Assembly (NCBI RefSeq): GCF_947503415.1
Contig: NZ_CANNDS010000002.1
Coordinates: 1,054,001 to 1,118,000, forward strand
Origin: an uncultured Tateyamaria sp.
GTDB lineage: Bacteria > Pseudomonadota > Alphaproteobacteria > Rhodobacterales > Rhodobacteraceae
Reading direction: 5' to 3'
Length of the DNA: 64,000 bases
Shown: positions 1 through 64,000 of the stretch, in pieces
How the letters are laid out: every line of letters starts with the position of its first letter
How positions within the stretch are numbered: position 1 is the first letter of the stretch
Notes under the pieces: model-generated
Seen by the model: only the letters and a program-made list of their open reading frames with translations
Told to the model about the DNA's origin: nothing
Database searches by the model: none
Translations under genes and position numbers: made by a program

Positions 1-2
1 AC

Positions 3-140
3 ACGGACGTGACGGTGGGTGGGAAAGACGGCCCCGAAGTGTCCCTGAACATCGACCTGACGCCGAACATCACCGCGCGCGGGACGGTTGGCGCGGATGC
101 CAATACAGGTGTCGGGATTTTCATCGAAAAGGACTACTAG
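3..140 (+). CDS. tamB: TamB family translocation/assembly protein, C-terminal end (partial)
   Basis: The window opens inside a gene whose last 45 codons are visible, ending at TAG 138-140. The tail has the features of TamB (DUF490) C-termini: a beta-rich stretch (VSLNIDLTPNITARG) followed by a closing GIFIEKDY. TamB is an inner-membrane-anchored periplasmic beta-helical protein that works with TamA in outer-membrane biogenesis and lipid transport. Only the extreme C-terminus is present, so length and integrity cannot be judged. The assignment rests on the shape of this tail alone. Confidence 0.75.
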   Translation, partial: TDVTVGGKDGPEVSLNIDLTPNITARGTVGADANTGVGIFIEKDY

Positions 141-170
141 GTCACGGGCTATTCAAGCGGCAACCGATAC

Positions 171-188
171 TGTATCCACGTGGATACA
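171..188. promoter_or_regulatory. Perfect 18-bp palindrome, candidate GntR autoregulatory operator
   Basis: TGTATCCACGTGGATACA is its own reverse complement over all 18 bases. It ends 13 bp before the ATG of the GntR regulator at 202. FCD-type GntR proteins commonly bind TGTA-N-TACA palindromes close to their own start, so autoregulation is the simplest reading. Binding is inferred. Confidence 0.6.
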
Positions 189-201
189 ATGCGAGGTGCC
201 A

Positions 202-837
202 ATGATGGACCGAGACATGTCGCAGGGCGAAGCCGCCTATGCCCGGTTGCTTACAGCCATTCGCAAGGGGGATTTTGCGCCCGGTGACCGGTTGCGTGAA
301 ACGGATGTGGCGGACCGACTGAACCTGTCCCGCACGCCCGTGCGAGAAGCATTGCGGCGCCTGGAGGCAGACGGAATTGTCGAACACCGCCCCCGCTTGG
401 GCGCGGTTATCCGGCAATTGAGCCATGCCGAACTGGTCGAGCTTTACGAGATGCGGATCGTGTTGGAACGCACGGCGGCAGAAATGGCGGCCAAGCATGC
501 CGGAGCGGCGGAAGTCGATGCACTGCGCGATTTGAACAACACCATTGCGCACAGTTGTCCGGCAGAAGCGGCGGCGCTGAACCAAGACTTTCACCGGGGC
601 ATCTATCTGGCTACACGCAACCGATTCCTGCTGGACGCGGCGCGGTCATTGAATAATGCGCTGATGCTGATGGGGCCGACGACCCTTGCGGACAAGGCGC
701 GGATCGAGGTTGTCACCGCGCAGCACAACGACATTCTGACCGCCATTGCCGCTGGCGATGTTGCGGCTGCAGGAGATGCGGCAGAGGCGCATTTGCAGAC
801 CTCGCTGCGCTATCGTTTGAAGGTTGTCGCCTTTTGA
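202..837 (+). CDS. GntR family transcriptional regulator (FCD domain)
   Basis: This is a 211-residue FadR/VanR-subfamily GntR regulator. The N-terminal winged helix contains the hallmark LNLSRTPVREALRRLEADG. The C-terminal all-helical FCD ligand domain contains the conserved YEMRIVLE and FHRGIY segments that supply metal or ligand-binding residues. The start at ATG 202 is preferred over the longer frame from 88 because of the GAGGT at 193-197, because the upstream part overlaps tamB, and because GntR proteins normally have short leaders. It overlaps the next gene by 4 nt (TTGA), so the two are co-transcribed and the regulator probably controls that membrane protein. The effector is unknown. 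Confidence 0.9.
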   Translation: MMDRDMSQGEAAYARLLTAIRKGDFAPGDRLRETDVADRLNLSRTPVREALRRLEADGIVEHRPRLGAVIRQLSHAELVELYEMRIVLERTAAEMAAKHAGAAEVDALRDLNNTIAHSCPAEAAALNQDFHRGIYLATRNRFLLDAARSLNNALMLMGPTTLADKARIEVVTAQHNDILTAIAAGDVAAAGDAAEAHLQTSLRYRLKVVAF

Positions 838-1847
838 TCCGGGTGGCTCTGACCTTTGTCATCGCCAGCGTCGGCGTGGCCGTGTTTCACAGGCTTGATT
901 TGCCACTGCCGTGGCTCTTGGGGCCGATCTTTGCTTGTTTGATCAGTGCGTTGCTTGGTGTGCGCATGGGGGGCCTGCCTTTGGTCAACGAAGCGATGCG
1001 CACCGTCTTGGGCGTGGCTGTGGGCGCGACCTTTACCCCTATGGTGCTGGCGTCGATGTTGGGCATGTGGCCCACCCTGCTATTGATCCCGGTGATGACG
1101 ATCGTCATTGGCCTGATCGGAGTGCCCTATTTCCGCAGGCTCTGGGGCTTTGATTTCGCCACCAGCTACTATTGCGCCATGCCCGGCGGTTTGCAGGACA
1201 TGCTGGTGTTCGGAGAGGAGGCGGGGGGCAATCCGCGCAGCCTGTCGCTGATCCACGCCACGCGGGTGATGGTGATTGTGGTGGCGCTGCCCTTCATCCT
1301 GCAAGGCGTGTGGGACGCGGATTTGAGTAATCCACCGGGTGCGCCTGCGGTAACATTGGGGCTGGATCAGCTGGGGTTGATGGTGGTCGCCGCACTGGTC
1401 GGCTGGCGCGGGGCCAAGGCTATTGGCATGTTCGGTGCGTCGATCCTTGGGCCGCTTATTGTGGCCGCGGCTTTGGCGCTCTCGGGCCTGTTGCAGCACC
1501 GTCCACCGGTGGAGGCGATCTGGGCCGCGCAGTTCTTTATCGGGATGGGTGTGGGTGTCAAATACACCGGCATCACCATGGGGGAGATCCGCCGTGATCT
1601 GGCGGCGAGCCTCGGGTTCTGCGGTATCCTGATCGTGCTGACGGTGGTCTTTGTCGAAGGGGTTTATGGCGCCGGGCTTGCGCCCGGGATGGAGGCGCTG
1701 TTGGCCTTTGCCCCCGGTGGGCAAGCCGAATTGACGGTTCTGGCCCTGATCGTGGGCGCAGACGTGGCGTTTGTCATCGCGCACCACGTCTTGCGCATCT
1801 TTGTCGTGATCCTGGGCGCGCCGCTTTTTGCACGCATGTTCCGCTAG
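834..1847 (+). CDS. AbrB-type integral membrane protein (PF05145 family)
   Basis: This 337-residue, very hydrophobic protein has about ten membrane segments and an internal two-fold repeat (PWLLGPIFA near the N-terminus echoes ILGPLIVAA later). The family is often labelled AbrB transcriptional regulator or ammonia monooxygenase in databases. Both labels are misleading for a membrane protein whose transport role is not established. The TTG start at 834 overlaps the TGA of the GntR gene (TTGA), indicating translational coupling. Its stop TAG lies inside the CTAG at the left end of the palindromic element at 1844-1950. Confidence 0.8.
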   Translation: MIRVALTFVIASVGVAVFHRLDLPLPWLLGPIFACLISALLGVRMGGLPLVNEAMRTVLGVAVGATFTPMVLASMLGMWPTLLLIPVMTIVIGLIGVPYFRRLWGFDFATSYYCAMPGGLQDMLVFGEEAGGNPRSLSLIHATRVMVIVVALPFILQGVWDADLSNPPGAPAVTLGLDQLGLMVVAALVGWRGAKAIGMFGASILGPLIVAAALALSGLLQHRPPVEAIWAAQFFIGMGVGVKYTGITMGEIRRDLAASLGFCGILIVLTVVFVEGVYGAGLAPGMEALLAFAPGGQAELTVLALIVGADVAFVIAHHVLRIFVVILGAPLFARMFR

Positions 1848-1950
1848 AGCAGAAATCGGAAAATCTGAATCACCTAACGCTGCCTGAAATCAAAGATTTC
1901 AACGCGTTAGATGATCAGGCTTGTTGCAGGTGAATGCGATTTCGCTCTAG
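1844..1950. repeat. Palindromic MITE-like intergenic element carrying both flanking stop codons
   Basis: About 107 bp between two convergent genes is bounded by near-identical inverted ends: CTAGAGCAGAAATCG on the left and CGATTTCGCTCTAG on the right, which match apart from a one-base indel. Internally, CTAACGC pairs with GCGTTAG, and GAAATC-AAA-GATTTC forms the apical hairpin, so the whole element folds on itself. The TAG stops of both neighbouring genes lie in the terminal CTAG sequences. It carries no coding capacity. It may be a mobile miniature element or a bidirectional terminator. Confidence 0.6.
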
Positions 1951-2549
1951 TCGCGCATGATCCGCTGCGCGATGTCGGCCATCAGGGCAGTTTCCTGTTC
2001 CGCGCTCAGCTCCAATTCGTGCTTGCCGTCGATTTCCAGAAAGGCGTGGCCGTGCACGAACATGTGCAGCATGAAGCCACGGCGCTCTATCTCGGCATCA
2101 GGCGTGCCTTCGGGCATCACCTGCCGCACCTCGCGCTTGACCACGTCAAAGCACGCCTCGCCGTGTTCCTGCAATTCGGGGTCGTCGTCGTGGCCCTTCG
2201 TCAGGCCGAACATCAGACGAAAGACACCCGGTTCGGTGCGCGCGAAATTGGCGTAACAGACACCGAGCGCGGTGATCGGTGCCAGATCATTGCCCGAGGC
2301 TCCGGTCGCGGCGTCATCCATCTGGTCACGCATCCGGTCGATTCCCGCCAGAGCGACCTCGCGCACGATCTCTGCCCGGTCGTTGAAGTGCTTGTAGGGT
2401 GCGGCTGAACTGACACCCGCACGCCGCGCCGCTTCAGAGATGGAAAACCCGTCAGCGCCCTTTTCTTCGACCAAAATGCGCACAGTTTCAATAAGATGCG
2501 CACGCAGGTCACCATGGTGGTACTGCGCCCTAAGGGGTTTATCGGACAC
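1947..2549 (-). CDS. TetR family transcriptional regulator
   Basis: This 200-residue TetR-type repressor has an N-terminal HTH (GFSISEAARRAGVSSAAPYKHF) and a C-terminal ligand domain that includes the FARTEPGVFRLMFG segment typical of the TetR_C_33-like group. I chose GTG 2549 because GGAG lies 4 nt upstream and the homologous part begins just after it. A longer frame to 2618 adds an unlikely leader. It is divergent from the RND adaptor, which makes it the likely local repressor of that efflux pair. The shared upstream region holds the inverted repeat at 2617-2635. Confidence 0.88.
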   Translation of the reverse strand: MSDKPLRAQYHHGDLRAHLIETVRILVEEKGADGFSISEAARRAGVSSAAPYKHFNDRAEIVREVALAGIDRMRDQMDDAATGASGNDLAPITALGVCYANFARTEPGVFRLMFGLTKGHDDDPELQEHGEACFDVVKREVRQVMPEGTPDAEIERRGFMLHMFVHGHAFLEIDGKHELELSAEQETALMADIAQRIMRD

Positions 2550-2616
2550 CTTCTCCAACTTTTTTTGCCTCGTTCTCTTGCCAAAGTAAGTGGCTATTAC
2601 ATATGTCTGTCCATAC

Positions 2617-2635
2617 AAGTAAGCACCTCTTACTT
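2617..2635. promoter_or_regulatory. Candidate TetR operator between tetR-like gene and RND efflux genes
   Basis: The inverted repeat AAGTAAG-CACCT-CTTACTT spans 19 bp in the divergent spacer. An extra direct AAGTAAG half-site lies at 2584-2590, 33 bp away. The repeat ends 19 bp before the RND adaptor start codon. Position and symmetry suit a TetR repressor site. Binding is inferred. Confidence 0.5.
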
Positions 2636-2654
2636 CCTGTCAAGGAGTGGCACC

Positions 2655-3821
2655 ATGACGAACAGTACCGCCAAGGATACACCGAAACTGCCCCTTTGGA
2701 AGCGCACGCTGCGCAGGGGTGTTACGCTGACAGGCACCGCATCCGTCATTGCAATTGCCGCCGGTGCCGTGTGGTTGGGCAGCGCCACGCTGGCCACTCG
2801 TGCTGCCGCCGTGGATGCGCCACCGCCTGCGCCCATCAGCACCGTGGCTGCCATGCGTGTCGCCCCGGCGGACACGATGAACGTCACCCGCAGCTTCCAC
2901 GGTCAGGTCGAAGCGGCCCAAACCGTGAATATGAGTTTCGAGCAGGGCGGTCGCCTGAACGTCCTGAACGTGGACGAAGGTGACCGCGTCGAGGCCGGGC
3001 AGGTTCTCGCTAAGCTGGACACGCGTATCCTGATGGCCGAACGCAGCCGCTTGGTCGCGTCCCGCACTGCGTTGGAGGCGCAGGCGGAACTGTCGCGTCG
3101 AACCACGGACCGGCAAAAAGAGCTGCGCAATCGCGGCTTCGCATCGGATCAGGCGGTGGACAACACGGCGCTGAACCTTGCCGCGTTGCAGGCGCAGATT
3201 GCCGAAGTGGATGCTGCGATCATGCAGGTCGATGTGCGGCTGAGCCAGACGGAATTGCTGGCCCCGTTTGATGGCATCGTCGGTGCCCGGCACGTGGACC
3301 TTGGGGCTATCATGGCCGTTGGCACGCCCGTTCTGGACATCCGCGAGGACAGCGCCCCGATCTTCCGTGTGGGCATTGATCCGAAGTTGGCGGGCACTGT
3401 CCAGCAGACAGGGGCGAAGGTTTCGTTGGACGGCGTCGCCTATGACGCACGCTTCGTGGGCTTCCGCCCCGATCTGGATGCGCAGACCCGGACGCGCACC
3501 GCCCTCTTTGAAATTGAAACGAATGATCCCGTCTACCTCGCCTCCGGCACGCTGACGTTGGAGAGCAAATTGGACCAACGGGGCTACGCTGTGCCCCTGC
3601 GCGCTTTGCGCGACGGGGTGCGCGGGCTGTGGACCGTGATGGTGCTGACGCCCGGCGAGGATGAGCTTTACACCGCCGCCTCTGCCGCCGTCGAAGTGTT
3701 GCAGATCGAGGGCGACACCGCCTTCGTCCGCGGCACCTTGCAGGGCGATGCGATGATCGTACCGGATGGCACGCACCGCCTGGTGCCCGGCGATCAGGTC
3801 CGCATCCAAGAGGCGAACTGA
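2655..3821 (+). CDS. RND efflux periplasmic adaptor subunit (membrane fusion protein)
   Basis: This 388-residue HlyD/AcrA-type adaptor has an N-terminal membrane anchor at about residues 23-45. It then has a barrel-sandwich half with the GDRVEAGQVLAKLDTR lipoyl-like motif, a coiled-coil hairpin (about residues 135-200) and a second lipoyl half (LLAPFDGIVGARHVDLG). The ATG at 2655 follows GGAG (2643-2646), and the longer upstream frame crosses the operator region. Its TGA overlaps the ATG of the permease by one base (TGATG). It should bridge the inner-membrane pump to an outer-membrane channel. No TolC-like gene lies next to it. Confidence 0.92.
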   Translation: MTNSTAKDTPKLPLWKRTLRRGVTLTGTASVIAIAAGAVWLGSATLATRAAAVDAPPPAPISTVAAMRVAPADTMNVTRSFHGQVEAAQTVNMSFEQGGRLNVLNVDEGDRVEAGQVLAKLDTRILMAERSRLVASRTALEAQAELSRRTTDRQKELRNRGFASDQAVDNTALNLAALQAQIAEVDAAIMQVDVRLSQTELLAPFDGIVGARHVDLGAIMAVGTPVLDIREDSAPIFRVGIDPKLAGTVQQTGAKVSLDGVAYDARFVGFRPDLDAQTRTRTALFEIETNDPVYLASGTLTLESKLDQRGYAVPLRALRDGVRGLWTVMVLTPGEDELYTAASAAVEVLQIEGDTAFVRGTLQGDAMIVPDGTHRLVPGDQVRIQEAN

Positions 3822-6800
3822 TGGAAACCCTCACCTTCCGCCAACCCCGCCTTGTCGCCCTTGCCCTGCTGGTGATCATAGCGGCGGGCCTGTCGTCTTT
3901 GCTGGCCATCGGGCGGCAGGAAGACCCAACCATCACCAACCTCTTCGGCACCGTCACCACCGTCGTGCCGGGTGCCGACCCCGCCCGCGTTGAAGCATTG
4001 GTGACCCAACCGATCGAAGACATTCTGCGCGAAGTCTCCGAAGTCGATGTGATCGAAAGCACCTCCTCCACCGGCATCTCCATCGTCACGGTCGAACTGG
4101 GTGTAACCGTCCCGAATGATCGGATCGAAACCGTCTGGGCCGAGATCCGCGATGATCTGGCGGAACTCTCCCCCACCCTGCCCGCCGACGCGTTCGAGCC
4201 TGAATTCGACACCGACCGCAGCAGCGCCTACGCGGCGATCGCGGCCCTGTCGGCAGAGCCCGGCATTCCCACAACGATCCTGGGCCGCTACGCCCGCGAC
4301 CTGGCCCAGGATCTGCGCAACATCCCCGGCACCGAACTTGTCGAGTTGTTCGGCGCACCCGAGGATGAGGTGTTGGTCACGCTCGACCCTGTGGCCACCG
4401 CCGCCCTCGGCTTGACGGCAAGCGACATCTCCCGCGCGATTGCCCAGGCCGATGCCAAAGGCCCTGCCGGACGCGTGCGCCCGGCGGGGTCCGACCTGTT
4501 GATTTCCGTGGCCGGAGAGGTCGAGGCGCTCGACCGTCTGGGCGAAATTGTCGTGCGCCGCTCGGACAGTGGGGCCGTCACCTATCTGTCTCAGGTGGCC
4601 GAGATCACGCGTGGGCCACGCACACCCGAAGCTGAATTGGCGATCTACAACGGCAAGCCTGCGATCCTTGTGGGGGCCAAGCTGGAAAGCGGCTTGCAGG
4701 TGGACAAATGGGCTGCCTTTGTCCGGGCAGAGATCGACGCGTATCAGTCCACCCTGCCCGTTGGCGTGGCGCTGGAGCTGAGCTTTGATCAGTCTGGCTA
4801 CACCGCAGATCGCTTGAAAGAGGTTGGTCTGAATATGGCCATCGGCGTCAGCCTCGTCGTTGGCGTCCTGCTCCTCACCCTCGGCCTGCGCTCTGCCATG
4901 ATCGTCGCGCTGATCCTGCCCGTCGTCACGCTTGCCACCCTCTTCACCATGAATTTCATCGGCCTCGCCATCCACCAGATGAGCGTGACGGGCCTGATCG
5001 TGGCCCTCGGCCTGCTGGTCGATGCGGGTATCGTGATGACCGATGAAGTGGGCCAGCGGCTTGAGAAGGGTATGAGCCGTGTGAAGGCCGCAGGCCAGTC
5101 GGTCAAACGCCTCTTTGCTCCGCTCCTCGCCTCCACCGTCACCACGGCCCTCTCCTTCACCCCGCTGATCCTGTTGCCCGGCCCGGCCGGCGACTTCGTC
5201 GGCTCCATCGCCATCGCCGTGGTGATCATGCTGGGCTGGTCCTTCGTCGTCGCCATCACCCTCACCCCCGCCATCGCGGGCCACTTGCTGCCCGCCAACG
5301 GCACACGCGGCGGGATCAAGGGCGGCGCTTTGGGTCGCGCATTTGCCGCCTCGCTCAGCTGGTCGGTGAACAACCCCGTCCGCTCCATCGCGCTTGCGCT
5401 GGTCCTGCCCGTCACGGGTTTCCTGTCCATGCCAACACTCACGGCACAATTCTTCCCCGGCGTGGACCGCGACCAGTTCTATATCGAAGTTGATCTGGCC
5501 CCCGGTGCAGGCATTGCGGACACGCAGGACGTCGTTGCCCGGCTCGACGCCCGCCTGACGGCAGACGACCGGATCGAACAGGTCATGTGGGTGGTGGGCC
5601 GCTCCGCCCCGCCGTTCTACTACAACATCGTCGGCGCGCGCGAAAACGCACCGGGTCACGCTCATGCGCTCCTGACCACGCAATCGGCAGAGGCGACCGA
5701 AGCGGTCCTGCGCGATCTACAAGGCGACCTGTCCCTGACCGCCCCCGACGCCACGATCCTTGTCCGCGGTCTGGTCCAAGGCCCGCCCGTCAACGCCCCC
5801 GTCGAAATCCGCCTCGTCGGCACCGACCTCGAAGACCTGCGCGAGACAGGCGACGAAGTGCGGCGCATCATGTCCGGCGTGGACAGCGTGCTCGTGACCC
5901 GCGGCACCATCGGCGGCGGCGCGCCCAAGGCCGTCGTCACGGTGAATGAGGCGCAAGCGCAACTCCTCGGCCTCGACCTGCGCCAGATCGCGGGTCAGAT
6001 GCAGGCGGGACTTGAGGGCGTCACCGGCGGTTCTATGGTCGAAGGGGACGAGGAACTGCCCATTCGCGTCCGTCTGGGCGACGCCACGCGCGGCTCCCTC
6101 CAGGCCATCCGCGATCTACCGATCCTGCGGCCTGATGCGGCGGAACTCTCGGCACAAGGCCGCTGGCCCGCCCTTCCCTTGTCGGCGGTCTCCACCATCG
6201 AACTGGAACCGGCCGCCAGCAACATCACCCGCCGCAACGGCGAACGGGTGAACACGGTCCAAGCGTTCATCCTGCGCGACGTCCTGCCCGAAAAGGCACT
6301 GATAGACGTCCAAGCCGCCCTCGACGCGAACGGCTTCGCGGTCCCCGACACCATGCGCCTCGAGCTTGGCGGCGACAGCGACGCCCGCGCCGACACGCTC
6401 AGCGACCTTCTGGCCTCGCTCGGCCTGATCGTCACCCTGTCCATTGCCGCCATCGCGCTCACCTTCAACAGCTTCCGGCTCACTGCCGTGGTGCTGGTCG
6501 TCTCAGGCCTCAGCGCCGGTCTCAGCCTGCTCGCCCTCGCCATCTTCCAATACCCGTTTGGGATCAACGCCATCATCGGCGTCATCGGCTCCATCGGCGT
6601 GTCGATCAACGCGGCGATCATTATCCTGACGGGCCTGCAAGAGGATGACGCCGCCGCCAGCGGTGACAAGGACGCGATGGTCGATGTGGTCATGGGCTCC
6701 AGCCGCCATATCGTCTCAACGACGATCACCACCTTCGGCGGCTTCCTCCCCCTGATCCTTGCAGGCGGCGGCTTCTGGCCCCCGTTCGCCATGTCGGTGG

Positions 6801-6961
6801 CGGGAGGCGTGCTGCTCTCCACAGTGGTCAGCTTCTACTTCACGCCACCCGTCTTTGCCCTGATCCACCGCGTGCGCCGTGCGCCCGCAATGCCAGCACA
6901 AGAGGACGCAACCGACGCCCCCTTCGTCCTGCATCCGCCGTTCAGTCAGGCTGCGGAATAG
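3821..6961 (+). CDS. RND efflux transporter permease (AcrB/HAE-type)
   Basis: This is a full-length 1046-residue RND pump with the usual twofold layout: TM1, a large periplasmic loop, TM2-6, TM7, a second loop, and TM8-12. The TM4 segment reads LLVDAGIVMTDEV around residues 398-410. In E. coli AcrB this place holds the Asp-Asp pair of the proton relay (D407/D408), whereas here only the first Asp (D401) remains. In TM10 the AcrB Lys940 position appears to be Asn930 (GVSINAAIIIL). The coupling chemistry may therefore differ from AcrB. It is translationally coupled to the adaptor. Export substrate unknown. Confidence 0.93.
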   Translation: METLTFRQPRLVALALLVIIAAGLSSLLAIGRQEDPTITNLFGTVTTVVPGADPARVEALVTQPIEDILREVSEVDVIESTSSTGISIVTVELGVTVPNDRIETVWAEIRDDLAELSPTLPADAFEPEFDTDRSSAYAAIAALSAEPGIPTTILGRYARDLAQDLRNIPGTELVELFGAPEDEVLVTLDPVATAALGLTASDISRAIAQADAKGPAGRVRPAGSDLLISVAGEVEALDRLGEIVVRRSDSGAVTYLSQVAEITRGPRTPEAELAIYNGKPAILVGAKLESGLQVDKWAAFVRAEIDAYQSTLPVGVALELSFDQSGYTADRLKEVGLNMAIGVSLVVGVLLLTLGLRSAMIVALILPVVTLATLFTMNFIGLAIHQMSVTGLIVALGLLVDAGIVMTDEVGQRLEKGMSRVKAAGQSVKRLFAPLLASTVTTALSFTPLILLPGPAGDFVGSIAIAVVIMLGWSFVVAITLTPAIAGHLLPANGTRGGIKGGALGRAFAASLSWSVNNPVRSIALALVLPVTGFLSMPTLTAQFFPGVDRDQFYIEVDLAPGAGIADTQDVVARLDARLTADDRIEQVMWVVGRSAPPFYYNIVGARENAPGHAHALLTTQSAEATEAVLRDLQGDLSLTAPDATILVRGLVQGPPVNAPVEIRLVGTDLEDLRETGDEVRRIMSGVDSVLVTRGTIGGGAPKAVVTVNEAQAQLLGLDLRQIAGQMQAGLEGVTGGSMVEGDEELPIRVRLGDATRGSLQAIRDLPILRPDAAELSAQGRWPALPLSAVSTIELEPAASNITRRNGERVNTVQAFILRDVLPEKALIDVQAALDANGFAVPDTMRLELGGDSDARADTLSDLLASLGLIVTLSIAAIALTFNSFRLTAVVLVVSGLSAGLSLLALAIFQYPFGINAIIGVIGSIGVSINAAIIILTGLQEDDAAASGDKDAMVDVVMGSSRHIVSTTITTFGGFLPLILAGGGFWPPFAMSVAGGVLLSTVVSFYFTPPVFALIHRVRRAPAMPAQEDATDAPFVLHPPFSQAAE

Positions 6962-6983
6962 GCAGCGAAACAGAAAAACCCGG

Positions 6984-7055
6984 ACCGTCCCGCATCTGCG
7001 GGCCGGTTCCCTCCCCTACCTGCTTGCCAATCTCGCCCGAGTGCCCAACACTCGG
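6984..7055. terminator. Two hairpins between the RND permease and the first binding protein
   Basis: The first hairpin at 6984-7007 pairs ACCG-T-CCCGC with GCGGG-C-CGGT. The second at 7037-7055 is CCGAGTG-CCCAA-CACTCGG, with a perfect 7-bp stem. They lie in the 123-bp spacer between the efflux genes and the peptide-type ABC genes. Neither has a long T tract, so transcription may end by a factor-dependent route. Confidence 0.4.
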
Positions 7056-7084
7056 AGCTAGAAAAACAAAAGGGGAGACTTCCA

Positions 7085-8662
7085 ATGAAATTCACATCCT
7101 TCCTGTCCGCCGCCCTGCTGCTGTCCTCGACAGCGCTGGTCAGCGCCGAGACACTGAAATGGGCCCGCGCCGGTGACGCGCTCACGCTCGATCCGCATTC
7201 CCAGAACGAAGGACCGTCGCACACCATGCGGCACCAGATGTACGAACCGCTCATCATCCGCGACACGACGGGCGCGTTCGAACCGGCGCTGGCCACCGAA
7301 TGGGGCCCCAAGACGGACGATCCGAACGTCTGGGTCTTCAAGCTGCGCGAAGGCGTGAAATTCCACGACGGCGCCGACTTCACCGCCGAAGACGTGGTGT
7401 TCAGCTACGAGCGCGCCAAACAACCCAACTCGGACATGAAAGAGCTGATCGGCTCCATCACCGAAGTGCGCGCCGTGGATGACTTCACGGTCGAGATTGT
7501 CACCGATGGCCCGAACCCCATCCTGCCCTCGAACCTCACCAACCTGTTCATCATGGACAAGGACTGGACCGAGGCGAACAACACCGTGAACGTGCAGGAT
7601 TTTGAGGGGGGCGAGATCACATTCGCCACCACCAATGCCAACGGCACCGGTCCTTACGTGCTGCAAAGCCGCGAGCCTGACGTCAAAACCGTCATGACCC
7701 GGAACGACAATTACTGGGGCATCGACCAGTTCCCGATGGAGGTGACGGAAATCGTCTACACCCCCATCCAGAACGCAGCGACTCGCGTGGCTGCCATGCT
7801 GTCGGGGGAGATTAACTTCCTGCAGGACATGCCCGTCCAAGACCTTGACCGCGTGAACGGCGCCGACGGTCTGGTGGTCAAGCAGGCCCCACAGAACCGC
7901 GTGATCTTCTTTGGCATGAACCAGGGCGCGGACGATATCGACGCGGACAATATCGACGGCAAGAACCCACTCGCGGACGTGCGTGTGCGCAAGGCCATGT
8001 CGATGGCGATGAACCGCGATGCGATCCGCCAGATCGTGATGCGCGGCCAATCGCAGCCCGCAGGCATGATCGCGCCGCCCTTCGTCAACGGCTGGACGGC
8101 TGAGATGGACAGCGAATCCACAACCGACATCGAAGGGGCCAAGGCCCTGCTGGCCGAGGCTGGCTATGACAACGGCTTCTCTATCCGTCTCGACTGCCCG
8201 AACGACCGCTACATCAATGACGAAGCGATCTGTCAGGCCGCCGTGGGTATGTTGGGCCAGATCGGCATCACCGTGAACCTCGATGCCAAGCCCAAGGCGC
8301 AGCACTTCCCGCTGATCACCGACGGCAAGACAGACTTCTACATGCTGGGCTGGGGTGTTCCGACCTACGACTCGGAATACATCTTCAACTTCCTCGTCCA
8401 CGGGCGTGAAAGCGACATCGGCACGTGGAACGGCACCGGCTTCGACAACGACGATCTGGATGCCAAGATCAAGTCGCTGGCGTCCAACACCGATCTGGAA
8501 GCACGCAACGCCGACATCGCCGACATCTGGCGCGTGGTGCAGGACGAAGCGCTGTATATCCCCATCCACCACCAGGTGCTGAACTGGGGCATGGCCGACG
8601 GCATGGGGATCGAAGTTGATCCCGAAGATCAGCCGAAAGTGAAGTATTTCACCGTCAACTAA
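7085..8662 (+). CDS. ABC transporter substrate-binding protein, peptide/opine type (SBP_bac_5)
   Basis: This 525-residue extracytoplasmic binding protein is of the DppA/OppA family. The signal peptide ends near VSA-ET (residue 21). The family signature follows (LREGVKFHDGADFTAEDVVFSYERA), and the C-terminal half contains the typical YDNGFSIRLDCPNDRYINDEAICQA. GGGGAG precedes the ATG. It is the first of two tandem paralogues that feed the permeases at 12291-14226. Family ligands include di- and oligopeptides, nickel and some glycosides, and none can be chosen from sequence alone. Confidence 0.9.
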   Translation: MKFTSFLSAALLLSSTALVSAETLKWARAGDALTLDPHSQNEGPSHTMRHQMYEPLIIRDTTGAFEPALATEWGPKTDDPNVWVFKLREGVKFHDGADFTAEDVVFSYERAKQPNSDMKELIGSITEVRAVDDFTVEIVTDGPNPILPSNLTNLFIMDKDWTEANNTVNVQDFEGGEITFATTNANGTGPYVLQSREPDVKTVMTRNDNYWGIDQFPMEVTEIVYTPIQNAATRVAAMLSGEINFLQDMPVQDLDRVNGADGLVVKQAPQNRVIFFGMNQGADDIDADNIDGKNPLADVRVRKAMSMAMNRDAIRQIVMRGQSQPAGMIAPPFVNGWTAEMDSESTTDIEGAKALLAEAGYDNGFSIRLDCPNDRYINDEAICQAAVGMLGQIGITVNLDAKPKAQHFPLITDGKTDFYMLGWGVPTYDSEYIFNFLVHGRESDIGTWNGTGFDNDDLDAKIKSLASNTDLEARNADIADIWRVVQDEALYIPIHHQVLNWGMADGMGIEVDPEDQPKVKYFTVN

Positions 8663-8670
8663 GACCAATC

Positions 8671-8697
8671 GGGGGCTGCATGTGCGGCCCCCTTTTT
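8671..8697 (+). terminator. Rho-independent terminator/attenuator between tandem binding proteins
   Basis: The 6-bp GC stem GGGGGC/GCCCCC (8671-8692) is followed directly by TTTTT at 8693-8697. It sits 9 bp after the stop of the first binding protein, inside the apparent operon. It would partly uncouple expression of the first binding protein from the downstream genes. Confidence 0.75.
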
Positions 8698-8773
8698 CTT
8701 TGCCCCCGAATGCGCGCCGGGGTGTTGCCCGTTTTTCAACGCTTTTACTGAAACCGCATCAAGGACCAAACAC

Positions 8774-10333
8774 ATGATCCGCGCTTTCCTTCTGGCCAGC
8801 ACGCTGCTGGCAACCCCGGCCATTGCCGAAGAATTCAACTGGGCCGAAACCACCGACCCGCAGACCATGGACCCGCATGCCGTCAACTCGGCTGCCGTTC
8901 TGGGCTTTCTCAACAACGTCTACGAGGGGCTTGTCCGCCGCGGCAAGGACATGAGCATCGAACCCGCACTCGCCACCGGATGGGAACCCATCGGCGACGG
9001 TGAGGGTTGGCGGTTCACCCTGCGCCAGGGTGTCACCTTCCACGACGGGGCAGACTTCAACGCCGACGACGTCATCTTCTCCTATCAACGCGCCAGCGAC
9101 GAAGCCTCCGACACCCGGTCGTGGTTCGCGCCCGTGTCCGAAGTCATCAAGGTCGACGACTACACCGTGGACATCATGACCACCGCCCCCAACCCGATCT
9201 TCCCCGACAGCATCGCCAACTGGATGATGATGGACAGCGGCTGGGCCGAGGCGAACAACACCACCCTGCCCGACAAGGAAAGCGGCAACTACGCCACGCT
9301 CAACACAAACGGCACAGGTGCGTTCAAGGTCACCGCGCGCGAGCCCGGCCTGCGCACCGTGCTGGAGCCGAACACCGACTGGTGGGACACGGCAGAGCAC
9401 AACATCACCCGCGCCGAACTGACGCCGATCCAGAACCCGGCGACGGCAGTCGCGGCCCTGCTCTCCGGCGACGTCGACATGATCAACCCGGTGCCCATTC
9501 AGGACGCCCAACGTCTGGCCGCAAGCGACACGGTCAAGGTCATCCAAGGGATCGAAGCCCGCGTGATCATGCTGGGCTTCCCGCACGAGGCCGATGCGCT
9601 GAAATACTCAGCCGAAACCACGGACACGAACCCCTTTGCCGACGCCCGCGTCCGGCAAGCCGTGGCGCACGCCGTCAACGTGCCCGCCATCCTGCAAACG
9701 ATTATGCGTGGCAACGCAGAGGCGGCCAGCCAGTTGGTCAGCCCCGCCATGCGCGGCTTCTCCGCGTCGCTGGCGGACCGGCCGGAGTACGACCCCGAAA
9801 AAGCCAAGGCTCTGCTAGCAGAGGCAGGCTATGAAAACGGCTTCTCCTTCGGCCTCAAATGCCCCAATGACCGCTACCTGAACGACGAAGCCGTCTGCCA
9901 GGCGGTCACCGGCATGTTGGCGCAAGTAGGGATTACGGCAGTGCTCGACGCGATGCCGGTCCAGAACTACTGGCCCGAACTGCGCGCCGACAATTACGAC
10001 ATGTACCTTCTGGGCTGGTCGCCGGGCACATTCGACGCCGAACACCCGATCCGCTTCCTCGCGGCAACTCCGAATGAGGAGAAAAAGCTGGGCTCGTGGA
10101 ACTTCGGCGGATTCTCGAATGCCCGGGTGGACGAACTCCTGCCCATGATCCAGTCAGAGATTGACGACACCAAGCGCCAAGCCATGCTGGATGAAACCAC
10201 CAAGATCCTGCAGGACGAAGTGGCGTATGTGCCCATGTACGTCCAGCCATTGGTCTGGGGGGCCAAGGCCAATATCGACCTCACCCAACGCCCGGACAAC
10301 TTCTTCATCCTGCGCTGGGTAACGGTGAACTAA
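8774..10333 (+). CDS. ABC transporter substrate-binding protein, peptide/opine type (second paralogue)
   Basis: This 519-residue SBP_bac_5 protein has a signal peptide cleaved near AIA-EE (residue 18). It has the same block order as its upstream neighbour (LRQGVTFHDGADFNADDVIF, then GFSFGLKCPNDRYLNDEAVC). The two are clear paralogues with shared block spacing. AAGGA lies 8 nt before the ATG. Two binding proteins for one permease pair suggest a broadened or split ligand range. It converges with the ompA-like gene, which separates it from the permeases. Confidence 0.9.
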   Translation: MIRAFLLASTLLATPAIAEEFNWAETTDPQTMDPHAVNSAAVLGFLNNVYEGLVRRGKDMSIEPALATGWEPIGDGEGWRFTLRQGVTFHDGADFNADDVIFSYQRASDEASDTRSWFAPVSEVIKVDDYTVDIMTTAPNPIFPDSIANWMMMDSGWAEANNTTLPDKESGNYATLNTNGTGAFKVTAREPGLRTVLEPNTDWWDTAEHNITRAELTPIQNPATAVAALLSGDVDMINPVPIQDAQRLAASDTVKVIQGIEARVIMLGFPHEADALKYSAETTDTNPFADARVRQAVAHAVNVPAILQTIMRGNAEAASQLVSPAMRGFSASLADRPEYDPEKAKALLAEAGYENGFSFGLKCPNDRYLNDEAVCQAVTGMLAQVGITAVLDAMPVQNYWPELRADNYDMYLLGWSPGTFDAEHPIRFLAATPNEEKKLGSWNFGGFSNARVDELLPMIQSEIDDTKRQAMLDETTKILQDEVAYVPMYVQPLVWGAKANIDLTQRPDNFFILRWVTVN

Positions 10334-10339
10334 ACGAAA

Positions 10340-10364
10340 ACGGGCGGGGATACCCCCCGCCCGT
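10340..10364. terminator. Bidirectional hairpin between convergent genes
   Basis: ACGGGCGGGG pairs perfectly with CCCCGCCCGT around a 5-nt loop. It lies 6 bp after the second binding-protein stop and 9 bp before the end of the antisense ompA-like gene. There is no strong T tract on either side. Confidence 0.55.
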
Positions 10365-10373
10365 CAAGCTGAC

Positions 10374-12164
10374 CTATTGCGCCCGCAACAGCGGAGTAAT
10401 CTTCCGCACTGCCACGCGGCGATTGATGCGCTCGGCTTCATTGGTGCGTACCTTCAGGTTCGACTCGCCGTATCCCTGAACCACCAGATTCTCCGGCGGG
10501 ATCGCGAAATACTCGGTCAACGCCAAGGCGGTCGATTCCGCCCGCCGGTCTGACAACGCCAGATTCATCGCAGCCCCACCAACAGCATCCGTGTGCCCCT
10601 CGATCAGGAACACGGCACCGGGATCAACCGCAATCTCATCCGCAATCAATTCGCCGATCTCGGCCAGATCACGGGCCTCCTCGGGCGCTATCACAGCCGA
10701 TCCACTGGTAAAGTTCACGGCTTCCACGTCGATCTCGGGCACAAGGTTCCGCACCGCCCGGATCTGCCGGATCTGCTGCAAAGAAAAGGCCCGGTTTGTC
10801 GGGTTCTCAAGCGCAGCAAGGGCCGCGCGTAACTCGTCATCGTCACCCGCGCGGATCGCAGGACGCACCGACACGTCGGCCAGGTTTGCCACATCCACAG
10901 GCTGTACCTGCTGCGTGTCGTCAAACAGCATGACCTCGCGCCCGTCCGGCAAAATGCGCGTGCGCATCAGGGTCTGGCCCGTAGCCGAACGAATGGTCAC
11001 AACGCGCGACCCGTCCTCACGGTTGACGATGGTACGGGTTGAGCCGTCCGCAAACTCCTCGGTCGACATGCGCACGCCGGGGCGACGCAGCAACTCGTCG
11101 TCGTTCTTCAGCACGCGGTAGCTGCCCTGCCCGTCCTGCACAACCACCCGGTCATCGGCGGCCACGACCACATCATCGTCCTGGTTCAGAATGGTCGCAA
11201 CAGCAGCTACGCCCAAAGCACCCAGCGCAAATTTCTCGAATTTCGACAGCCCGTCATCGCCATCCGTAACCGCTTCGGCGCGCGAGAACTCTTCGCTCGA
11301 CGACCGGGTACTATCTTCAGTCACGGTTTCCACTTCAGCCTCGGCACTGGCTTCTTCCGTGACCGGTGCCGCAGCGGCCTCTGTCTCAACTTGCGTATTC
11401 GCCGCTTCGGTGGTTTCAACCGTATCTTCCTGCACAACTTCCGGCTCGGCCTCAGCGTCAGCCGTTTCAGTGTCGGTCACATCACCGTCCTCGACGGTCG
11501 TGTCCGCAACCTCGTCGGTGGACGCCTCGTCGGTCGGGCTCTCTGCAACCTCTTCGACGGTCGCGTCGTCCGCTGGGCTCTCGGCAACGTCCTCTGTGGA
11601 CGAATCTTCCTCTGCCGTTTCAGCAACCTCCTCGGTCGAACCGTCGTCGGCCGGTGTCTCAGAGACCTCCTCCGTTGACGCGTCCTCCGCCGGGGTCTCA
11701 ACCACGTCTTCGGTCGCGTCCTCCTCAACCGGCGTTTCAGCCACCTCTTCGGTCTGCGCATCCTCTGCAGGCGTCTCAGCCACCTCTTCGGCGGGCGCGT
11801 CCTCCGCAGCGGTCTCGGCGGTGTCCTCCGCTTGTTCCTCTTCTACTGCCGTCTCGGCTGCGTCCTCGGCAGGAGCCTCCTCAACGGGTGTCTCTGCGAC
11901 CTCCTCCGCTGGTGCCTCCTCAGCGGGCGTCTCTGCAACCTCTTCGGCCGGAGCCTCCTCGGGCTCAACCTCGGCTTCCGTTTCAACCTCAGCTTCGGTT
12001 TCCACCTCGGCTTCAACCTCAGTCTCTGCGACGCAAGACGCCACACCCTCTGTCACCACTTCCGTTTCACCTTCGGCACATGCCGCTGCATCCTGGGCAA
12101 ACACCGGGGGCGTCCCCAGCATGAGCGCGGTGATGGATACTGTCTGCATCAATCGGGAAAACAT
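10374..12164 (-). CDS. OmpA family outer-membrane protein with acidic 13-residue repeats
   Basis: This 596-residue secreted protein has a signal peptide ending near VFA-QD (residue 23). An acidic low-complexity region follows, with about twelve tandem 13-residue repeats of the type EVAETPAEEAPAE at residues 75-230. A hydrophobic segment lies near FALGALGVAAVATIL. The C-terminal OmpA peptidoglycan-binding domain includes IEGHTDAVGGAAMNLALSDRR and NRRVAV. The start at ATG 12164 is fixed by AGGAGG six bases upstream; a longer frame to 12536 crosses dppB and is rejected. The gene is antisense in the middle of an ABC operon. The acidic arm may act as an extended periplasmic or surface linker, or as a cation binder. 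Confidence 0.88.
   Translation of the reverse strand: MFSRLMQTVSITALMLGTPPVFAQDAAACAEGETEVVTEGVASCVAETEVEAEVETEAEVETEAEVEPEEAPAEEVAETPAEEAPAEEVAETPVEEAPAEDAAETAVEEEQAEDTAETAAEDAPAEEVAETPAEDAQTEEVAETPVEEDATEDVVETPAEDASTEEVSETPADDGSTEEVAETAEEDSSTEDVAESPADDATVEEVAESPTDEASTDEVADTTVEDGDVTDTETADAEAEPEVVQEDTVETTEAANTQVETEAAAAPVTEEASAEAEVETVTEDSTRSSSEEFSRAEAVTDGDDGLSKFEKFALGALGVAAVATILNQDDDVVVAADDRVVVQDGQGSYRVLKNDDELLRRPGVRMSTEEFADGSTRTIVNREDGSRVVTIRSATGQTLMRTRILPDGREVMLFDDTQQVQPVDVANLADVSVRPAIRAGDDDELRAALAALENPTNRAFSLQQIRQIRAVRNLVPEIDVEAVNFTSGSAVIAPEEARDLAEIGELIADEIAVDPGAVFLIEGHTDAVGGAAMNLALSDRRAESTALALTEYFAIPPENLVVQGYGESNLKVRTNEAERINRRVAVRKITPLLRAQ
11475..11942 (-). repeat. Degenerate 39-bp tandem repeats encoding acidic 13-residue units
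   Basis: About twelve consecutive 39-bp units inside the ompA-like gene encode variants of EVAETPAEEAPAE. The first two units differ at one residue and later ones drift (for example DVVETPAEDASTE and EVSETPADDGSTE). Drift along the array suggests old duplication at one end and more recent expansion at the N-terminal end. Confidence 0.85.
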
Positions 12165-12193
12165 CCGAGACCTCCTATGCTGTCTGCGGTAAG

Positions 12194-12219
12194 AACCCGG
12201 GAACTCCTGCCAAGGTTCC
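12194..12219 (-). promoter_or_regulatory. Candidate EcfG-type general-stress promoter for the ompA-like gene
   Basis: Read on the minus strand, GGAAC (12219-12215) is followed after 17 bp by GGTT (12197-12194). The alphaproteobacterial EcfG consensus is GGAAC-N16/17-CGTT, so one base differs. The spacing to the ribosome-binding site and ATG 12164 is suitable. The GGGAAC/GTTCCC pair at 12199-12220 is also an inverted repeat, so a repressor site is the alternative. Confidence 0.35.
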
Positions 12220-12290
12220 CTATGCCATCTGCTTGACCCCACCCCGGTGTGGCCCGATAAACGATCGATAGACCGAACCCGGAACGGCTC

Positions 12291-13271
12291 ATGCTCTCCT
12301 TCATCTTCCAGCGCGTCGCGCAATCTGCCCTTGTCCTGCTGGTCGTTGGGCTTGTCGCCTTCGCGATGTTCCGCTTTGTGGGTGATCCCATTGACAACAT
12401 GCTGGGACAAGAACGCACCATCGAGGACGTGGAGCGGTTGCGCGCCCAACTTGGCCTCGATCAGCCTTTCGTCGTGCAATATGTCCGCTACCTGCAAGAA
12501 GCCATGCAAGGCAACTTTGGCGTCAGCTTCCGCCAAGGCCGCCCAGTTTCCGACATCCTGCTGGAACGCGCGCCTGCTACGCTGGAACTGGCCGCAGTCA
12601 GCGGTTTTCTAGCCATCTCCATCGGCATAGGCTTGGGCGTATTTACCGCCATCCGACGAAACGGCTTCGCCGCCAATGCGATCATGACCGTATCCCTGAT
12701 CGGGGTGTCTCTACCGACCTTCCTCATAGGAATACTGCTCATATACCTGTTCTCGGTCGAACTCGGCTGGCTCCCCAGCTTCGGACGGGGAGAGACAGTG
12801 CGCGTCGGCAACTGGACCACCGGCTTCCTCACGACCAGCGGACTCCAAGCCCTGATCCTGCCTTCCATCACTCTCGGCCTCTACCAGATGACGCTGATCA
12901 TGCGGCTGGTGCGGTCCGAGATGCTGGAGGTTCTACGCCAGGACTACATCCGCTTCGCCCGCGCTCGCGGCCTCAAGGAACGCTCCGTCAACTTCCGTCA
13001 CGCGCTGAAAAATACGCTGGTGCCGGTGATCACGGTCACTGGCCTGCAATTGGGCTCCATCATCGCCTTCGCCATTATCACCGAAACGGTGTTCCAATGG
13101 CCCGGCGTGGGCCTGCTGTTCATCAATGCCATCCAGTTCGTCGATATCCCCGTCATGGCCGCCTATCTCATGCTGATTTCGGTCATGTTTGTGGGCATCA
13201 ACCTGATCGTGGACCTGCTTTATTTCGCCATCGACCCGCGCCTGCGCGTGGACCGGGCCGGAGGACATTAA
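12291..13271 (+). CDS. ABC transporter permease, DppB/OppB type
   Basis: This 326-residue inner-membrane permease has the DppB layout. TM1 is at the very N-terminus (FIFQRVAQSALVLLVVGLVAF), followed by a periplasmic loop and five more TM segments. The EAA-loop region reads RSEMLEVLRQDYIRFARARGL, the motif that contacts the ATPase. It is divergent from the ompA-like gene and 1 bp before dppC. It forms a heterodimeric channel with the next gene for the ligand delivered by the tandem binding proteins. Confidence 0.93.
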   Translation: MLSFIFQRVAQSALVLLVVGLVAFAMFRFVGDPIDNMLGQERTIEDVERLRAQLGLDQPFVVQYVRYLQEAMQGNFGVSFRQGRPVSDILLERAPATLELAAVSGFLAISIGIGLGVFTAIRRNGFAANAIMTVSLIGVSLPTFLIGILLIYLFSVELGWLPSFGRGETVRVGNWTTGFLTTSGLQALILPSITLGLYQMTLIMRLVRSEMLEVLRQDYIRFARARGLKERSVNFRHALKNTLVPVITVTGLQLGSIIAFAIITETVFQWPGVGLLFINAIQFVDIPVMAAYLMLISVMFVGINLIVDLLYFAIDPRLRVDRAGGH

Positions 13272-13272
13272 G

Positions 13273-14226
13273 ATGACCGACACGCCGCTCCCCGATACCC
13301 CGACCAAAGCCCCCACTCGCCTGCAACGCTGGGCGGACAGCGATTTTTTCTATCAATTCAAACGCTCGCCCGTGGCAATTTTCAGCTTTGCGGTGGCGTT
13401 GCTCTTGGTCCTGAGCGCAGTCTTCGCGCCGCTTATCGCGCCCTTCAACCCGTTCGACCCCGCGTCGCTCAACCTGATGAACGGCTTCTCGCGCCCCATG
13501 ACGCCCAACGCCTTCACCGGCGACAGCTTCTGGCTGGGCACCGACGATCAGGGCCGCGACGTGTTCTCGACCATCCTCTACGGCATGCGTATCTCGCTCT
13601 TTGTGGGGGTCGCCGCCGTCCTCTTCGCCATGATCCTCGGCATCTCTCTGGGCTTGCTTGCGGGCTATGTCGGCGGCTGGACCGAAACCATCATCATGCG
13701 CATCGCAGATGTGCAGTTGACGTTCCCGTCCATCCTCGTCGCCATGCTGATCTTCGGCATTGCAAAGGGCGTGACCCCCATCGAATACCGCGACCAAATG
13801 GCGATCTGGGTCCTGATCATAGCGATCGGCCTCAGTGACTGGGTCCAGTTCGCCCGCGTCGTCCGAGGTGCCACCTTGGTGGAGAAGAACAAGGAATACG
13901 TTCAGGCCGCCCGCCTGATCGGCCGCTCGGGCCCCGCCATCATGGTGCAGCACATCCTGCCCAACGTCCTCTCCCCGGTGCTCGTGATCGCCACCATCTC
14001 ACTCGCCCTCGCCATCATCGCCGAAGCCACACTGTCCTTCCTCGGCGTCGGCGCCCCGCCCACACAGCCATCCCTGGGCACGCTCATCCGCATCGGCCAA
14101 GGCTTCCTCTTCTCCGGCGAATGGTGGATCCTCTTCTTCCCCGCCTGCACGCTTCTGGCGCTCGCCCTCAGCGTCAACCTGCTGGGCGACTGGCTGCGCG
14201 ACGCGCTTAATCCGAGGTTGCGGTGA
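13273..14226 (+). CDS. ABC transporter permease, DppC/OppC type
   Basis: This 317-residue permease has the OppC_N cytoplasmic leader (FFYQFKRSPVAIFSFAVALLL) and the binding-protein-dependent permease domain. The EAA segment includes NKEYVQAARLIGRSGPAIMVQHILPN. GGAGG precedes the ATG, and the dppB stop is one base away. The end overlaps the next small gene (TGATG), so all are translated from one message. Confidence 0.93.
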   Translation: MTDTPLPDTPTKAPTRLQRWADSDFFYQFKRSPVAIFSFAVALLLVLSAVFAPLIAPFNPFDPASLNLMNGFSRPMTPNAFTGDSFWLGTDDQGRDVFSTILYGMRISLFVGVAAVLFAMILGISLGLLAGYVGGWTETIIMRIADVQLTFPSILVAMLIFGIAKGVTPIEYRDQMAIWVLIIAIGLSDWVQFARVVRGATLVEKNKEYVQAARLIGRSGPAIMVQHILPNVLSPVLVIATISLALAIIAEATLSFLGVGAPPTQPSLGTLIRIGQGFLFSGEWWILFFPACTLLALALSVNLLGDWLRDALNPRLR

Positions 14227-14699
14227 TGCAAACAGACATTCTAGTAGCTGTCGTTGTGAGCATGACTCTTTACGCAAATGCATCCGTTGCGGACACCACC
14301 TCATCGCAAAAAGACCAACGCGCCGAACAAATTGTTCAGCAAAGCGGTCTTCGTCAAAAATTACTTTCGCTCATCGACGGCCGCAAAAATCTGGCTTTGT
14401 TAAATTATGTGAGCGACGATTTGCGGTCCGACGCCATCAAACAAAAGCGACAAATCGCAAAAGAGGAATGGAGCAACGCTGGCCCTCAAATCGAACAAGT
14501 CGTCATTGGCGCAGTCCAGACGGTCTTGTCGGAAGATGAGCAAAGTATGTTGCTGCAGTTTTTCAAAGATGAGGCGCTTCAATCAGCTTTGACAAAACTG
14601 GGAACCGTCCAACGGGTCGCTCACCCAGGCCTCGCGCGGATCATAGCTGCGACCGACACCAAGATAAACAAGCGCGTCGCCGAAGAGGTGTCCGAATAA
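14226..14699 (+). CDS. Small secreted protein of unknown function within the ABC operon
   Basis: This protein is 157 residues from the ATG at 14226, which overlaps the dppC TGA. A GTG at 14223 is possible. The N-terminus is a probable signal peptide (ILVAVVVSMTLYANASVAD), and the rest is mainly helical and polar, ending in KRVAEEVSE. It resembles DUF2059-like secreted proteins only loosely, so I do not assign a family. Its base composition is visibly less GC-rich than both neighbours, with many AAA, CAA and TTG codons. That suggests acquisition into an existing permease-ATPase pair. Confidence 0.7.
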   Translation: MQTDILVAVVVSMTLYANASVADTTSSQKDQRAEQIVQQSGLRQKLLSLIDGRKNLALLNYVSDDLRSDAIKQKRQIAKEEWSNAGPQIEQVVIGAVQTVLSEDEQSMLLQFFKDEALQSALTKLGTVQRVAHPGLARIIAATDTKINKRVAEEVSE

Positions 14700-14702
14700 C
14701 TT

Positions 14703-16412
14703 ATGACCTCGCTCCTCAACATCTCCGACCTCTCGGTCCACTACCCCACCCGCAAGGGCACCTTCGTCGCCGTAAACGGCGCCGACCTCACCGTCGCCCC
14801 CGGTGAAATCCACGGCCTCGTGGGCGAATCCGGCGCAGGCAAATCCACCATCGGCGCTGCCGTCATGGGCCTCATCGACCCACCGGGCCACATCGCGGGC
14901 GGCACGGTCAGCTTCCGCGACGAACAAATCTCTGGCCGCGACGCCGCCGGTATGCGCGCACTCCGCGGGGCCAAGATCTCCATGATCTTCCAGGACCCGC
15001 TCACCTCCCTCAACCCGCTCCTGACGGTCGAAGACCAGCTCACAGAAACCATCGAAGCCCACCTGAAACTCGGCGACAAAGCCGCCAAGCAACGCGCCGT
15101 CGACCTGCTCGACCGCGTCGGCATCCCCGACCCCGCCGAACGGGTCAAACAATACCCCCACCAATTCTCCGGCGGCATGCGCCAACGCGTGGTCATCGCC
15201 CTCGCGCTGTGTTCCGAACCGGATGTCATCATCGCGGATGAGCCCACCACCGCCCTCGACGTGTCGATCCAGGCGCAAATCCTCGACCTGATCAAGGAAC
15301 TGGCCCGCGAACGGCAGGTGGGCGTCATCCTCATCACCCACGACATGGGCGTGATCGCAGACACCACCGACCGCGTGACGGTCATGTACCAGGGCGAAGT
15401 CGTCGAGACAGGCACCACCGAACAGGTCATGGGCACCCCCACCCACGCCTACACCAAATCGCTCATCGCCGCCGTCCCCCGCGCCACGCTCAAGGTCCAC
15501 CGCTTCCCGCAGCTGTCCTACGGCGGGCGCGACACACGGTTCGCCATCGAAGACCTCGCCCGCAATTGGCCCACGCCCCCCAAATCCAAATCCGGCACGC
15601 TGGTGCAAGTGGACGGCATCACCAAAACTTTCGTCCAGCGCGGCTCCATCATCCCCGCGTGGCGCAAAATGTTCACCGCCGTGGACAAGGTCAGCTTCGA
15701 CATCCGCGAAGGCGAAGTGTTCGGCCTCGTGGGTGAATCCGGCTCCGGCAAATCCACCGTCGCCCGCATGATCGCCACGCTCTACCCCACAGATGGCGGG
15801 CACATCTACTTCGACGGCACCGACATCACGCAACTCGCCTCTCGGACAGAACGCGACGCCTACCGTCGCCAAATCCAGATGATCTTTCAGGACCCTTTCA
15901 GCAGCCTCAATCCGCGCATGCGCGTCGACGCCATCGTGGCCGAGCCCGTCCTCCACCACAAACTCCTCAGCGGCTCAGCCGTCCAATCCCGCGTCGACGA
16001 ACTCTTGGACCGCGTGGGCCTCGGCGCCGAAGCAGGCCGCAAATACCCACACGAGTTTTCAGGCGGCCAACGCCAGCGCATCTCCATCGCCCGCGCACTT
16101 GCCACACAGCCAAGGTTCCTCATCTGTGACGAACCCACTTCGGCGCTTGACGTGTCAATCCAGGCGCAGGTGCTCAACATCCTCAAGGACCTGCAAGAGC
16201 ACCTCGGCCTCACCATGCTCTTCATCAGCCACGACCTGCCCGTGGTCCGACAAATGTGCGACCGCGTAGGCGTGATGCGGCAGGGTCAAATGGTCGAAGT
16301 GGCCGACACCGAAACGCTCTTCGCCGCCCCCAAAGCCCCCTACACTCAGGAACTCCTCAGCCTCATGCCAAAACTCGAAGGGCTCTCAACCGAAGGGCTT
16401 GAGAACGCTTAA
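14703..16412 (+). CDS. ABC transporter ATP-binding protein, DppD-DppF fusion
   Basis: This 569-residue protein has two complete nucleotide-binding domains in tandem. Domain 1 has Walker A GESGAGKST and signature SGGMRQRV. Domain 2, from about residue 300, has GESGSGKST and SGGQRQRI. Each has a Walker B ending in DEPT(T/S)ALD and a C-terminal oligopeptide-transporter motif. It replaces the separate DppD and DppF subunits and powers the DppB-DppC permease encoded just upstream. Such fusions are common in Rhodobacterales and Rhizobiales. Confidence 0.95.
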   Translation: MTSLLNISDLSVHYPTRKGTFVAVNGADLTVAPGEIHGLVGESGAGKSTIGAAVMGLIDPPGHIAGGTVSFRDEQISGRDAAGMRALRGAKISMIFQDPLTSLNPLLTVEDQLTETIEAHLKLGDKAAKQRAVDLLDRVGIPDPAERVKQYPHQFSGGMRQRVVIALALCSEPDVIIADEPTTALDVSIQAQILDLIKELARERQVGVILITHDMGVIADTTDRVTVMYQGEVVETGTTEQVMGTPTHAYTKSLIAAVPRATLKVHRFPQLSYGGRDTRFAIEDLARNWPTPPKSKSGTLVQVDGITKTFVQRGSIIPAWRKMFTAVDKVSFDIREGEVFGLVGESGSGKSTVARMIATLYPTDGGHIYFDGTDITQLASRTERDAYRRQIQMIFQDPFSSLNPRMRVDAIVAEPVLHHKLLSGSAVQSRVDELLDRVGLGAEAGRKYPHEFSGGQRQRISIARALATQPRFLICDEPTSALDVSIQAQVLNILKDLQEHLGLTMLFISHDLPVVRQMCDRVGVMRQGQMVEVADTETLFAAPKAPYTQELLSLMPKLEGLSTEGLENA

Positions 16413-16423
16413 CCCCTTCTCTT

Positions 16424-16471
16424 GGCTATAAATATCCTCGGGGGAGCTCGAGGGGGCAGACAGCCCCCTCG
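16424..16471. terminator. Convergent-gene terminator with TATAAATATCC motif
   Basis: The 9-bp stem CGAGGGGGC/GCCCCCTCG with loop AGACA (16449-16471) lies between the ATPase fusion and the convergent MFS gene. It is preceded by TATAAATATCCTCGGGGG (16426-16443). I recall that motif as frequent at gene ends in Rhodobacteraceae, but I cannot check its frequency here. Confidence 0.55.
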
Positions 16472-16496
16472 TCAGCAAAAACGAATCGCGTGCGCA

Positions 16497-17711
16497 TCAG
16501 CGCCCCATTTTCAAGGACAGCGCCCAGGCCAGCACGGTCAACGCCACCAGCGACCAGATGGCCACGGCCCAACCCTGTGCTTCGAACACCTGCCCGATGA
16601 CATAGGCCCCCGCGATCCCGCCCAGATAATAGCTCGCCAGATACAGCCCATTGGCCGCGGCATGATCATGGGTGGTGGTACGGCCCACATATCCGGTGGC
16701 GACCGACTGGGCAAAGAACAACCCGGCCCCCACCAGCGCCAGCCCCAGCAGGAACAGCGACAGCGCGTGCGTCAAAAGCAACAACAAGCCCACGGCGGAC
16801 AGGACAATACCCACATCAAAGCTCGCGCGCGCGCCGAACCGCTTGACCGACGCCGCCGCCAGTGGCGTGGTCAGGATCGCCGGCACAAAGACGAAATACA
16901 CCAAGCCAATCATGGTCTGGGGCAACGCGAACGGGGCCTGCGCCAGAATGAAATTGGCGTAGGTAAACGTCGCCACAAACACGAACAGCAGGATAAACCC
17001 GATCCCCACCATCGCCACCAGACGCGCGTTTTTCAGATGATCCAGCCAGGCTTCAACGACAGACGTCCCATCTGGTGCATCATGCCCATGATTGTCTCGC
17101 GCACCGATATAAAGATACGCAATCAGCGCGCCCGTCAGGTTCAGGATCGCAAAGCCATAGAAACTCTCCGCCAACCCGAGATTGCCTGCCAGTTCAGACG
17201 CCAACAGCCGCCCAAACAGGTTCGACGCCACATTGCCGGTGATATAGGCGGCCATCGCGCCACCAATGGCGGTCAGCGAACACTCCTCGCTCAGATAGGT
17301 CAGCGTCAGGGTAAAGGCTGCGGACATAAATACGCCCTGCGCCACGCGCAGCAGGGTGAATGTGGTCAGGTCCGGTTGCTGCGCCAGCAACATCGTGGGG
17401 ATGCTCAGCAGCGCCAGACACACCCAGATGCCCCTCTTGCGATCGATCCGGCGGGCAAAGACGGCCACCACCAAAGACGCCAAGGCCATCCCGATGGTCG
17501 AGGCATTGACGGCAAAGCCCATCGCCGCAGGCGTCACGCCATAGGTCTCGACCAGCGTGGGCAGCAAAGCCTGCGAGCCAAAGAGATCAATCAACGTCAG
17601 GAACGCAATGAGCGCAATCATGGTCGACCGGCGGATCACCATACGGCGATCCTCCGGCGACTTCCCGGCCAGTTCGGGCGCAAGGCCCGTCATCTGGGCA
17701 GTCACAGCCAT
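16497..17711 (-). CDS. MFS transporter
   Basis: This 404-residue major facilitator has about twelve TM segments. The first begins at RRSTMIALIAFLTLIDLFG, and the cytoplasmic loop 2-3 region contains ARRIDRKRGIWV, resembling motif A (GxLaDrxGrR). It is the last of four minus-strand genes with 3-11 bp gaps (bdhA, patatin, cupin, MFS), so it is probably co-expressed with them. The sequence alone does not show whether it imports or exports. The subfamily resembles YnfM/AraJ-type drug or sugar efflux proteins. Confidence 0.85.
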   Translation of the reverse strand: MAVTAQMTGLAPELAGKSPEDRRMVIRRSTMIALIAFLTLIDLFGSQALLPTLVETYGVTPAAMGFAVNASTIGMALASLVVAVFARRIDRKRGIWVCLALLSIPTMLLAQQPDLTTFTLLRVAQGVFMSAAFTLTLTYLSEECSLTAIGGAMAAYITGNVASNLFGRLLASELAGNLGLAESFYGFAILNLTGALIAYLYIGARDNHGHDAPDGTSVVEAWLDHLKNARLVAMVGIGFILLFVFVATFTYANFILAQAPFALPQTMIGLVYFVFVPAILTTPLAAASVKRFGARASFDVGIVLSAVGLLLLLTHALSLFLLGLALVGAGLFFAQSVATGYVGRTTTHDHAAANGLYLASYYLGGIAGAYVIGQVFEAQGWAVAIWSLVALTVLAWALSLKMGR

Positions 17712-17714
17712 CGG

Positions 17715-18587
17715 TTACTCTCCGTGGCTGCCATGGGCCAGCGGAGCCGTACGCGGCACGCCAGCGACTTCCGCCTCGGGCTCGACCACGCCAAAATACA
17801 TCACCGCGGGCACGTCGCCGGTGTTCTCCCACCAGACTTTTGCGCCGCCCGCGACGGTCGATCCCTCATGGGTGGCAAGCGTCGTCCTATTGTCGACACC
17901 ATGTTCAATCACTTCTCCTTCCCAGACAAAGCTTTGCAGCGGCTCGCCCGCCTCCACGAAGCTGGCAAAGGTGCCGCCTGGCGCAATCGTGGCGCGGTAC
18001 GTGGACAAGACCCAGCCATCGCCGGTGCCGTCCGAAAAGTGGTTTGAAAGGTTAACAACTCCTAAAAGCTCATCGCTAACCCCTTGATTTCCCCGCAACT
18101 CGAAATCTGTCCCCGCGGGGACAGATGCCACCGCGGTGTCGGCATTGTTGGGGGCAAAGACATCAAATGCGATGAGGTGGACGGTTTCATCCCCCTCGTT
18201 CAGCCACCAGTGGGCCAACTCACCCTCCTCCAGCGCAAGACCCCCGGCTTCGTGCAGGACCCGCTCCTCTGCGGTGGACGTGTATTCGAAAATCTCGCCC
18301 GACAGGACGGTGAACACGGCAGGGCGGTTGGCGTGATCGTGAATCGGCACGATGCCTTGATCGTTGATCGTCCAGAACCTTGTGCGCAGATTGCGACCGG
18401 CCAGGCTTTCGATCCCCTCTGCACCAAGCACCGTGTTGCCCAGCACCTTGTTGGAAATGTCGCGCGCCTGGCTCGGCCCCTCAAGACCATAGAGGACACG
18501 GGTCTTCAGCCCGCCCAGATCAAAGGCAAAGGCGGTGGTGCCGAGCGCCGCGATTGCGAGCCCGAGTGTTGCAGTCCGGAGTGTCAT
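17715..18587 (-). CDS. Secreted bicupin domain protein
   Basis: This 290-residue protein has a short signal peptide (TLGLAIAALGTTAFA) and two cupin folds. The first carries the metal-ligand pattern PIHDHANRPAVFTVLSGEIFEY and a later HWWLNEGDETVHLIAFD. The second (about residues 175-280) has a weaker HxH pattern. Cupins bind metals or small ligands and have varied functions. None can be assigned here beyond a periplasmic location. The start lies 4 bp after the patatin gene. The gene contains a 22-bp perfect DNA palindrome at 18105-18126. Confidence 0.75.
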   Translation of the reverse strand: MTLRTATLGLAIAALGTTAFAFDLGGLKTRVLYGLEGPSQARDISNKVLGNTVLGAEGIESLAGRNLRTRFWTINDQGIVPIHDHANRPAVFTVLSGEIFEYTSTAEERVLHEAGGLALEEGELAHWWLNEGDETVHLIAFDVFAPNNADTAVASVPAGTDFELRGNQGVSDELLGVVNLSNHFSDGTGDGWVLSTYRATIAPGGTFASFVEAGEPLQSFVWEGEVIEHGVDNRTTLATHEGSTVAGGAKVWWENTGDVPAVMYFGVVEPEAEVAGVPRTAPLAHGSHGE

Positions 18588-18591
18588 TGGT

Positions 18592-19689
18592 TCAATCCTT
18601 TCTGGATTTCAGGTCAACCATGTTCGCCCCGTGGGGCGCGCCAAAGTCGTCAAACATGGCACGCAGATCCAGCGTGCTTTCTTTCTCGATCTTGTCGAAA
18701 TTCGCCGTCAGCCAGCGGTCGGCATGTTCACGCCCAAGGTCGCGCAAATGGATCAGGAACGCCCATTCCGAATTCAGCTTGGACGATGCATCCAGCGCCA
18801 ACATGTCGTCGCAGCCGTCGATCATGTGCATGTTCATCACGCGGTATTCGTTGTTCGACAGCGCCCCGTCCTCGATCAGACGGTGGATCAGGTCGATGGT
18901 GCGCAGGTCGCGCAGAAGCGAGGCATTGAACGTGATCTCGTTCACCCGGTTCTGGATATCGCGCGCACGGCGCGGGACGCCGGGGCGTTTGAGCGGGTTG
19001 ATCTGCACGATCACAATGTCGGACGAGGGCGAGTGGTCGATGAAGGGAAACAGCACCGGATTGCCCATGAATCCCCCGTCCCAATAGGGCACGCCGTCAA
19101 TCTCGACCCCTTTGAACATGCTTGGCAAACAGGCCGACGCCATGACCACATCCAGCGTCACCTCGTGCCGGTGAAAGACGCGGGCGCGCCCCGTTTCGAC
19201 ATTGGTGGCCGAAATATAAAGGCCCATGTCATCGCAGTTCGCGACCTTGTTGAAGTCGATGAAATCCCGCACCACGTCGCGCAACGGGTTAAAGCCCAAC
19301 GGGTTCAGATCATAGGGCGACGCCATGCGGCTGAGCATATCGGACCACAGATAACCAGGCGACGCATCCAGCGACCACGATCCCATAAGCATGTCGAGCG
19401 GGGTGCGCTTGATCGGGCTTCCCTGGCCTGCGCGACTGACAGCGCGCCAGAAGTCTTCGAGCGCTTGGCGCGCGCCATTGGCACCCCCATCATACATCCC
19501 TTGGGTCGCGACGACTGCGTTCATGGCCCCGGCAGAGGTGCCTGAGATGCCTTCGACCCACAGGCGATCCTCTTCGAACATCCGGTCCAAGACACCCCAG
19601 GTAAATGCCCCGTGCGACCCGCCCCCTTGAAGGGCAAGGTTTACGGATTTCTCGTGGTGTTTCGCACGACTATTGGTGTTGCTGCGCAT
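18592..19689 (-). CDS. Patatin-like phospholipase family protein
   Basis: This 365-residue serine acyl hydrolase has the oxyanion loop QGGGSHGAF at residues 21-29, the nucleophile elbow GTSAG with Ser52, and the catalytic Asp in YWDGGFMGNP. This is the Ser-Asp dyad of patatins. It sits 11 bp after bdhA, a pairing I recall as recurrent in Roseobacter-group genomes. That suggests a role linked to 3-hydroxybutyrate or polyhydroxybutyrate turnover, or to lipid release. The link is inferred from context only. Confidence 0.88.
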   Translation of the reverse strand: MRSNTNSRAKHHEKSVNLALQGGGSHGAFTWGVLDRMFEEDRLWVEGISGTSAGAMNAVVATQGMYDGGANGARQALEDFWRAVSRAGQGSPIKRTPLDMLMGSWSLDASPGYLWSDMLSRMASPYDLNPLGFNPLRDVVRDFIDFNKVANCDDMGLYISATNVETGRARVFHRHEVTLDVVMASACLPSMFKGVEIDGVPYWDGGFMGNPVLFPFIDHSPSSDIVIVQINPLKRPGVPRRARDIQNRVNEITFNASLLRDLRTIDLIHRLIEDGALSNNEYRVMNMHMIDGCDDMLALDASSKLNSEWAFLIHLRDLGREHADRWLTANFDKIEKESTLDLRAMFDDFGAPHGANMVDLKSRKD

Positions 19690-19700
19690 GGTCCCGGCCC

Positions 19701-20477
19701 CTACTGCGCGACCCAGCCGCCATCGACCGGCATAGCGATACCGGTGACGGAGGCTGCGGCCTCGGAGGCGAGGAAGGTGCAGACGGCACCAAGCTGTTCG
19801 ACGGTCACGAATTCCTTGGTGGGTTGGGCGGCAAGCAATACATCGTGCTTCACCTCTTCTTCGGTGATGCCGCGCGCCTTGGCGGTGTCGGGGATCTGCC
19901 CTTCGACCAGCGGGGTCAACACGTATCCGGGGCAGACGGCATTCACGGTGACGCCGTGCTGTGCCGCCTCAAGAGCGACCGTCTTCGTCAGGCCGATGAT
20001 CCCGTGCTTGGCCGTGACGTAAGCCGCCTTGAAGGGCGACGCGACCAGACCGTGGGCCGAGGCCACGTTGATGATGCGCCCAAAGCCGCGGTCTTTCATC
20101 CCGGGCAACGCTGCGCGGGTGGTGTGGAAGGCGGACGACATATTGATCGCGATGATCGCGTCCCATTTCTCCAGCGGGAAGTCTTCGACCGGGGCCACGT
20201 GCTGGATGCCTGCGTTGTTCACAAGGATATCGACCGCGCCGAACTGCTTCTCTGTCTGGGCCACAAGGTCGGCAATCTCGTCCGGCTTGGTCATGTCCGC
20301 GCCGTGGTATGCGACTGTCCCTGCGGATTTGGAGTCCAGCTCGGCCCGGGTCGCTTCGATCTCGTCCGCGGGACCGAACCCGTTGAGCATGATGTTAAAC
20401 CCTTGGGCGGCAAAGGCTTCGGCGATGCCCAATCCGATCCCGCTGGTCGATCCGGTGATGATGGCGGTGCGTGTCAT
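19701..20477 (-). CDS. bdhA: 3-hydroxybutyrate dehydrogenase
   Basis: This 258-residue short-chain dehydrogenase oxidises D-3-hydroxybutyrate to acetoacetate with NAD. It has the glycine-rich TGSTSGIG at residues 8-15, NNAG at 87-90, and the catalytic Ser140, Tyr153 and Lys157 (YVTAK). The BdhA-specific block LVEGQIPDTAKARGI is present before the C-terminal DGGWVAQ end. It is the first gene of a four-gene minus-strand operon. The region upstream holds a TGCACGTGCA palindrome that could serve a regulator of polyhydroxybutyrate metabolism. Confidence 0.93.
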   Translation of the reverse strand: MTRTAIITGSTSGIGLGIAEAFAAQGFNIMLNGFGPADEIEATRAELDSKSAGTVAYHGADMTKPDEIADLVAQTEKQFGAVDILVNNAGIQHVAPVEDFPLEKWDAIIAINMSSAFHTTRAALPGMKDRGFGRIINVASAHGLVASPFKAAYVTAKHGIIGLTKTVALEAAQHGVTVNAVCPGYVLTPLVEGQIPDTAKARGITEEEVKHDVLLAAQPTKEFVTVEQLGAVCTFLASEAAASVTGIAMPVDGGWVAQ

Positions 20478-20542
20478 GGTCCGTTCCTCTGAGCAATGCT
20501 GCGGCGCGGCAAGTTGCGCCTGTCAAAGAGGTAGGAGCATTT

Positions 20543-20552
20543 TGCACGTGCA
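20543..20552. promoter_or_regulatory. TGCA-rich palindrome upstream of bdhA
   Basis: TGCACGTGCA is a perfect 10-bp palindrome 65 bp before the bdhA start. It is followed by GCAA/TTGC half-sites up to 20563. PhaR-type regulators of polyhydroxybutyrate genes bind TGC/GCA-rich sites, so this is a weak candidate. A chance palindrome of this size cannot be excluded. Confidence 0.3.
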
Positions 20553-20649
20553 GCAATGGTTGCGCTTGCACGCTCTCTGTCACGTGAGATTTACTGCCGA
20601 GTCTTTCGAGAATGAGCGGAGTTTTCTCTGTGAGTGCTTGGATTCTAGG

Positions 20650-20668
20650 CAATCGGCGGGGCCGATTG
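20650..20668 (-). terminator. Hairpin directly after the MBL hydrolase gene
   Basis: CAATCGGC-GGG-GCCGATTG is a perfect 8-bp stem that abuts the stop codon of the minus-strand gene ending at 20669. It is a compact GC-rich terminator without a long T run. Confidence 0.6.
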
Positions 20669-21463
20669 TTACAAGGTCGGGTCCGTGGTCGGGCCAACAT
20701 CCAGCCGTGTGACATGGTCGGCCATCCCTGCCGGGAAGTATTGCCGCACCAGCGGATCGTGCCCCGGCACCACCAGTTTCGGCGCACTGGCGAGCCGTTG
20801 GATCGTGTCGAAACCGTCCAGCATGTCCTGCATGTCCACCACGATCGGGAACGGCGTGCCGGTCAGGAAGTTGCCATAGAAATGCGCGGCATCTGACGCC
20901 AGCACCAGCCACCCGGCTTGGGTACGGATGCGCACCGCCTGCATGCCCTTGGTGTGCCCGCCGATCCGATGCACGGTGATGCCGTCGGTGATTTCACTGT
21001 CGCCGTCGTGGAACGTGACCTTGCCGGAGTAGAGCCGCTGCACCGCCGTCACCACGTGGCCGACGGTAAAGGGGTCACGCAACACGTCGTGGCACATGCA
21101 GGGGCCGGTGGCATAGGCCATCTCGGCCGTTTGCAGGTGAAGTTGCGCGTTGGGAAAAAGGTGCAGACCGCCCGCGTGGTCGAAATGCAGGTGGGTGACG
21201 ATGATCTCGGTCACGTCTTCGGGTTGCAGGCCGAAGGGCTTCAATGCTTCGCCCGGATCAATGCGGATCGGACGGCCCCGGGCCTGCCCCTCGGCGGCAT
21301 CAAAGCCCGTGTCCACAAGGATCGCGCGCCCCTGCCCCCGGATCAGCCACATATAGAAGTCGATGGGATCAGGGGCGTCGTGGTTGTCCTCGAACATGTA
21401 GTTATTGCCGCGCACACGCTCGGTCTGTTCGGCGTATTTGATGGCGTAGACCTCGTAGGTCAT
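20669..21463 (-). CDS. Metallo-beta-lactamase-fold hydrolase, N-acyl homoserine lactonase-like
   Basis: This 264-residue MBL-fold enzyme has the zinc motif HLHFDH at residues 91-96, a further His in GGHTKGMQ, a bridging Asp in ASDAAHFYG, and a last His in VPGHDP. The spacing and the long insert after the first motif match the AttM/AhlD lactonase group. Members open N-acyl homoserine lactones or other lactones, so quorum quenching is possible but not proven. It overlaps the upstream ABM protein by 4 nt, which suggests a metabolic lactone or intermediate is at least as likely. Confidence 0.82.
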   Translation of the reverse strand: MTYEVYAIKYAEQTERVRGNNYMFEDNHDAPDPIDFYMWLIRGQGRAILVDTGFDAAEGQARGRPIRIDPGEALKPFGLQPEDVTEIIVTHLHFDHAGGLHLFPNAQLHLQTAEMAYATGPCMCHDVLRDPFTVGHVVTAVQRLYSGKVTFHDGDSEITDGITVHRIGGHTKGMQAVRIRTQAGWLVLASDAAHFYGNFLTGTPFPIVVDMQDMLDGFDTIQRLASAPKLVVPGHDPLVRQYFPAGMADHVTRLDVGPTTDPTL

Positions 21464-21753
21464 CTGTCGACCTTTTCGTATGTTTTCAGGATCTTGTCCG
21501 CCACCATGTCCGCGATCTTGGGTCCCGTTTCTTTGTAATGTGTCATCTGCTGGTGCGCCTCGAATGCGGCCAGATCGTCGTAGAGTTCATAAAGAAACAC
21601 GGTGTCGGGCATCGCCGGATCGGTGCAGACGTCAAACTGCTGGCAACCCGGTTCATCGCGCACGGAGCAGCGCGCGTTGTTCAGGATATGCGGCATGAAC
21701 GCGTCCAGCGTTCCGGGTTTGAGGTCAAATATGACGGTGACGGCGTAGGGCAT
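21460..21753 (-). CDS. Antibiotic biosynthesis monooxygenase (ABM) superfamily protein
   Basis: This 97-residue single-domain alpha/beta-barrel protein has the ABM pattern: an initial beta strand (AVTVIFDLKPG), RDEPGCQQFDVC, then FLYELYDDLAAFEAHQQMTHYKE. Family members are small dimeric oxygenases or isomerases. This one is the leading gene of a two-gene unit with the lactonase-like hydrolase, sharing a 4-nt overlap. It is divergent from the dehydrogenase at 21863, and a GntR-type site lies in the spacer. The two transcripts may belong to one regulon. Confidence 0.8.
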   Translation of the reverse strand: MPYAVTVIFDLKPGTLDAFMPHILNNARCSVRDEPGCQQFDVCTDPAMPDTVFLYELYDDLAAFEAHQQMTHYKETGPKIADMVADKILKTYEKVDR

Positions 21754-21795
21754 TCGGATCGTCTTTCTGTGTGCGTTTGATTACTTATGCATTAA

Positions 21796-21803
21796 TGTAT
21801 ACA
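21796..21803. promoter_or_regulatory. Candidate GntR operator in divergent spacer
   Basis: TGTATACA is a perfect core palindrome of the GntR/FCD type, in the 109-bp spacer between the divergent transcripts that begin at 21753 and 21863. Outer GCAT and ATGC at 21788-21791 and 21810-21813 extend the dyad. The regulator encoded at 23952-24614, third gene of the rightward operon, is the natural candidate to bind it. Confidence 0.5.
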
Positions 21804-21862
21804 CAAATGGATGCAGCAAGCGAGTCGCTTCTGACCACTATACGCCGAAAGGGCCGCGCACC

Positions 21863-22939
21863 ATGACATCCACGTTTCAGATTGCTGTTTTTCAGGGGGA
21901 TGGCATTGGGCCGGAGATCATGGCGCCGTCGGTCGATCTGTTGGCGGGGCTGGCTGCGGGCAGTGACTATGGCTTTGAGTTTCAGGACTATCCGGCGGGG
22001 GCCGCGCATTACGCCAAGACGGGTGAGAGCCTGCCCGCCGCGTCGATGGACGGCGCGCGGGCGGCGGATGCGATCCTGTTGTCGGCCATGGGCTTGCCGA
22101 GCATTCGATACAAGGACGGGACCGAGATTGCGCCGCAGATTGATCTGCGCAAGGCGTTGACCCTTTTTGCAGGGGTGCGCCCGGTGACGATCCGGCCCGG
22201 GCAGCCGACGCCCTTGGCCACCGACCGACCCGTGGATTTCGTATTGATCCGGGAAAGCACCGAGGGGCTGTTTTACACCCAAGGGTGCGGTGAGGTTGAG
22301 GCAGATGAGGCGCGCGAGACGTTGCGCATCACGCGGGAGATTTCGGAGCCTTTGTTCCGTTTTGCGTTTGATATGGCGGAGTCGCGAAAAGCGGCAGGAA
22401 CAGGACCGGGCAAGGTGACCTGCGTGGACAAGGCCAATGTGTTCCGTGCCTTCGCGTTCTTTCGTGAGATGTTTGATGCCGAAGCCGCGAAGCGTCCCGG
22501 GATTGAGGCCGATCACGCCTATGTCGATGCGACGGCGCTTTGGATGGTGGAGCGGCCCTGGTCCTTTGACGTCATGGTGACGGAGAATATGTTTGGCGAC
22601 ATCCTGTCTGATCTGGGGGCGGGGTTGATGGGGGGGCTTGGTTTGGCCCCCTCTGCGGATATCGGGGCGGATCATGCCGTGTTTCAGCCGTGCCATGGGT
22701 CTGCGCCGGACATCGCGGGCCAAGGGGTGGCGAACCCGATGGCGATGATCCTGTCAGGCGCGATGATGCTGGAATGGCTGGCCGGGCGGCATGACCTGCC
22801 CGGCATGGCCGCAGATGCTGCGCGCTTGCGCAAGGCGGTGGATGCGGTGGTGTCTGAGGGGCGGGTTTTGACCCGCGATCTGGGGGGGACGGCTGGGACC
22901 GCAGATGTGGTCAAGGCGGTGAAAGGGGCGCTGGCATGA
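21863..22939 (+). CDS. Isocitrate/isopropylmalate dehydrogenase family protein
   Basis: This 358-residue beta-decarboxylating dehydrogenase has GDGIGPEI near the N-terminus, a substrate-binding arginine in IRESTEGLF, the Lys of VTCVDKANVFRAF, and the metal and nucleotide segment VTENMFGDILSDLGAGLMGGLG. Paralogues act on 3-isopropylmalate, tartrate, malate or homoisocitrate. The catabolic neighbours and the absence of leuCD make tartrate- or malate-type substrates more likely than leucine synthesis. It heads an operon with a Gfo/Idh oxidoreductase and a GntR regulator (4-nt overlaps). Confidence 0.88.
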   Translation: MTSTFQIAVFQGDGIGPEIMAPSVDLLAGLAAGSDYGFEFQDYPAGAAHYAKTGESLPAASMDGARAADAILLSAMGLPSIRYKDGTEIAPQIDLRKALTLFAGVRPVTIRPGQPTPLATDRPVDFVLIRESTEGLFYTQGCGEVEADEARETLRITREISEPLFRFAFDMAESRKAAGTGPGKVTCVDKANVFRAFAFFREMFDAEAAKRPGIEADHAYVDATALWMVERPWSFDVMVTENMFGDILSDLGAGLMGGLGLAPSADIGADHAVFQPCHGSAPDIAGQGVANPMAMILSGAMMLEWLAGRHDLPGMAADAARLRKAVDAVVSEGRVLTRDLGGTAGTADVVKAVKGALA

Positions 22940-23952
22940 TGCGGGTGGCCTGCGTGGGGGCAGGCTATTTCAGTCAGTTCCACTATGGCAGCTGGGCGCG
23001 GATGGACGGCGTTGAGGTTGTTGGGGCCTGCGATCTCGATCTGGCAAAAGCCCGCGCGACAGGCGCGCCGGCTTTTGACGATCTGGCCGAGATGTTGGTG
23101 CAGGCGGCCCCTGATCTGCTCGACATCATATTGCCGCCGCCCGCCCATGCGGCGACCATTCGGGCGGCGCTGAATACGGGGATCAAGTGGATCATCTGCC
23201 AAAAGCCGTTTTGCATGGATCTGGATGAAGCGCGCGGGATTGTTGCAGAGGCTGAAGCTGCAGGTGCGCGGCTGGTGGTGCATGAGAATTTTCGGTTCCA
23301 GCCGTGGTATCGGGCGATCCGGGCGCAGCTGGAGGCCGGGGCCATTGGTGAGGTTCTGAATGCTACGTTCCGCCTGCGGCCCGGCGATGGTCAGGGGCCG
23401 GATGCCTATCTGGACCGGCAGCCCTATTTTCAGGAGATGCCGCGGTTTTTGATCCATGAGACGGCGGTGCATTGGGTGGATACGTTTGCTTATCTGTTTG
23501 GCCCGGCCAGTGCCGTTTACGCAGATCTGCGCCGCATCAATCCGGTGATTGCGGGCGAGGATGCGGGGCATGTGATCTTTGATCATGGGCACATGCGCGC
23601 GCTTTTCGACGGGAACCGGCATCTGGATCATGTGGCGGACAATCTGCGGCGGACCATGGGTGAGGCTTTGATCGAAGGCACGCGCGGCGTGTTGAACCTG
23701 CATGGGGATGGGTCGGTGACGCGGCGCGGGTTTGGGTCCGAGACGCATGAGACGGTGCTTGGCCCCGACACGTGGGACGGGTTTGGCGGTGATTGTGTGT
23801 ATGCGCTTCAGTCTCATGTGGTTCGGGCCATGACGGACGGGACGCCACTAGAAAATGAGGCGCGGGCGTACCTGCGGGTGATTGCGGTGAAGGATGCGAT
23901 CTATGCCTCTGCCCTTGATGGGCGGAAGGTTCAGTTGGAGGAGGCGGTGTGA
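22936..23952 (+). CDS. Gfo/Idh/MocA family oxidoreductase
   Basis: This 338-residue NAD(P)-dependent oxidoreductase has the N-terminal Rossmann motif CVGAGYFSQFHYGSW and the family Lys-Pro in CQKPFCMDLDEA. The C-terminal dimer domain contains ETAVHWVDTFAYLFG. It probably oxidises or reduces a sugar acid or cyclitol. ATG 22936 overlaps the previous stop (ATGA), and its own end overlaps the GntR start (TGATG). The cluster therefore encodes a short acid-sugar catabolic branch. Confidence 0.88.
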   Translation: MMRVACVGAGYFSQFHYGSWARMDGVEVVGACDLDLAKARATGAPAFDDLAEMLVQAAPDLLDIILPPPAHAATIRAALNTGIKWIICQKPFCMDLDEARGIVAEAEAAGARLVVHENFRFQPWYRAIRAQLEAGAIGEVLNATFRLRPGDGQGPDAYLDRQPYFQEMPRFLIHETAVHWVDTFAYLFGPASAVYADLRRINPVIAGEDAGHVIFDHGHMRALFDGNRHLDHVADNLRRTMGEALIEGTRGVLNLHGDGSVTRRGFGSETHETVLGPDTWDGFGGDCVYALQSHVVRAMTDGTPLENEARAYLRVIAVKDAIYASALDGRKVQLEEAV

Positions 23953-24614
23953 TGGGCGCCATGAGCAATGTGGAACGGGCAGTGTCAGCGTTGCGCCAGA
24001 TGATCTTTGCCGGTGAATTGCCGCCCGGATCGGACCATCTTGAGACGGAGCTGGCCGAAAAGCTGGGCATGTCCCGCACGCCTGTGCGCGAGGCGGCCTT
24101 GATGTTGCAGGCGCAAGGGTTGGTCGAGATGCGGCCACGGCGGGGCATTCGCATCAGCCCCGTATCTGCTGAAGACATGGCCGAGATTTACGACATCCTG
24201 ACTGAGTTGGAGAGCCTTGCCGCCGCGCGCGCCGCTGAGGCGCAGTATTCGAAAGCGGATCTGGCCACACTTGCGACGGCGATCCGCGATATGGATGCGG
24301 CTCTTGGCGCCGATGATCTGCGGGCATGGGCAGAGGCAGATGACCGGTTTCACCGGGAATTGGTGCGGCTGGGGCGCAACGCACGGCTGAGCATGGTGGT
24401 GTCCGTCATGCGCGATCAGGTGCGCCGGGCGCGGGCCACGACGCTGTTCATGCGCCCCAAGCCCAAACAGTCGAACGAGGATCACCGGGTCGTCTATCAG
24501 GCGATCGCGCGGGGCGATGCACAGACGGCACATGATACGCACCATGCGCACCGGCAGGCGGCACGGGATATGTTGGTGGCACTTCTGGAGAAGCACCAGT
24601 TTCATGGGCTTTAG
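23952..24614 (+). CDS. GntR family transcriptional regulator (FCD domain)
   Basis: This is a 220-residue FadR-type regulator. The winged helix includes LAEKLGMSRTPVREAALMLQAQGLVE, and the FCD domain includes ILTELESLAAARA and DDRFHRELVRLGRN. It starts at ATG 23952, overlapping the previous stop; ATG 23961 is an alternative. As the last gene of the dehydrogenase operon it probably controls the divergent spacer at 21754-21862. Its TAG overlaps the TAA of the convergent IclR gene (TTAG). Confidence 0.9.
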   Translation: MGAMSNVERAVSALRQMIFAGELPPGSDHLETELAEKLGMSRTPVREAALMLQAQGLVEMRPRRGIRISPVSAEDMAEIYDILTELESLAAARAAEAQYSKADLATLATAIRDMDAALGADDLRAWAEADDRFHRELVRLGRNARLSMVVSVMRDQVRRARATTLFMRPKPKQSNEDHRVVYQAIARGDAQTAHDTHHAHRQAARDMLVALLEKHQFHGL

Positions 24615-25390
24615 GAGGTGTGCAGCTTGGTCAATTCTTCGGACCCGCGGCGCAGGGCGGGCAGGAAATCGATCAGGTCAACGAGGCTGCGGCGCTGAAT
24701 GGGCGCGTGGGCGGACAGCGTGGCCAAAAGCTTACCCTGCCCGTCCCAGACCGGAACTGCAACGGCGGCCATGCCGGACATGAATTCTTCGTTGTCGGTG
24801 GAATAGCCACGCATGCGCGTGGTTTCCAATTCGGCCTTGATCGCATCCATGTCGATCAGGGTGGCTTCCGTGTGCGCTTCCAAGGGCCGGGTGGTCAGCA
24901 CCGTGCGCAGGATATGCGGGCGCAAGGTCGACAGGTACATCTTGCCCGACGCGGTGCAATGGAACGGCACCTGCGTGCCGATGGGCAACTGGATGCGCAG
25001 CGGCCATTCGGTTTCGACCCGGTCGAGATAGGTCATCCCCTCCCGGTCCGGCGTGGCAAGGTTGCAGGTCTCTCCGATCTCTTCCGCGACACCGCGCAGG
25101 ATGGTCAAACGCGCGGTGCGCAGATGTTCGGAGGAGATTGTGCTGACGGCCAAGGCCCGCAGACGCGGACCCGGGCCATAGCTGCGTCCGTCCAGATCAC
25201 GCTGCAGGAACCCTTCGGATTCGGCGGTTTGCAACAACCGGTGGACGGTGGGTTTCGGCAGACCCAATGCGTCGATCAGGTCTGTCGGTTTGACGGCCAC
25301 CCCGCGCCGGGCCACCTCCTCCATCACCATCAGCAGGCGCAGATTGGTGGGGATTTGTGTGTCCTTGCGGGGGCGGTGATCGTCAGGCAT
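24611..25390 (-). CDS. IclR family transcriptional regulator
   Basis: This 259-residue regulator has the N-terminal IclR HTH (DLIDALGLPKPTVHRLLQTAESEGFL) and the C-terminal effector domain with PFHCTASGKMYLS and SGMAAVAVPVWD. It sits just downstream of the TRAP transporter large permease on the same strand, 12 bp away. It is therefore the likely regulator of the TRAP genes and the divergent GMC oxidoreductase. The candidate site is the inverted repeat at 28834-28850. Confidence 0.9.
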   Translation of the reverse strand: MPDDHRPRKDTQIPTNLRLLMVMEEVARRGVAVKPTDLIDALGLPKPTVHRLLQTAESEGFLQRDLDGRSYGPGPRLRALAVSTISSEHLRTARLTILRGVAEEIGETCNLATPDREGMTYLDRVETEWPLRIQLPIGTQVPFHCTASGKMYLSTLRPHILRTVLTTRPLEAHTEATLIDMDAIKAELETTRMRGYSTDNEEFMSGMAAVAVPVWDGQGKLLATLSAHAPIQRRSLVDLIDFLPALRRGSEELTKLHTS

Positions 25391-25402
25391 GGCTACGTCA
25401 AT

Positions 25403-26761
25403 CTATGATCCCTCGGTGAGGAGCAACGAGATGCCCGGAACGAGCGACACGATGATCCACACGGTGAGCAGTGCGAACAGATAGGGCACGGTATACCGCA
25501 GCAACCGGAAGTATGGAACGCCTGTCACGCCTGACGCCACGTATAGATTGAGACCATAGGGCGGTGTCACGAAGCCAATGGATGCCCCGACAAGGAAGAT
25601 CACCGCAAAGTGGATCGGATCGACGCCCACGCTTGCTGCGATTGGCGCAAGGATGGGTGCCAGAATGATCGTCACGGGCAGCGATTCCAGCACCATGCCG
25701 CAGATGAACACGATCCCCATGGCGGTAAACAGAACGGGATAGTAGCCACCCATCGACGTCACGAAGTCACCGATGACCTGCTGCGCGCCCAAGAGCGACA
25801 GGATCTGCTGCATCACGACCGAGATGGCGATCAGCGGCGCAAGGATGCCCGTGATCTGCGCGGACCGCATCACGATGCCGGGAATTTGTGGCACGGTGAA
25901 CCCTTCGACCACCAGCATCGACAGGGTGGATTTCTCGGACCAATCCTTGGACTGGTCCATGCGGAACAGTTTTGTCGCGACCCAGCTGAGCAGACCCACG
26001 ATGATGCCGAAGCCCACCGTTACGCCCGCCGCCTCTGTGGGCGAGAATTTACCGGTGTAGATGCCCCAAAGCACCAGACCGATGGCGAAGAAGCCAAGCC
26101 ATGCGCCGATGGCCGTCTTGATCACCCGGAACGGGTTCAGCTTGATCAGGAAGCCCCAGCCATTGCGCCAGCAGATGATGAAACAGGCGAGCATCATGCC
26201 GCCCACCATCAATGCGCCGGGCAGGATACCGGCCTTGAACAGCTCGGAAATCGGCAGGTTCATCAGGAAACCGTAGACGATGAAGATGATCGACGGCGGG
26301 ATGATGATCCCGACCGTACCACCCGCAGCCGCTGTCGCCGCCGAGAAGCGTTCGTCATAGCCGCCCTTGACCATTTCAGGGTGCAGCATCGACCCGATGG
26401 TGGCTGTGGTGGCGGAGTTGGAGCCGGAGATGGCCGCAAAGAGGCCGCAGGCCCCAAGAGACGCCATGGCAAGGCCGCCCCTGATCCAGCCAAGGCAGGC
26501 ATAGGCAAAGTCAGACAGACGCCGCGCGATGCCCGAACGGTTGATCAGGTCCCCCGTCAGGATGAAGAGCGGCATGGCCAGAAGCGCAAAGCCGTCGGTG
26601 AACACGTCCTGCAGGGCCGCACCCATGTTCAGAAGCTGCAGGTCCAGCACGTAAGACATGCCGATCACCCAATAGGCGATGACCAGAAAGACGGGCACGC
26701 CCATCATGAACAGGATGGTGACGGCAATGGAGATCGCCGTGATGATGGTGGGGTCGGTCAT
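25403..26761 (-). CDS. dctM: TRAP transporter large permease (DctM)
   Basis: This 452-residue membrane protein has the DctM layout of about twelve TM segments. Its conserved blocks include TDGFALLAMPLFILTGDLINRSG, SGSNSATTATIGSMLHPEMVKGGYD and VGIIIPPSIIFIVYG, with FVTPPYGLNLYVASG near the C-terminus. It is the sodium-driven channel subunit. It overlaps the DctQ gene by 4 nt (26758-26761). The substrate is probably a carboxylate, but the binding protein does not reveal which. Confidence 0.93.
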   Translation of the reverse strand: MTDPTIITAISIAVTILFMMGVPVFLVIAYWVIGMSYVLDLQLLNMGAALQDVFTDGFALLAMPLFILTGDLINRSGIARRLSDFAYACLGWIRGGLAMASLGACGLFAAISGSNSATTATIGSMLHPEMVKGGYDERFSAATAAAGGTVGIIIPPSIIFIVYGFLMNLPISELFKAGILPGALMVGGMMLACFIICWRNGWGFLIKLNPFRVIKTAIGAWLGFFAIGLVLWGIYTGKFSPTEAAGVTVGFGIIVGLLSWVATKLFRMDQSKDWSEKSTLSMLVVEGFTVPQIPGIVMRSAQITGILAPLIAISVVMQQILSLLGAQQVIGDFVTSMGGYYPVLFTAMGIVFICGMVLESLPVTIILAPILAPIAASVGVDPIHFAVIFLVGASIGFVTPPYGLNLYVASGVTGVPYFRLLRYTVPYLFALLTVWIIVSLVPGISLLLTEGS

Positions 26762-27429
26762 GTGTCACCTCCGATGACGGCGGCTTCGATCATCTCGCCG
26801 CCCTCGCGGAATTTCCGCAGGTCGGTGACAAGGTTCTCCATCACACGCGCGGTCAGCAAGATGAAGGCAATGGGCACCGTGCCCAGGAACCACCACTGCA
26901 TGACGTTGTCGGTGCCCAGCATGATGGCGAAGTTGGCGGCCGCACGGACGGTTTCCTGAGCGGTGGTGACCACAACGATCCATGCAAAGCCGAACCATAG
27001 GATGGCATCAAGGACCAGCAGGCCCAACTGGATGGGTCGGGGCGCGATCTTGCGAAATTCGGCAAAGGCGAGGTGCGTGCGCAGCTTGACGTTATAGCTG
27101 CAGCCCACCCACGTCATGATGAGGAACAGAAAGGGCGGAAGCGTTGTGGACCAGGCCGGTTGCCCGCTCAGGTAAAACCGCTGAATGACACCTGCAAAGA
27201 TGATGTACCCGATGGCAAGATACGCCACGACCATCACGCCGGGTTCCAGATGCCGCTCAAGCAGGGGCACAGCGCGGTAAAGCATTGCGACCAGCACGCC
27301 CCCCACAAGGGTCACGATGAAACCAAGCGGCCACATGCCTGAATTGCCCCGCAATGCGGTCTGCAATTCGAATGAATCGCCTGTCATCAGGGCGGAGAGG
27401 ATCTCTCCCATACCCGCGATCATGTCCAT
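26758..27429 (-). CDS. dctQ: TRAP transporter small permease (DctQ)
   Basis: This 223-residue protein has four TM segments and the DctQ pattern, including PPFLFLIMTWVGCSYNVKLRTHLAF. It is somewhat longer than the usual 160-200 residues because of an N-terminal extension of about 40 residues. GGGAGG precedes ATG 27429. It partners DctM in the membrane. The 147-bp gap to the upstream binding-protein gene contains two hairpins. Confidence 0.88.
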   Translation of the reverse strand: MDMIAGMGEILSALMTGDSFELQTALRGNSGMWPLGFIVTLVGGVLVAMLYRAVPLLERHLEPGVMVVAYLAIGYIIFAGVIQRFYLSGQPAWSTTLPPFLFLIMTWVGCSYNVKLRTHLAFAEFRKIAPRPIQLGLLVLDAILWFGFAWIVVVTTAQETVRAAANFAIMLGTDNVMQWWFLGTVPIAFILLTARVMENLVTDLRKFREGGEMIEAAVIGGDT

Positions 27430-27490
27430 GATGCACCTCCCTCGTGCGTGCTGTTTCCGCTCCTACGTCTTCGTGCAATCAGGATACGGA

Positions 27491-27545
27491 AATCCATGCC
27501 GCACCGCTGCGACATGGATTGAAACCTGGGCGACCTGCGCCCAGG
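27491..27545 (-). terminator. Two hairpins between the TRAP binding protein and DctQ
   Basis: CCTGGGCG-ACCTG-CGCCCAGG (27525-27545) and AATCCATG-N14-CATGGATT (27491-27520) both have perfect 8-bp stems. They lie after the binding-protein stop and before dctQ. A partial terminator or mRNA stabiliser here would explain excess binding protein over permease, as is usual for TRAP systems. Confidence 0.55.
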
Positions 27546-27576
27546 CAATTGGTTTTGCGGTAAATCCGTTGCCGGA

Positions 27577-28809
27577 TCAGCCTTTCCACCAGCGGCGGGG
27601 TTCGACGTTCTCTGCGAGTGTGTGCGGGTTCTGACGCACGCCGTCGTAGATTTCCTGATAGGTGTCGATGCCACCGGCCCAGCCGTTGATCCGCTCGCGC
27701 CACTGCTCCCACAGTTGCGGTTGGAACTCGGGCGAGCACTGCTCTTCCGCTTTTTTGATCTCTGCGTCGGACAGTGCGGCCACGCGCACATTGTTCTGGG
27801 CAAAGATGGTGTCCGGACCCTGATGCGGGTGCGAGAACCCAACGGTGTTGACCAGAGCGGCCTCGTTCGCGGCCTGCACGTGCACCTGTGTCAGGTACGA
27901 CGCTTCCATGACAGCATCCTGCAGCTCACCACCGAGGTTGTCGAAGCTTTGCGCGTTCATCGCCGTGTGTTCGGTCCCGCAGAAAAAGCGCAGGTCCACA
28001 CACTGGCTGACGACGGGCGACATGTTGGCATATGCCACGGCCGAGGCCCATGTTTCCGCGCCATCAATCAGGCCCTGCTTCAGACCATCAAGGGTTTCTT
28101 CCCACGCCACCGGCACGGGGTTCAGACCCAAAGCGTTCATGGCGATCCGGCCAAGCTGTGTGCCCGTTACGCGGTTCTTGGTGCCGCGCAGCTGGTCGAT
28201 GCTTGTGACCGTATCCTTGTCTTCCCACGACAGGCCCAGCTGGATGCCGCGCAATTCTGCATGGGTGAACAGGAACTTCAGGCCGTGACGCTTCTCGAAT
28301 GGCTCGCGCAGGATGCGCTGGCTGTCGGGGCTGTACATGAAGTAGTACTGGTCCGCCCGGCTGCGGAACATGTAAGCATAGTCGAGCACGTTCAGATAGG
28401 GGGCACCACCGGCCGAGTTCTGGGTGGACGCCGCGTAGATGTCGACGATGCCCTGCTGTGCTTTCTCAACGCAGGACAGCTGGCCACAGATCTGGTTGTT
28501 GCCGATGAATTCGACACGGATCTCACCATCTGTGCGCTCTTCCAGATCGCGGGCAAATTCGAGACACCCGGCGCGTTCGATCAGCAAGTTTTGCTGGTTG
28601 AAGCCGGCAGCGCCGAACTTCAGAACGTGTTTGGCTTCTTTCTTGAAGCGCTTGTCGTAGGTCGATTCCGCTGCTTTCGCCAGATTGGCAAGGCTCATCG
28701 CACCGCCAAAGCTACCCGCTGCAAGCAGCGTCGAGCTCAGACCGTAGCGTCCTGCCACACGGAACAAATCGCGGCGCGAAATGCCCGCGAGGTTTTTGTT
28801 GAGTTTCAT
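27577..28809 (-). CDS. dctP: TRAP transporter substrate-binding protein (DctP family)
   Basis: This 410-residue periplasmic binding protein begins with a Tat-like leader (SRRDLFRVAGRYGLSSTLLAAGSF). DctP-family blocks follow: KFGAAGFNQQNLL, YAASTQNSAGGAPYLNVLDY, the ligand-arginine region GTKNRVTGTQLGRIAM, and later ETWASAVAYANMSPV. The start at ATG 28809 has GGGAGG at a good distance; a longer frame to 28830 is less likely. Its length exceeds the usual 330-360 residues, placing it in the larger DctP subfamily. Ligand not predictable. Confidence 0.9.
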   Translation of the reverse strand: MKLNKNLAGISRRDLFRVAGRYGLSSTLLAAGSFGGAMSLANLAKAAESTYDKRFKKEAKHVLKFGAAGFNQQNLLIERAGCLEFARDLEERTDGEIRVEFIGNNQICGQLSCVEKAQQGIVDIYAASTQNSAGGAPYLNVLDYAYMFRSRADQYYFMYSPDSQRILREPFEKRHGLKFLFTHAELRGIQLGLSWEDKDTVTSIDQLRGTKNRVTGTQLGRIAMNALGLNPVPVAWEETLDGLKQGLIDGAETWASAVAYANMSPVVSQCVDLRFFCGTEHTAMNAQSFDNLGGELQDAVMEASYLTQVHVQAANEAALVNTVGFSHPHQGPDTIFAQNNVRVAALSDAEIKKAEEQCSPEFQPQLWEQWRERINGWAGGIDTYQEIYDGVRQNPHTLAENVEPRRWWKG

Positions 28810-28833
28810 GCAATCCTCCCTGATACGCATTAT

Positions 28834-28850
28834 TGAGACGTTTTATCTCA
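28834..28850. promoter_or_regulatory. Candidate IclR operator in TRAP/GMC divergent spacer
   Basis: TGAGACGTTTTATCTCA is an imperfect dyad (TGAGA-N7-TCTCA) between the divergent TRAP binding-protein and GMC genes, 24 bp before the former. The nearby IclR gene at 24611-25390 is the natural candidate to use it. Confidence 0.4.
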
Positions 28851-28918
28851 GAAAAGGCTAGCGCAGCGAACACAATCTGCCTAGTCTTTTTTTGACTTTA
28901 GGGAAGGGAGGGGCCGTT

Positions 28919-30514
28919 TTGGAAGCCGATTATGTCATCGTGGGTGCCGGAAGTGCTGGCTGCGTGATCGCGAATCGTCTCAGCGCGGACCCGAACACCA
29001 AGGTTTTGCTGCTGGAAGCGGGTGGCCGCGACTGGAATCCTTGGATCCACATTCCGGTTGGATATTTCAAAACCATCCACAATCCGAATGTCGACTGGTG
29101 CTACAAGACCGAGCCAGATCCGGGCCTCAATGGCCGGTCCATCGAATGGCCCCGCGGCAAGGTGCTGGGCGGGTCATCGTCGCTGAATGGTTTACTCTAT
29201 GTCCGGGGCCAGCCGCAGGACTATGACCGCTGGGCACAGATGGGCAATCGGGGCTGGGCCTGGGACGACGTCCTGCCCCTGTTCAAGCGGTCCGAAAAGA
29301 ACGAGCGCGGTGCAGACGAATACCATGGTGACCAAGGCAACCTGTCCGTGTCCAACATGCGCATCCAGCGGCCCATCACCGATGCGTGGGTCGCAGCGGC
29401 GCAGGCCGCGGGCTACAAGTTCAATCCCGATTACAACGGCGCCGATCAGGAAGGTGTTGGTTTCTTTCAATTAACAGCCCGCAATGGACGCCGTTGTTCG
29501 TCGGCTGTGGCCTTCCTCAACCCGGTGCGGAGCCGGGACAATCTGAACATTGTCACCCACGCCCAAGTCGAGAAAATCGAACTGGATGGCAGCCGGGTCA
29601 CCGGCGTGTCTTACCGGGACAAGGGTGGTGTCTGGCAGACCGTCAAAGCGCGCAAGGAAGTCATCCTGTCGGGCGGTGCCATCAACTCGCCGCAGCTCTT
29701 GATGCTGTCGGGAATTGGGGAGGCTGCACAGCTTCAGGAACACGGCATCGAGGTGGTGGCCGACCTGCCCGGTGTGGGCAAAAACATGCAGGACCACTTG
29801 CAGGCCCGGCTGGTCTATAAATGCAACGAACCCACCCTGAATGACGAGGTGTCGAGCCTGTTTGGTCAGGCCAAGATCGGCCTCAAATACCTCATGTTCC
29901 GGGCGGGTCCCATGACCATGGCAGCAAGCCTTGCAACCGGGTTCATGAAGACCCGTGACGATCTGGAAACCCCCGACATCCAATTCCATGTCCAGCCCCT
30001 TTCTGCAGAAAATCCTGGCAAGGGGGCTGACCCATTTTCGGCGTTCACCATGTCCGTTTGTCAGCTTCGCCCCGAATCAAAGGGCGAGATTCGCATCGTC
30101 AGCAAGGACGGGCGGACGTACCCGAAGATCATTCCGAACTACCTGAGCACCGAAACCGACTGCCGCACGGTGGTCGAAGGCATCAATATCGCCCGGCGCA
30201 TCGCACGTCATGCGCCGCTGACGTCGAAAATCTCGGAAGAGTACCGGCCCCACGCCGATCTGCCGATGGACGACTACGACGCCACTTTGGATTGGGCCCG
30301 CAACAACACCGCGTCGATCTATCACCCGACGGGCACCTGCAAGATGGGGTCCGACAAGGGGGCTGTGGTTGATGATCAGTTGCGTGTGCATGGCATTTCC
30401 GGCCTGCGCATCGCGGATTGTTCCATCATGCCCGAGATTGTGAGCGGCAACACCAACGCCCCCGCCATCATGATCGGTGAAAAAGCGTCTGACTTGATCT
30501 TGGGCTCTGCCTAA
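28919..30514 (+). CDS. GMC family oxidoreductase (choline dehydrogenase-like)
   Basis: This 531-residue flavoprotein has the ADP-binding YVIVGAGSAGCVIANRLS at the N-terminus, GMC signature 1 (PRGKVLGGSSSLNGLLYVRG) and signature 2 (GGAINSPQLLMLSGIG). The C-terminal catalytic region YHPTGTCKMG...NTNAPAIMIGEKA carries the His and Asn. I chose TTG 28919 because GGGAGGGG lies just upstream and the conserved domain begins immediately. A TTG at 28892 is possible. It is divergent from the TRAP genes and probably oxidises an alcohol group of the imported compound or its derivative. Confidence 0.92.
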   Translation: MEADYVIVGAGSAGCVIANRLSADPNTKVLLLEAGGRDWNPWIHIPVGYFKTIHNPNVDWCYKTEPDPGLNGRSIEWPRGKVLGGSSSLNGLLYVRGQPQDYDRWAQMGNRGWAWDDVLPLFKRSEKNERGADEYHGDQGNLSVSNMRIQRPITDAWVAAAQAAGYKFNPDYNGADQEGVGFFQLTARNGRRCSSAVAFLNPVRSRDNLNIVTHAQVEKIELDGSRVTGVSYRDKGGVWQTVKARKEVILSGGAINSPQLLMLSGIGEAAQLQEHGIEVVADLPGVGKNMQDHLQARLVYKCNEPTLNDEVSSLFGQAKIGLKYLMFRAGPMTMAASLATGFMKTRDDLETPDIQFHVQPLSAENPGKGADPFSAFTMSVCQLRPESKGEIRIVSKDGRTYPKIIPNYLSTETDCRTVVEGINIARRIARHAPLTSKISEEYRPHADLPMDDYDATLDWARNNTASIYHPTGTCKMGSDKGAVVDDQLRVHGISGLRIADCSIMPEIVSGNTNAPAIMIGEKASDLILGSA

Positions 30515-30578
30515 ATCAGCGGCGTGATCAATGCGGTGAAGGCAATGGCAGGTTCGGCCTGATTATTCGCTCGGGCCG

Positions 30579-31592
30579 TTATCCGCTGCGCCACAACGGC
30601 TCCGGTTCGTGCAAGGTTTGCAACTGATCCACTGGCACACAAGCCACCCTTTCGATGAGCAGACGGGCCAGCTCTCGCCCCGTGGCAACCAGATCTTCGC
30701 CTACCGTGTCGATGTGCGGATACAGCGTGGGCAGCAATTGCGTCGTCTGGCGGCAGATCAGATCATAGTCGCGGCCCAGCATTCGCCCCTGATCCGCCAT
30801 GCCGCCCATCAGGGCCAGCGTCGCCAACTCGTTGTTGCTGATGATTGCATCGAAGGGATCACTGCGCTGCGCGAGGTTTTGACCAAAGGCGCGGGCGGTG
30901 TCCGTTGAAATCAAAATACCCGTCTCGGTCGCGACTTCGCCCGTCATTCCGTGGCGCGCAAGGGTGCGTTGAAAGCCGCCCGTGATCTTGGCGAAGTTGG
31001 TCGTGGCGTCGTCTTCGGCGACGAGGACCAATCGCCTGCGCCCGCGTTCGATCAGCCGCTCGACCGCCATTTCCACAAACCGTTCGGCATGGAAGTCGTG
31101 GAAGGCGTGTGCGGCATAGAATTCTGTTCGCCCGTGCGAGACAAACGGGAAGTCCGCGTCGATCAGCATCTGGACCCGCGGGTCGCGCGCGCTGGTGTGG
31201 GTCAGGATGATCCCGTCGGATGTGCGGTTCTGAAGGACATAGCGCACCGACTCCTCGGGCGTGGCGCCCTGAAGGTCGGGAATGACGTTCAGGTGGTACT
31301 TGGTGCCCGACAGATGCGCGCCGATCCCTTCAATCATCTGGCGGGTGTAGTCGATCGTGTTCTTGGCGGGCGACAGCACCAGCGTCAGCACATTGGTCTG
31401 CCCCGTACGCAAGCGTACGCCTGCGCGGTTGGGCACATAGCCCACGTCGGCTGCGGCCTGCGCGATCTTGTCCCGCGTTTCTTTCTTCAGCCGCGACCCG
31501 TCGCGCAAGGACAACGATACCGTCGACAGGCTGAGGCCCGTGATCTCGGCAATTGTCTTGAGGGTTGGTGGTTTGCGGGTCGGGTCGGCCAT
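30579..31592 (-). CDS. LacI family transcriptional regulator
   Basis: This 337-residue repressor has the LacI HTH TLKTIAEITGLSLSTVSLSLRDGSRL and the hinge AGVRLRTGQTNVLTLVL. A periplasmic-binding-protein-like effector domain follows, ending HIDTVGEDLVATGRELARLLIERV. It is divergent from the sugar ABC operon at 31870, and the 277-bp spacer contains two matching 14-bp dyads. It most likely represses that operon and itself until the imported sugar or glycoside is present. Confidence 0.92.
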   Translation of the reverse strand: MADPTRKPPTLKTIAEITGLSLSTVSLSLRDGSRLKKETRDKIAQAAADVGYVPNRAGVRLRTGQTNVLTLVLSPAKNTIDYTRQMIEGIGAHLSGTKYHLNVIPDLQGATPEESVRYVLQNRTSDGIILTHTSARDPRVQMLIDADFPFVSHGRTEFYAAHAFHDFHAERFVEMAVERLIERGRRRLVLVAEDDATTNFAKITGGFQRTLARHGMTGEVATETGILISTDTARAFGQNLAQRSDPFDAIISNNELATLALMGGMADQGRMLGRDYDLICRQTTQLLPTLYPHIDTVGEDLVATGRELARLLIERVACVPVDQLQTLHEPEPLWRSG

Positions 31593-31670
31593 GTCCTGCT
31601 TTGGTCAAGGTGGCGGGAATTGTCAAAATACCTGAACAGGAGATGCAGCTTCGATCAACTGCGAATCGAA

Positions 31671-31684
31671 GTGCATCGTTGCAA
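31671..31684. promoter_or_regulatory. LacI-type operator O1 for the sugar ABC/GH63 operon
   Basis: GTGCATCGTTGCAA is a near-palindrome with a central CG, typical of LacI-family sites. It shares 13 of 14 bases with the second copy at 31770. A weaker relative (ATCGCTGCAA) lies at 31701-31710. It sits nearer the regulator gene. Confidence 0.6.
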
Positions 31685-31769
31685 TTTTATGCCTGTGCTC
31701 ATCGCTGCAATGCGGCAAAATGATGATTTTTATTATATTTTTGAGAATGCAGCGCAGCGAAGAAATCTG

Positions 31770-31783
31770 TTGCATCGTTGCAA
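31770..31783. promoter_or_regulatory. LacI-type operator O2 for the sugar ABC/GH63 operon
   Basis: TTGCATCGTTGCAA differs from a perfect palindrome at only one base pair. It lies 86 bp before the binding-protein ATG and 99 bp from O1. Two spaced operators flanking the AT-rich segment at 31720-31745 would allow a repression loop. Confidence 0.65.
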
Positions 31784-31869
31784 TTATCTGCGACCATTTA
31801 TGGCAGGTTCCGTTCGGATTGCTGTGCAGGCGACCGGACCAAAAGACAATTCCGTGGGAGGACATCTGA

Positions 31870-33216
31870 ATGTATGCAACCAAAGGTCTGATGACCGGCA
31901 CCGCGCTGGCCCTTGTGCTGGGCGCAAGTGCAGCGATGGCGGAAGACATCCGCTTCTGGACAACGGAGGAACAGCCCGAGCGTCTGGCCAAGCAGCAGGA
32001 GATGGCTGCGCAGTTTGAAAAGGCGACCGGAAACTCTGTTGAGGTGATCCCGGTGTCCGAAACCGAGCTTGGTACGCGCACCACCGCCGCATTTGCCGCG
32101 GGCGACCTGCCGGATGTGATCTACCATCCGCTGCAATACGCCCTGCCATGGGCCGAAGCGGGCATTCTGGACTCTGAGGCCGCGACCGAAGTGGTTGACG
32201 GTCTGGGCCGTGACACGTTCGCTTCCGGCCCGTTGTCGATGGCCGCCTATGACGGCGACATCGCGTCGGTTCCCGTGGATGGCTGGACGCAGATGATCGT
32301 CTACCGCGCGGACCTGTTTGCGGAGAAAGGTCTGGAGCCGCCCAACACGTTCGCCAATGTCCAAGCAGCACTTGAAGCGCTGCACAACCCACCGGAAATG
32401 TACGGCTTTGTCGCCGCGACCAAGGTCGACGAGAACTTCATGTCTCAGGTTCTGGAGCATGTGTTCCTGGCCAATGGCGTCAGCCCCGTGGGAGATGGCG
32501 GGTTCCAGGAACTGGACGTGCAGGCCACGACCGAAGTGCTGGATTTCTACAAGGCCATCGCCGAAGCCTCCCCTCCCGGAGAGCTGTTCTGGAAGCAATC
32601 GCGCGAGATTTATTTCGCAGGTGACGCGGCCATGATCATCTGGTCGCCCTTCATTCTGGACGAATTGGCTGGTCTGCGGGACAGTGCTGCCCCCACCATC
32701 AACGACGACCCCACGACCAAGGAACTCGCCGCGGCCACGGGCATCGTGACCAACTTCGCCGGTCCATCGAACCCTGACGGGGCGGCGTGGGGTGACGTGC
32801 GCTACTTCGGCATCACGTCCGATGCGGACACCGAAACAGCGCAGGCCTTTGTCGAGTTTTCGATGAACGATGGCTACATGCAGACGCTGTCCATCGCGGC
32901 CGAGGGCAAGTTCCCTGTGCGCACGGGCACGGCAGACGAGCCGGGCAAGTTTTCGGCTGCGTGGTCGGAAATTCCAGTCGGTGTGGACCGCAAGGCCCCG
33001 ATGAAGGACCTTTATGCCGCTGAGATGCTGGATGAGATCGTGGGTGGGCTCAAGGTGGCTCAGCGTTGGGGCGTTGAAGAGAACCAGCTTTCGCTGGCGT
33101 CGAAGATGATCAACAGCCAGGCGATCAACCGCATCGTGCGACAGTACATCGACGGTGAAGTGGATGCTGCCAGTGCCATCGCGGCAATGAACAGCGAGCT
33201 GTCGTCGATCAACTAA
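31870..33216 (+). CDS. Sugar ABC transporter substrate-binding protein (family 1)
   Basis: This 448-residue extracytoplasmic binding protein of the MalE/UgpB type has a signal peptide cleaved near AMA-ED (residue 24). The N-terminal lobe starts IRFWTTEEQPERLAKQQEM, and the hinge and ligand region includes AAFAAGDLPDVIYHPLQYAL. GGAGG lies upstream. It is the first gene of the LacI-controlled cluster that includes two permeases, a GH63-like hydrolase and an ATPase. A glycosidic compatible solute or oligosaccharide is the likely ligand, inferred from the hydrolase. Confidence 0.92.
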   Translation: MYATKGLMTGTALALVLGASAAMAEDIRFWTTEEQPERLAKQQEMAAQFEKATGNSVEVIPVSETELGTRTTAAFAAGDLPDVIYHPLQYALPWAEAGILDSEAATEVVDGLGRDTFASGPLSMAAYDGDIASVPVDGWTQMIVYRADLFAEKGLEPPNTFANVQAALEALHNPPEMYGFVAATKVDENFMSQVLEHVFLANGVSPVGDGGFQELDVQATTEVLDFYKAIAEASPPGELFWKQSREIYFAGDAAMIIWSPFILDELAGLRDSAAPTINDDPTTKELAAATGIVTNFAGPSNPDGAAWGDVRYFGITSDADTETAQAFVEFSMNDGYMQTLSIAAEGKFPVRTGTADEPGKFSAAWSEIPVGVDRKAPMKDLYAAEMLDEIVGGLKVAQRWGVEENQLSLASKMINSQAINRIVRQYIDGEVDAASAIAAMNSELSSIN

Positions 33217-33232
33217 GACCCGCGTGGTCATC

Positions 33233-33263
33233 GAGAGGGCGGGGCCACCTGCCCTCTCTCTTT
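33233..33263 (+). terminator. Intra-operon attenuator after the binding-protein gene
   Basis: GAGAGGGC pairs with GCCCTCTC around a 10-nt loop (33233-33258), followed by TCTTT. It lies between the binding protein and first permease, the usual place for a partial terminator that boosts the binding protein. Confidence 0.6.
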
Positions 33264-33284
33264 CCCATCGGTCCGAGACATCCC

Positions 33285-34517
33285 ATGACAGTCCCCACCC
33301 CACCGACCACCCGTGGTGCGCTTGAGCGCCGCGAGGCGCGGCTGGCCTGGTCGCTTTTGCTGCCCACGATCACAATCGTGAGCCTTGTGATCGTGCTGCC
33401 GCTGCTGGCGATCTTCTGGATCAGCTTCAAGCCCGTGGGGCTGGCCGATCTGCGCCCGGTGGCCCCTGTGATCCGCGAAAGCCTGCGCGAGCGGTCGGGC
33501 GAGATGGTGATCGAGTACCGTGTGCGCAACTCGTCCCAGCAGAAAGAGATTGTGGGCCTTGGGTTTACGGACACCGTGCATGATGGCGTGACGCTTGGGG
33601 TCTTGCCCGAACAGTGTTCCGTTGATGGTGGTGCGCTGCGGTGTGATTTTGGCGATGTGGAAGGCGGGTTTAACGAACGCATCCGTGTCCCCGTTACCCT
33701 TGATGGCGACCCCGACATGCTGGAGGACATCGTCGAAGGCACAGAGCCTGCGGGTTACGGCACCGGCGACAACATCCTTACCAATTCCGAGTTCACGCTC
33801 GACAATTTCGCCCGCATCTTTAACGGAGACGAGTTCTGGTCCGTGCTGTGGGCCACCGTCTTCTACACTGTATTCGGCACCATCGGCGCGCTGGTTGTCG
33901 GACTGTTTGCCGCTCTGCTGTTGAACAAGTCCTTCCGGGGCAAGGGCGTGCTGCGGGGGTTGTATTTGTTCCCCTATGTCTCGCCCATCATCGCCGTGGC
34001 CTTTACCTGGGTCACGCTGCTTGATCCGTTCTCGGGGTCGCTGAACGCGTTGCTCATTCAGATGGGTGTGGTCGCCAGCCCCATCAATTTCTTCGGCCAG
34101 CGTCCCCTTGCCCTGATCATGGTCACCGTGTTCGAGATCTGGCGCTATTTCCCGTTGTCCTTCCTCTTCATCTTGGCGCGGATGCAGTCCATCGACACGG
34201 ATATGTACGAGGCCGCCGATATGGATGGCGCGTCGCCCTTCCAGAAGTTCTGGTACCTGTCGCTGCCCATGCTGCTGGGCATCCTGTCGGTCCTGTTCCT
34301 GCTGCGCTTCATCTGGACCTTCAACAAGTTCGACGACATTTTCCTGCTGACAGGGGGCAATGCGGGCACCCGGACCCTGACCGTGAACGTGTACGAGCAG
34401 GCTTTTGCCATTTCCAACATTGGTGCCGGGGCGGCCGTGGCCGTGGTGATCTTTGCCACGCTGCTTTTGTTCAGCTTCTTCTTCTTCAAGTACATTTCAC
34501 AGGAGGAAGGGCTGTGA
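33285..34517 (+). CDS. Sugar ABC transporter permease (MalF type) with a periplasmic insert domain
   Basis: This 410-residue permease is about 110 residues longer than typical. TM1 is at residues 22-46. An extracytoplasmic insert follows at about residues 50-172, before the usual FARIFNGDEFWSVLWATVFYTVF core and the EAA loop (EAADMDGASPFQKFWYLSLPML). The insert has a beta-sandwich, DUF11-like look (VRNSSQQKEIVGLGFTDTV, then C111 and C120) and could form one disulfide. E. coli MalF also has a large P2 loop that contacts its binding protein, so docking is a reasonable inferred role. Confidence 0.9.
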   Translation: MTVPTPPTTRGALERREARLAWSLLLPTITIVSLVIVLPLLAIFWISFKPVGLADLRPVAPVIRESLRERSGEMVIEYRVRNSSQQKEIVGLGFTDTVHDGVTLGVLPEQCSVDGGALRCDFGDVEGGFNERIRVPVTLDGDPDMLEDIVEGTEPAGYGTGDNILTNSEFTLDNFARIFNGDEFWSVLWATVFYTVFGTIGALVVGLFAALLLNKSFRGKGVLRGLYLFPYVSPIIAVAFTWVTLLDPFSGSLNALLIQMGVVASPINFFGQRPLALIMVTVFEIWRYFPLSFLFILARMQSIDTDMYEAADMDGASPFQKFWYLSLPMLLGILSVLFLLRFIWTFNKFDDIFLLTGGNAGTRTLTVNVYEQAFAISNIGAGAAVAVVIFATLLLFSFFFFKYISQEEGL

Positions 34518-34524
34518 GTGTGGG

Positions 34525-34645
34525 AACTACAAAACAAGTTTGTGGCGCGCCTGCGGCGGGCGGGGGAAGCGCGCTGCGCGCGCAAGGGCTCTGCCCTTCG
34601 ACCTGCGGCCTCATCCCGGAGTTTATCTGGCAAGATGAAGGAGGA
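34525..34645. repeat. REP-like palindromic spacer between the two permease genes
   Basis: The 133-bp non-coding spacer holds successive small dyads: GCGCGC-TGC-GCGCGC (34569-34583, as overlapping GC pairs) and AAGGGC-TCT-GCCCTT (34584-34598). They are followed by CATCCCGGAGTTTATCTGGC and AAGATGAAGGAGG. The final part resembles a motif I recall near gene ends in Rhodobacteraceae. It also supplies the ribosome-binding site of the next gene. Confidence 0.45.
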
Positions 34646-34650
34646 TCGGC

Positions 34651-35865
34651 ATGAGCGTTCTGCGTCAAGGCGCGGTGACGGCTGCGCTGATCGGGCTGTT
34701 CTGGGCCTTTGTCATTGCGATCACCGTTTCGGTCACTCTGTCTTTTGCCTCGGGCCTTGGGTTCCGGCCCGGCGGTTTCGGGTGTCTGATCCTCGGGTTC
34801 GCAGGGGGACTTCCCCTTGTCTATGTGCGCGACGTACGGCTGGTGATCAGCGGGTTTGTCTTGCTGTGCGTGGTGCTGATTTTCACGCCGCTGTCCCCGG
34901 TTCTGTTTCAGGACAATGTGCCGATGCACTGGCAGCTTTTGGGTGTTGTTGCCTTTGGCATATTCACCATCTGGCCCCTGAACGTCATGCTGGTCGAGGT
35001 GCATCCCGGGGCGCTCACCCGCCATGCGTTTGAGGACGCTGTGATCCGGTTTTTGACCGGGTTTGGCTACATCGTCTTTACCGCTGTGGTGCTGATCCCC
35101 TTCTACGTTATGGTGATGACCAGCCTGAAGTCGCAGCAGGCTTTGCTGCGCAATCCACTGGACTTTTCCATCGAACTCAGCCGCGGGTGGGACCTGTTTC
35201 GCAGCTATATCGAGCTGTTCGGCCAGTTCAATTTCGGCAGTTATCTCTGGACCAGCTTCTACGTCTCGGTTCTGACGGTCGTCATCACGCTCCTTTTCTC
35301 GGTCCCCGGCGCCTATGCCGTGGCGCGTCTACGATTTCAGGGACGGGCGGCGTTTTCGCGGTCCATCCTGCTGATCTACATGGTGCCGATGATCGTGCTG
35401 GCGCTGCCCATCTACATCGTCTTTTCCATGACGGGCCTGCGCAACACAATTCCGGGGCTCTTGATGATCTATCCTGTCACCACGATCCCCGTCGCACTCT
35501 ACATGCTGCAGGGTTATTTTCGCGGCCTGCCCGGCGAGGTCGAAGAAGCGGGGCTGATGGACGGTCTGTCGCGCCTGCAGGTGATCTGGAAGATCACTCT
35601 GCCCCTGTCGCTGCCTGCGATGGTGTCGGTGTCGCTTTACGTCTTCATGATCGCCTGGAACGAGTTCCTGCTGGCCTTCATGCTGCTGGACGATCCGTCG
35701 AAATTCACGCTGACGCGCGGCGTTGCGATGTTGAACTCCTCCGAAATTCCACGCCAGCACCTGATGGCGGGTGCCGTGATCGCGACCATTCCGATCATGG
35801 CCCTGTTCCTGGGGCTGGAACGGTTCATGACGAAAGGGCTGACCGCCGGGTCGGTGAAAGGATGA
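34651..35865 (+). CDS. Sugar ABC transporter permease (MalG type) with extra N-terminal membrane domain
   Basis: This 404-residue protein is over 100 residues longer than usual MalG-type permeases. Residues 1-115 carry about four additional hydrophobic segments (for example AALIGLFWAFVIAITVSVTL and LVISGFVLLCVVLIFTPL). The standard permease follows from GYIVFTAVVLIPFYVMVMTSL, with the EAA loop EEAGLMDGLSRLQVIWKITLPL. AGGAGG precedes ATG 34651. The stop overlaps the glycoside hydrolase start (ATGATGA). The purpose of the N-terminal module is unknown. Confidence 0.9.
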   Translation: MSVLRQGAVTAALIGLFWAFVIAITVSVTLSFASGLGFRPGGFGCLILGFAGGLPLVYVRDVRLVISGFVLLCVVLIFTPLSPVLFQDNVPMHWQLLGVVAFGIFTIWPLNVMLVEVHPGALTRHAFEDAVIRFLTGFGYIVFTAVVLIPFYVMVMTSLKSQQALLRNPLDFSIELSRGWDLFRSYIELFGQFNFGSYLWTSFYVSVLTVVITLLFSVPGAYAVARLRFQGRAAFSRSILLIYMVPMIVLALPIYIVFSMTGLRNTIPGLLMIYPVTTIPVALYMLQGYFRGLPGEVEEAGLMDGLSRLQVIWKITLPLSLPAMVSVSLYVFMIAWNEFLLAFMLLDDPSKFTLTRGVAMLNSSEIPRQHLMAGAVIATIPIMALFLGLERFMTKGLTAGSVKG

Positions 35866-37127
35866 TGCGAGACATGACATCCACAGACATGCGCGATGAA
35901 GAGGCGCGCGCGATCCTGAAACGCAACGACAAGGGCGGGTATACGATCCCGACCTCGGGGCTGTACCCTTACCAGTGGAACTGGGACAGCGCCTTTGCCG
36001 CCGTGGGTTTTGCCGAGTTCGACGTCGACCGCGCCTGGGCCGAGATCCAGACGCTGTTCTCGGGCCAGTGGGATAACGGTATGGTGCCGCATATCCTGTT
36101 CCATGTGCCCGATGAGGGGTATTTCCCGAACCACGATGTGTGGCAGGGCACGGGGCCGATCCCGTCGTCGGGCATCAGCCAGCCCCCTGTGGCGGCGACC
36201 ATGGCGCGGATGGTTTTGGACAAAGACCCGCAGGCAGGGCGCGCGCGCATCGCGGAACTGTTCCCCAAGATGGTCGCTTGGCACCGTTGGTTCATGGACT
36301 GGCGGCTGGATCAAGGTGCCGTTTGCGTCACCCATCCGTGGGAAGCAGGCCGCGACAATGCGCCTGACTGGGATGCTGCGATGGCGGCCATCACGCCGGA
36401 GGGTGTGGGCGAATACACGCGCCGTGACACCAGCCACGTGGACAGTTCTATGCGACCGACGAAATACGACTACGACCGTTATATCTGGCTGGTGCAGCGC
36501 GGCGCGCGGCTGGGCTGGGACGAGGCAACGATGCTGGAGGGTACGCCCTTCCGCGTGGCCGATCCGACCATGACGTTCATCCTGCTGCGCGCCACCCGTG
36601 ACCTGATCGCCATGGGCGAGATGTTGGGCGAAGATGTGTCCGAACTGCAGGGCTGGGTTGAGACGCTGGAAGTCGGCGCGCAAACCCTCTGGAACCCGGC
36701 GCTGGCTTGTTTTGATGGGCGCGACGTCCTGGGCGGCAGCTGGGCCGGGTCCGTCTCGAACGCGTCGTTCCTGTGTTGGTATGCCGGGGTCGACCATCCC
36801 GACATGCGGACCCGTCTGGCAGAGGTGATGGCGCTCTCGAAATACGGCGTGCCATCGCTGACCCCGGACGACGACCGTTTTGATGGGAAGCGCTACTGGC
36901 GCGGTCCCGTCTGGGCCATCATGAACATGATGATCGGCACCGGCCTCATGGAGTTTGACCTGCCGCAAGGGGCCGCCCTGCGCGACAACACCGCTGACCT
37001 GATCGCGGAACACGGCTTTGCCGAGTATTTCGACCCGCGCGATGGCACCCCCGCAGGCGGCAGCACCTTCACATGGACGGCCGCGGTTTGGCTCGCGTGG
37101 GCCTCTCCCTCACGGCAAGGAGCGTAA
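35862..37127 (+). CDS. GH63-like glycoside hydrolase (MGH1-like), putative glucosyl/mannosylglycerate hydrolase group
   Basis: This 421-residue cytoplasmic (alpha/alpha)6-barrel enzyme has the signature YPYQWNWDSAFAAVGF (residues 35-50), HPWEAGRDNAPDWD (158-171), YWRGPVWAIMNMMIG (345-359) and FAEYFDP near the C-terminus. Asp165 and Glu388 occupy the places of the general acid and base in GH63 relatives such as E. coli YgjK, by eye. The family includes mannosylglycerate and glucosylglycerate hydrolases. Lying inside an ABC uptake operon, it probably cleaves the imported glycoside. The start at ATG 35862 overlaps the permease stop. Confidence 0.85.
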   Translation: MMRDMTSTDMRDEEARAILKRNDKGGYTIPTSGLYPYQWNWDSAFAAVGFAEFDVDRAWAEIQTLFSGQWDNGMVPHILFHVPDEGYFPNHDVWQGTGPIPSSGISQPPVAATMARMVLDKDPQAGRARIAELFPKMVAWHRWFMDWRLDQGAVCVTHPWEAGRDNAPDWDAAMAAITPEGVGEYTRRDTSHVDSSMRPTKYDYDRYIWLVQRGARLGWDEATMLEGTPFRVADPTMTFILLRATRDLIAMGEMLGEDVSELQGWVETLEVGAQTLWNPALACFDGRDVLGGSWAGSVSNASFLCWYAGVDHPDMRTRLAEVMALSKYGVPSLTPDDDRFDGKRYWRGPVWAIMNMMIGTGLMEFDLPQGAALRDNTADLIAEHGFAEYFDPRDGTPAGGSTFTWTAAVWLAWASPSRQGA

Positions 37128-37129
37128 AG

Positions 37130-38182
37130 ATGGGCGCGATCACTCTGAATGCCGTCGAGAAATGGTATGGCGAGGTGCAGGTCATCAAGGGGGTGGACCT
37201 TGAGATAAACGACGGCGAGTTTGTTGTTTTTGTCGGCCCCTCGGGCTGTGGCAAGTCCACGCTGTTGCGCATGATCGGCGGGCTTGAAGACATCAGCCGC
37301 GGGTCTTTGGACATCGACGGCACGGACGTGACGGACCAGCCGCCCAGCAAGCGGGGGCTGTCCATGGTGTTCCAGTCTTATGCGCTCTATCCGCACATGT
37401 CGGTGCGTGACAACATGGGGTTCTCACTGAAAACGGCGGGTGCGCCCAAGGCCGAGATCACCGAGAAGGTGAACGCCGCTGCTGAGACGTTGAAGCTGGA
37501 CCAATATCTTGACCGACGCCCCAAGGACCTGTCTGGCGGTCAGCGCCAGCGCGTGGCGATTGGCCGGTCCATCGTGCGCGATCCGACGGCGTTCCTTTTT
37601 GACGAACCGCTGTCGAACCTTGACGCCGCACTGCGGGTCGAGATGCGATACGAAATTTCCAAGCTGCACCAGTCCCTGTCCGCCACAATGATCTACGTGA
37701 CCCATGATCAGGTCGAGGCCATGACATTGGCCGACCGGATCGTGGTGCTGGATGCGGGCCGGATCATTCAGGTTGGCACCCCGCGTGAGCTTTACAACCA
37801 CCCCGGCAATGTCTTTGTGGCGCAGTTCATCGGCAGCCCGAAGATGAACGTCTTTGGCTGTGCTACTGCGGGCGGCACCTACACCGTGCCCGGTGGGCGT
37901 GGCGGGACATATTCGCTCAGCGGGGACGCTGTGCAGATGGGCATCAGGCCGGAACACATCAGCCTTGGCGCGGCGGGCACGGGCCAATGTGATGGCACCG
38001 TGGATGTGGCCGAATACCTTGGGGCCGACACGTTCGTCCTGCTTGATTGTGGCGCAGCAGGGCAGATCAACGTGCGGATTTCGGGGGATGCCGCGTTGGA
38101 AGTGGGTGACGTCGTGGGCCTCAGTTTCGATCCAGCGCGCACCCATTTCTTTGATACGGATGGCAACACGATCCAAGCGTGA
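37130..38182 (+). CDS. Sugar ABC transporter ATP-binding protein (UgpC/MalK type)
   Basis: This 350-residue ATPase has Walker A GPSGCGKST, signature LSGGQRQRVAIGRSIVRDP, Walker B AFLFDEPLSNLDAALR, H-loop TMIYVTHDQVEAMTLADR, and a C-terminal TOBE domain (PGGRGGTYSLSGDAVQMGIRPEH). ATG 37130 follows AAGGAG and the hydrolase stop by 2 bp. A longer frame from 37073 is rejected. It energises the two unusual permeases upstream and closes the operon. Confidence 0.93.
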   Translation: MGAITLNAVEKWYGEVQVIKGVDLEINDGEFVVFVGPSGCGKSTLLRMIGGLEDISRGSLDIDGTDVTDQPPSKRGLSMVFQSYALYPHMSVRDNMGFSLKTAGAPKAEITEKVNAAAETLKLDQYLDRRPKDLSGGQRQRVAIGRSIVRDPTAFLFDEPLSNLDAALRVEMRYEISKLHQSLSATMIYVTHDQVEAMTLADRIVVLDAGRIIQVGTPRELYNHPGNVFVAQFIGSPKMNVFGCATAGGTYTVPGGRGGTYSLSGDAVQMGIRPEHISLGAAGTGQCDGTVDVAEYLGADTFVLLDCGAAGQINVRISGDAALEVGDVVGLSFDPARTHFFDTDGNTIQA

Positions 38183-38229
38183 ACCTCTACGCACACGGCA
38201 CGGGATCAAGGGCGTAAGCCCGCCGTGCC

Positions 38230-38258
38230 AGCGCCGAACCGCCCCCTCGGGCGGCGCT
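38230..38258. terminator. GC hairpin between convergent genes
   Basis: CCGCCC-CCTC-GGGCGG (38239-38254), extended by AGCG/CGCT, lies in the 180-bp spacer between the ABC ATPase and the convergent aldolase gene. No T tract follows. I see nothing else in this spacer. Confidence 0.4.
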
Positions 38259-38362
38259 ATATCAACACCTGCGCATCGTTTTGGCCTAGCGGTAACGGAT
38301 TTGAGATTAATCGCGCCGAATTGCCCTTCCATGTGCCCCCCCGCAGCCCGGTGCTTGCACGA

Positions 38363-39013
38363 TTAGTCATCCCACTCCACATCAAACCTTGTCACCACCG
38401 CTTGGACCTGATCCTCCGTCAGTCCCCGCGCGCGCATCCCACGGGTCATCAACGCGAGCCGCGCGGTATCCTCCAATTCTTCAATGGCATTGCAAGCAGC
38501 CTCCACATCCCTGCCCGCGACAACAGGCCCGTGGTTCGCCAGCATTACCGCTGACCGCTTGCCCGCAAGACCGCGCACCGCATCCCCCATCGCCGGATCG
38601 CCCGGCAGGAAGAAGGGTAATAACTGCACTTTTCCCAGCTTCATGATCCCATAGGGCGTCAGCGGCGGCAGGAAGTTATCCGCATCTGCCCCCGGCAACA
38701 TCGACAGCGCAACCGAGTGGCAGGAATGCAGATGCACCACCGCTCCGGCGGCACTGCGCGTGTCATAGAATGCGGTATGCAGCGGCATCTCCTTGGTCGG
38801 CGCGTCCCCCGCCACATGCTGGCCGTTCGGATCAAACCGGCTGAGCCGCCCAGGATCAAGCCGCCCAAAGCTTGTGCCTGTAGGTGACACGAGCAAACCG
38901 CCATCGTCAGTCCGGGCAGAGATATTGCCGGTCGATCCATGGGTCAGGCCCCGATCAAACAGGGACTTCGCCAGCAGGCATATCTGTTCGCGCAAGGCGG
39001 TCTCGGCACTCAT
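38363..39013 (-). CDS. otnC: Class II aldolase/adducin family protein (OtnC-like 3-oxo-tetronate 4-phosphate decarboxylase)
   Basis: This 216-residue enzyme has the class II aldolase pattern: GNISARTDDGGLLVSPTGTSFG, the zinc histidines in VHLHSCHSVALS, and MLANHGPVVAGRD. It is directly downstream of a four-carbon acid-sugar kinase with a 4-nt overlap. That is the OtnK-OtnC arrangement known for threonate and erythronate catabolism, in which OtnC decarboxylates 3-oxo-tetronate 4-phosphate to dihydroxyacetone phosphate. The dehydrogenase and isomerase usually found nearby are absent. Function is therefore inferred from the pair. Confidence 0.82.
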   Translation of the reverse strand: MSAETALREQICLLAKSLFDRGLTHGSTGNISARTDDGGLLVSPTGTSFGRLDPGRLSRFDPNGQHVAGDAPTKEMPLHTAFYDTRSAAGAVVHLHSCHSVALSMLPGADADNFLPPLTPYGIMKLGKVQLLPFFLPGDPAMGDAVRGLAGKRSAVMLANHGPVVAGRDVEAACNAIEELEDTARLALMTRGMRARGLTEDQVQAVVTRFDVEWDD

Positions 39014-40242
39014 ACGCCCAACACCCGATCCGCCTTTTCAAAGAAATCCTCGGCTCCGAAATTGCCGGACTTCAACGCAACAACCAGATCAGGCCGCGCG
39101 CGCAAGGCGGGCACGCCGGGATCAATCTCCGGCCCGATCTCAAGCGTATCAAGGCCCAGACCCTCGACCACCGCACCCGATGTCTCGCCGCCCGCGGTGA
39201 TGATGCGCGTCGCGCCGCCCGCACGCACCGCGCGGGCCACATCGGCAAAGAACCCTTCAAGCGCGCCCGCTGACTGCTCACGTCCAAATTGCGCTTGCAC
39301 CTTCCGCACCACATCCGGATCGGCCGAGGAATAAACAAGCGGCACACCGTCCTGCGCCAAGGCCCAAGTGGCTGCCTCAGCGGCTGTCAAACGCCCCTCG
39401 ATCACATCTGCCGCTGCAACCTCGCGCGCGGGGTTACGGGCGGCGTGATACGCCACCTGCGCCCGCGTCGCGATGGAACAGGACCCGGACAGCGCCACAG
39501 CCGTTCCAGACTGCCCCGTCCACGGCACCTCCCCCGCGACACAACCGAAATTTGCAGGCAAGCCAAGGGCCACACCCGACCCGCCGGTGATCAACGGCAA
39601 CTCTTTTGCCGCTGCCCCAATCGCGCGCAAATCCTCATCCCGGATCGCATCGACCACGATGTGACGCTTGCCTGCCTCATGCTCGGTCGCAAAAACCTGA
39701 CGGATCGCCGCAGCTCCGGCAAACACGGCCCCCGACCCAACATGCCCCACCGCATATCGCGTCTGCAGCGCCAACCACCGACGCAGATCAGGGTCCGTCA
39801 TCGGCGTGAGCGGATGGTTCTGCATCCCGCTCTCGCTGAGCAGCACATCATTCACGAACAGGTGCCCTTGGTACACGGACCGCCCGGTGCCGGGAAAGGC
39901 CGGGCATACGATAACCTGATGGGCATCCAGCGCCTCGGCAAGGGCATCGGCGACGGGGCCGATATTACCCTCAGGCGTCGAGTCAAAGGTCGAGCAATAC
40001 TTGAAGAAAAACTGCGTGCACCCTTGCGCGCGCAACCACTCCAAGGCTTCCAACGACTTCGCCACGGCGTCACCCGGATCAATCGACCGCGACTTCAGCG
40101 CCACCACCCCAGCCTCCACCGACGGGTCCGCGTCACCGTCAGGAATGCCGGTATATTGCGTCACGCGCATGCCTTCCTTGGCCAGCGTATTTGCCAGATC
40201 GCTTGATCCGGTAAAGTCGTCCCCGATACATCCCAATTTCAC
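39010..40242 (-). CDS. otnK: Four-carbon acid sugar kinase (OtnK-like, DUF1537)
   Basis: This 410-residue kinase has the DUF1537 features: GCIGDDFTGSSDLANTLAKEGM at the N-terminus, FFFKYCSTFDSTPEGNIGPV, PAFPGTGRSVYQGHLFVND, and the C-terminal ATP-binding RIITAGGETSGAVVEGLG with VALKSGNFGAEDFF. GTG 40242 is chosen because GAGGGG lies upstream and conservation starts there. It phosphorylates 3-oxo-tetronate type acids. The missing oxidation step could be supplied elsewhere, possibly by one of the dehydrogenases in this window, but no direct link is visible. Confidence 0.85.
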   Translation of the reverse strand: MKLGCIGDDFTGSSDLANTLAKEGMRVTQYTGIPDGDADPSVEAGVVALKSRSIDPGDAVAKSLEALEWLRAQGCTQFFFKYCSTFDSTPEGNIGPVADALAEALDAHQVIVCPAFPGTGRSVYQGHLFVNDVLLSESGMQNHPLTPMTDPDLRRWLALQTRYAVGHVGSGAVFAGAAAIRQVFATEHEAGKRHIVVDAIRDEDLRAIGAAAKELPLITGGSGVALGLPANFGCVAGEVPWTGQSGTAVALSGSCSIATRAQVAYHAARNPAREVAAADVIEGRLTAAEAATWALAQDGVPLVYSSADPDVVRKVQAQFGREQSAGALEGFFADVARAVRAGGATRIITAGGETSGAVVEGLGLDTLEIGPEIDPGVPALRARPDLVVALKSGNFGAEDFFEKADRVLGV

Positions 40243-40311
40243 AGCGTCGTCCCCTCGTTTGCGGGCAGACAAGCACCCGCGCACCCGCAATGGCAAGCCC
40301 ACCCGCCGAAA

Positions 40312-40338
40312 GTCCGGTAATTTCGGGATTTCCCGGAC
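40312..40338. promoter_or_regulatory. Inverted repeat in the divergent otnK/FabH-like spacer
   Basis: GTCCGG and CCGGAC are separated by 15 bp in the 182-bp spacer between the kinase (minus) and the FabH-like gene (plus). It could be an operator for an unlinked regulator. No regulator gene is adjacent. Confidence 0.3.
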
Positions 40339-40424
40339 GGCACATGGACCCGCGCCCCCTTGCGAACAAGGGGTTGGGGCCTGTAGGTTCGCGCAAACAT
40401 CGACAACCCTGAAGGGGGCGCACC

Positions 40425-41552
40425 TTGGCTTTCACTCCAGCGATCACCGGCACGGGCGTCTTCACGCCAGAGCAGTCCATTTCCAACGCGGAACTGGTCG
40501 TGGCCTTCAACGCTTATGCCGATCTTTACAACGCCGAGCACGCGGACGCGATCGCGGCGGGAGAGGTCACTGCCAAGGATCACTCCTCCGAAGAGTTCAT
40601 CGTGAAAGCGTCAGGGATCGAAAGCCGATACGTCATGGACAAGTCCGGCATCCTCGACCCCAAGGTCATGCACCCGCTGCTCCGCCAACGCAGCGATGAC
40701 GAGCCGTCGATCATGGCGGAAATGGCGCTGGATGCGGCAAACAAGGCGCTGGCCCAAGCGGGCAAGACAGCCGCAGATGTCGATGCAGTGATCTGCGCGG
40801 CCTCCAACCTCGAACGCGCCTACCCCGCCGTTGCCATCGAAATTCAGGACCTGCTGGGCATCGAAGGCTTCGCGTTCGACATGAACGTGGCCTGTTCATC
40901 TGCCACCTTCGGTATTCAGGCGGCGGCAGACATGGTGCGCTCTGGCTCCATCCGGTCGGCCCTTGTCGTGAACCCCGAGATTTGCTCTGCGCACCTTGAA
41001 TGGCGCGACCGGGACTGTCATTTCATCTTTGGCGACGTGGCAACGGCCACCCTGATCGAACGGGCCGAAGACGCCAAGGGCGGCTATTTCGAGATCAAGT
41101 CCACCCGCTGCGGCACGGCCTTTTCCAACAACATCCGCAACAACAACGGCTACCTGCGCCGGTCGCGCCCCGACGGCGTGAAGGACCGCCGCGACATGCA
41201 GTTCATGCAGAACGGGCGTAAGGTGTTCAAGGAAGTGCTGCCGATGGTCAGCCAGCACATCGCGGGGCACATGGGTGATGAAGGGGTCGAGGCGACGGAC
41301 CTCAAACGGCTCTGGCTGCATCAGGCCAACAAGTCCATGAACGATTTCATCGGGAAAAAAGTGCTGGGCCGCGATCCCGCGCCGGGCGAACAGCCCAACA
41401 TCCTGCAAGACTATGCCAACACATCTTCAGCAGGGTCGATCATCGCGTTTTCAAAGTATTCGGATGATCTGGCCGAGGGCGACAAAGGCATCATTTGCTC
41501 GTTTGGCGCGGGGTATTCCGTGGGGTCCGTTCTGGTCGAACGGCACGGGTAG
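40425..41552 (+). CDS. Beta-ketoacyl-ACP synthase III family protein (FabH-like)
   Basis: This 375-residue thiolase-fold enzyme has the catalytic Cys in NVACSSATFGIQAA, the His in LWLHQANKSMNDF and the Asn in DYANTSSAGSI. That is the full Cys-His-Asn triad of FabH-type condensing enzymes. It is about 50 residues longer than housekeeping FabH (about 320), with insertions after the first strand (FNAYADLYNAEHADAIAAGEV). It starts at TTG 40425 after AAGGGGG. It is a single-gene unit without fab or polyketide neighbours, so its acyl substrate is unknown. Confidence 0.88.
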   Translation: MAFTPAITGTGVFTPEQSISNAELVVAFNAYADLYNAEHADAIAAGEVTAKDHSSEEFIVKASGIESRYVMDKSGILDPKVMHPLLRQRSDDEPSIMAEMALDAANKALAQAGKTAADVDAVICAASNLERAYPAVAIEIQDLLGIEGFAFDMNVACSSATFGIQAAADMVRSGSIRSALVVNPEICSAHLEWRDRDCHFIFGDVATATLIERAEDAKGGYFEIKSTRCGTAFSNNIRNNNGYLRRSRPDGVKDRRDMQFMQNGRKVFKEVLPMVSQHIAGHMGDEGVEATDLKRLWLHQANKSMNDFIGKKVLGRDPAPGEQPNILQDYANTSSAGSIIAFSKYSDDLAEGDKGIICSFGAGYSVGSVLVERHG

Positions 41553-41553
41553 G

Positions 41554-41594
41554 AAAAAATAGGGCCGCCGCTCTCCCCAAAAGTGCGACGGCCC
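41554..41594 (-). terminator. Rho-independent terminator for the DUF992 gene
   Basis: GGGCCG (41562-41567) pairs with CGGCCC (41589-41594). Reading the minus strand, the stem is followed after TA by TTTTTT (41559-41554). It fits termination of the minus-strand gene at 41602 and may also serve the convergent FabH-like gene. Confidence 0.65.
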
Positions 41595-41601
41595 CTTGGG
41601 G

Positions 41602-42072
41602 TCAGCCCTTGTGCTTCAAGCGCAAGGTTTCGACCCCTACCGCAGCGCCCACACCAATCTCGCCAGAGACGGACACGGGCTGCAATGTGAACGACCGGTC
41701 CAGACCACCGATCAGGGCGTGTACACCGGCACCGGCACCCACCGATGCATCAGCCGACGCACCGATATAGCCACCTTCCAGCGCACCATCCTTCACACCG
41801 CTTTGCGGGGCGAACACGTACCAGACCAGCGTCTGTTCGTTGCTGGTGGACAGGTCCACACCCACCTTGCGGATGACGCCCGTAAACTGATCCGACCGAC
41901 CGCTGGCCGAGGTGTAATCGCACGAGTACTTCGCACTTGAATAGACCACGAAGTTCGACTCGTTGGACTGGTGGCAGGTCAGCACGCCAGTGGCGACACC
42001 GCCAGCGGAGGCGGCCATCGGGGCAGCAACAGAAGCGGCAGCAAGGGCGATCATTTTCAGTTTGGACGTCAT
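41602..42072 (-). CDS. DUF992 domain-containing secreted protein
   Basis: This 156-residue protein has a signal peptide (KMIALAAASVAAPMAASA) and the DUF992 pattern: GVLTCHQ..., a second Cys in AKYSCDYTSASGRSDQFTGVIRKVGVDLS, glycine-rich strands (GGYIGASADASVGAGAGVHALIGG), and the end GVGAAVGVETLRLKHKG. DUF992 proteins are widespread small exported proteins of unknown function in Alphaproteobacteria. The ATG at 42072 follows AAGGAA. Function not assignable. Confidence 0.85.
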   Translation of the reverse strand: MTSKLKMIALAAASVAAPMAASAGGVATGVLTCHQSNESNFVVYSSAKYSCDYTSASGRSDQFTGVIRKVGVDLSTSNEQTLVWYVFAPQSGVKDGALEGGYIGASADASVGAGAGVHALIGGLDRSFTLQPVSVSGEIGVGAAVGVETLRLKHKG

Positions 42073-42450
42073 GGGTCTGGTTCCTTGGGTTGGTGCGGCC
42101 CGCTGGGGCTGCGTTGTTTCATGCACCAACATTTAATCGGAACCATTTGGTACACAACCCGCAAAAGCTGTAACATGCAACACGTATCAGCGCGGGTTTG
42201 TTACTGCCGGGTGAGCGGTCAAGACACGGTCAAAATTTCAAAGGATCCGTCCATCTTGTTTGAGAATCATGGCAGGGCTATCTGATCACCAGCACGAGGA
42301 TGACGCCTCATGCAATGGAGACTTTATGCAAGAGCCCCGGGCATGAGCCCGTTCTCGAACTCCCGCGTCGAGAACATCGGAACACCAAGGACAGTCGCGC
42401 GCTACGTTGAGTGACCCTGTTTCTGCACTCTCATAAGATCAAGACTTCCG
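42073..42450. other. Intergenic 378-bp region with a long dyad
   Basis: No convincing gene is seen between the DUF992 start and the YjhX-like start. The region is less GC-rich than its surroundings in its first half. Its main feature is the inverted repeat at 42351-42375, listed separately. A small RNA is possible but not supported by a terminator. Confidence 0.5.
42351..42375. promoter_or_regulatory. Perfect inverted repeat upstream of the YjhX-like gene
   Basis: GTTCTCGA-N9-TCGAGAAC has two perfect 8-bp arms and lies 76 bp before the YjhX-like start. Its size and spacing suit a dimeric repressor site. It could equally be an RNA hairpin in the leader. Confidence 0.45.
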
Positions 42451-42708
42451 TTGAACATCTCAAAGCGCGAACAGCATATTTTGCATGAACTCGCCCTGGG
42501 TGGCAGCATCCAGCATGCCCGTGGCGAAAACGGCAAAGTACGTGACATCACCCCTTACACGCGCAACAGCCACTGTCTTTTGGACTGCACCATGCCCGTG
42601 TTCCTGCGCCTGAAAAAACGGCGCTTCATCCGGTCCACAAACGGATCACCCTATCGTGCTTCCCGGGCGTACATCAAAGCCGTCCGCGCGCAACTCAACC
42701 AACGTTGA
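42451..42708 (+). CDS. yjhX: YjhX family protein (toxin-like, UPF0386)
   Basis: This 85-residue protein has the same length and arrangement as E. coli YjhX: MNISKREQHILHELALGG at the start, then LLDCTMPVFLRLKKRRFI and STNGSPYRAS, ending in RAQLNQR. YjhX is described as the toxin partner of the acetyltransferase YjhQ. No YjhQ-like gene is adjacent, so the protein may act alone or have another role. The start codon is TTG. The domain looks like a winged helix, so a regulatory function is an alternative. Confidence 0.78.
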   Translation: MNISKREQHILHELALGGSIQHARGENGKVRDITPYTRNSHCLLDCTMPVFLRLKKRRFIRSTNGSPYRASRAYIKAVRAQLNQR

Positions 42709-42723
42709 CGAAAGGACAATACC

Positions 42724-42852
42724 GTGACCGACAAGACCGTCCGTCACAGCAGGGCAGATGATCTCATCCATCCTGTGCCCCTTCGTCGTTGCGAACTTGT
42801 TCGCGGCGGCGGGCCGGACCGGCAATATCCTATGCGGAAAAGCGGCACATGA
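42724..42852 (+). CDS. Possible 42-residue small ORF after yjhX
   Basis: A GTG-started frame with GAAAGGA upstream (42711-42717) runs 42 codons, rich in Arg and Asp, and ends in RKSGT. It overlaps the end of the convergent gene at 42830 by 23 nt. It has no recognised family. It is listed because toxin-like genes often have a small partner, but coding potential is unproven. Confidence 0.2.
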   Translation: MTDKTVRHSRADDLIHPVPLRRCELVRGGGPDRQYPMRKSGT

Positions 42853-43180
42853 TCCCGTTCGTGGTGGGCGTGATCTGGTACATGTCGGCAAGCGTTTCGA
42901 CCACAGACAGTTCAAGGCCGATCACAGTTATGGATTTGAGGTCTGGATAATGGTCTTGGATATTAAAGACCGTTTGACGCAACACGGACTCCAGCGGGCT
43001 CCCCGGGTCCATTGAAAACAGCGCGCTGCTGTGATCCAGCGCGCGGGCGCGCTCGAAGCGTGCGCGGTTTGAACGCGTGTCCACAATCCAAACGAACCCG
43101 GACAAATCACCACTGTAGTTGTCGACAAAGATGGCTTTAACGATCACGGCGCCCCCCGGCTGCGTACAGTCTGGCGTCAT
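42830..43180 (-). CDS. Hypothetical protein downstream of ArsH-like flavoprotein
   Basis: This is a 116-residue protein of unknown family. The middle (GDLSGFVWIVDTRSNRARFERARALDHSSALFSMDPGSPLESVLRQTVFNIQDHYPD) suggests a small alpha/beta or PAS-like fold, and there is no signal peptide or membrane segment. ATG 43180 lies 4 bp after the ArsH-like stop, so the two are probably co-transcribed. GTG 43147, with GGGGGG upstream, is an alternative start. No function is proposed. Confidence 0.55.
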   Translation of the reverse strand: MTPDCTQPGGAVIVKAIFVDNYSGDLSGFVWIVDTRSNRARFERARALDHSSALFSMDPGSPLESVLRQTVFNIQDHYPDLKSITVIGLELSVVETLADMYQITPTTNGIMCRFSA

Positions 43181-43184
43181 GCGC

Positions 43185-43907
43185 CTACTTGGCCTTGGAC
43201 ACCCGTTCGTGGACCTGATCCACGCTCTCCAACCGTTCGGAATAGCGGTTCACAAGATAGTCCTTGCGCCCCCGCACCAACCACGTGAATTTGACCAGCT
43301 CTTCCATCACATCAACCACACGGGCATAGAACGGCCCCGCAGGCAAGCGTCCATCCTGGAACTCCAGCCACGCCTTGGGGATACTAGATTGATTGGGAAT
43401 TGTGACCATGCGCATCCATCGCCCCAGGATGCGCATCTGATTGACCGCGTTGAAGCTTTGGGACCCGCCCGACACTTGCATGACCGCGAGAGTCTTTCCT
43501 TGCGTGGGACGGATGCCGCCCTTCATGGACAGGGGCAGCCAATCGATCTGGGTCTTCATCAAACCGGTCATGGCACCATGCCGTTCGGGGCTGGACCACA
43601 CCATACCCTCGGACCATGTCGCCAATTCGCGCAGCTCGACCACCTTTGGATGATCAGCCTCCGCATCATCAACCAGCGGCAAGCCGGAGGGGTCGAACAT
43701 ACGGGTCTCGCAGCCCAGATGGCGCAGGATGCGCGCGCTTTCCTCTGCCGCGCGGCGGGAGTAGCTTACATCGCGCAGCGAGCCATAAAGCAGAAGAATA
43801 CGCGGCGGATGACCCGGATCATCCGGCGCACGCAAGGCCTCTACGTCGATTTGCGACAAGGCCTCCGACACCAGAGCTGGAAGATCCTCAGCCACTTTCG
43901 TCCTCAA
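43185..43907 (-). CDS. arsH: ArsH-type NADPH-dependent FMN reductase
   Basis: This 240-residue flavodoxin-like protein has the FMN phosphate loop [23 protein letters not shown], the [21 protein letters not shown] segment, and [21 protein letters not shown], all typical of ArsH. ArsH reduces quinones or azo dyes and oxidises organoarsenicals. No arsR, arsB, acr3 or arsC lies in the window, so a general redox or oxidative-stress role is plausible. It overlaps the preceding gene by 20 nt. Confidence 0.88.
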
Positions 43908-44343
43908 GATGCAGCTTCATGTCGATCAGCACCTGCTGGAGCATCGTGGTTTCCTTGAGCAGGCGCTTGGCCTCGTTCACGGTGATCACGCCGTCTTCGA
44001 TAGATTGCTGGTATTCGGACATCAGCATGGCAAAGCGTTGGCTCAGCGCGATGACATCCGAATTCACACCACCGGATCGTTCATCATTGGGGCGACGGTC
44101 ATCATGGCTGAGGGTGATGCCCTGCAATTCGGCCAGCGCGCCGGTCACATGCGGGTAGCTCGCGGCCTCCTCCAAAGCGATCACGGCATCAATGGGCATG
44201 AAGCGATCAGCATGTTCGGGATTGTCGGAATAGTATCGGCCCAGCGTTGCCTTGGACTTGCCCGTCAATTCACACGCAGGCTCAATGCCCACGTCCTTGA
44301 CCAGGGATTCTGTGTGCTTCTTCAGATAACTGCCGATGGCCAT
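43888..44343 (-). CDS. Possible DNA-binding protein, phage-CII-like
   Basis: This 151-residue protein contains an HTH-like stretch ([25 protein letters not shown]), followed by [25 protein letters not shown]. That order recalls phage CII-type regulatory proteins. The C-terminal half is helical ([24 protein letters not shown]) and may dimerise. ATG 44343 has GGGAG eight bases upstream. It is the first gene of a three-gene unit with the ArsH-like flavoprotein. Family assignment is tentative, and no prophage genes are nearby. Confidence 0.65.
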
Positions 44344-44781
44344 ACGCCAACTCCCTGTTGCCTTCGGACGTGGTTCAACCCCAGGCACGGGGGGAACCTC
44401 GTCGGTCTTTTCCCATTAATCGTCTCGCCGTCAAATGTCATTTTAAAAGCGTCCCATCGGTTTTCGGGACGTAACGAGTGCCCGGTGCCCCCAAGCGCCG
44501 GGTCCGGGTGGGGTCCGCCACATCTTCTGTCCCATGGGGGCGACAGGCCGGTCTGACCGGCAGCAAGCGTGGCGGATCCGACGGAGGTTTTTTGAGTATC
44601 GGGGCAGGCATCCTCCCCAAGGGCGCATCCGCGCCTATCGCCTGACCCACAAGTGACTTTGTGCCGAAGCGGCGCAAGGGTGCGAGACGCGGGCAACCAA
44701 GACCAAGCGCAGCACCCTTGCCCCACCTGGCCGTACGCCCGCCCCTTGCTCCCTGTGTGCGTGCGAATTAATCACGGTGCC
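44344..44781. other. Structured intergenic region upstream of tdk
   Basis: This 438-bp stretch shows no convincing gene but has a series of hairpins. CCCGGTGC/GCGCCGGG is at 44481-44502. A larger stem GGTCCGCCAC/GTGGCGGATCC (44513-44579) encloses CTGTC/GACAG and GCCGGTC-T-GACCGGC (44547-44561), and TTTTTT follows at 44588-44593. A 9-bp stem CAAGGGTGC/GCACCCTTG is at 44675-44720. A non-coding RNA or a complex leader/terminator is possible. Confidence 0.5.
44481..44593 (+). ncRNA. Candidate structured RNA or terminator ending in T6
   Basis: Nested dyads on the plus strand end in a 10-bp arm (GTGGCGGATCC) and a T6 run about 8 nt later. The perfect inner GCCGGTC-T-GACCGGC and the co-axial outer arms are more ordered than expected by chance. 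No homologue is recognised and the promoter is unclear, so the ncRNA label is tentative. Confidence 0.3.
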
Positions 44782-45363
44782 ATGGCCAAACTCTATTTCC
44801 ATTACTCGACGATGAACGCAGGAAAATCGACGGTCCTGCTGCAAGCCGCTCACAACTACCGCGAACGCGGGATGGAGCCATACCTGCTCACCGCGTCCTT
44901 TGACGACCGGGCGGGTGCAGGCCGCATCGCATCGCGCATTGGCATCGGGGCAGAAGCGGACACATTCACCACACAGGACAATCTGTTCGACATCCTTGAC
45001 GCGCGCCGGGCTTCGAAGCCGATTGCCTGCGTGTTTGTGGACGAGGCGCAATTCCTGACGGAAGATCAAGTCTGGCAACTGGCCCGCGCGGTCGATGACA
45101 TGGGTCTGCCGGTGATGTGCTACGGATTGCGTGTCGACTTCAGGGGCAAGTTGTTCCCCGGATCGGCCACCCTTTTGGCCCTCGCCGATGAGATGCGCGA
45201 GGTGCGCACAATCTGCCATTGCGGAAAAAAGGCGACAATGGTGATCCGTCAGGATTCGGACGGCAACACGATCACGGATGGCGCGCAAGTTCAGATCGGC
45301 GGAAACGAAACCTATGTTTCGTTGTGCCGACGGCACTGGCGCGATGCGGTGGGCGACGGCTGA
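44782..45363 (+). CDS. tdk: Thymidine kinase
   Basis: This 193-residue type II thymidine kinase has the P-loop STMNAGKSTVLLQAAHNYRERG, a Walker B-type CVFVDEAQFL, and MCYGLRVDFRGKLFPGS. The zinc-binding lasso has Cys in ICHCGKKATMV and a late Cys in YVSLCRRHW. ATG 44782 is chosen because homology starts there; longer frames run into the hairpin region. It salvages thymidine to dTMP. It is a single-gene unit. Confidence 0.95.
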   Translation: MAKLYFHYSTMNAGKSTVLLQAAHNYRERGMEPYLLTASFDDRAGAGRIASRIGIGAEADTFTTQDNLFDILDARRASKPIACVFVDEAQFLTEDQVWQLARAVDDMGLPVMCYGLRVDFRGKLFPGSATLLALADEMREVRTICHCGKKATMVIRQDSDGNTITDGAQVQIGGNETYVSLCRRHWRDAVGDG

Positions 45364-45369
45364 CCCACG

Positions 45370-45407
45370 GCCGCGTGAAGACAGCAGAATGTCCACGCGG
45401 CTCTTTC
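45370..45407 (+). terminator. Terminator after tdk
   Basis: GCCGCGTG (45370-45377) pairs perfectly with CACGCGGC (45394-45401) and is followed by TCTTTC. It lies 6 bp after the tdk stop. The rest of the 162-bp spacer to the convergent flavoprotein gene shows no gene. Confidence 0.6.
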
Positions 45408-45525
45408 GTAGCACCCGTTTGGGACCCCGCCATGATGTGAGCGTACCGCACGGATGCATGACGAAACTGCGCCGCAACACGCCCTCGCTGTCGTCATCTG
45501 CCCCGCAACGACGGACATTGAAACC

Positions 45526-47622
45526 TCAAGCAGGACGGCCATCGGCATCGCCAAGATCATAGATGCCGCCCGTCAACCAAGCGGGCCAGTCGCGTTCGAA
45601 TACGGACGTTGTATTCTCATCGAATTGTCGGTTTGGGCGCATGCGGATCACCATCTTCGTCCCATCCAGCCGAACAAGAATTTGGGTTTGCATGTCCTCG
45701 TGGCGTTCCGGGCGGAACCGGGTTTTTGGCAGTGGCCCCGTCCGCGCTTCGGGCAAGGACGCGCCTTCGGGATCACAGATCGCACGCGCACCCCTGCTCC
45801 CGCCCCCCTGCGCGATATAGAAATCAAGCGCTGAAAGCACGGCCTCGGACGCCAGCGCCATCTGTTGCCATTGCAGAACCCGACCAGCTTCGCTGGTGCG
45901 CGCGAAGGAGATGCCATGCCGACGGATCGCCGTATTCAGTTGTTGGGCCTCAACATGCGCCTGCGCGACATCTGTGGCGGTGCACAGGATGCCAGCGTGG
46001 TCACTCATTCTGGCCTGAACATCGGCGCGGACGCTTCGGATGGTCTGGGGACTGTCTGCCTTCAGAACGGCTTTGATGTCCTTGACTGCCACAAGGGCTT
46101 GGGCACTTGCGTCTTGATTGGATGGCTTGGCGGCATGCCCGCCCGCAGCCACATGTTCGGCGACCCGCGTGCCAAAGACCTGACCCGCATTCAACGCAGA
46201 CCCACCCGGACGGGTCGCGCCATGGGTGCCCGCGGCCTCGCCCACGGCATAGATCCCGGCGATATTCGTGCGCCCCCAGGTGTCGACCGCGATGCCACCG
46301 TTCATGTGTTGATTGTTCACCGCAAACTCCAGAGGCGCAGCGGTGATGTCGACCTTGTACCGCTTGTAAAGTTCGATCGCGAGCGGGTTCATGTGGCTCA
46401 AGCGGTCAATGGGCAGGTCCTGCCCCGCGCCCGCAGCGCTCAGGTAAGCGGCTACATCATCATCCAACCGGTCCAGACTGAACGGCGCATCCCCCGGCAC
46501 CGGCAACAGATTGCGATTGAAATCGAGAAAGACCTGCCGCCCCTTCTGGTTCTCGCGAAAGATCGCCAGATCCACGAGGCTGGACTGGAAGTCCAACATG
46601 CGGCTGGCATGGAACGGCCATTGATAGCCCTTGCGGAAGATGTTCGACGCCATCTCTTGGGTGGTGCGGTAGTAGTCTGCAAGAAAGTGATGTTCGTTGC
46701 CCGCCGCGTCGCGTGAAAAGATATGCGGAATGACCTGTACGTAAGTGCCTGACAGGTTCCACGGAAACCCTTCACGCCGGGTGCCGATGCCAAACTGGCT
46801 TTCCGTGATGTTGACCAGTTCCAGCCCCGTCTCCAAGGCAACGCCAAGGGTGCCGAAGCAGCCGTTCGGGAACACGCTGTCGCGGTACAACTCACCCGGA
46901 CCACCTGCGGCAAACACAAGGGCCGCGCATTGAAACAGCGCCAGACCGTAAGGGTTCGCCTTGCTGCTGGCCTTTGGGCGGATGGTTAAGACACCAACCA
47001 CACGCGCGTGATCCCCCTGCCCTTCGGTCAGCACTTTGACGGCAGTGGTGTGGTTGTAGAACGGGATGCCCTGCCGCAACGCCTCTTCGGCCAGAACCTT
47101 GACCATGAGGCGCGAGGTGCGCGGCCCGCACGATGTCGCGCGCCCGACCTCGTCATGGTCCGTCTGGTATCGCAACGTGCCGCCCAGATTATCCTGCGGC
47201 AGGGGCAACCCGAGGTATTGCAGCGACGCCATGGCCCGAACCGACCCGACCGCCTCGACATAGGCCGTGTCTTCGTCCATCGCCCCGCCCGCACGGATTG
47301 CAGCGGCCATCGCCTTGAAATTGTCGCCCTGATCCTTGGTATTGGCGGTGTGCAGCGTCTGCTTGTCCGACCCGGAACAGGCCGAGGTTCCGCCCCAGGC
47401 GCTTTGGCTGATGATCACGACATCGACAGCGCGGCGCCTCATCTCGACAGCCGTGCGCAGCCCGGCCGCGCCACTGCCAATGACAAGGCCGCCGCATCGA
47501 AAGACAGGAATGTCGAACCCAGCAACCGTCAGATGGTCCACCGGATCGGGCTCGCCACCCAGCCGCGGCATCGCCACATCGGTCAGCGCATCAAGAATAT
47601 GCTGGGGAACGGACAGGCTCAT
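45526..47622 (-). CDS. FAD-dependent oxidoreductase, fumarate reductase/succinate dehydrogenase flavoprotein-like
   Basis: This 698-residue flavoprotein has the dinucleotide motif GLVIGSGAAGLRTAVEMRRR, then GGTSACSGSDKQTLHTANTKDQGDNF and a second FAD segment ALVFAAGGPGELYRDSVFPNG. The region QHMNGGIAVDTWGRTNIAGIYAVGEAAGTHGATRPGGSALNAGQVFG matches the fumarate-reductase-like C-terminal FAD site. No iron-sulfur or membrane partner subunit is adjacent, so it may act alone or with an unlinked partner. It is the last gene of the LacI regulon, 31 bp after the Gfo/Idh gene. GAGGA precedes the tandem ATGs at 47625/47622. Confidence 0.82.
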   Translation of the reverse strand: MSLSVPQHILDALTDVAMPRLGGEPDPVDHLTVAGFDIPVFRCGGLVIGSGAAGLRTAVEMRRRAVDVVIISQSAWGGTSACSGSDKQTLHTANTKDQGDNFKAMAAAIRAGGAMDEDTAYVEAVGSVRAMASLQYLGLPLPQDNLGGTLRYQTDHDEVGRATSCGPRTSRLMVKVLAEEALRQGIPFYNHTTAVKVLTEGQGDHARVVGVLTIRPKASSKANPYGLALFQCAALVFAAGGPGELYRDSVFPNGCFGTLGVALETGLELVNITESQFGIGTRREGFPWNLSGTYVQVIPHIFSRDAAGNEHHFLADYYRTTQEMASNIFRKGYQWPFHASRMLDFQSSLVDLAIFRENQKGRQVFLDFNRNLLPVPGDAPFSLDRLDDDVAAYLSAAGAGQDLPIDRLSHMNPLAIELYKRYKVDITAAPLEFAVNNQHMNGGIAVDTWGRTNIAGIYAVGEAAGTHGATRPGGSALNAGQVFGTRVAEHVAAGGHAAKPSNQDASAQALVAVKDIKAVLKADSPQTIRSVRADVQARMSDHAGILCTATDVAQAHVEAQQLNTAIRRHGISFARTSEAGRVLQWQQMALASEAVLSALDFYIAQGGGSRGARAICDPEGASLPEARTGPLPKTRFRPERHEDMQTQILVRLDGTKMVIRMRPNRQFDENTTSVFERDWPAWLTGGIYDLGDADGRPA

Positions 47623-47652
47623 CAATCAAATCCTCTGCAAACCGTCCATGGA

Positions 47653-48816
47653 TCAACCAATCTCGACCCACCTGTTTTCACGAGAAGATTCCATGCACGC
47701 GTCCACGATCTGACAGATGTGATGGCCTGTCTCGAATGTCGGCCACATCGGCTGGTTCGAGACGATGGACTTGATGACTTCGGCTACTTCAATGATCTTG
47801 CCCTCGTTATAGCCCAGCGCGAAATTGGGCAGCGGCAGGAAGGCACGAAAGGTCTCATGCTCCGGGCCGACATCAATTTCGCGATAACCGCGTCGACCAA
47901 CCTTGTCGTCGTTTGAATAGAAACGCAGCCGGTTCACCTCGTCATAGGTGTAGGTCAGGCTGCCCTTGGTGCCGTAGATCTCGTAGGTTTGCATGAACTT
48001 GCGCCCCGTCGCCACGCGACTGAAGTCCACCAACCCGCGCGCACCGCCTTCGAACCGACACAGAATGTTGGAGCCATCGGGGTTCGTGACATCGGACCAC
48101 GCCTCGTCACCGGTCAGAACCGTCTCCTTGCCATATCCGAAATTGTCCACAACGGGGCGCTTTTCGGTCACAATGAAATTGTCCGCAATCAACGCACTGA
48201 CCTTGCCGACCAGAAACTCCATGAAACTGAAGACATGACTGCCCGTGTCGCCGATCATTCCCGTGGGGGCCAGATCGCCATTGGCCCGCCACATGAACGG
48301 AGCCAGCGGATCGCCGTATATGTCCACGTGTTGGCAGGCCTTGAACAACGTGATGTCGCCAATCTCTCCGGCGTCGATGATCTCTTTGGCAAGGTCATGC
48401 ACCGGGTTGCGCGGGAAAGAGTGTCCGACACGAGTGATCAGCCCCTTTTCGTTGGCAATGTCCGCCAATTCGCGCGCCTGTGCTGCGGTGTCGGCCAAAG
48501 GCTTTTCACAATAGACATGCTTGCCCGCCAACAGGGCCGCCTTGGCCACCTCGTAATGCAGGTTGTCAGGCAGGCAGATGTCGATCAGATCCACGTCCGG
48601 GTCGGCAACTGCCTCTTGCCAAGTGCCAAGGATCTTCGCGCCGGGCGCGCGAAAGGCAAGGCTCTTTGCCGCATCCACATCGGTTTCGACCAGCGCCACA
48701 ACCCGGGCGGTCCCATCACCGTCACCAAAGAAATGCGGGAAACTTTGATAGGCCATTGTGTGCACCTTGCCCATCCACCCGGACGCGCCCAGAACGGCCA
48801 CCTTTACTTCTGTCAT
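47653..48816 (-). CDS. Gfo/Idh/MocA family oxidoreductase
   Basis: This 387-residue NAD(P)-dependent sugar-type oxidoreductase has the Rossmann VAVLGASGWMGKVHTMAYQSF, the EKPLADTAAQ motif with the catalytic Lys, and DTGSHVFSFMEFLVGKV in the C-terminal domain. It has its own upstream operator (TGGAACGTTCCA at 48845-48856) between it and the LacI gene. It probably acts on a cyclic polyol or sugar intermediate of the same pathway. GGAGAGGG lies just before its ATG. Confidence 0.9.
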   Translation of the reverse strand: MTEVKVAVLGASGWMGKVHTMAYQSFPHFFGDGDGTARVVALVETDVDAAKSLAFRAPGAKILGTWQEAVADPDVDLIDICLPDNLHYEVAKAALLAGKHVYCEKPLADTAAQARELADIANEKGLITRVGHSFPRNPVHDLAKEIIDAGEIGDITLFKACQHVDIYGDPLAPFMWRANGDLAPTGMIGDTGSHVFSFMEFLVGKVSALIADNFIVTEKRPVVDNFGYGKETVLTGDEAWSDVTNPDGSNILCRFEGGARGLVDFSRVATGRKFMQTYEIYGTKGSLTYTYDEVNRLRFYSNDDKVGRRGYREIDVGPEHETFRAFLPLPNFALGYNEGKIIEVAEVIKSIVSNQPMWPTFETGHHICQIVDACMESSRENRWVEIG

Positions 48817-48844
48817 ATCCCTCTCCTTTCATCCCGCTCCGGTC

Positions 48845-48856
48845 TGGAACGTTCCA
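48845..48856. promoter_or_regulatory. LacI operator upstream of the Gfo/Idh-flavoprotein pair
   Basis: TGGAACGTTCCA is a perfect 12-bp palindrome with central CG. It is identical to the copy at 61539-61550 and lies 29 bp before the Gfo/Idh start. A further dyad, AAACCG-N10-CGGTTT (48872-48893), lies upstream of it. Identity between sites 12.7 kb apart supports a shared regulator. Confidence 0.8.
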
Positions 48857-48908
48857 CTCTACTCGCATCGAAAACCGAACATGCGGTCCGGTTTGCAAAA
48901 TGATTGTG

Positions 48909-49913
48909 TCAGGCGCCGCTCGACGCCCGCTTGATCAGGGCGACCGGGCTGCGCGCGGTCATGCGTGGTACTTTGCCATCCTTGACCCATGCCAGGATTT
49001 GCTCTGCCGTCGACGTCGCAAAGTCAGGGATATTGCAACTGACAGAGGTCAAGGGCGGATAACTGTCCCGGCAATCTTCGATGTCGTCAAATCCGACCAC
49101 GCGCAGGTCCCTGCCGATCTTCACGCCAAGTTCCGGCCCCGCCGCCAACACGCCCAAAGCGACAAGATCGTTAAAGCAAATCACACCATCCACCTCTGGA
49201 TGATCAGCCCGAAGCTGTGCCGCCGTTGCCTTTCCAAAAGCCCGCGTCGCTTGTCCGGTCAACACCACCGGCTCCATCCCGTTGTCAGCCAGCACGGACA
49301 AGTAGCCGCTCATGCGTTCTTCGGTCACGGCGCGCCCCTCTAGCCCCCCCATGAAGGCGATCCGTTTGCACCCCATCTCAAGCAGATGCTCAGTGGCAAG
49401 GCGACCACCCAGGTCGTAATCAGGCGCAACGAAGGGGAATTTGGGATCACCGGATGTCAGCGACCGGAACACCTGTATCGTGGGTGTATTGGACGCCTCC
49501 AGTACCGCAAGCGTCTCTTGCGTGCCCCCGTAGCTGGGCGAAATGATGAACCCCGACACACCGTGCTCCACCAGCGAAGAGATCATGCGCGTCTGAAGCT
49601 CTGGGTCTTCGTCAGAATTGGCAAGAACCGTGGCAAAGCCATTGCGCGCAAGCTCCATCTGAAACAGGGCCGCAAATTCGGTGAAAAACGGGTTTCGCAA
49701 GTCATTGATCACCAGACCGATCAGTCCGGACGACGATGACCGCAGCGTCGCCGCCGACCGGTTGTAAACATACCCGATCTCCGCCATCGCCTCGCGTACG
49801 GCCACTCGGGTCGCTTCCTTGACCGCCTTTGATCCCTGCAAAACAAGGCTGACCGTGGATTTCGACACACCGGCCTGTTTCGCAACATCCAAAATGGTGG
49901 GCCGAGGTTTCAT
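48909..49913 (-). CDS. LacI family transcriptional regulator
   Basis: This 334-residue LacI-type repressor has the HTH TILDVAKQAGVSKSTVSLVLQ and the hinge SAATLRSSSSGLIGLVI. The effector domain includes FVAPDYDLGGRLATEHLLEMGCKRIAFMGG and VDGVICFNDLVALGVL. I prefer ATG 49913 because the HTH normally begins within a few residues. An ATG at 49952 would add 13 residues, and neither has a strong ribosome-binding site. It lies inside the operon after the Dabb gene and is the expected reader of the GGAACGTTCC sites. Confidence 0.88.
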   Translation of the reverse strand: MKPRPTILDVAKQAGVSKSTVSLVLQGSKAVKEATRVAVREAMAEIGYVYNRSAATLRSSSSGLIGLVINDLRNPFFTEFAALFQMELARNGFATVLANSDEDPELQTRMISSLVEHGVSGFIISPSYGGTQETLAVLEASNTPTIQVFRSLTSGDPKFPFVAPDYDLGGRLATEHLLEMGCKRIAFMGGLEGRAVTEERMSGYLSVLADNGMEPVVLTGQATRAFGKATAAQLRADHPEVDGVICFNDLVALGVLAAGPELGVKIGRDLRVVGFDDIEDCRDSYPPLTSVSCNIPDFATSTAEQILAWVKDGKVPRMTARSPVALIKRASSGA

Positions 49914-49964
49914 ATCGCCGCGCTGTCCAATCGTTGTGCGTTGCCGCCACATCCCTGCCTGAAC

Positions 49965-50273
49965 CTAAACATCCAGATCAAGCACCAGAATTCCGTCAAT
50001 CCCGCCAACCGCGTTGGCAACAAGCTGGCCGCCCAGCGCCTGATGTTCGGGGTTGTCTGCATAGCTTTGCAGGGCATCCCAACTGTCAAAGTCGATGACG
50101 AAGCCATGCATGTAGCCACGTTCAATCTGTTCGGGACTTTCGGACCGTCCACCCGTGAAGCTCTGCGCACCGGGCAGTGTGTCGGCCAGCGCAGACAGAC
50201 CGGCATAGATCTCTGCGATCCTGTCTTCGGGCGTCTCGGGTTTGAACTTGGTCAGAAAGATGTGACGGATCAT
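49965..50273 (-). CDS. Dabb family protein (stress-responsive A/B barrel domain)
   Basis: This 102-residue single-domain dimeric alpha/beta-barrel protein begins MIRHIFLTKFKPE and contains the conserved GYMHGFVIDFDSWDALQSYADNPEHQ. Dabb-fold proteins include enzymes acting on polyketide-like or lactone intermediates as well as proteins of unknown role. It overlaps the GMC gene by 4 nt, so it is an integral part of the operon. A catalytic or intermediate-handling role in the pathway is inferred only from position. Confidence 0.85.
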   Translation of the reverse strand: MIRHIFLTKFKPETPEDRIAEIYAGLSALADTLPGAQSFTGGRSESPEQIERGYMHGFVIDFDSWDALQSYADNPEHQALGGQLVANAVGGIDGILVLDLDV

Positions 50274-51865
50274 GGGTTCATTCCTTGGTCTTGCTTGATC
50301 ATGTCAGCGGCCTTCTCGCCAATCATGATCGAAGGCGCGTTGGTGTTGGATGAGTTGACGGTCGGCATCACCGACGCATCGGCCACCCGAAGGCCGTCGA
50401 TCCCGTTGAACCGCAAGCGCGGATCAAGGACGGCTTCCGCATCGCTGCCCATCCGGCAGGTGCCCGCGCAATGATGCGAGGTTTTGGAGTGCACGCAGAT
50501 GAAGTTGAAATACTCCTCATCCGTGCGCACATCCGGCCCGGGCAGACGTTCGGCCATGATGTACGGTTTCAGCGCATCTTGGGCGAGGATGTCCTGCACC
50601 AGCTTCAGGCCGCGGATCGACATCTCGCGGTCATAGTCTTCGGACAGGTAATTCGGGTCGATCAACGGCATATCGGCGGGGTTGTCGCTTTGCAGGCGCA
50701 CCGTCCCGCGCGACCGCGGACGCAAGTGGCACGCATTCAGCGTCACACCCCCGTTGGGCATGGCCTCGACCCCGGCTTCGATGCCGGTGCCAAGACCCAG
50801 ATGCATCTGGATATCGGGCGAGCGGGCATTCTCATCCGCGTACCAGAACCCACCCGTCTCAAACAGGCTGGAGGCAACGGGCCCCTTGCGCGTGAACAGA
50901 TATTGCAACCCTGCCAGCGCAGACAGATGCAGCTTGGCAAAACGGTCATACGTGTGGGGCCCCGTCACCTCGCAAATCGCATAGAGGTCCAGATGATCCT
51001 GCAGGTTCGATCCAACGCCCGGGCGATCAAGCATCACGTCGATCCCAAGCGGCGCAAGCGCGTCCGCCGGACCGATGCCTGACAGCTGCAAAAGGCGGGG
51101 AGAGCCAATGGCTCCCGAGGACAGGATCACTTCGCGATCCGCCGTGATCCTGGTGCCATCACCCATTTCAACGCCCGTGGCACGGCCATTCTCGACCGTG
51201 ATCCGACGCACCTGCGCGTTCATTTGAATGGTCAGGTTTTGGCGTGACTTGGCAGGGGCCAGAAACGCCATCGCCGCCGAAGACCTGCGCGCATTGCGTT
51301 GGGTCAGTTGGTAGTAACCGGCACCATCCTGCTTTGGCCCGTTCACGTCGGTTGTCTTGGGTATACCAAGCTGCCCCGCCGCTTCGATGAACGCATCACA
51401 GATCGGCAACGGGGCTGCTGGCATCGACACCCCCATCGGGCCACCCGCACCGTGATATTGGCCGTCATACGTGTCGTTGTCTTCGGATTTCCGGAAATAG
51501 GGCAGGACATCGTCATAGGCCCAGCCATCACAGCCCATCTGCCGCCATTCATCGTAATCCTGCGCTGCACCACGTGTGTAGATCTGCGCGTTGATGGCGG
51601 ACCCGCCCCCAATGACCTTGGCTTGGGTGTAGTTGAACACCTTGCCCTGCATGGACCGCTGCGGCGTGGTGGACCAGCCCCAAGACCCAATGCCCTTGGT
51701 CATCTTCGCGAAACCTGCAGGCAGATGAAAGAACGGGTGCCGGTCGCTTCCGCCAGCCTCCAGCAACAGAACGCGCGCATCTGGGTTTTCGGACAGGCGT
51801 GCCGCAATGACCGACCCGGCAGATCCCCCGCCGATCACGATGAAATCATACCCGGCGGCCGTCAC
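50270..51865 (-). CDS. GMC family oxidoreductase (choline/alcohol dehydrogenase-like)
   Basis: This 531-residue flavoprotein has DFIVIGGGSAGSVIAARLSE, GMC signature 1 (KVIGGGSAINAQIYTRG) and signature 2 (SSGAIGSPRLLQLSGIGPA). The C-terminal catalytic His lies in TSHHCAGTCRMG, followed by SSNTNAPSIMIGEKAADM. It is expected to oxidise a primary or secondary alcohol to an aldehyde or ketone. It overlaps both neighbours by 4 nt and pairs with a second, divergent GMC enzyme. Confidence 0.92.
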   Translation of the reverse strand: MTAAGYDFIVIGGGSAGSVIAARLSENPDARVLLLEAGGSDRHPFFHLPAGFAKMTKGIGSWGWSTTPQRSMQGKVFNYTQAKVIGGGSAINAQIYTRGAAQDYDEWRQMGCDGWAYDDVLPYFRKSEDNDTYDGQYHGAGGPMGVSMPAAPLPICDAFIEAAGQLGIPKTTDVNGPKQDGAGYYQLTQRNARRSSAAMAFLAPAKSRQNLTIQMNAQVRRITVENGRATGVEMGDGTRITADREVILSSGAIGSPRLLQLSGIGPADALAPLGIDVMLDRPGVGSNLQDHLDLYAICEVTGPHTYDRFAKLHLSALAGLQYLFTRKGPVASSLFETGGFWYADENARSPDIQMHLGLGTGIEAGVEAMPNGGVTLNACHLRPRSRGTVRLQSDNPADMPLIDPNYLSEDYDREMSIRGLKLVQDILAQDALKPYIMAERLPGPDVRTDEEYFNFICVHSKTSHHCAGTCRMGSDAEAVLDPRLRFNGIDGLRVADASVMPTVNSSNTNAPSIMIGEKAADMIKQDQGMNP

Positions 51866-53355
51866 GCGGCAAACTCCGTCTGTTCTATGTGCCGGCCGGC
51901 GCGCAAGGCGAGAGCGGCAATGGTCAGGGCCGGGTTCACAGCTGCCGATGTGGGCAGGACAGACGCATCGACGATGAACAGGTTCCCGTGGTCATGGCTG
52001 CGGCAGAACGTGTCGACCACACTGGTCGCCGGGTCGTTGCCCATGCGCGCGGTACCGCATTGATGCGACGGTGTGCGCCGGTCAAAGGCCTGCGCAAGCA
52101 CAATGGGAAACCCCGCGCGCCGCAACGCCTGTTTCAGCGTTGCCACAAGCCGCTGATGCGCATCCCAATTGGACCGTTGCCAGTCGAGCTTGATCCGTCC
52201 GTTTTTCAATGTGACCCGGCTGTCCGGATTGGGCAGGTCCTCGGACATCGCATAGAAATCAAAGCTGCGCGCGGCGATCCACCGGGCCGCCCATGTCGGC
52301 AGTTTCGAATTGGCGGCAAGGATCGGCGCGGTGATTTTACCCAGCATCTGGACGTTGCCCAAAGGAAGCTGATCCTCGGACCCAAGGTAAAAGTCATTCA
52401 GCATCAATGTCTTCTGATACACTGCCCCGTTACGCCGCAACGGGTGCAGCGCCATCACGGCAGAGCAGTTGTGGTTCATGAAATTGCGCCCGACCTGATC
52501 AGACCGATTGGCCAGTCCCGTGGGCCAGTTGTCATTTGCCGACGCCAGCAAAAGCGCCGCCGTTTGCACCGCGCCTGTCGCCACGACAAAAACCGGCGCC
52601 GCAATTGTCTCCGCCGCCCCGTCCACCTCTACCTCGACGCTTTGAATGCGCGCGTCCGTCCCGGCCCGAAGCGCAGTGACGCGGCACCTTGTCCGAAGCT
52701 CCACATTGGGATGCGCCAATGCAGCTTTCAGCGCACATGTTTCCGCATCCATCTTGGCCCCGCAGGTGTTCGGATACGCGTCCCATGTCGTCTGCCCCGC
52801 CGCGAGCCAGCCGTCGAGATCGACGCCCAGCGGGATTGATGAGGGGTGCAATCCAGCCGCTTTCAAGCGGTCGCGCAATTGGGCGATATCGGCTTCATGC
52901 GGGACAGCGTCATACGGGTATGTGCCGGAATGCGCAGGCTCAGTCGGGTCATCGCCCAAGGCACCACGCACGGCGTATAAGTGTTCAGCCGCCTGATAAT
53001 CAGGCTCAAGGTCAGCGTAGGATATCGGCCAGCCCGCCGTTGCACCTCCCGCGTGTTGGCATTGCTCAAAATCGGTCGCGCGATACCGGATCAGCGCTGC
53101 GCCATAGAACTTCGAATTGCCGCCGACGTTATAGTAGTTGCCGGGATTGAACGGGGTGTCCGCGCCGTCCAGCCAATCCTCGTCCGAACGAAAGACACCC
53201 TTGCCAAATATCGCTGTTGCATCACGATCCCACGCGGAAGGGCACAGGTGCTCGCCGCGTTCCAGTATGAGGATGCGACGCCCTGTCGGGGCAAGTGCCG
53301 CCGCCAAGGTCGCGCCCCCCATGCCAGATCCGATGATAACGACATCGGGCTGCAT
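51862..53355 (-). CDS. GMC oxidoreductase, sugar dehydrogenase/pyranose oxidase-like group
   Basis: This 497-residue flavoprotein has VVIIGSGMGGATLAAALAPTGRRILILERG at the N-terminus, NVGGNSKFYGAALIRYR in the GMC signature 1 position, and PSHQCGTARMG with VNPALTIAALALR at the C-terminus. It is more like sugar-oxidising GMC enzymes (glucoside 3-dehydrogenase and pyranose oxidase relatives) than choline dehydrogenases. ATG 53355 overlaps the ATPase stop by one base; longer frames run through the ATPase gene. No small gluconate-2-dehydrogenase-type subunit is adjacent. Confidence 0.85.
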   Translation of the reverse strand: MQPDVVIIGSGMGGATLAAALAPTGRRILILERGEHLCPSAWDRDATAIFGKGVFRSDEDWLDGADTPFNPGNYYNVGGNSKFYGAALIRYRATDFEQCQHAGGATAGWPISYADLEPDYQAAEHLYAVRGALGDDPTEPAHSGTYPYDAVPHEADIAQLRDRLKAAGLHPSSIPLGVDLDGWLAAGQTTWDAYPNTCGAKMDAETCALKAALAHPNVELRTRCRVTALRAGTDARIQSVEVEVDGAAETIAAPVFVVATGAVQTAALLLASANDNWPTGLANRSDQVGRNFMNHNCSAVMALHPLRRNGAVYQKTLMLNDFYLGSEDQLPLGNVQMLGKITAPILAANSKLPTWAARWIAARSFDFYAMSEDLPNPDSRVTLKNGRIKLDWQRSNWDAHQRLVATLKQALRRAGFPIVLAQAFDRRTPSHQCGTARMGNDPATSVVDTFCRSHDHGNLFIVDASVLPTSAAVNPALTIAALALRAGRHIEQTEFAA

Positions 53356-54467
53356 CAGGGCGCAATCCGGTTCTCGGTCTTTGGGTCGAACGCGACGGCC
53401 TTTTCCATGTTCACCGCGAACATGAAGTCGGCACCGGGATGCACATCTGCATCGGATCGCATACGCGCAATGACATCCTTGCCGCCAAGGGTCATAGTCA
53501 CGAACGTGTCTGATCCGGCAGGTTCGGTGACGACAATCCGGTTGGTCATATGCGCGATGTTCGACGACTTGCGGTCCGCCGCATCTTCGTCGGTGATCGT
53601 CTCGGGCCGGATGCCAAGAAGGATGTCCTTGCCCGCCCAATCACTCATGTTGTTCTGGCTGAACGGCAAAGCGACAGTCGATCCGTCGAACAGCGACACC
53701 TGCGCCACCGGTCGCCCATTCTCCAGCGCGACCTTGGCCGGCACCACGTTCATCGCGGGCGATCCCATGAACGTCGCCACAAAGATATTGGCGGGCGTGT
53801 CATAGATTTCCTGCGGCGTTCCAAGCTGCTGCACATAGCCGCCATTCATCACCGCAATCCGCGTCGACAGCGTCATGGCTTCGATCTGGTCATGGGTGAC
53901 GTAGACGATGGTTGTGCCCAGCTTTTGGTGCAGCTTCTTGATCTCGGTGCGCATGTCCACACGCAGCTTGGCGTCGAGGTTCGAAAGCGGTTCGTCAAAC
54001 AGGAACACATCCGGGTTGCGCACCAGCGCGCGCCCCATGGCCACCCGCTGTCTCTGACCGCCGGACAATGCCCCCGGCTTGCGATCCAGCAACGGCTCGA
54101 TCTGCAACAACTGGGCCACGTCCTTCATCGCCTTGTCGCGCTCGGGCTTGGGCGTGCCATGCATCTCAAGCCCGAAGGTGATGTTCTGCCCCACAGTCAT
54201 GTTCGGGTAGAGCGCATAGGACTGGAACACCATCGCGATGTTGCGCTTGGATGGATGAACCCCGTTCATCACATTGTCCTTGATGCGTATCTCGCCGCTA
54301 GTGATCTCTTCCAGACCGGCGATCATGTTCAGCAATGTGGACTTGCCACAGCCGGACGGACCGACGAGCACAAGAAACTCACCCTCTTGCACAGAGATGT
54401 CGACCTTGTGCAGCACCTCAACAGCGCCGTAGGACTTGGTTGTGTTGTCGATATCGAGAAAGCCCAT
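53355..54467 (-). CDS. Sugar ABC transporter ATP-binding protein (UgpC/MsmK type)
   Basis: This 370-residue MalK-like ATPase has Walker A GPSGCGKST, signature LSGGQRQRVAMGRALVRNP, Walker B VFLFDEPLSNLDAKLR, the H-loop TTIVYVTHDQIEAMTLS, and a C-terminal TOBE/MalK regulatory region. It energises the importer whose permeases lie just upstream in the same operon. The stop overlaps the start of the second GMC gene. Confidence 0.93.
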   Translation of the reverse strand: MGFLDIDNTTKSYGAVEVLHKVDISVQEGEFLVLVGPSGCGKSTLLNMIAGLEEITSGEIRIKDNVMNGVHPSKRNIAMVFQSYALYPNMTVGQNITFGLEMHGTPKPERDKAMKDVAQLLQIEPLLDRKPGALSGGQRQRVAMGRALVRNPDVFLFDEPLSNLDAKLRVDMRTEIKKLHQKLGTTIVYVTHDQIEAMTLSTRIAVMNGGYVQQLGTPQEIYDTPANIFVATFMGSPAMNVVPAKVALENGRPVAQVSLFDGSTVALPFSQNNMSDWAGKDILLGIRPETITDEDAADRKSSNIAHMTNRIVVTEPAGSDTFVTMTLGGKDVIARMRSDADVHPGADFMFAVNMEKAVAFDPKTENRIAP

Positions 54468-54472
54468 AGGTC

Positions 54473-55357
54473 TTATCCTTTGACTGAACCGGCCATCAAA
54501 CCGCGCACGAAATAGCGGCCAGCGACGATGTAGACGAGAAGTGTGGGAAGTGCGGCAAGGATCGCCCCGGCGAAGTGGACGTTGTATTCCTTCACCCCGT
54601 GGCTCGCCTGCACCAGATTGTTGAGCGCGACGGTCATTGGCTGGCTGTCGGCCCCGGCAAAGGACGCGCCAAACAGGAAGTCATTCCAGATATTGGTGAA
54701 CTGCCAGATGATCGAAACCACGGCGATCGGCCCGGAGGACGGCAACAGGATGCGCCAGAAAATCTGAAAGAACCCGGCCCCGTCAATCTGGGCGGCCCGG
54801 ATCAGCTCGGTCGGGAAAACGGCGTAGTAGTTTCGGAAGTACAGCGTGGTGAACCCGACGCCATATACCACATGGACCAGAACCAGCCCCCACGTGGTGC
54901 CGGCAAGCCCCATCAACCCCAGCATCTTCGCCATGGGGATCAGCACGATCTGGAACGGGATGAAGCAGGCAAACAGGATCAGGCCAAACACGATGGTGTC
55001 GTATTTGAACCGCCATTTCGTCAACACATAGCCGTTCAGCGCACCCAATACGGTAGAGATGGCCACGGCGGGCACGACCATCTTGATGGAGTTCCAGAAA
55101 TAGGGCGACAGCCCGGTCGGCTCCACGCCGATCTGGGCCGAGGACCACGCCTTGGCCCAAGGCTCCAGCGTAAAGACCTGCGGCAGGTTCATCATGCCGC
55201 CGCCCGTAATCTCTTCCAGCGGTTTGACCGAATTCACGACCATGACGTAAAGCGGCAGCATGTAGAACAGAACGAACAGCAGCAGCACAAGATAGATCAG
55301 CGTGCGCATGACGCGGCCTGTGCGAATGGCGGTATCCTGGGTCGCGATGGACATCAC
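54473..55357 (-). CDS. Carbohydrate ABC transporter permease (MalG type)
   Basis: This permease is of standard length (294 residues) with six TM segments. The first is LIYLVLLLFVLFYMLPLYVMVVNSVK, and the EAA loop region reads ELIRAAQIDGAGFFQIFWRILLPSSGP. The end RYFVRGLMAGSVKG is typical of the family. It overlaps the MalF-type gene by 4 nt. Unlike the MalG-type protein at 34651, it has no N-terminal extension. Confidence 0.93.
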   Translation of the reverse strand: MMSIATQDTAIRTGRVMRTLIYLVLLLFVLFYMLPLYVMVVNSVKPLEEITGGGMMNLPQVFTLEPWAKAWSSAQIGVEPTGLSPYFWNSIKMVVPAVAISTVLGALNGYVLTKWRFKYDTIVFGLILFACFIPFQIVLIPMAKMLGLMGLAGTTWGLVLVHVVYGVGFTTLYFRNYYAVFPTELIRAAQIDGAGFFQIFWRILLPSSGPIAVVSIIWQFTNIWNDFLFGASFAGADSQPMTVALNNLVQASHGVKEYNVHFAGAILAALPTLLVYIVAGRYFVRGLMAGSVKG

Positions 55358-56250
55358 TTCTTCTCCCGCAATTCGGCATAAAGATATGGGATCATGATCG
55401 CGGCGATGGTCATCAGCATGATGGTGGCCGACGCGGCACCGATCCCCATCTGATTGCGCGAGAACGTGTAGGAATACATGAACGTCGCAGGCAGTTCCGT
55501 GGCGCGTCCGGGCCCCCCGCCGGTCAAGGCGATGACCAGATCAAAGGTCTTGATCGCAAGATGGCTCAGGATCACGAACGCAGACAGGAAGGCGGGGCGC
55601 AGTTGCGGGATGATGATCCGGCGATACAGGTTCCAGTTCGACGCGCCATCCATTTGGGCCGCCTTCAGGATCTCGTTGTCGATGCCGCGCAGCCCGGCCA
55701 GAAACATGGCCATCACAAACCCGCTGGTTTGCCAGACGGCGGCCAGCACGACGGTGTAAATCGCGTAGTCCCGGTTCTTGATCCAGTCGAATTCGAAACT
55801 GGTCCACCCCCAGCTTTGGATGACGTTTTCCAGACCGATCCCCGGATCAAGGAACCATTTCCACGCGGTGCCGGTCACGATGAAACTCAGCGCCATTGGA
55901 TAGAGGTAGATGGTGCGGATCATGCCTTCGCCGCGGATTTTCTGGTCAAGAAATATGGCAAGGCCAAGGCCCAGCATCGTGCAGATGCCAATATAAAGGG
56001 CGGCAAAGACGCCCATGTTCTTCAGTGAGATTTCCCAATGGCTCAGGCGCCACAGCTTGGAATAGTTCTCCCAACCGACCCAGCCGAAGGACGGCAGCAA
56101 CCTACTGTCGGTAAAAGACAGGTAAACCGAAAACAGGATGAAGCCGTAGACAAACACCAGAACAAGGGCCAGCGACGGCGACAGCACCAGTTTCGGCAGC
56201 CAGGACTGGAGCCGCGTTTTGAAATCTGCGTTGGTGGACAAAGCCATCAC
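55354..56250 (-). CDS. Sugar ABC transporter permease (MalF type)
   Basis: This 298-residue permease has six TM segments and lacks a large periplasmic loop. It opens with LVLSPSLALVLVFVYGFILFSVYLSF, and the EAA region reads NEILKAAQMDGASNWNLYRRIIIPQLRPA. The start is GTG 56250 or the adjacent ATG 56247, after GGAGGG. It partners the MalG-type permease. Confidence 0.92.
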   Translation of the reverse strand: MMALSTNADFKTRLQSWLPKLVLSPSLALVLVFVYGFILFSVYLSFTDSRLLPSFGWVGWENYSKLWRLSHWEISLKNMGVFAALYIGICTMLGLGLAIFLDQKIRGEGMIRTIYLYPMALSFIVTGTAWKWFLDPGIGLENVIQSWGWTSFEFDWIKNRDYAIYTVVLAAVWQTSGFVMAMFLAGLRGIDNEILKAAQMDGASNWNLYRRIIIPQLRPAFLSAFVILSHLAIKTFDLVIALTGGGPGRATELPATFMYSYTFSRNQMGIGAASATIMLMTIAAIMIPYLYAELREKK

Positions 56251-56290
56251 GCACCCTCCTTGGGCCGATGTGACAGGGCAGTGAGAAATG

Positions 56291-56319
56291 GGTGGAGTAG
56301 CATGTTCCGCCGCTCCACC
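56291..56319 (-). terminator. Hairpin between binding protein and permease genes
   Basis: GGTGGAG and CTCCACC form a perfect 7-bp stem around a 15-nt loop in the 78-bp gap after the binding-protein stop. As in the other importers here, a partial terminator would favour the binding protein. Confidence 0.45.
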
Positions 56320-56328
56320 ACGCGCTGA

Positions 56329-57579
56329 TTATTTCGCGATATCAACCGCATCGACGAGTTCCTGAACAGCTGTTTCGCTGTCGTACTCGCCGTTGAAATG
56401 CGCGGTCACCACGTCATAAATCGCGTTCTTGACCGACGCGGGGTTCGCGTGACCATGCGCCATGGAACCGAACAGGTTGCCCGAGGACGCAGCAGCCGCA
56501 AGATCAGCCATGCCTTTCTTGCCGCAGGCATCGAACGCCTCGTTCGAGACGTCTGTACGGGCCGGCACCGATCCTTTGACCACGTTGAACGCGGACTGGA
56601 AGGACGGCGACAGGATCGCGGTTGCCAGCGCGGCCTGCTCAGCGGACACCGCGCCGCCCTGATCAAACATCATGAACTGGTCGGCGTTGAATGTGACCTG
56701 CTCGGACGTGCCGGGGAAGCGGAAGCACAGGAAGTCTTCGCCAGGCACTTTGCCTGCGTTGATGAACTCACCTTTTGCCCAGTCACCCATCATCTGGAAA
56801 CCGGCATCGCCATTGATGACCATCGCGGTTGCAAGGTTCCAGTCCCGGCCCGAAAAGTTGTCGTCCACATTGGCGCGGATCACGGACATGCGGTCAAACG
56901 CCTCTTTCATGCCGTCGCTGCCCAGAACATCTGCATCCAGATCGATGAACGCAGCCTTGTAGCCGTCCGGCCCAAGCACCGACATGACAACCGAGTCAAA
57001 AACGGTGGCTTCCTGCCACGCTTGGCCACCATGGGCGATGGGTGTGATCCCCGCCGCTGACAGCGTGTCCATTGCCGCCACGAAGTCGTCCCATGTCTCG
57101 GGCATTGCGATGCCATTGGCGTCCAGCACGGCCTTGTTGGCCCAGACCCAGTTGGTCGAGTGTACGTTCACTGGGGCAGACACCCACTCACCGTTCACTT
57201 TTGCAAATTGCTGCAGCGCGGCCGGGACGACATCATCCCATCCTTCGGCAGCCGCCACGTCGTTCAGGTTGGCCAAAGACCCCTGGTCCGCCCAGTCGAT
57301 GATGTCAAAGCCAAGGCCCTGCACAGCCGTTGGGGCGTTGCCAGCCGTCACGCGGGCGCGCAGTACCGTCATGGCCTGCTCACCACCGCCACCGGCGACA
57401 GGCATGTCCGTCCAGCCGATGCCTTGCCCTTCAAGGTCCTGTTTCAGGACGTTCAACGCTGCCGCTTCACCCCCCGACGTCCACCAGTGCAGCACCTCTA
57501 CATCTTCCGCTGTCGCCGTGCCCGCTGCTACGGACAGCGCGAGTGCAATCGCAGTCTTCGTCTTAAAGAATGAACGCAT
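56329..57579 (-). CDS. Sugar ABC transporter substrate-binding protein
   Basis: This 416-residue family 1 extracytoplasmic binding protein has a signal peptide cleaved near ATA-ED (residue 24). It then has [27 protein letters not shown] and the [19 protein letters not shown] segment typical of glucose/mannose-type binding proteins of the ChvE-unrelated GtsA group. ATG 57579 follows GGGAGG; a longer frame to 57636 overlaps the aldehyde dehydrogenase. The ligand is probably a mono- or disaccharide-like compound. Confidence 0.92.
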
Positions 57580-57611
57580 GGTATCCTCCCATTTTGCGTT
57601 TCGTGTTTCGG

Positions 57612-57626
57612 CGTCTGTGTCAGACG
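57612..57626. repeat. Small hairpin overlapping the aldehyde dehydrogenase stop
   Basis: CGTCTG-TGT-CAGACG has a 6-bp stem and 3-nt loop and includes the stop codon region of the gene ending at 57620. It may stabilise or attenuate the message before the binding-protein gene. Confidence 0.35.
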
Positions 57627-59140
57627 TCGCTTTCAACCCAAGGCGCCCTGCTGCGTCCGATGCGCATGACCAGTGATTTCACCTCAAGAAATTCCTCAAA
57701 TCCATAGCGGCCAATCTCGCGGCCCTGCCCCGATTGCTTGACCCCTCCAAAGGCAAGCTCGGGGTATCCATCCATCCAGGTGTTCGTCCAAACGGTGCCC
57801 GCCTCCACGCGCCGCGCAAATTCGAGGCAAGTATGTACGTTTTCACTCCAAATCCCAGCCGAGAGTCCGTACACGCTATCATTTGTGAGTGAGATCGCCT
57901 CATCGAGCGTCCGGTATGTCATCACCACGAGGACCGGACCAAAGACCTCCGCCCGTGCAATCGCCATATCGGGTGAGACGTTGCTGATCACCGTGGGCTG
58001 GTAGAACTGCGCGCCCAGCCCCTCCACAGGCAACATTCCCCCGCCCAGCTCCAAAGTGGCCCCTGCCGCAACAGCGGCCTGCACGTATGCGTCGATCTTG
58101 GCGTTATGCTCCGGCGTAACAATCGCACCGACTTGCGTGTCCGGGTCCAGCGGGTCCCCGAATTTGACCTTGCGGGACAAGGCAACAACACGCGCCACGA
58201 AATCGGCGGCGATATCCTCGTGCACGATGATCCGGCTGGACGCATTACAGCATTGGCCAACATTGAAATACACACCGAACGTGACCGCATCGGCAGCACT
58301 CTCCAGATCGGCATCGGGGCATATGACTTGCGGGTTCTTCCCGCCAAGCTCAAGTGCGACCTTCTTGAGGGTGTCCGACGACGCCTGCGTGATCAGTTTG
58401 CCCACCGCGGTCGATCCGGTGAACGTCACCATGTCCACATCCTTGTGCGTCGACAGCAGGCTGCCAACCGGTTGCCCATGGCCCAGAACGATGTTGCAGA
58501 CGCCCGCAGGCAACCCTGCCTCCAACAGCAACTCGCCCATCATCACGGTCGAGGACGGCGTCATCTCTGACGGCTTCACCACCACCGTGCAGCCTGCGGC
58601 CAGTGCAAAGGGCAGCTTTTGCGACAGGATCCAGAACGGGAAGTTCCACGGCGTGATGATCGACACGACGCCAATGGGCTCCTTCAGCACAACGCCCAGC
58701 ATATCCTCGCCCAGCGTGTTGTGACTGTCCCCATGCGCGGTGCGGGCCAACGACGCAGCATAGCGCCACAGATCAGCGGCACCGCCAACCTCGCCGCGGG
58801 ATTGGGAAATCGGCTTGCCGCTTTCCAGTGTTTCCTGAACCGCGATCCGCTCCACATTTGCTTCGATCAGAGCCGCAACCCGCAGCAGGACCGTCGCGCG
58901 TTCCTTGCCCGAGGCGCGGCTCCACACGCCCGTATCGAATGCCGTCCGCGCAGCCCCGATTGCGCGTTCCGTGGTGGCGTGATCGCCACAGGCGGAGACG
59001 CTGACCACCGTGCCGTGGGAGGGCGACGCGCGCTCAAACGTCTCCGCACTGTCGACCCACTCCCCGGCAATCAGATGCCGACCCCGAAAAGGGGGTGGAA
59101 GGTCACAATCAATGGCGGCATTTACCGTGAAATCTTTCAT
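57620..59140 (-). CDS. Aldehyde dehydrogenase family protein
   Basis: This 506-residue NAD(P)-dependent aldehyde dehydrogenase has the cofactor segment [31 protein letters not shown], the catalytic Glu in [13 protein letters not shown], and the nucleophile Cys in [13 protein letters not shown]. The end region is [22 protein letters not shown]. The start at ATG 59140 gives the usual length and follows AAGG. It would convert an aldehyde made by a GMC enzyme to the acid, upstream of CoA activation. It lies 4 bp after the enoyl-CoA hydratase gene. Confidence 0.93.
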
Positions 59141-59144
59141 AAGG

Positions 59145-59912
59145 TCAGTTCCCCGTAAAATTCGGGGACCGCTTGTCGAGAAAGGCGTGCACCCCCTCTT
59201 GCCGGTCATCGCTGGCAGCCGCAGCCGCACTGCCAAGGACTTCGATGGCAGCAGCCCGGTCCTCGTCGACGGCTGCGTGGATCATGGCCTTGGCCAATTC
59301 GTTGGCGCGCGGCGACATATCCGCCAGCGATCCAGCGATGTCCTGTGCGGCGGCCAGCGCATCATCCGCCACCTCCGCCGCGAAACCAAGGGCCACGGCC
59401 CGCTCGGCAGTCACCCGACGGCCGAACAGCGCCATCTCCTTGAGAACAGGTTCGGCCAACACACGCGCCAGACGCTGTGTGCCCGACCATCCCGGCACAA
59501 TCCCGACCTTTCCCTCGGGCAGGGCCAGCGTCGCGCGCAGGGTCATCACGCGGATGTCGCAGCACGCCGCCAATTCCAGACCGCCACCGAACGCATGGCC
59601 GTTCAACGCGCCAATGGTCGGCTTCGACAGCCGGGCCAACCGGTCAAACACACGGTGACCGTCACGGACCCAGTTGCGGGCAAATTCGGCAGGGCCAAGC
59701 GGCCCCCACTCTGCAATATCGGCACCACAGCAAAACGCCTTGGTCCCGGCACCTGTGACCACAACAGCCCGCACATCCGTCGCTCGGTCCAGATCGGCCA
59801 AATGCGCTTCCAACTGGCGCAACATCCCGGTCGTCAGGGCATTCAGCTTCGCCTCATTGCTCAGCGTCAGAACGGCCACACCGCCCTCATGGGTACATGT
59901 GACCTCGCTCAT
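59145..59912 (-). CDS. Enoyl-CoA hydratase/isomerase family protein
   Basis: This 255-residue crotonase-fold enzyme has the oxyanion and catalytic loop NGHAFGGGLELAACCDIR, with Glu at the first catalytic position, and LPEGKVGIVPGWSGTQRL, with Glu at the second. Hydratase chemistry is therefore possible. It overlaps the CoA-transferase by 4 nt. Together they suggest that a CoA thioester with a double bond or a beta-hydroxy group is an intermediate of the pathway. Confidence 0.9.
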   Translation of the reverse strand: MSEVTCTHEGGVAVLTLSNEAKLNALTTGMLRQLEAHLADLDRATDVRAVVVTGAGTKAFCCGADIAEWGPLGPAEFARNWVRDGHRVFDRLARLSKPTIGALNGHAFGGGLELAACCDIRVMTLRATLALPEGKVGIVPGWSGTQRLARVLAEPVLKEMALFGRRVTAERAVALGFAAEVADDALAAAQDIAGSLADMSPRANELAKAMIHAAVDEDRAAAIEVLGSAAAAASDDRQEGVHAFLDKRSPNFTGN

Positions 59913-61480
59913 AGGACCAACCCCATCGGGGCTTCCGACAACAGGGATTTCGGCATGGCAGTGGCGTTCTCGGCCACCTGAACCCGCCCCTGCGACGCCG
60001 CAACAATATGGGTTTGCGGGTCGATGCCCGGCATGATTTCAGTCGCCAGCAGACCATTGTCAGTCAGGCGTATCACGCACCGTTCGGTCACATAGATGAC
60101 GTTCTGCCCCTGTTCGCGCGCACGGCGACCCGAGAATGTGACATGCTCCACCTCGTCCACCATCTTGGTGAACTTGCCCGGGGCCGCTATGTCGATGCCG
60201 TCCTCTGTCAGGTTGATCTTGGCACCTGCTTCGAACCAGCCCGAAAACACGATGTGCCTTGCCCGCGCTGTGATGTCCACAAACCCACCGCAGCCTGCCG
60301 TCAAATAGGGCTTCTTGCCCAGCTTCGACACATTCACATTGCCCTCGATGTCGACCTCGAGAAACGACAGGAACGACATGTCAAAGCCCGCGCCCTGGAA
60401 GTAGATGAATTGCTGTGGCGACGGGACAAACGCATCCGCATTTGATGCGCACCCAAAGGCAAAACCGGTCAGCGGGACGCCACCGACAGCCCCCTGCTCG
60501 ATCGCCCATGTCACCGCATCCCGATGCCCTTCCTCAAGCAGAACGCGCGGGATCATCGCGCTGATGCCAAAACCCAGATTGGCGGTCATCCCCTGACGCA
60601 GTTCTTGTGCAGCCCGGCGTGCAATGACCTTCTCCACCCCATGGTCCGCCATCGCAAAACTGTCCCAGGGGCGCATCACCTCGCCCGAAATCGCGGGATC
60701 ATAGGGCGTTTCGGTGGTCTGCTTCTGATCCGGATCGACGACAATGCAGTCAACCAGATGGCCGGGCACGCGCACGTCATGGGGGCGCAAGCTGCCGGTT
60801 GCGGTCACGCGCTTGACCTGCGCAATGACCAGCCCGCCGTTGTTACGCACACAAATTGCCTGTTCCAGGCCGCCCAGATACGCGCCCTCGTGCTCATATG
60901 TCAGGTTGCCCCGTTCATCAGCGGTGGTCGCACGGATGATGGCCACGTCCGGGACGATGTTGGGAAAGTGCAGCCACGTCTCGCCTGCAAACTCAGCGCG
61001 AGAGACAACAGGCGCCGCCGCGCCCAGGTCGTTCATTGCACAGCCCTGCCGGACCGGGTCAACAAACGTATCCAAACCAACCTTGGTCAAAACGCCGGGC
61101 CGGTGGGCCGCAGCTTCACGGTGCATGTCGAACATGATGCCGGATGGCACGTTGTAGGCGGCGACCCGGTTCTCGACGATCATCTTCCAGATGTCCGGCA
61201 TCTCCACGCTGGACGGACCGGACGGGTACGACCCGGCCAGCACACGTGACAACAGACCATCTTTCGCGATGTGATCCATTCCCTTGACGCCATAGACGTC
61301 ACCCGCCGCAATCGGATGCAATGCCGTCAGGTTGCGCGGTTGCCCTTCGTGATCAAAGCGGGCTCCGATGGCTTCAAGAACCGCATCCGGGCACCCAAGC
61401 GTCGAGGATGATGAGACAGAGACAACTGCCCCGTCCTGAATACGGCTGACCGCCTCTCTGGCTGAAACAGTTTTGCGCAT
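59909..61480 (-). CDS. Acyl-CoA:acetate/3-ketoacid CoA-transferase (YdiF-type fused subunits)
   Basis: This 523-residue class I CoA-transferase carries both alpha and beta halves in one chain. The N-terminal half begins KTVSAREAVSRIQDGAVVSVSSSSTLG. The catalytic Glu is probably that in AIEQGAVGGVPLTGFAFGCA, and the C-terminal half has TAGCGGFVDITARARHIVFSG. I chose ATG 61480, directly after GGGGGG; ATG 61498 and a frame back to 61693 are possible, but the latter would cover the promoter and operators. It is the first gene of the LacI-controlled operon and would activate the acid product as a CoA ester. Confidence 0.92.
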   Translation of the reverse strand: MRKTVSAREAVSRIQDGAVVSVSSSSTLGCPDAVLEAIGARFDHEGQPRNLTALHPIAAGDVYGVKGMDHIAKDGLLSRVLAGSYPSGPSSVEMPDIWKMIVENRVAAYNVPSGIMFDMHREAAAHRPGVLTKVGLDTFVDPVRQGCAMNDLGAAAPVVSRAEFAGETWLHFPNIVPDVAIIRATTADERGNLTYEHEGAYLGGLEQAICVRNNGGLVIAQVKRVTATGSLRPHDVRVPGHLVDCIVVDPDQKQTTETPYDPAISGEVMRPWDSFAMADHGVEKVIARRAAQELRQGMTANLGFGISAMIPRVLLEEGHRDAVTWAIEQGAVGGVPLTGFAFGCASNADAFVPSPQQFIYFQGAGFDMSFLSFLEVDIEGNVNVSKLGKKPYLTAGCGGFVDITARARHIVFSGWFEAGAKINLTEDGIDIAAPGKFTKMVDEVEHVTFSGRRAREQGQNVIYVTERCVIRLTDNGLLATEIMPGIDPQTHIVAASQGRVQVAENATAMPKSLLSEAPMGLVL

Positions 61481-61515
61481 GTGCCCCCCAATCGTCATCC
61501 CTGAAATCAGGAAAT

Positions 61516-61527
61516 CGGAACGTTCCA
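61516..61527. promoter_or_regulatory. LacI operator O1 at the expected transcription start
   Basis: CGGAACGTTCCA carries the 10-bp palindrome GGAACGTTCC with one flank changed from the perfect site. It lies just downstream of the -10 element of the predicted minus-strand promoter, where a bound repressor would block the start. Its centre is 23 bp from that of O2. Confidence 0.8.
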
Positions 61528-61531
61528 CATT

Positions 61532-61560
61532 TTGATATTGGAACGTTCCATATTTCTCAA
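61532..61560 (-). promoter_or_regulatory. Sigma-70-type promoter of the CoA-transferase operon with operator O2 in its spacer
   Basis: On the minus strand, TTGAGA (61560-61555) and TATCAA (61537-61532) are separated by exactly 17 bp. The perfect 12-bp palindrome TGGAACGTTCCA (61539-61550) lies wholly inside that spacer. This is a strong repressor-controlled promoter layout for the long operon that follows. Confidence 0.75.
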
Positions 61561-61582
61561 GGAAAATCTTTCGCGGGATGTC

Positions 61583-61592
61583 GGGGGGGGGG
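61583..61592. repeat. G10 homopolymer tract upstream of the operon promoter
   Basis: Ten consecutive G on the plus strand lie 23 bp upstream of the -35 element of the minus-strand promoter. Such tracts change length by slippage. Here a change would not alter the -35/-10 spacing, but could alter upstream activator spacing. It may also be a sequencing uncertainty. Confidence 0.6.
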
Positions 61593-61988
61593 TCCGAAAG
61601 GTGAGGGATTTGACATGTGCGCATCGCGCTCGCAAAGCCATTCGGGTTGCGGATGCCGCCACGCTGACACGTGGAACGGGGTCTACGGCGCACAACCTCT
61701 TACAAGCCGCACTTGTGCAATGATAACGTACCAGCTCGGCGGCTGACATGCGAAGAACAAGGGCCCGGAGACATCGCCACCAATTGGCAAAGTGCTTGCC
61801 AGTGCGCTTTTCATTCCAGACCCAATGTCAGCCGACCTCACCCGACAAAACGGAAACCAAGCCGGCGCCGGGGCGCAGGATGCGCGCGCCGTGGTTAAAT
61901 TTGCGTTGTCCTACCGCGCGGCGGGCAAGGCATTGAAACGAGGTACAGATTTGAAATCCATCAACATTTCCCTACACTTGCGAACACC

Positions 61989-62006
61989 TTGTCCCCGCGG
62001 GGACAA
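61989..62006 (-). terminator. Perfect palindromic terminator of the 2-hydroxyacid dehydrogenase operon
   Basis: TTGTCCCCGCGGGGACAA is an 18-bp perfect palindrome 5 bp beyond the dehydrogenase stop at 62012. On the minus strand it is followed by GGTGTTCG and has no T tract. A close relative of the same sequence occurs inside the cupin gene at 18105-18126. Confidence 0.55.
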
Positions 62007-62011
62007 ACCTG

Positions 62012-62965
62012 TCAAACCGCGTTGGGCAGCGCCGTTCCGTCCAGAAATGCCGCGATATTCTCGACCGCCATCAGCCCCATCGCTTCCCGAACCTCCAGCG
62101 CAGCGGTTCCCAGATGCGGCAACAGCGTCACGTTGTTCAGGCGTCGCAATGCGTCGGGCACAACCGGTTCGTGTTCGTACACATCCAACCCGGCGCCACC
62201 AATCGCGCCCGCCTCCAGCGCTTCGATCAGGGCCGCCTCGTTGACCACATCACCGCGGGCGATATTGATCAGGTGCGCGTGACTTTGCATGGCGTTCAGC
62301 ACCTCTGCGTCGATCAAATGCCGCGTCTCCGTCCCCCCGGGGACAGCCACGACCAACACATCGACCGATGCCGCCAAAGTCCTAAGGTCGGGCACCCGCT
62401 GCGCGTCAAAGCCGACATCCTTTTCGGATCTGTTGTAGTAGGACACCTGCATCCCGAACCCAAGGTGGCAGCGCCGTGCAATGGCCTGTCCAATCCGTCC
62501 CATGCCGACAATGCCGACACGCTTGCCGGTGACATGCAGCCCCAACATTTGCGTCGGATGCCAGCCCGGCCAATCGTTCGTGCGGACCAATCGCTCGCCC
62601 TCGGCGGCGCGGCGGGCTGACATCAGGATCAGCATCATACCAATGTCCGCAGTCGCATCCGTGACCGCGCCGGGTGTGTTCGTCACGGCAATCCCTGCGT
62701 TCCGCGCCGCGGCCGCGTCGATGTGATTGTAACCCACCCCAAAGTTCGCAAGCAGCTTGCACCGTGGCTCTGCCACATCGGCAAACACGTCGGCCGAAAA
62801 TGCATCGCCAAGCGTCGGCAGCACGATGTCGAAGTCGGTCAACGCGCGGCACAATTCCTTGTCTGTCAGGGGCGCGGTCTCTGCCCGCACGTCAACCTCG
62901 CACAGCGCCCGAGCGGCATTGAGCACGGTGTCCGGCAAGGGCCGCGTCACCCACAACCGCATCAA
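62012..62965 (-). CDS. D-2-hydroxyacid dehydrogenase (glyoxylate/hydroxypyruvate reductase-like)
   Basis: This 317-residue NAD(P)-dependent enzyme has the Rossmann motif GKRVGIVGMGRIGQAIARRC, the substrate Arg in LINIARGDVVNEAALIEAL, a downstream Glu (DVYEHEPVVPD) and the catalytic His in TLLPHLGTAALE. This is the Arg-Glu-His set of D-isomer 2-hydroxyacid dehydrogenases. It overlaps csaA by 4 nt, in an operon with proC. Glyoxylate or hydroxypyruvate is the likeliest substrate. Confidence 0.92.
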   Translation of the reverse strand: MMRLWVTRPLPDTVLNAARALCEVDVRAETAPLTDKELCRALTDFDIVLPTLGDAFSADVFADVAEPRCKLLANFGVGYNHIDAAAARNAGIAVTNTPGAVTDATADIGMMLILMSARRAAEGERLVRTNDWPGWHPTQMLGLHVTGKRVGIVGMGRIGQAIARRCHLGFGMQVSYYNRSEKDVGFDAQRVPDLRTLAASVDVLVVAVPGGTETRHLIDAEVLNAMQSHAHLINIARGDVVNEAALIEALEAGAIGGAGLDVYEHEPVVPDALRRLNNVTLLPHLGTAALEVREAMGLMAVENIAAFLDGTALPNAV

Positions 62966-63300
62966 TGCATCCGCCCGCCAACCGGCACGTCCTTGTCGGG
63001 CGTGGCCAGCACGATGTTGCCTTGGTCGTCGGGAAACCCGAGAACCAGAACCTCGGACATGAATGGACCGATCTGGCGGGGCGGGAAGTTCACCACCGCC
63101 ATCACCTGACGCCCCACAAGCGTCTCGGGCTCATAGTGCACCGTCACCTGAGCTGAGGTCTTCCGCTCCCCGATGTCGCCGCCGAAATCGACCCACATCT
63201 TGATCGCGGGTTTGCGCGCTTCGGGAAAGGGTTCGGCCTTGATCACTCGGCCCACGCGAATATCAACCTTCAGAAAGTCATCGAACGAAATCTCAGCCAC
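62962..63300 (-). CDS. csaA: tRNA-binding protein CsaA
   Basis: This 112-residue OB-fold protein of the CsaA/EMAP-II-like group begins ISFDDFLKVDIRVGRVIKAEPFPEARKPA. It contains KTSAQVTVHYEPETLVGRQVMAVVNFPPRQIGPFMSEVLVLGF and ends DVPVGGRMH. It is a proposed chaperone or tRNA-binding factor linked to protein export. GTG 63300 follows AAGGAG at good spacing, and the start overlaps the end of proC by 8 nt. Confidence 0.93.
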   Translation of the reverse strand: MAEISFDDFLKVDIRVGRVIKAEPFPEARKPAIKMWVDFGGDIGERKTSAQVTVHYEPETLVGRQVMAVVNFPPRQIGPFMSEVLVLGFPDDQGNIVLATPDKDVPVGGRMH

Positions 63301-64000
63301 GGGCCAGCTCCTTTGATCGTTTTGTGGCCGCTTCAACGGCGCGGGGCAAGAGGCTCGGGAAGCCTGTCTGTTCATCCATCAGCACCTCCAACGCCGCCTG
63401 TGTTGTCCCGTTGGGGCTGGTGACATTGATGCGCAATTGGGCGGGGTCCTCGGTGGCCTCCATCGCAAGGTGCCCTGCCCCGGCGACAGTTACCTTGGCA
63501 AACTGCAAGGCAAGGTCTTCGGGCAGGCCCTGGGCCACACCGCCAGCGGCGAGGGTTTCGATCATGTGAAAGACGTAAGCCGGACCGGAGCCACTGACCC
63601 CTGTGACAGCATCCATCTGGTGCTCGCCCTCCAGCCGCACCACATCGCCCACGGCAGACAGCAGCATCTCAGCCTCATCCAACGCGCCCTGCCCGGCGTC
63701 ATTGGCGCAAATCGCCGTGATGCCACGGCCCACGGCAGCGGGTGTGTTGGGCATGGCACGGACGATGGGGGTCGCTTGACCGAAGGCGTTCTCAAACGCG
63801 GACAAAGGCGTGCCTGCCGCGACCGACACGAACACCGTGTCGCCACCACCGAAGGCCGCGATGTCGGGCAGCGCGTTGCCCATCATCTGCGGTTTCACTG
63901 CGATCAGGATCACGGCGGGGTCAGCGGGCAGGTCCGCGTTCACATGCGCACCGGTGGCCTGTACCCACGGGGACGGTGCCGGGTCCTGCACCCACACGGA
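63293..64000 (-). CDS. proC: Pyrroline-5-carboxylate reductase (5' end cut by window)
   Basis: The C-terminal 235 or so residues of ProC are visible. They include ILIAVKPQMMGNALPDIA, the family segment PIVRAMPNTPAAVGRGITAI and the dimerisation region VTGVSGSGPAYVFHMIETLAAGGVAQGL, with INVTSPNGTTQAALEVL near the end. The N-terminal Rossmann GxGxMG, about 30 residues, lies beyond base 64000. It catalyses the last step of proline synthesis with NAD(P)H. It is the upstream gene of the csaA operon. Confidence 0.93.
   Translation of the reverse strand, partial: SVWVQDPAPSPWVQATGAHVNADLPADPAVILIAVKPQMMGNALPDIAAFGGGDTVFVSVAAGTPLSAFENAFGQATPIVRAMPNTPAAVGRGITAICANDAGQGALDEAEMLLSAVGDVVRLEGEHQMDAVTGVSGSGPAYVFHMIETLAAGGVAQGLPEDLALQFAKVTVAGAGHLAMEATEDPAQLRINVTSPNGTTQAALEVLMDEQTGFPSLLPRAVEAATKRSKELARG

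Follow-up and report, generated by a model that had tools for sequence, protein, structure and literature searches.

Results

Layout and conservation of the cluster

What is degraded by a bacterium that encodes a sugar-type ABC importer together with a CoA-transferase and a crotonase? A cluster of this kind lies in 64,000 nucleotides of contig NZ_CANNDS010000002.1 of an uncultured Tateyamaria sp. (the window). We consider it probably an aerobic catabolic regulon for 1,5-anhydro-D-glucitol, 1,5-anhydro-D-fructose and 1,5-anhydro-D-mannitol, which would proceed via a C6 acid, a CoA thioester and 2-keto-3-deoxygluconate (KDG). The substrate, the GMC regiochemistry and the CoA chemistry are what we infer; co-occurrence, the operator, the identity of the reductase and the exit modules were computed.

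The cluster comprises 13 genes, all on the minus strand: CoA-transferase, enoyl-CoA hydratase (crotonase), aldehyde dehydrogenase, binding protein (SBP), two permeases, ATPase, two GMC dehydrogenases (GMC2 and GMC1), Dabb, LacI, Gfo/Idh and a FAD_binding_2 flavoprotein (Table 1). With revised starts, adjoining genes either overlap by 4 nt or are spaced by 4-92 nt. An earlier reading of the letters alone (the sequence-only reading) had described 13 same-strand genes of these families with small overlaps or gaps, and profile matches and minus-strand coordinates bear this out. That reading ended the cluster at 61560, which implies a TTG start and a stretch containing two operator copies; since operators O1 and O2 lie within this upstream stretch, the CoA-transferase start is more likely 61498 or 61480. 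The mechanical ORF holding GMC2 extends back into the ATPase gene and was replaced by the true gene given in Table 1.

Table 1 Features of the cluster (positions in the window)
Feature	Positions	Strand	Basis or remark
FAD_binding_2 flavoprotein of the fumarate-reductase superfamily; cluster contains no partner subunit	45526..47625	-	PF00890 104 bits
Gfo/Idh dehydrogenase Gfo2, like levoglucosan dehydrogenase	47653..48816	-	NF052479 297 bits, cut-off 650
Putative LacI operator O3, exact copy separating the lacI and Gfo/Idh genes	48845..48856	.	second exact genome copy
LacI-family regulator	48909..49952	-	PF00356 + PF00532
Dabb dimeric alpha-beta barrel protein, candidate ring-opening helper	49965..50273	-	PF07876 76 bits
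GMC1, choline-dehydrogenase type, would convert the C6 hydroxyl to an aldehyde	50270..51865	-	NF002550 566 bits, below cut-off 605
GMC2, GMC dehydrogenase of the sugar type, would form 1,5-anhydrofructose by oxidizing 1,5-anhydroglucitol at C2	51862..53358	-	PF05199/PF00732
ABC ATPase, UgpC/MalK type	53355..54467	-	NF008653 455 bits, cut-off 432 exceeded
ABC permease 2	54473..55357	-	PF00528
ABC permease 1	55354..56250	-	PF00528
Periplasmic binding protein, glucose-binding family	56329..57579	-	PF01547
Aldehyde dehydrogenase, would oxidize the C6 aldehyde to the acid	57620..59140	-	PF00171 540.8 bits
Crotonase (ECH), proposed elimination of C4-OH beta to thioester	59145..59912	-	PF00378
CoA-transferase, fused alpha-beta type, FadX/YdiF-like	59909..61498	-	PF01144; start 61498 or 61480
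Putative LacI operator O2, offset from O1 by 23 bp and with one mismatch	61516..61527	.	tandem layout repeated in relatives
Putative LacI operator O1, TGGAACGTTCCA, exact	61539..61550	.	one of only two exact genome copies

The best 80 of 567 GMC2 relatives in GTDB gave 80 loci, which are phylogenetically related such that counts across them are non-independent. CoA-transferase, GMC2 and LacI (the core trio) occur together in 64 of these 80 loci, and all 13 families are present in 8 of 20 regions around the best GMC2 matches in other genomes. Hence, the neighborhood search that the sequence-only reading had proposed as a check found the genes together. The cluster occurs in many Rhodobacterales and Rhizobiales, and its conservation exceeds chance. 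Profile searches of the 13 proteins gave no thiolase, acyl-CoA dehydrogenase or CoA synthetase, and also no glycosidase or lyase.

A putative LacI operator shared by both transcription units

The palindrome TGGAACGTTCCA is found upstream of the CoA-transferase gene as a tandem pair and again upstream of the Gfo/Idh-flavoprotein pair. The genome has no exact copies beyond O1 and O3, and the window holds three sites with at most one mismatch versus 0.11 expected. An operator-like site also lies upstream of separate Gfo2 units in relatives (L104, L108, L112, L116, L118, L119 and L132). Site placement and conservation suggest that the cluster LacI binds TGGAACGTTCCA, and the shared operator upstream of both transcription units makes the cluster look like one LacI regulon. 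The single regulon claimed earlier is supported to that extent, the operator bearing only indirectly on whether promoters and inducers are common to the two parts.

A linked reductase and the importer point to 1,5-anhydrohexitols

In Sinorhizobium meliloti Ak57 the Gfo gene located between lacI and the CoA-transferase gene encodes a protein identical at 332 of 333 residues to PDB 4KOA, crystallized 1,5-anhydro-D-fructose reductase; its alignment to 2GLX spans 331 residues and scores 625 bits. The Peteryoungia orthologue gave 366 and 364 bits to 4KOA and 2GLX, the next PDB entry scoring 103. An extra gene for this reductase is linked in 44 of the 64 core-trio loci and absent as a linked gene in the other 20. 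We also read the surroundings of 10 plasmid-collection records having a reductase homologue (in one record, L163, the CoA-transferase was unannotated and was recovered in two pieces). The reductase precedes the CoA-transferase cluster in nine, and the tenth, Bradyrhizobium pNK6a, keeps only the reductase and GMC2. A Paraburkholderia cluster has the reductase, and GMC2 was not found in about 36 kb, as expected if GMC2 serves only 1,5-anhydroglucitol.

The importer is assigned to the glucose-type CUT1 class by the family membership of its binding protein, which we take to be GtsA-like. Against the PDB this protein gave 589 bits to 4R2B, 373-382 bits to 5DVF, 8HQQ and 5XPJ (named as sugar-binding in their entries), and then 130 bits to 2B3B, a "glucose-binding protein". 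We take 5DVF, 8HQQ and 5XPJ to be glucose binders and the ligands of 4R2B and 5DVF to be glucose. By gene order and locus tags, smc04396 is presumably the binding protein of the S. meliloti cluster. In the excerpted text of PMC4960864, smc04396 is reported to be dextrin-induced.

A binding protein of the glucose type and the reductase linked in relatives lead us to propose 1,5-anhydrohexitols as substrates; a cyclitol, aromatic glycoside or separate acid is not supported. No close reductase was found in the window's genome, where the best match (41% over 195 residues, 108 bits) is at the generic Gfo/Idh level. Gfo2 is a possible substitute, given that Gfo2, the reductase or both are present in 59 of the 64 core-trio loci.

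A proposed route to KDG

Following uptake through the glucose-type importer, C2 of 1,5-anhydroglucitol would be oxidized by GMC2 to give 1,5-anhydrofructose. The reductase (for most relatives an in-cluster Gfo/Idh protein, for the window perhaps Gfo2) would then form 1,5-anhydromannitol, a reaction that is published for Sinorhizobium and that we infer for Gfo2. C2 regiochemistry remains a proposal. GMC2 has a weak match to the pyranose oxidase model TIGR02462 (61 bits of 545), and its residues H432 and N475 are invariant (12 of 12). Its closest PDB entries are FAD glucose and fructose dehydrogenases, which presumably oxidize glucose C1 or fructose C5, and this weakens C2 as the GMC2 site.

GMC1 and the aldehyde dehydrogenase would next convert the C6 hydroxymethyl group to a carboxylate. 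The best PDB matches of GMC1 are a chloramphenicol-inactivating oxidoreductase (390 bits), choline dehydrogenase (350 bits) and alcohol oxidase (345 bits), and the S. meliloti gene in its place is annotated as L-sorbose dehydrogenase. The aldehyde dehydrogenase motif ELGGK is found in 69/69 relatives and the stricter GQxC in 39/69. In Rhizobium ACO-34A the orthologue is annotated as "sorbosone dehydrogenase".

The most novel element of the scheme, which we rate at slightly less than an even chance, is that dehydration and opening of the sugar ring take place on a CoA thioester: the transferase would load the anhydro-hexuronic acid, the crotonase would remove the C4 hydroxyl, and CoA would be passed on from the 2-keto-3-deoxy product. 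The thioester would acidify H5 to allow elimination of the C4 hydroxyl, hydration of the resulting enol ether would open the ring to give KDG, and KDG would be released as the CoA-transferase passes CoA to the next acid. A fatty-acid-type enzyme pair would therefore replace the usual sugar-acid dehydratase or lyase. The CoA-transferase motif E[QS]GxxGG is kept in 70/70 relatives; the protein scores 323.6 bits against NF052271, below the cut-off of 750. Both of two crotonase Glu positions, which we take to be the catalytic positions of enoyl-CoA hydratases, are kept in 69/69 relatives. The Dabb gene is present in 56 of the 80 loci from the best 80 of 567 GMC2 relatives. In the manno form the surviving C3 and C2 would end up as KDG C4 and C5 in the correct D-erythro configuration (derived on paper rather than computed), and this would account for the inversion of C2 ahead of the later steps. 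LacI would repress the whole pathway at TGGAACGTTCCA. The earlier outline of import, alcohol oxidation, aldehyde oxidation, CoA transfer and a crotonase step is supported, with the hydratase acting as a dehydratase in the proposed scheme.

Exit modules linked in relatives

KDG would be consumed along one of two branches whose genes are linked in relatives: KDG kinase followed by KDPG aldolase, or a predicted DUF993 aldolase followed by glycerate kinase. We propose KDG as the exit because of the linked kinase and KDPG aldolase. Among the loci from the best 80 of 567 GMC2 relatives, KDG kinase is found in 18/80, none of which has DUF993 (L086, which has DUF993, showed only a 30% kinase match some kb off). 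The kinase is also found in 5/20 other regions, including G074, which has the GMC2 closest to that of the window. Its score lies under the family cut-off (250 of 400 bits). KDPG aldolase (TIGR01182, 209.9 bits, cut-off 156) immediately follows the kinase in 6/86 loci and 2/20 other regions, read in two pieces in L105 and G013. In L104, L108, L112, L116, L118 and L119 the kinase belongs to a Gfo2-flavoprotein-kinase unit that runs in reverse and is preceded by a putative operator of its own. The window's own cluster has neither KDG kinase nor KDPG aldolase, and moderate homologues (39% and 45%) lie only elsewhere in the genome.

The predicted DUF993 model (pLDDT 87.7) has a DHDPS/KD(P)G-aldolase fold by Foldseek, Lys229 is invariant (24/24) and an aldolase role is predicted. 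Glycerate kinase is found solely alongside DUF993 (16/16). These lower modules have been exchanged repeatedly, with nine changes on the GMC1 tree, at least five of them forced.

Alternative readings

A flavoprotein or an SDR, one of the two, occurs in 62 of the 64 core-trio loci, a slot that the main scheme does not explain. The SDR takes the place of the flavoprotein in some relatives as judged by gene content, and the flavoprotein was found with an SDR or DUF993 in 0/80 loci of the best 80 of 567 GMC2 relatives. Gfo2 matches the levoglucosan dehydrogenase model (297 bits) and PDB 6A3F (232 bits), a "putative dehydrogenase" in its entry that we take to be levoglucosan dehydrogenase. Levoglucosan dehydrogenase acts at C3. 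Due to this resemblance and its coexistence with the reductase in 5 of 64 core-trio loci, Gfo2 may have a different role. The slot and the Gfo2 matches favor opening of 1,5-anhydrohexitols by keto chemistry, in which Gfo2, the SDR or the flavoprotein would oxidize C3 and the ring oxygen would be eliminated. The CoA steps would come afterwards and act on the opened acid, for instance through retro-Claisen or beta-oxidation-like cleavage. We consider this unlikely: the KDG kinase and the KDPG aldolase encoded after the flavoprotein need an intact 2-keto-3-deoxyhexonate, and the 13 proteins include no thiolase or 3-keto lyase.

The cluster might instead have two purposes under one regulator, with the importer, GMC2 and the reductase sending 1,5-anhydro sugars to mannose while some other alcohol or acid is the substrate of GMC1, the aldehyde dehydrogenase, the CoA-transferase and the crotonase. 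For S. morelense a P450-like enzyme has been proposed to turn 1,5-anhydromannitol into mannose (excerpts of PMC12441222), and some clusters lack the importer (G029, G086, L068, L124 and L125). In two Rhizobium records 3-oxoadipate CoA-transferase and thiolase genes lie about 8-11 kb from lacI, past another transporter, which also fits a dual-purpose cluster. However, CoA-transferase, crotonase and aldehyde dehydrogenase accompany the reductase in two gene orders, one betaproteobacterium included, the annotated records examined show no P450, mannokinase or mannose isomerase within the cluster, and KDG genes are linked in relatives. We therefore regard two purposes as quite improbable. The sequence-only reading of a glycoside, polyol or cyclitol, with an alcohol part converted to an acid, a CoA thioester and a hydrated product and a sugar part handled separately, agrees with the enzyme families and gene order, but is very improbable given a binding protein of a monosaccharide (glucose) family, a linked reductase named for an anhydro sugar, and 13 proteins that lack a glycosidase or lyase and also the acyl-CoA dehydrogenase or thiolase that would finish an aliphatic acid.

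Discussion

The levoglucosan (Lgd) pathway, which includes LgdB-type TIM-barrel isomerase/epimerase enzymes, also degrades an anhydro sugar, and Gfo2 resembles its dehydrogenase. However, Gfo2 falls far under the family cut-off (297 of 650 bits), and profile searches found no LgdB-type family among the 13 proteins. The sorbose/sorbosone dehydrogenase pair converts a sugar CH2OH to COOH, as proposed for GMC1 and the aldehyde dehydrogenase, orthologues of which bear these names by annotation only; the proposed substrate here is 1,5-anhydromannitol. The exit modules (KDG kinase plus KDPG aldolase, or KDG aldolase plus glycerate kinase) resemble the lower Entner-Doudoroff branch, but would be fed by a ring-opened anhydro sugar rather than by gluconate dehydration. 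Beta-oxidation or short-chain fatty acid operons are marked by thiolase and acyl-CoA dehydrogenase with CoA-transferase, and neither of the first two is among the 13 proteins.

In Klebsiella michiganensis a deoxyribonate route with deoxyribonyl-CoA, thiolase, CoA-transferase and glycerate kinase has been proposed (excerpts of PMC6365646). It shares with our scheme a sugar acid as CoA thioester and glycerate kinase, but there thiolase cleaves a 3-keto acyl-CoA, whereas the cluster has a crotonase, a 2-keto-3-deoxy exit and, among its 13 proteins, neither of the marks thiolase and CoA synthetase.

The 1,5-anhydro-D-fructose reductase step was already published for Sinorhizobium according to the excerpts of PMC12441222, so that the pathway, which the sequence-only reading did not recognise as described, is known in part. 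In S. meliloti Ak57 the reductase gene (2GLX, 4KOA) lies within the cluster, as it does in 44 of 64 loci, whereas the window lacks a close reductase. The S. morelense route to mannose via a P450-like candidate differs from the C6 oxidation, CoA activation and KDG proposed here. The gut-bacterial 1,5-anhydroglucitol pathway (PTS, YbiW/PflD glycyl radical enzymes) shares the sugars but is phosphorylated, radical-based and anaerobic, whereas the cluster, as proposed from its genes, would be ABC-imported, flavin-oxidative and CoA-based. In its excerpted text this 2025 review (PMC12441222) gives an analogous oxidative 1,5-anhydroglucitol pathway as not described.

The cluster is a gene-level candidate for such an oxidative pathway, and, if true, CoA-thioester ring opening would be the missing aerobic 1,5-anhydroglucitol route. 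1,5-Anhydroglucitol is among the main polyols in humans, and the neutropenia seen in GSD Ib and in G6PC3 deficiency originates from its phosphate. From the cluster, roles can be predicted for GMC2, for the CoA-transferase and crotonase, and for DUF993, the last as an aldolase. As 1,5-anhydroglucitol and 1,5-anhydrofructose are starch-related sugars, it would connect starch or algal anhydro-sugar turnover with marine and soil alphaproteobacteria.

The gene cluster is conserved and is probably a LacI-type regulon

Family profile searches showed that the 13 neighbouring genes claimed by the sequence-only reading are real and belong to the families it had named, and the comparison of neighbourhoods it had proposed bore out their association. 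A search of 148 related genomes with GMC2, the sugar-type GMC dehydrogenase of the cluster, found this family in 17 other genomes at 57–83% identity, after which identity fell to 44%, and all 13 families were present in eight of the 20 regions fetched around the best GMC2 matches (the G regions). In GTDB records CoA-transferase, GMC2 and LacI occurred together in 64 of 80 loci. Counts over GTDB loci describe the best 80 of at least 567 GMC2 relatives; some clusters end at contig ends, and gene presence was called at 30–55% identity with the threshold set by gene. Judged by record titles, hosts were chiefly Rhodobacterales and Rhizobiales, plus a few metagenome bins otherwise named.

A 12-base palindrome, TGGAACGTTCCA, was found at three sites in the window at one mismatch or fewer versus 0.11 in shuffles. 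The cluster end and CoA-transferase start had earlier been placed at 61560; as two copies of the palindrome stand at the positions tabulated upstream of that gene, we moved the start to 61498 or 61480.

Copies of the predicted operator in the window
Sequence	Position	Match	Location
TGGAACGTTCCA	61539-61550	exact (12 bases)	upstream of CoA-transferase
TGGAACGTTCCA	61516-61527	one mismatch	upstream of CoA-transferase
TGGAACGTTCCA	48845-48856	exact	between lacI and the Gfo/Idh gene

The whole genome has two exact sites, both inside the cluster. Upon allowing one mismatch the genome gave 11 matches per strand versus 14 for a reversed control and therefore only exact sites are telling; judged by exact sites, no further regulon members were found outside the cluster. 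Among relatives with a visible first gene, the operator (one mismatch or fewer) lay within 250 bp in at least 51 of 62, with two sites in 44 of 62, whereas 13 of 3019 random windows had a site. The value of 51 is a lower bound, because no fewer than three of those counted as lacking a site, 11 in all, (L079, L085 and L089) carry sites before the reductase gene described below, which seem to have been missed owing to gene overlap. Only 8 of 24 genes for Gfo2, the cluster's own Gfo/Idh protein, had an operator within 250 bp upstream. Where Gfo2 and the flavoprotein form a separate reversed unit, with or without 2-keto-3-deoxygluconate (KDG) kinase, the operator precedes Gfo2 in L104, L108, L112, L116, L118, L119 and L132. 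Given that predicted operators precede both the first genes and the separate Gfo2 units, the genes for import, oxidation, CoA chemistry and the lower pathway seem to be controlled by a single LacI protein. The single regulon proposed earlier is thus supported by a predicted common operator that stands upstream of both units and is repeated in relatives. Taken as a whole, the cluster is real and conserved and looks like a LacI-type regulon.

Several other arrangements were observed. A betaproteobacterial Paraburkholderia plasmid (L164 and L174) has the cluster with short-chain dehydrogenase (SDR) and DUF993 genes and without GMC2 in about 36 kb. Homologues of the reductase and GMC2 are retained on several Bradyrhizobium plasmids, and on pNK6a (L149:12822-15497), the one plasmid inspected, the pair stands without the remaining cluster in a transposase-rich stretch. 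L152:6526-17134 and the region of G065 have a related importer and GMC2, but the CoA genes are replaced by those for a TPP-dependent enzyme and for a dehydrogenase resembling HisD; this set may handle a similar sugar by a different route. The window itself has another carbohydrate locus at 28892-37124, composed of a GMC paralogue (43% identical to GMC1, the choline-dehydrogenase-type GMC of the cluster), an ABC permease and an MGH1-like (GH63-related) glycoside hydrolase. One record labelled pSymB, CP090106.1 (L148), is 3.72 Mb long, which suggests that an S. meliloti chromosome was given the wrong label; K101, C101 and M103 have similar records of 3.5 Mb.

The substrate is most likely a 1,5-anhydrohexitol

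The key to the substrate is an extra Gfo/Idh gene, which lies ahead of the CoA-transferase gene in 44 of 64 loci among the best 80. A Peteryoungia orthologue scored 366 and 364 bits to the 4KOA/2GLX entries, 1,5-anhydro-D-fructose reductases, the next entry being at 103. A homology search of the window's genome found no close reductase at useful similarity, and the window carries Gfo2; both genes were present in five of the 64 loci. Motif counts, which exclude matches of 45% identity or less, of below 85% coverage or containing a stop, showed that 18 of the 43 reductases have LPPHLQGWR and that 43 of the 76 GMC1 proteins have HxCxG.

The binding protein of the window scored 589 bits to 4R2B and 373–382 bits to 5DVF, 8HQQ and 5XPJ, all of them sugar-binding proteins, which we take to be glucose-binding. 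The next match, at 130 bits, was 2B3B, which has the entry name glucose-binding protein. As 1,5-anhydroglucitol is 1-deoxyglucose, a glucose-type pocket fits. L110:18886-20157 and L134:18812-20125 encode a second, diverged binding protein (46–47% to the first) with operator copies about 130–460 bp upstream, and G034, G051 and G013 have a similar second protein (50–51%) within the importer operon. One importer may serve two ligands.

The S. meliloti 1021 cluster should be SMc04390–SMc04401, although the tags beyond SMc04392 are presumed, in part by counting. The order of the first three genes matches that of the cluster in S. meliloti Ak57. These are given as L-sorbose dehydrogenase (SMc04390), short-chain dehydrogenase (SMc04391) and dehydrogenase (SMc04392) in a table (PMC12542648), and another paper, citing other work, describes smc04396 as dextrin-induced (PMC4960864).

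Proposed pathway

The most likely reading is an aerobic 1,5-anhydrohexitol pathway. GMC2 would oxidize C2 of 1,5-anhydroglucitol, a position of attack that is our guess from context, and the reductase would convert the C2-oxidized sugar to 1,5-anhydromannitol. GMC1 and aldehyde dehydrogenase would form the C6 acid, the CoA-transferase would make its CoA thioester and the crotonase, which retains both acid-base glutamates in 69 of 69 relatives, would eliminate the C4 hydroxyl. Addition of water would then open the ring to give KDG. We propose that C2 is inverted first because, by our own derivation with the chain read from C6, the manno sugar would give the D-erythro configuration of KDG C4 and C5, whereas the gluco sugar would give an L-threo acid. 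We infer all of the steps from 1,5-anhydromannitol to KDG. Several features fit poorly: the window carries Gfo2 without a close reductase, Gfo2 resembles levoglucosan dehydrogenase and coexists with the reductase in five loci, KDG kinase and KDPG aldolase are missing from the window's cluster, the flavoprotein/SDR redox slot has no role in the scheme, and water addition has no named enzyme, for which the Dabb protein (56 of the best 80 loci) is a candidate only.

Exchangeable lower halves and exit to central metabolism

Relatives have two lower halves: in type A the flavoprotein is usually joined by Gfo2 and often by KDG kinase, and type B comprises the SDR and DUF993, often with glycerate kinase. 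Flavoprotein and DUF993 were never found together in the best 80 loci (36 with flavoprotein alone, 36 with DUF993 alone and eight with neither). Nor, at the threshold used, were KDG kinase and DUF993 (18 and 36 loci separately); L086, a DUF993 locus, has a 30% kinase match some kb off. Glycerate kinase was accompanied by DUF993 in 16 of 16 cases. As L120, a locus cut at its left end, joins the SDR to KDG kinase and KDPG aldolase without DUF993, the redox slot seems separable from the KDG slot on the strength of this single locus. On a GMC1 tree from a quick search (78 rows, four with long branches) the module label changed nine times, at least five of these forced by starred branches, versus 25.0 changes with shuffled labels, and 0 of 500 shuffles was as low as nine. 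So, on this quick tree, the lower halves were swapped several times, with near kin mostly alike.

The linked kinase is KDG-kinase-like (NF052444 at 250 bits, below the cut-off of 400; next model 125). It also occurs in five of the 20 G regions, including G074, whose GMC2 is the nearest to that of the window. KDPG aldolase immediately follows the kinase in L070, L105, L108, L118, L119, L120, G051 and G013, and reads as two pieces in L105 and G013. The L120 copy, the one scored, was above the TIGR01182 cut-off; its top model, NF004325, gave 221 bits, below its own cut-off of 241. The window's cluster is without KDG kinase and KDPG aldolase, and homologues of 39% and 45% are encoded elsewhere in the genome.

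A predicted model and structure search gave DUF993 (PF06187) the DHDPS/KD(P)G-aldolase barrel fold, with 4DNH (SMc04132) as a solved homologue. An invariant lysine lies in what we take to be the strand of the superfamily's Schiff-base lysine. The homologue, predicted fold and lysine together suggest that DUF993 may be a Schiff-base aldolase; the term DUF993 was found in no paper of the literature searched. The type A and type B halves are two classical ways of using KDG.

Other readings and precedents

Gfo2 of the window resembles levoglucosan dehydrogenase, but its score fell far short of the model cut-off and the 13 proteins include none of the other Lgd enzymes, and we rejected membership in the levoglucosan pathway. 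Catabolism of a cyclitol or aglycone was dropped, since neither had a supporting gene. A fumarate-reductase function for the flavoprotein was also rejected, the matches being weak and to the superfamily only; its AlphaFold model (mean pLDDT 69.5, long stretches below 50) was set aside.

The top-ranked literature matches, which give partial coverage, contained no published aerobic or CoA-based 1,5-anhydroglucitol cluster and no crotonase dehydration of a sugar acyl-CoA. The reductase reaction is published and, within the literature searched, is the sole step of the pathway found in print. A CoA-bound sugar acid is proposed in Klebsiella in one report (PMC6365646) and thus a sugar acyl-CoA has precedent. 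If demonstrated, the CoA-dependent steps proposed here would represent new sugar chemistry.
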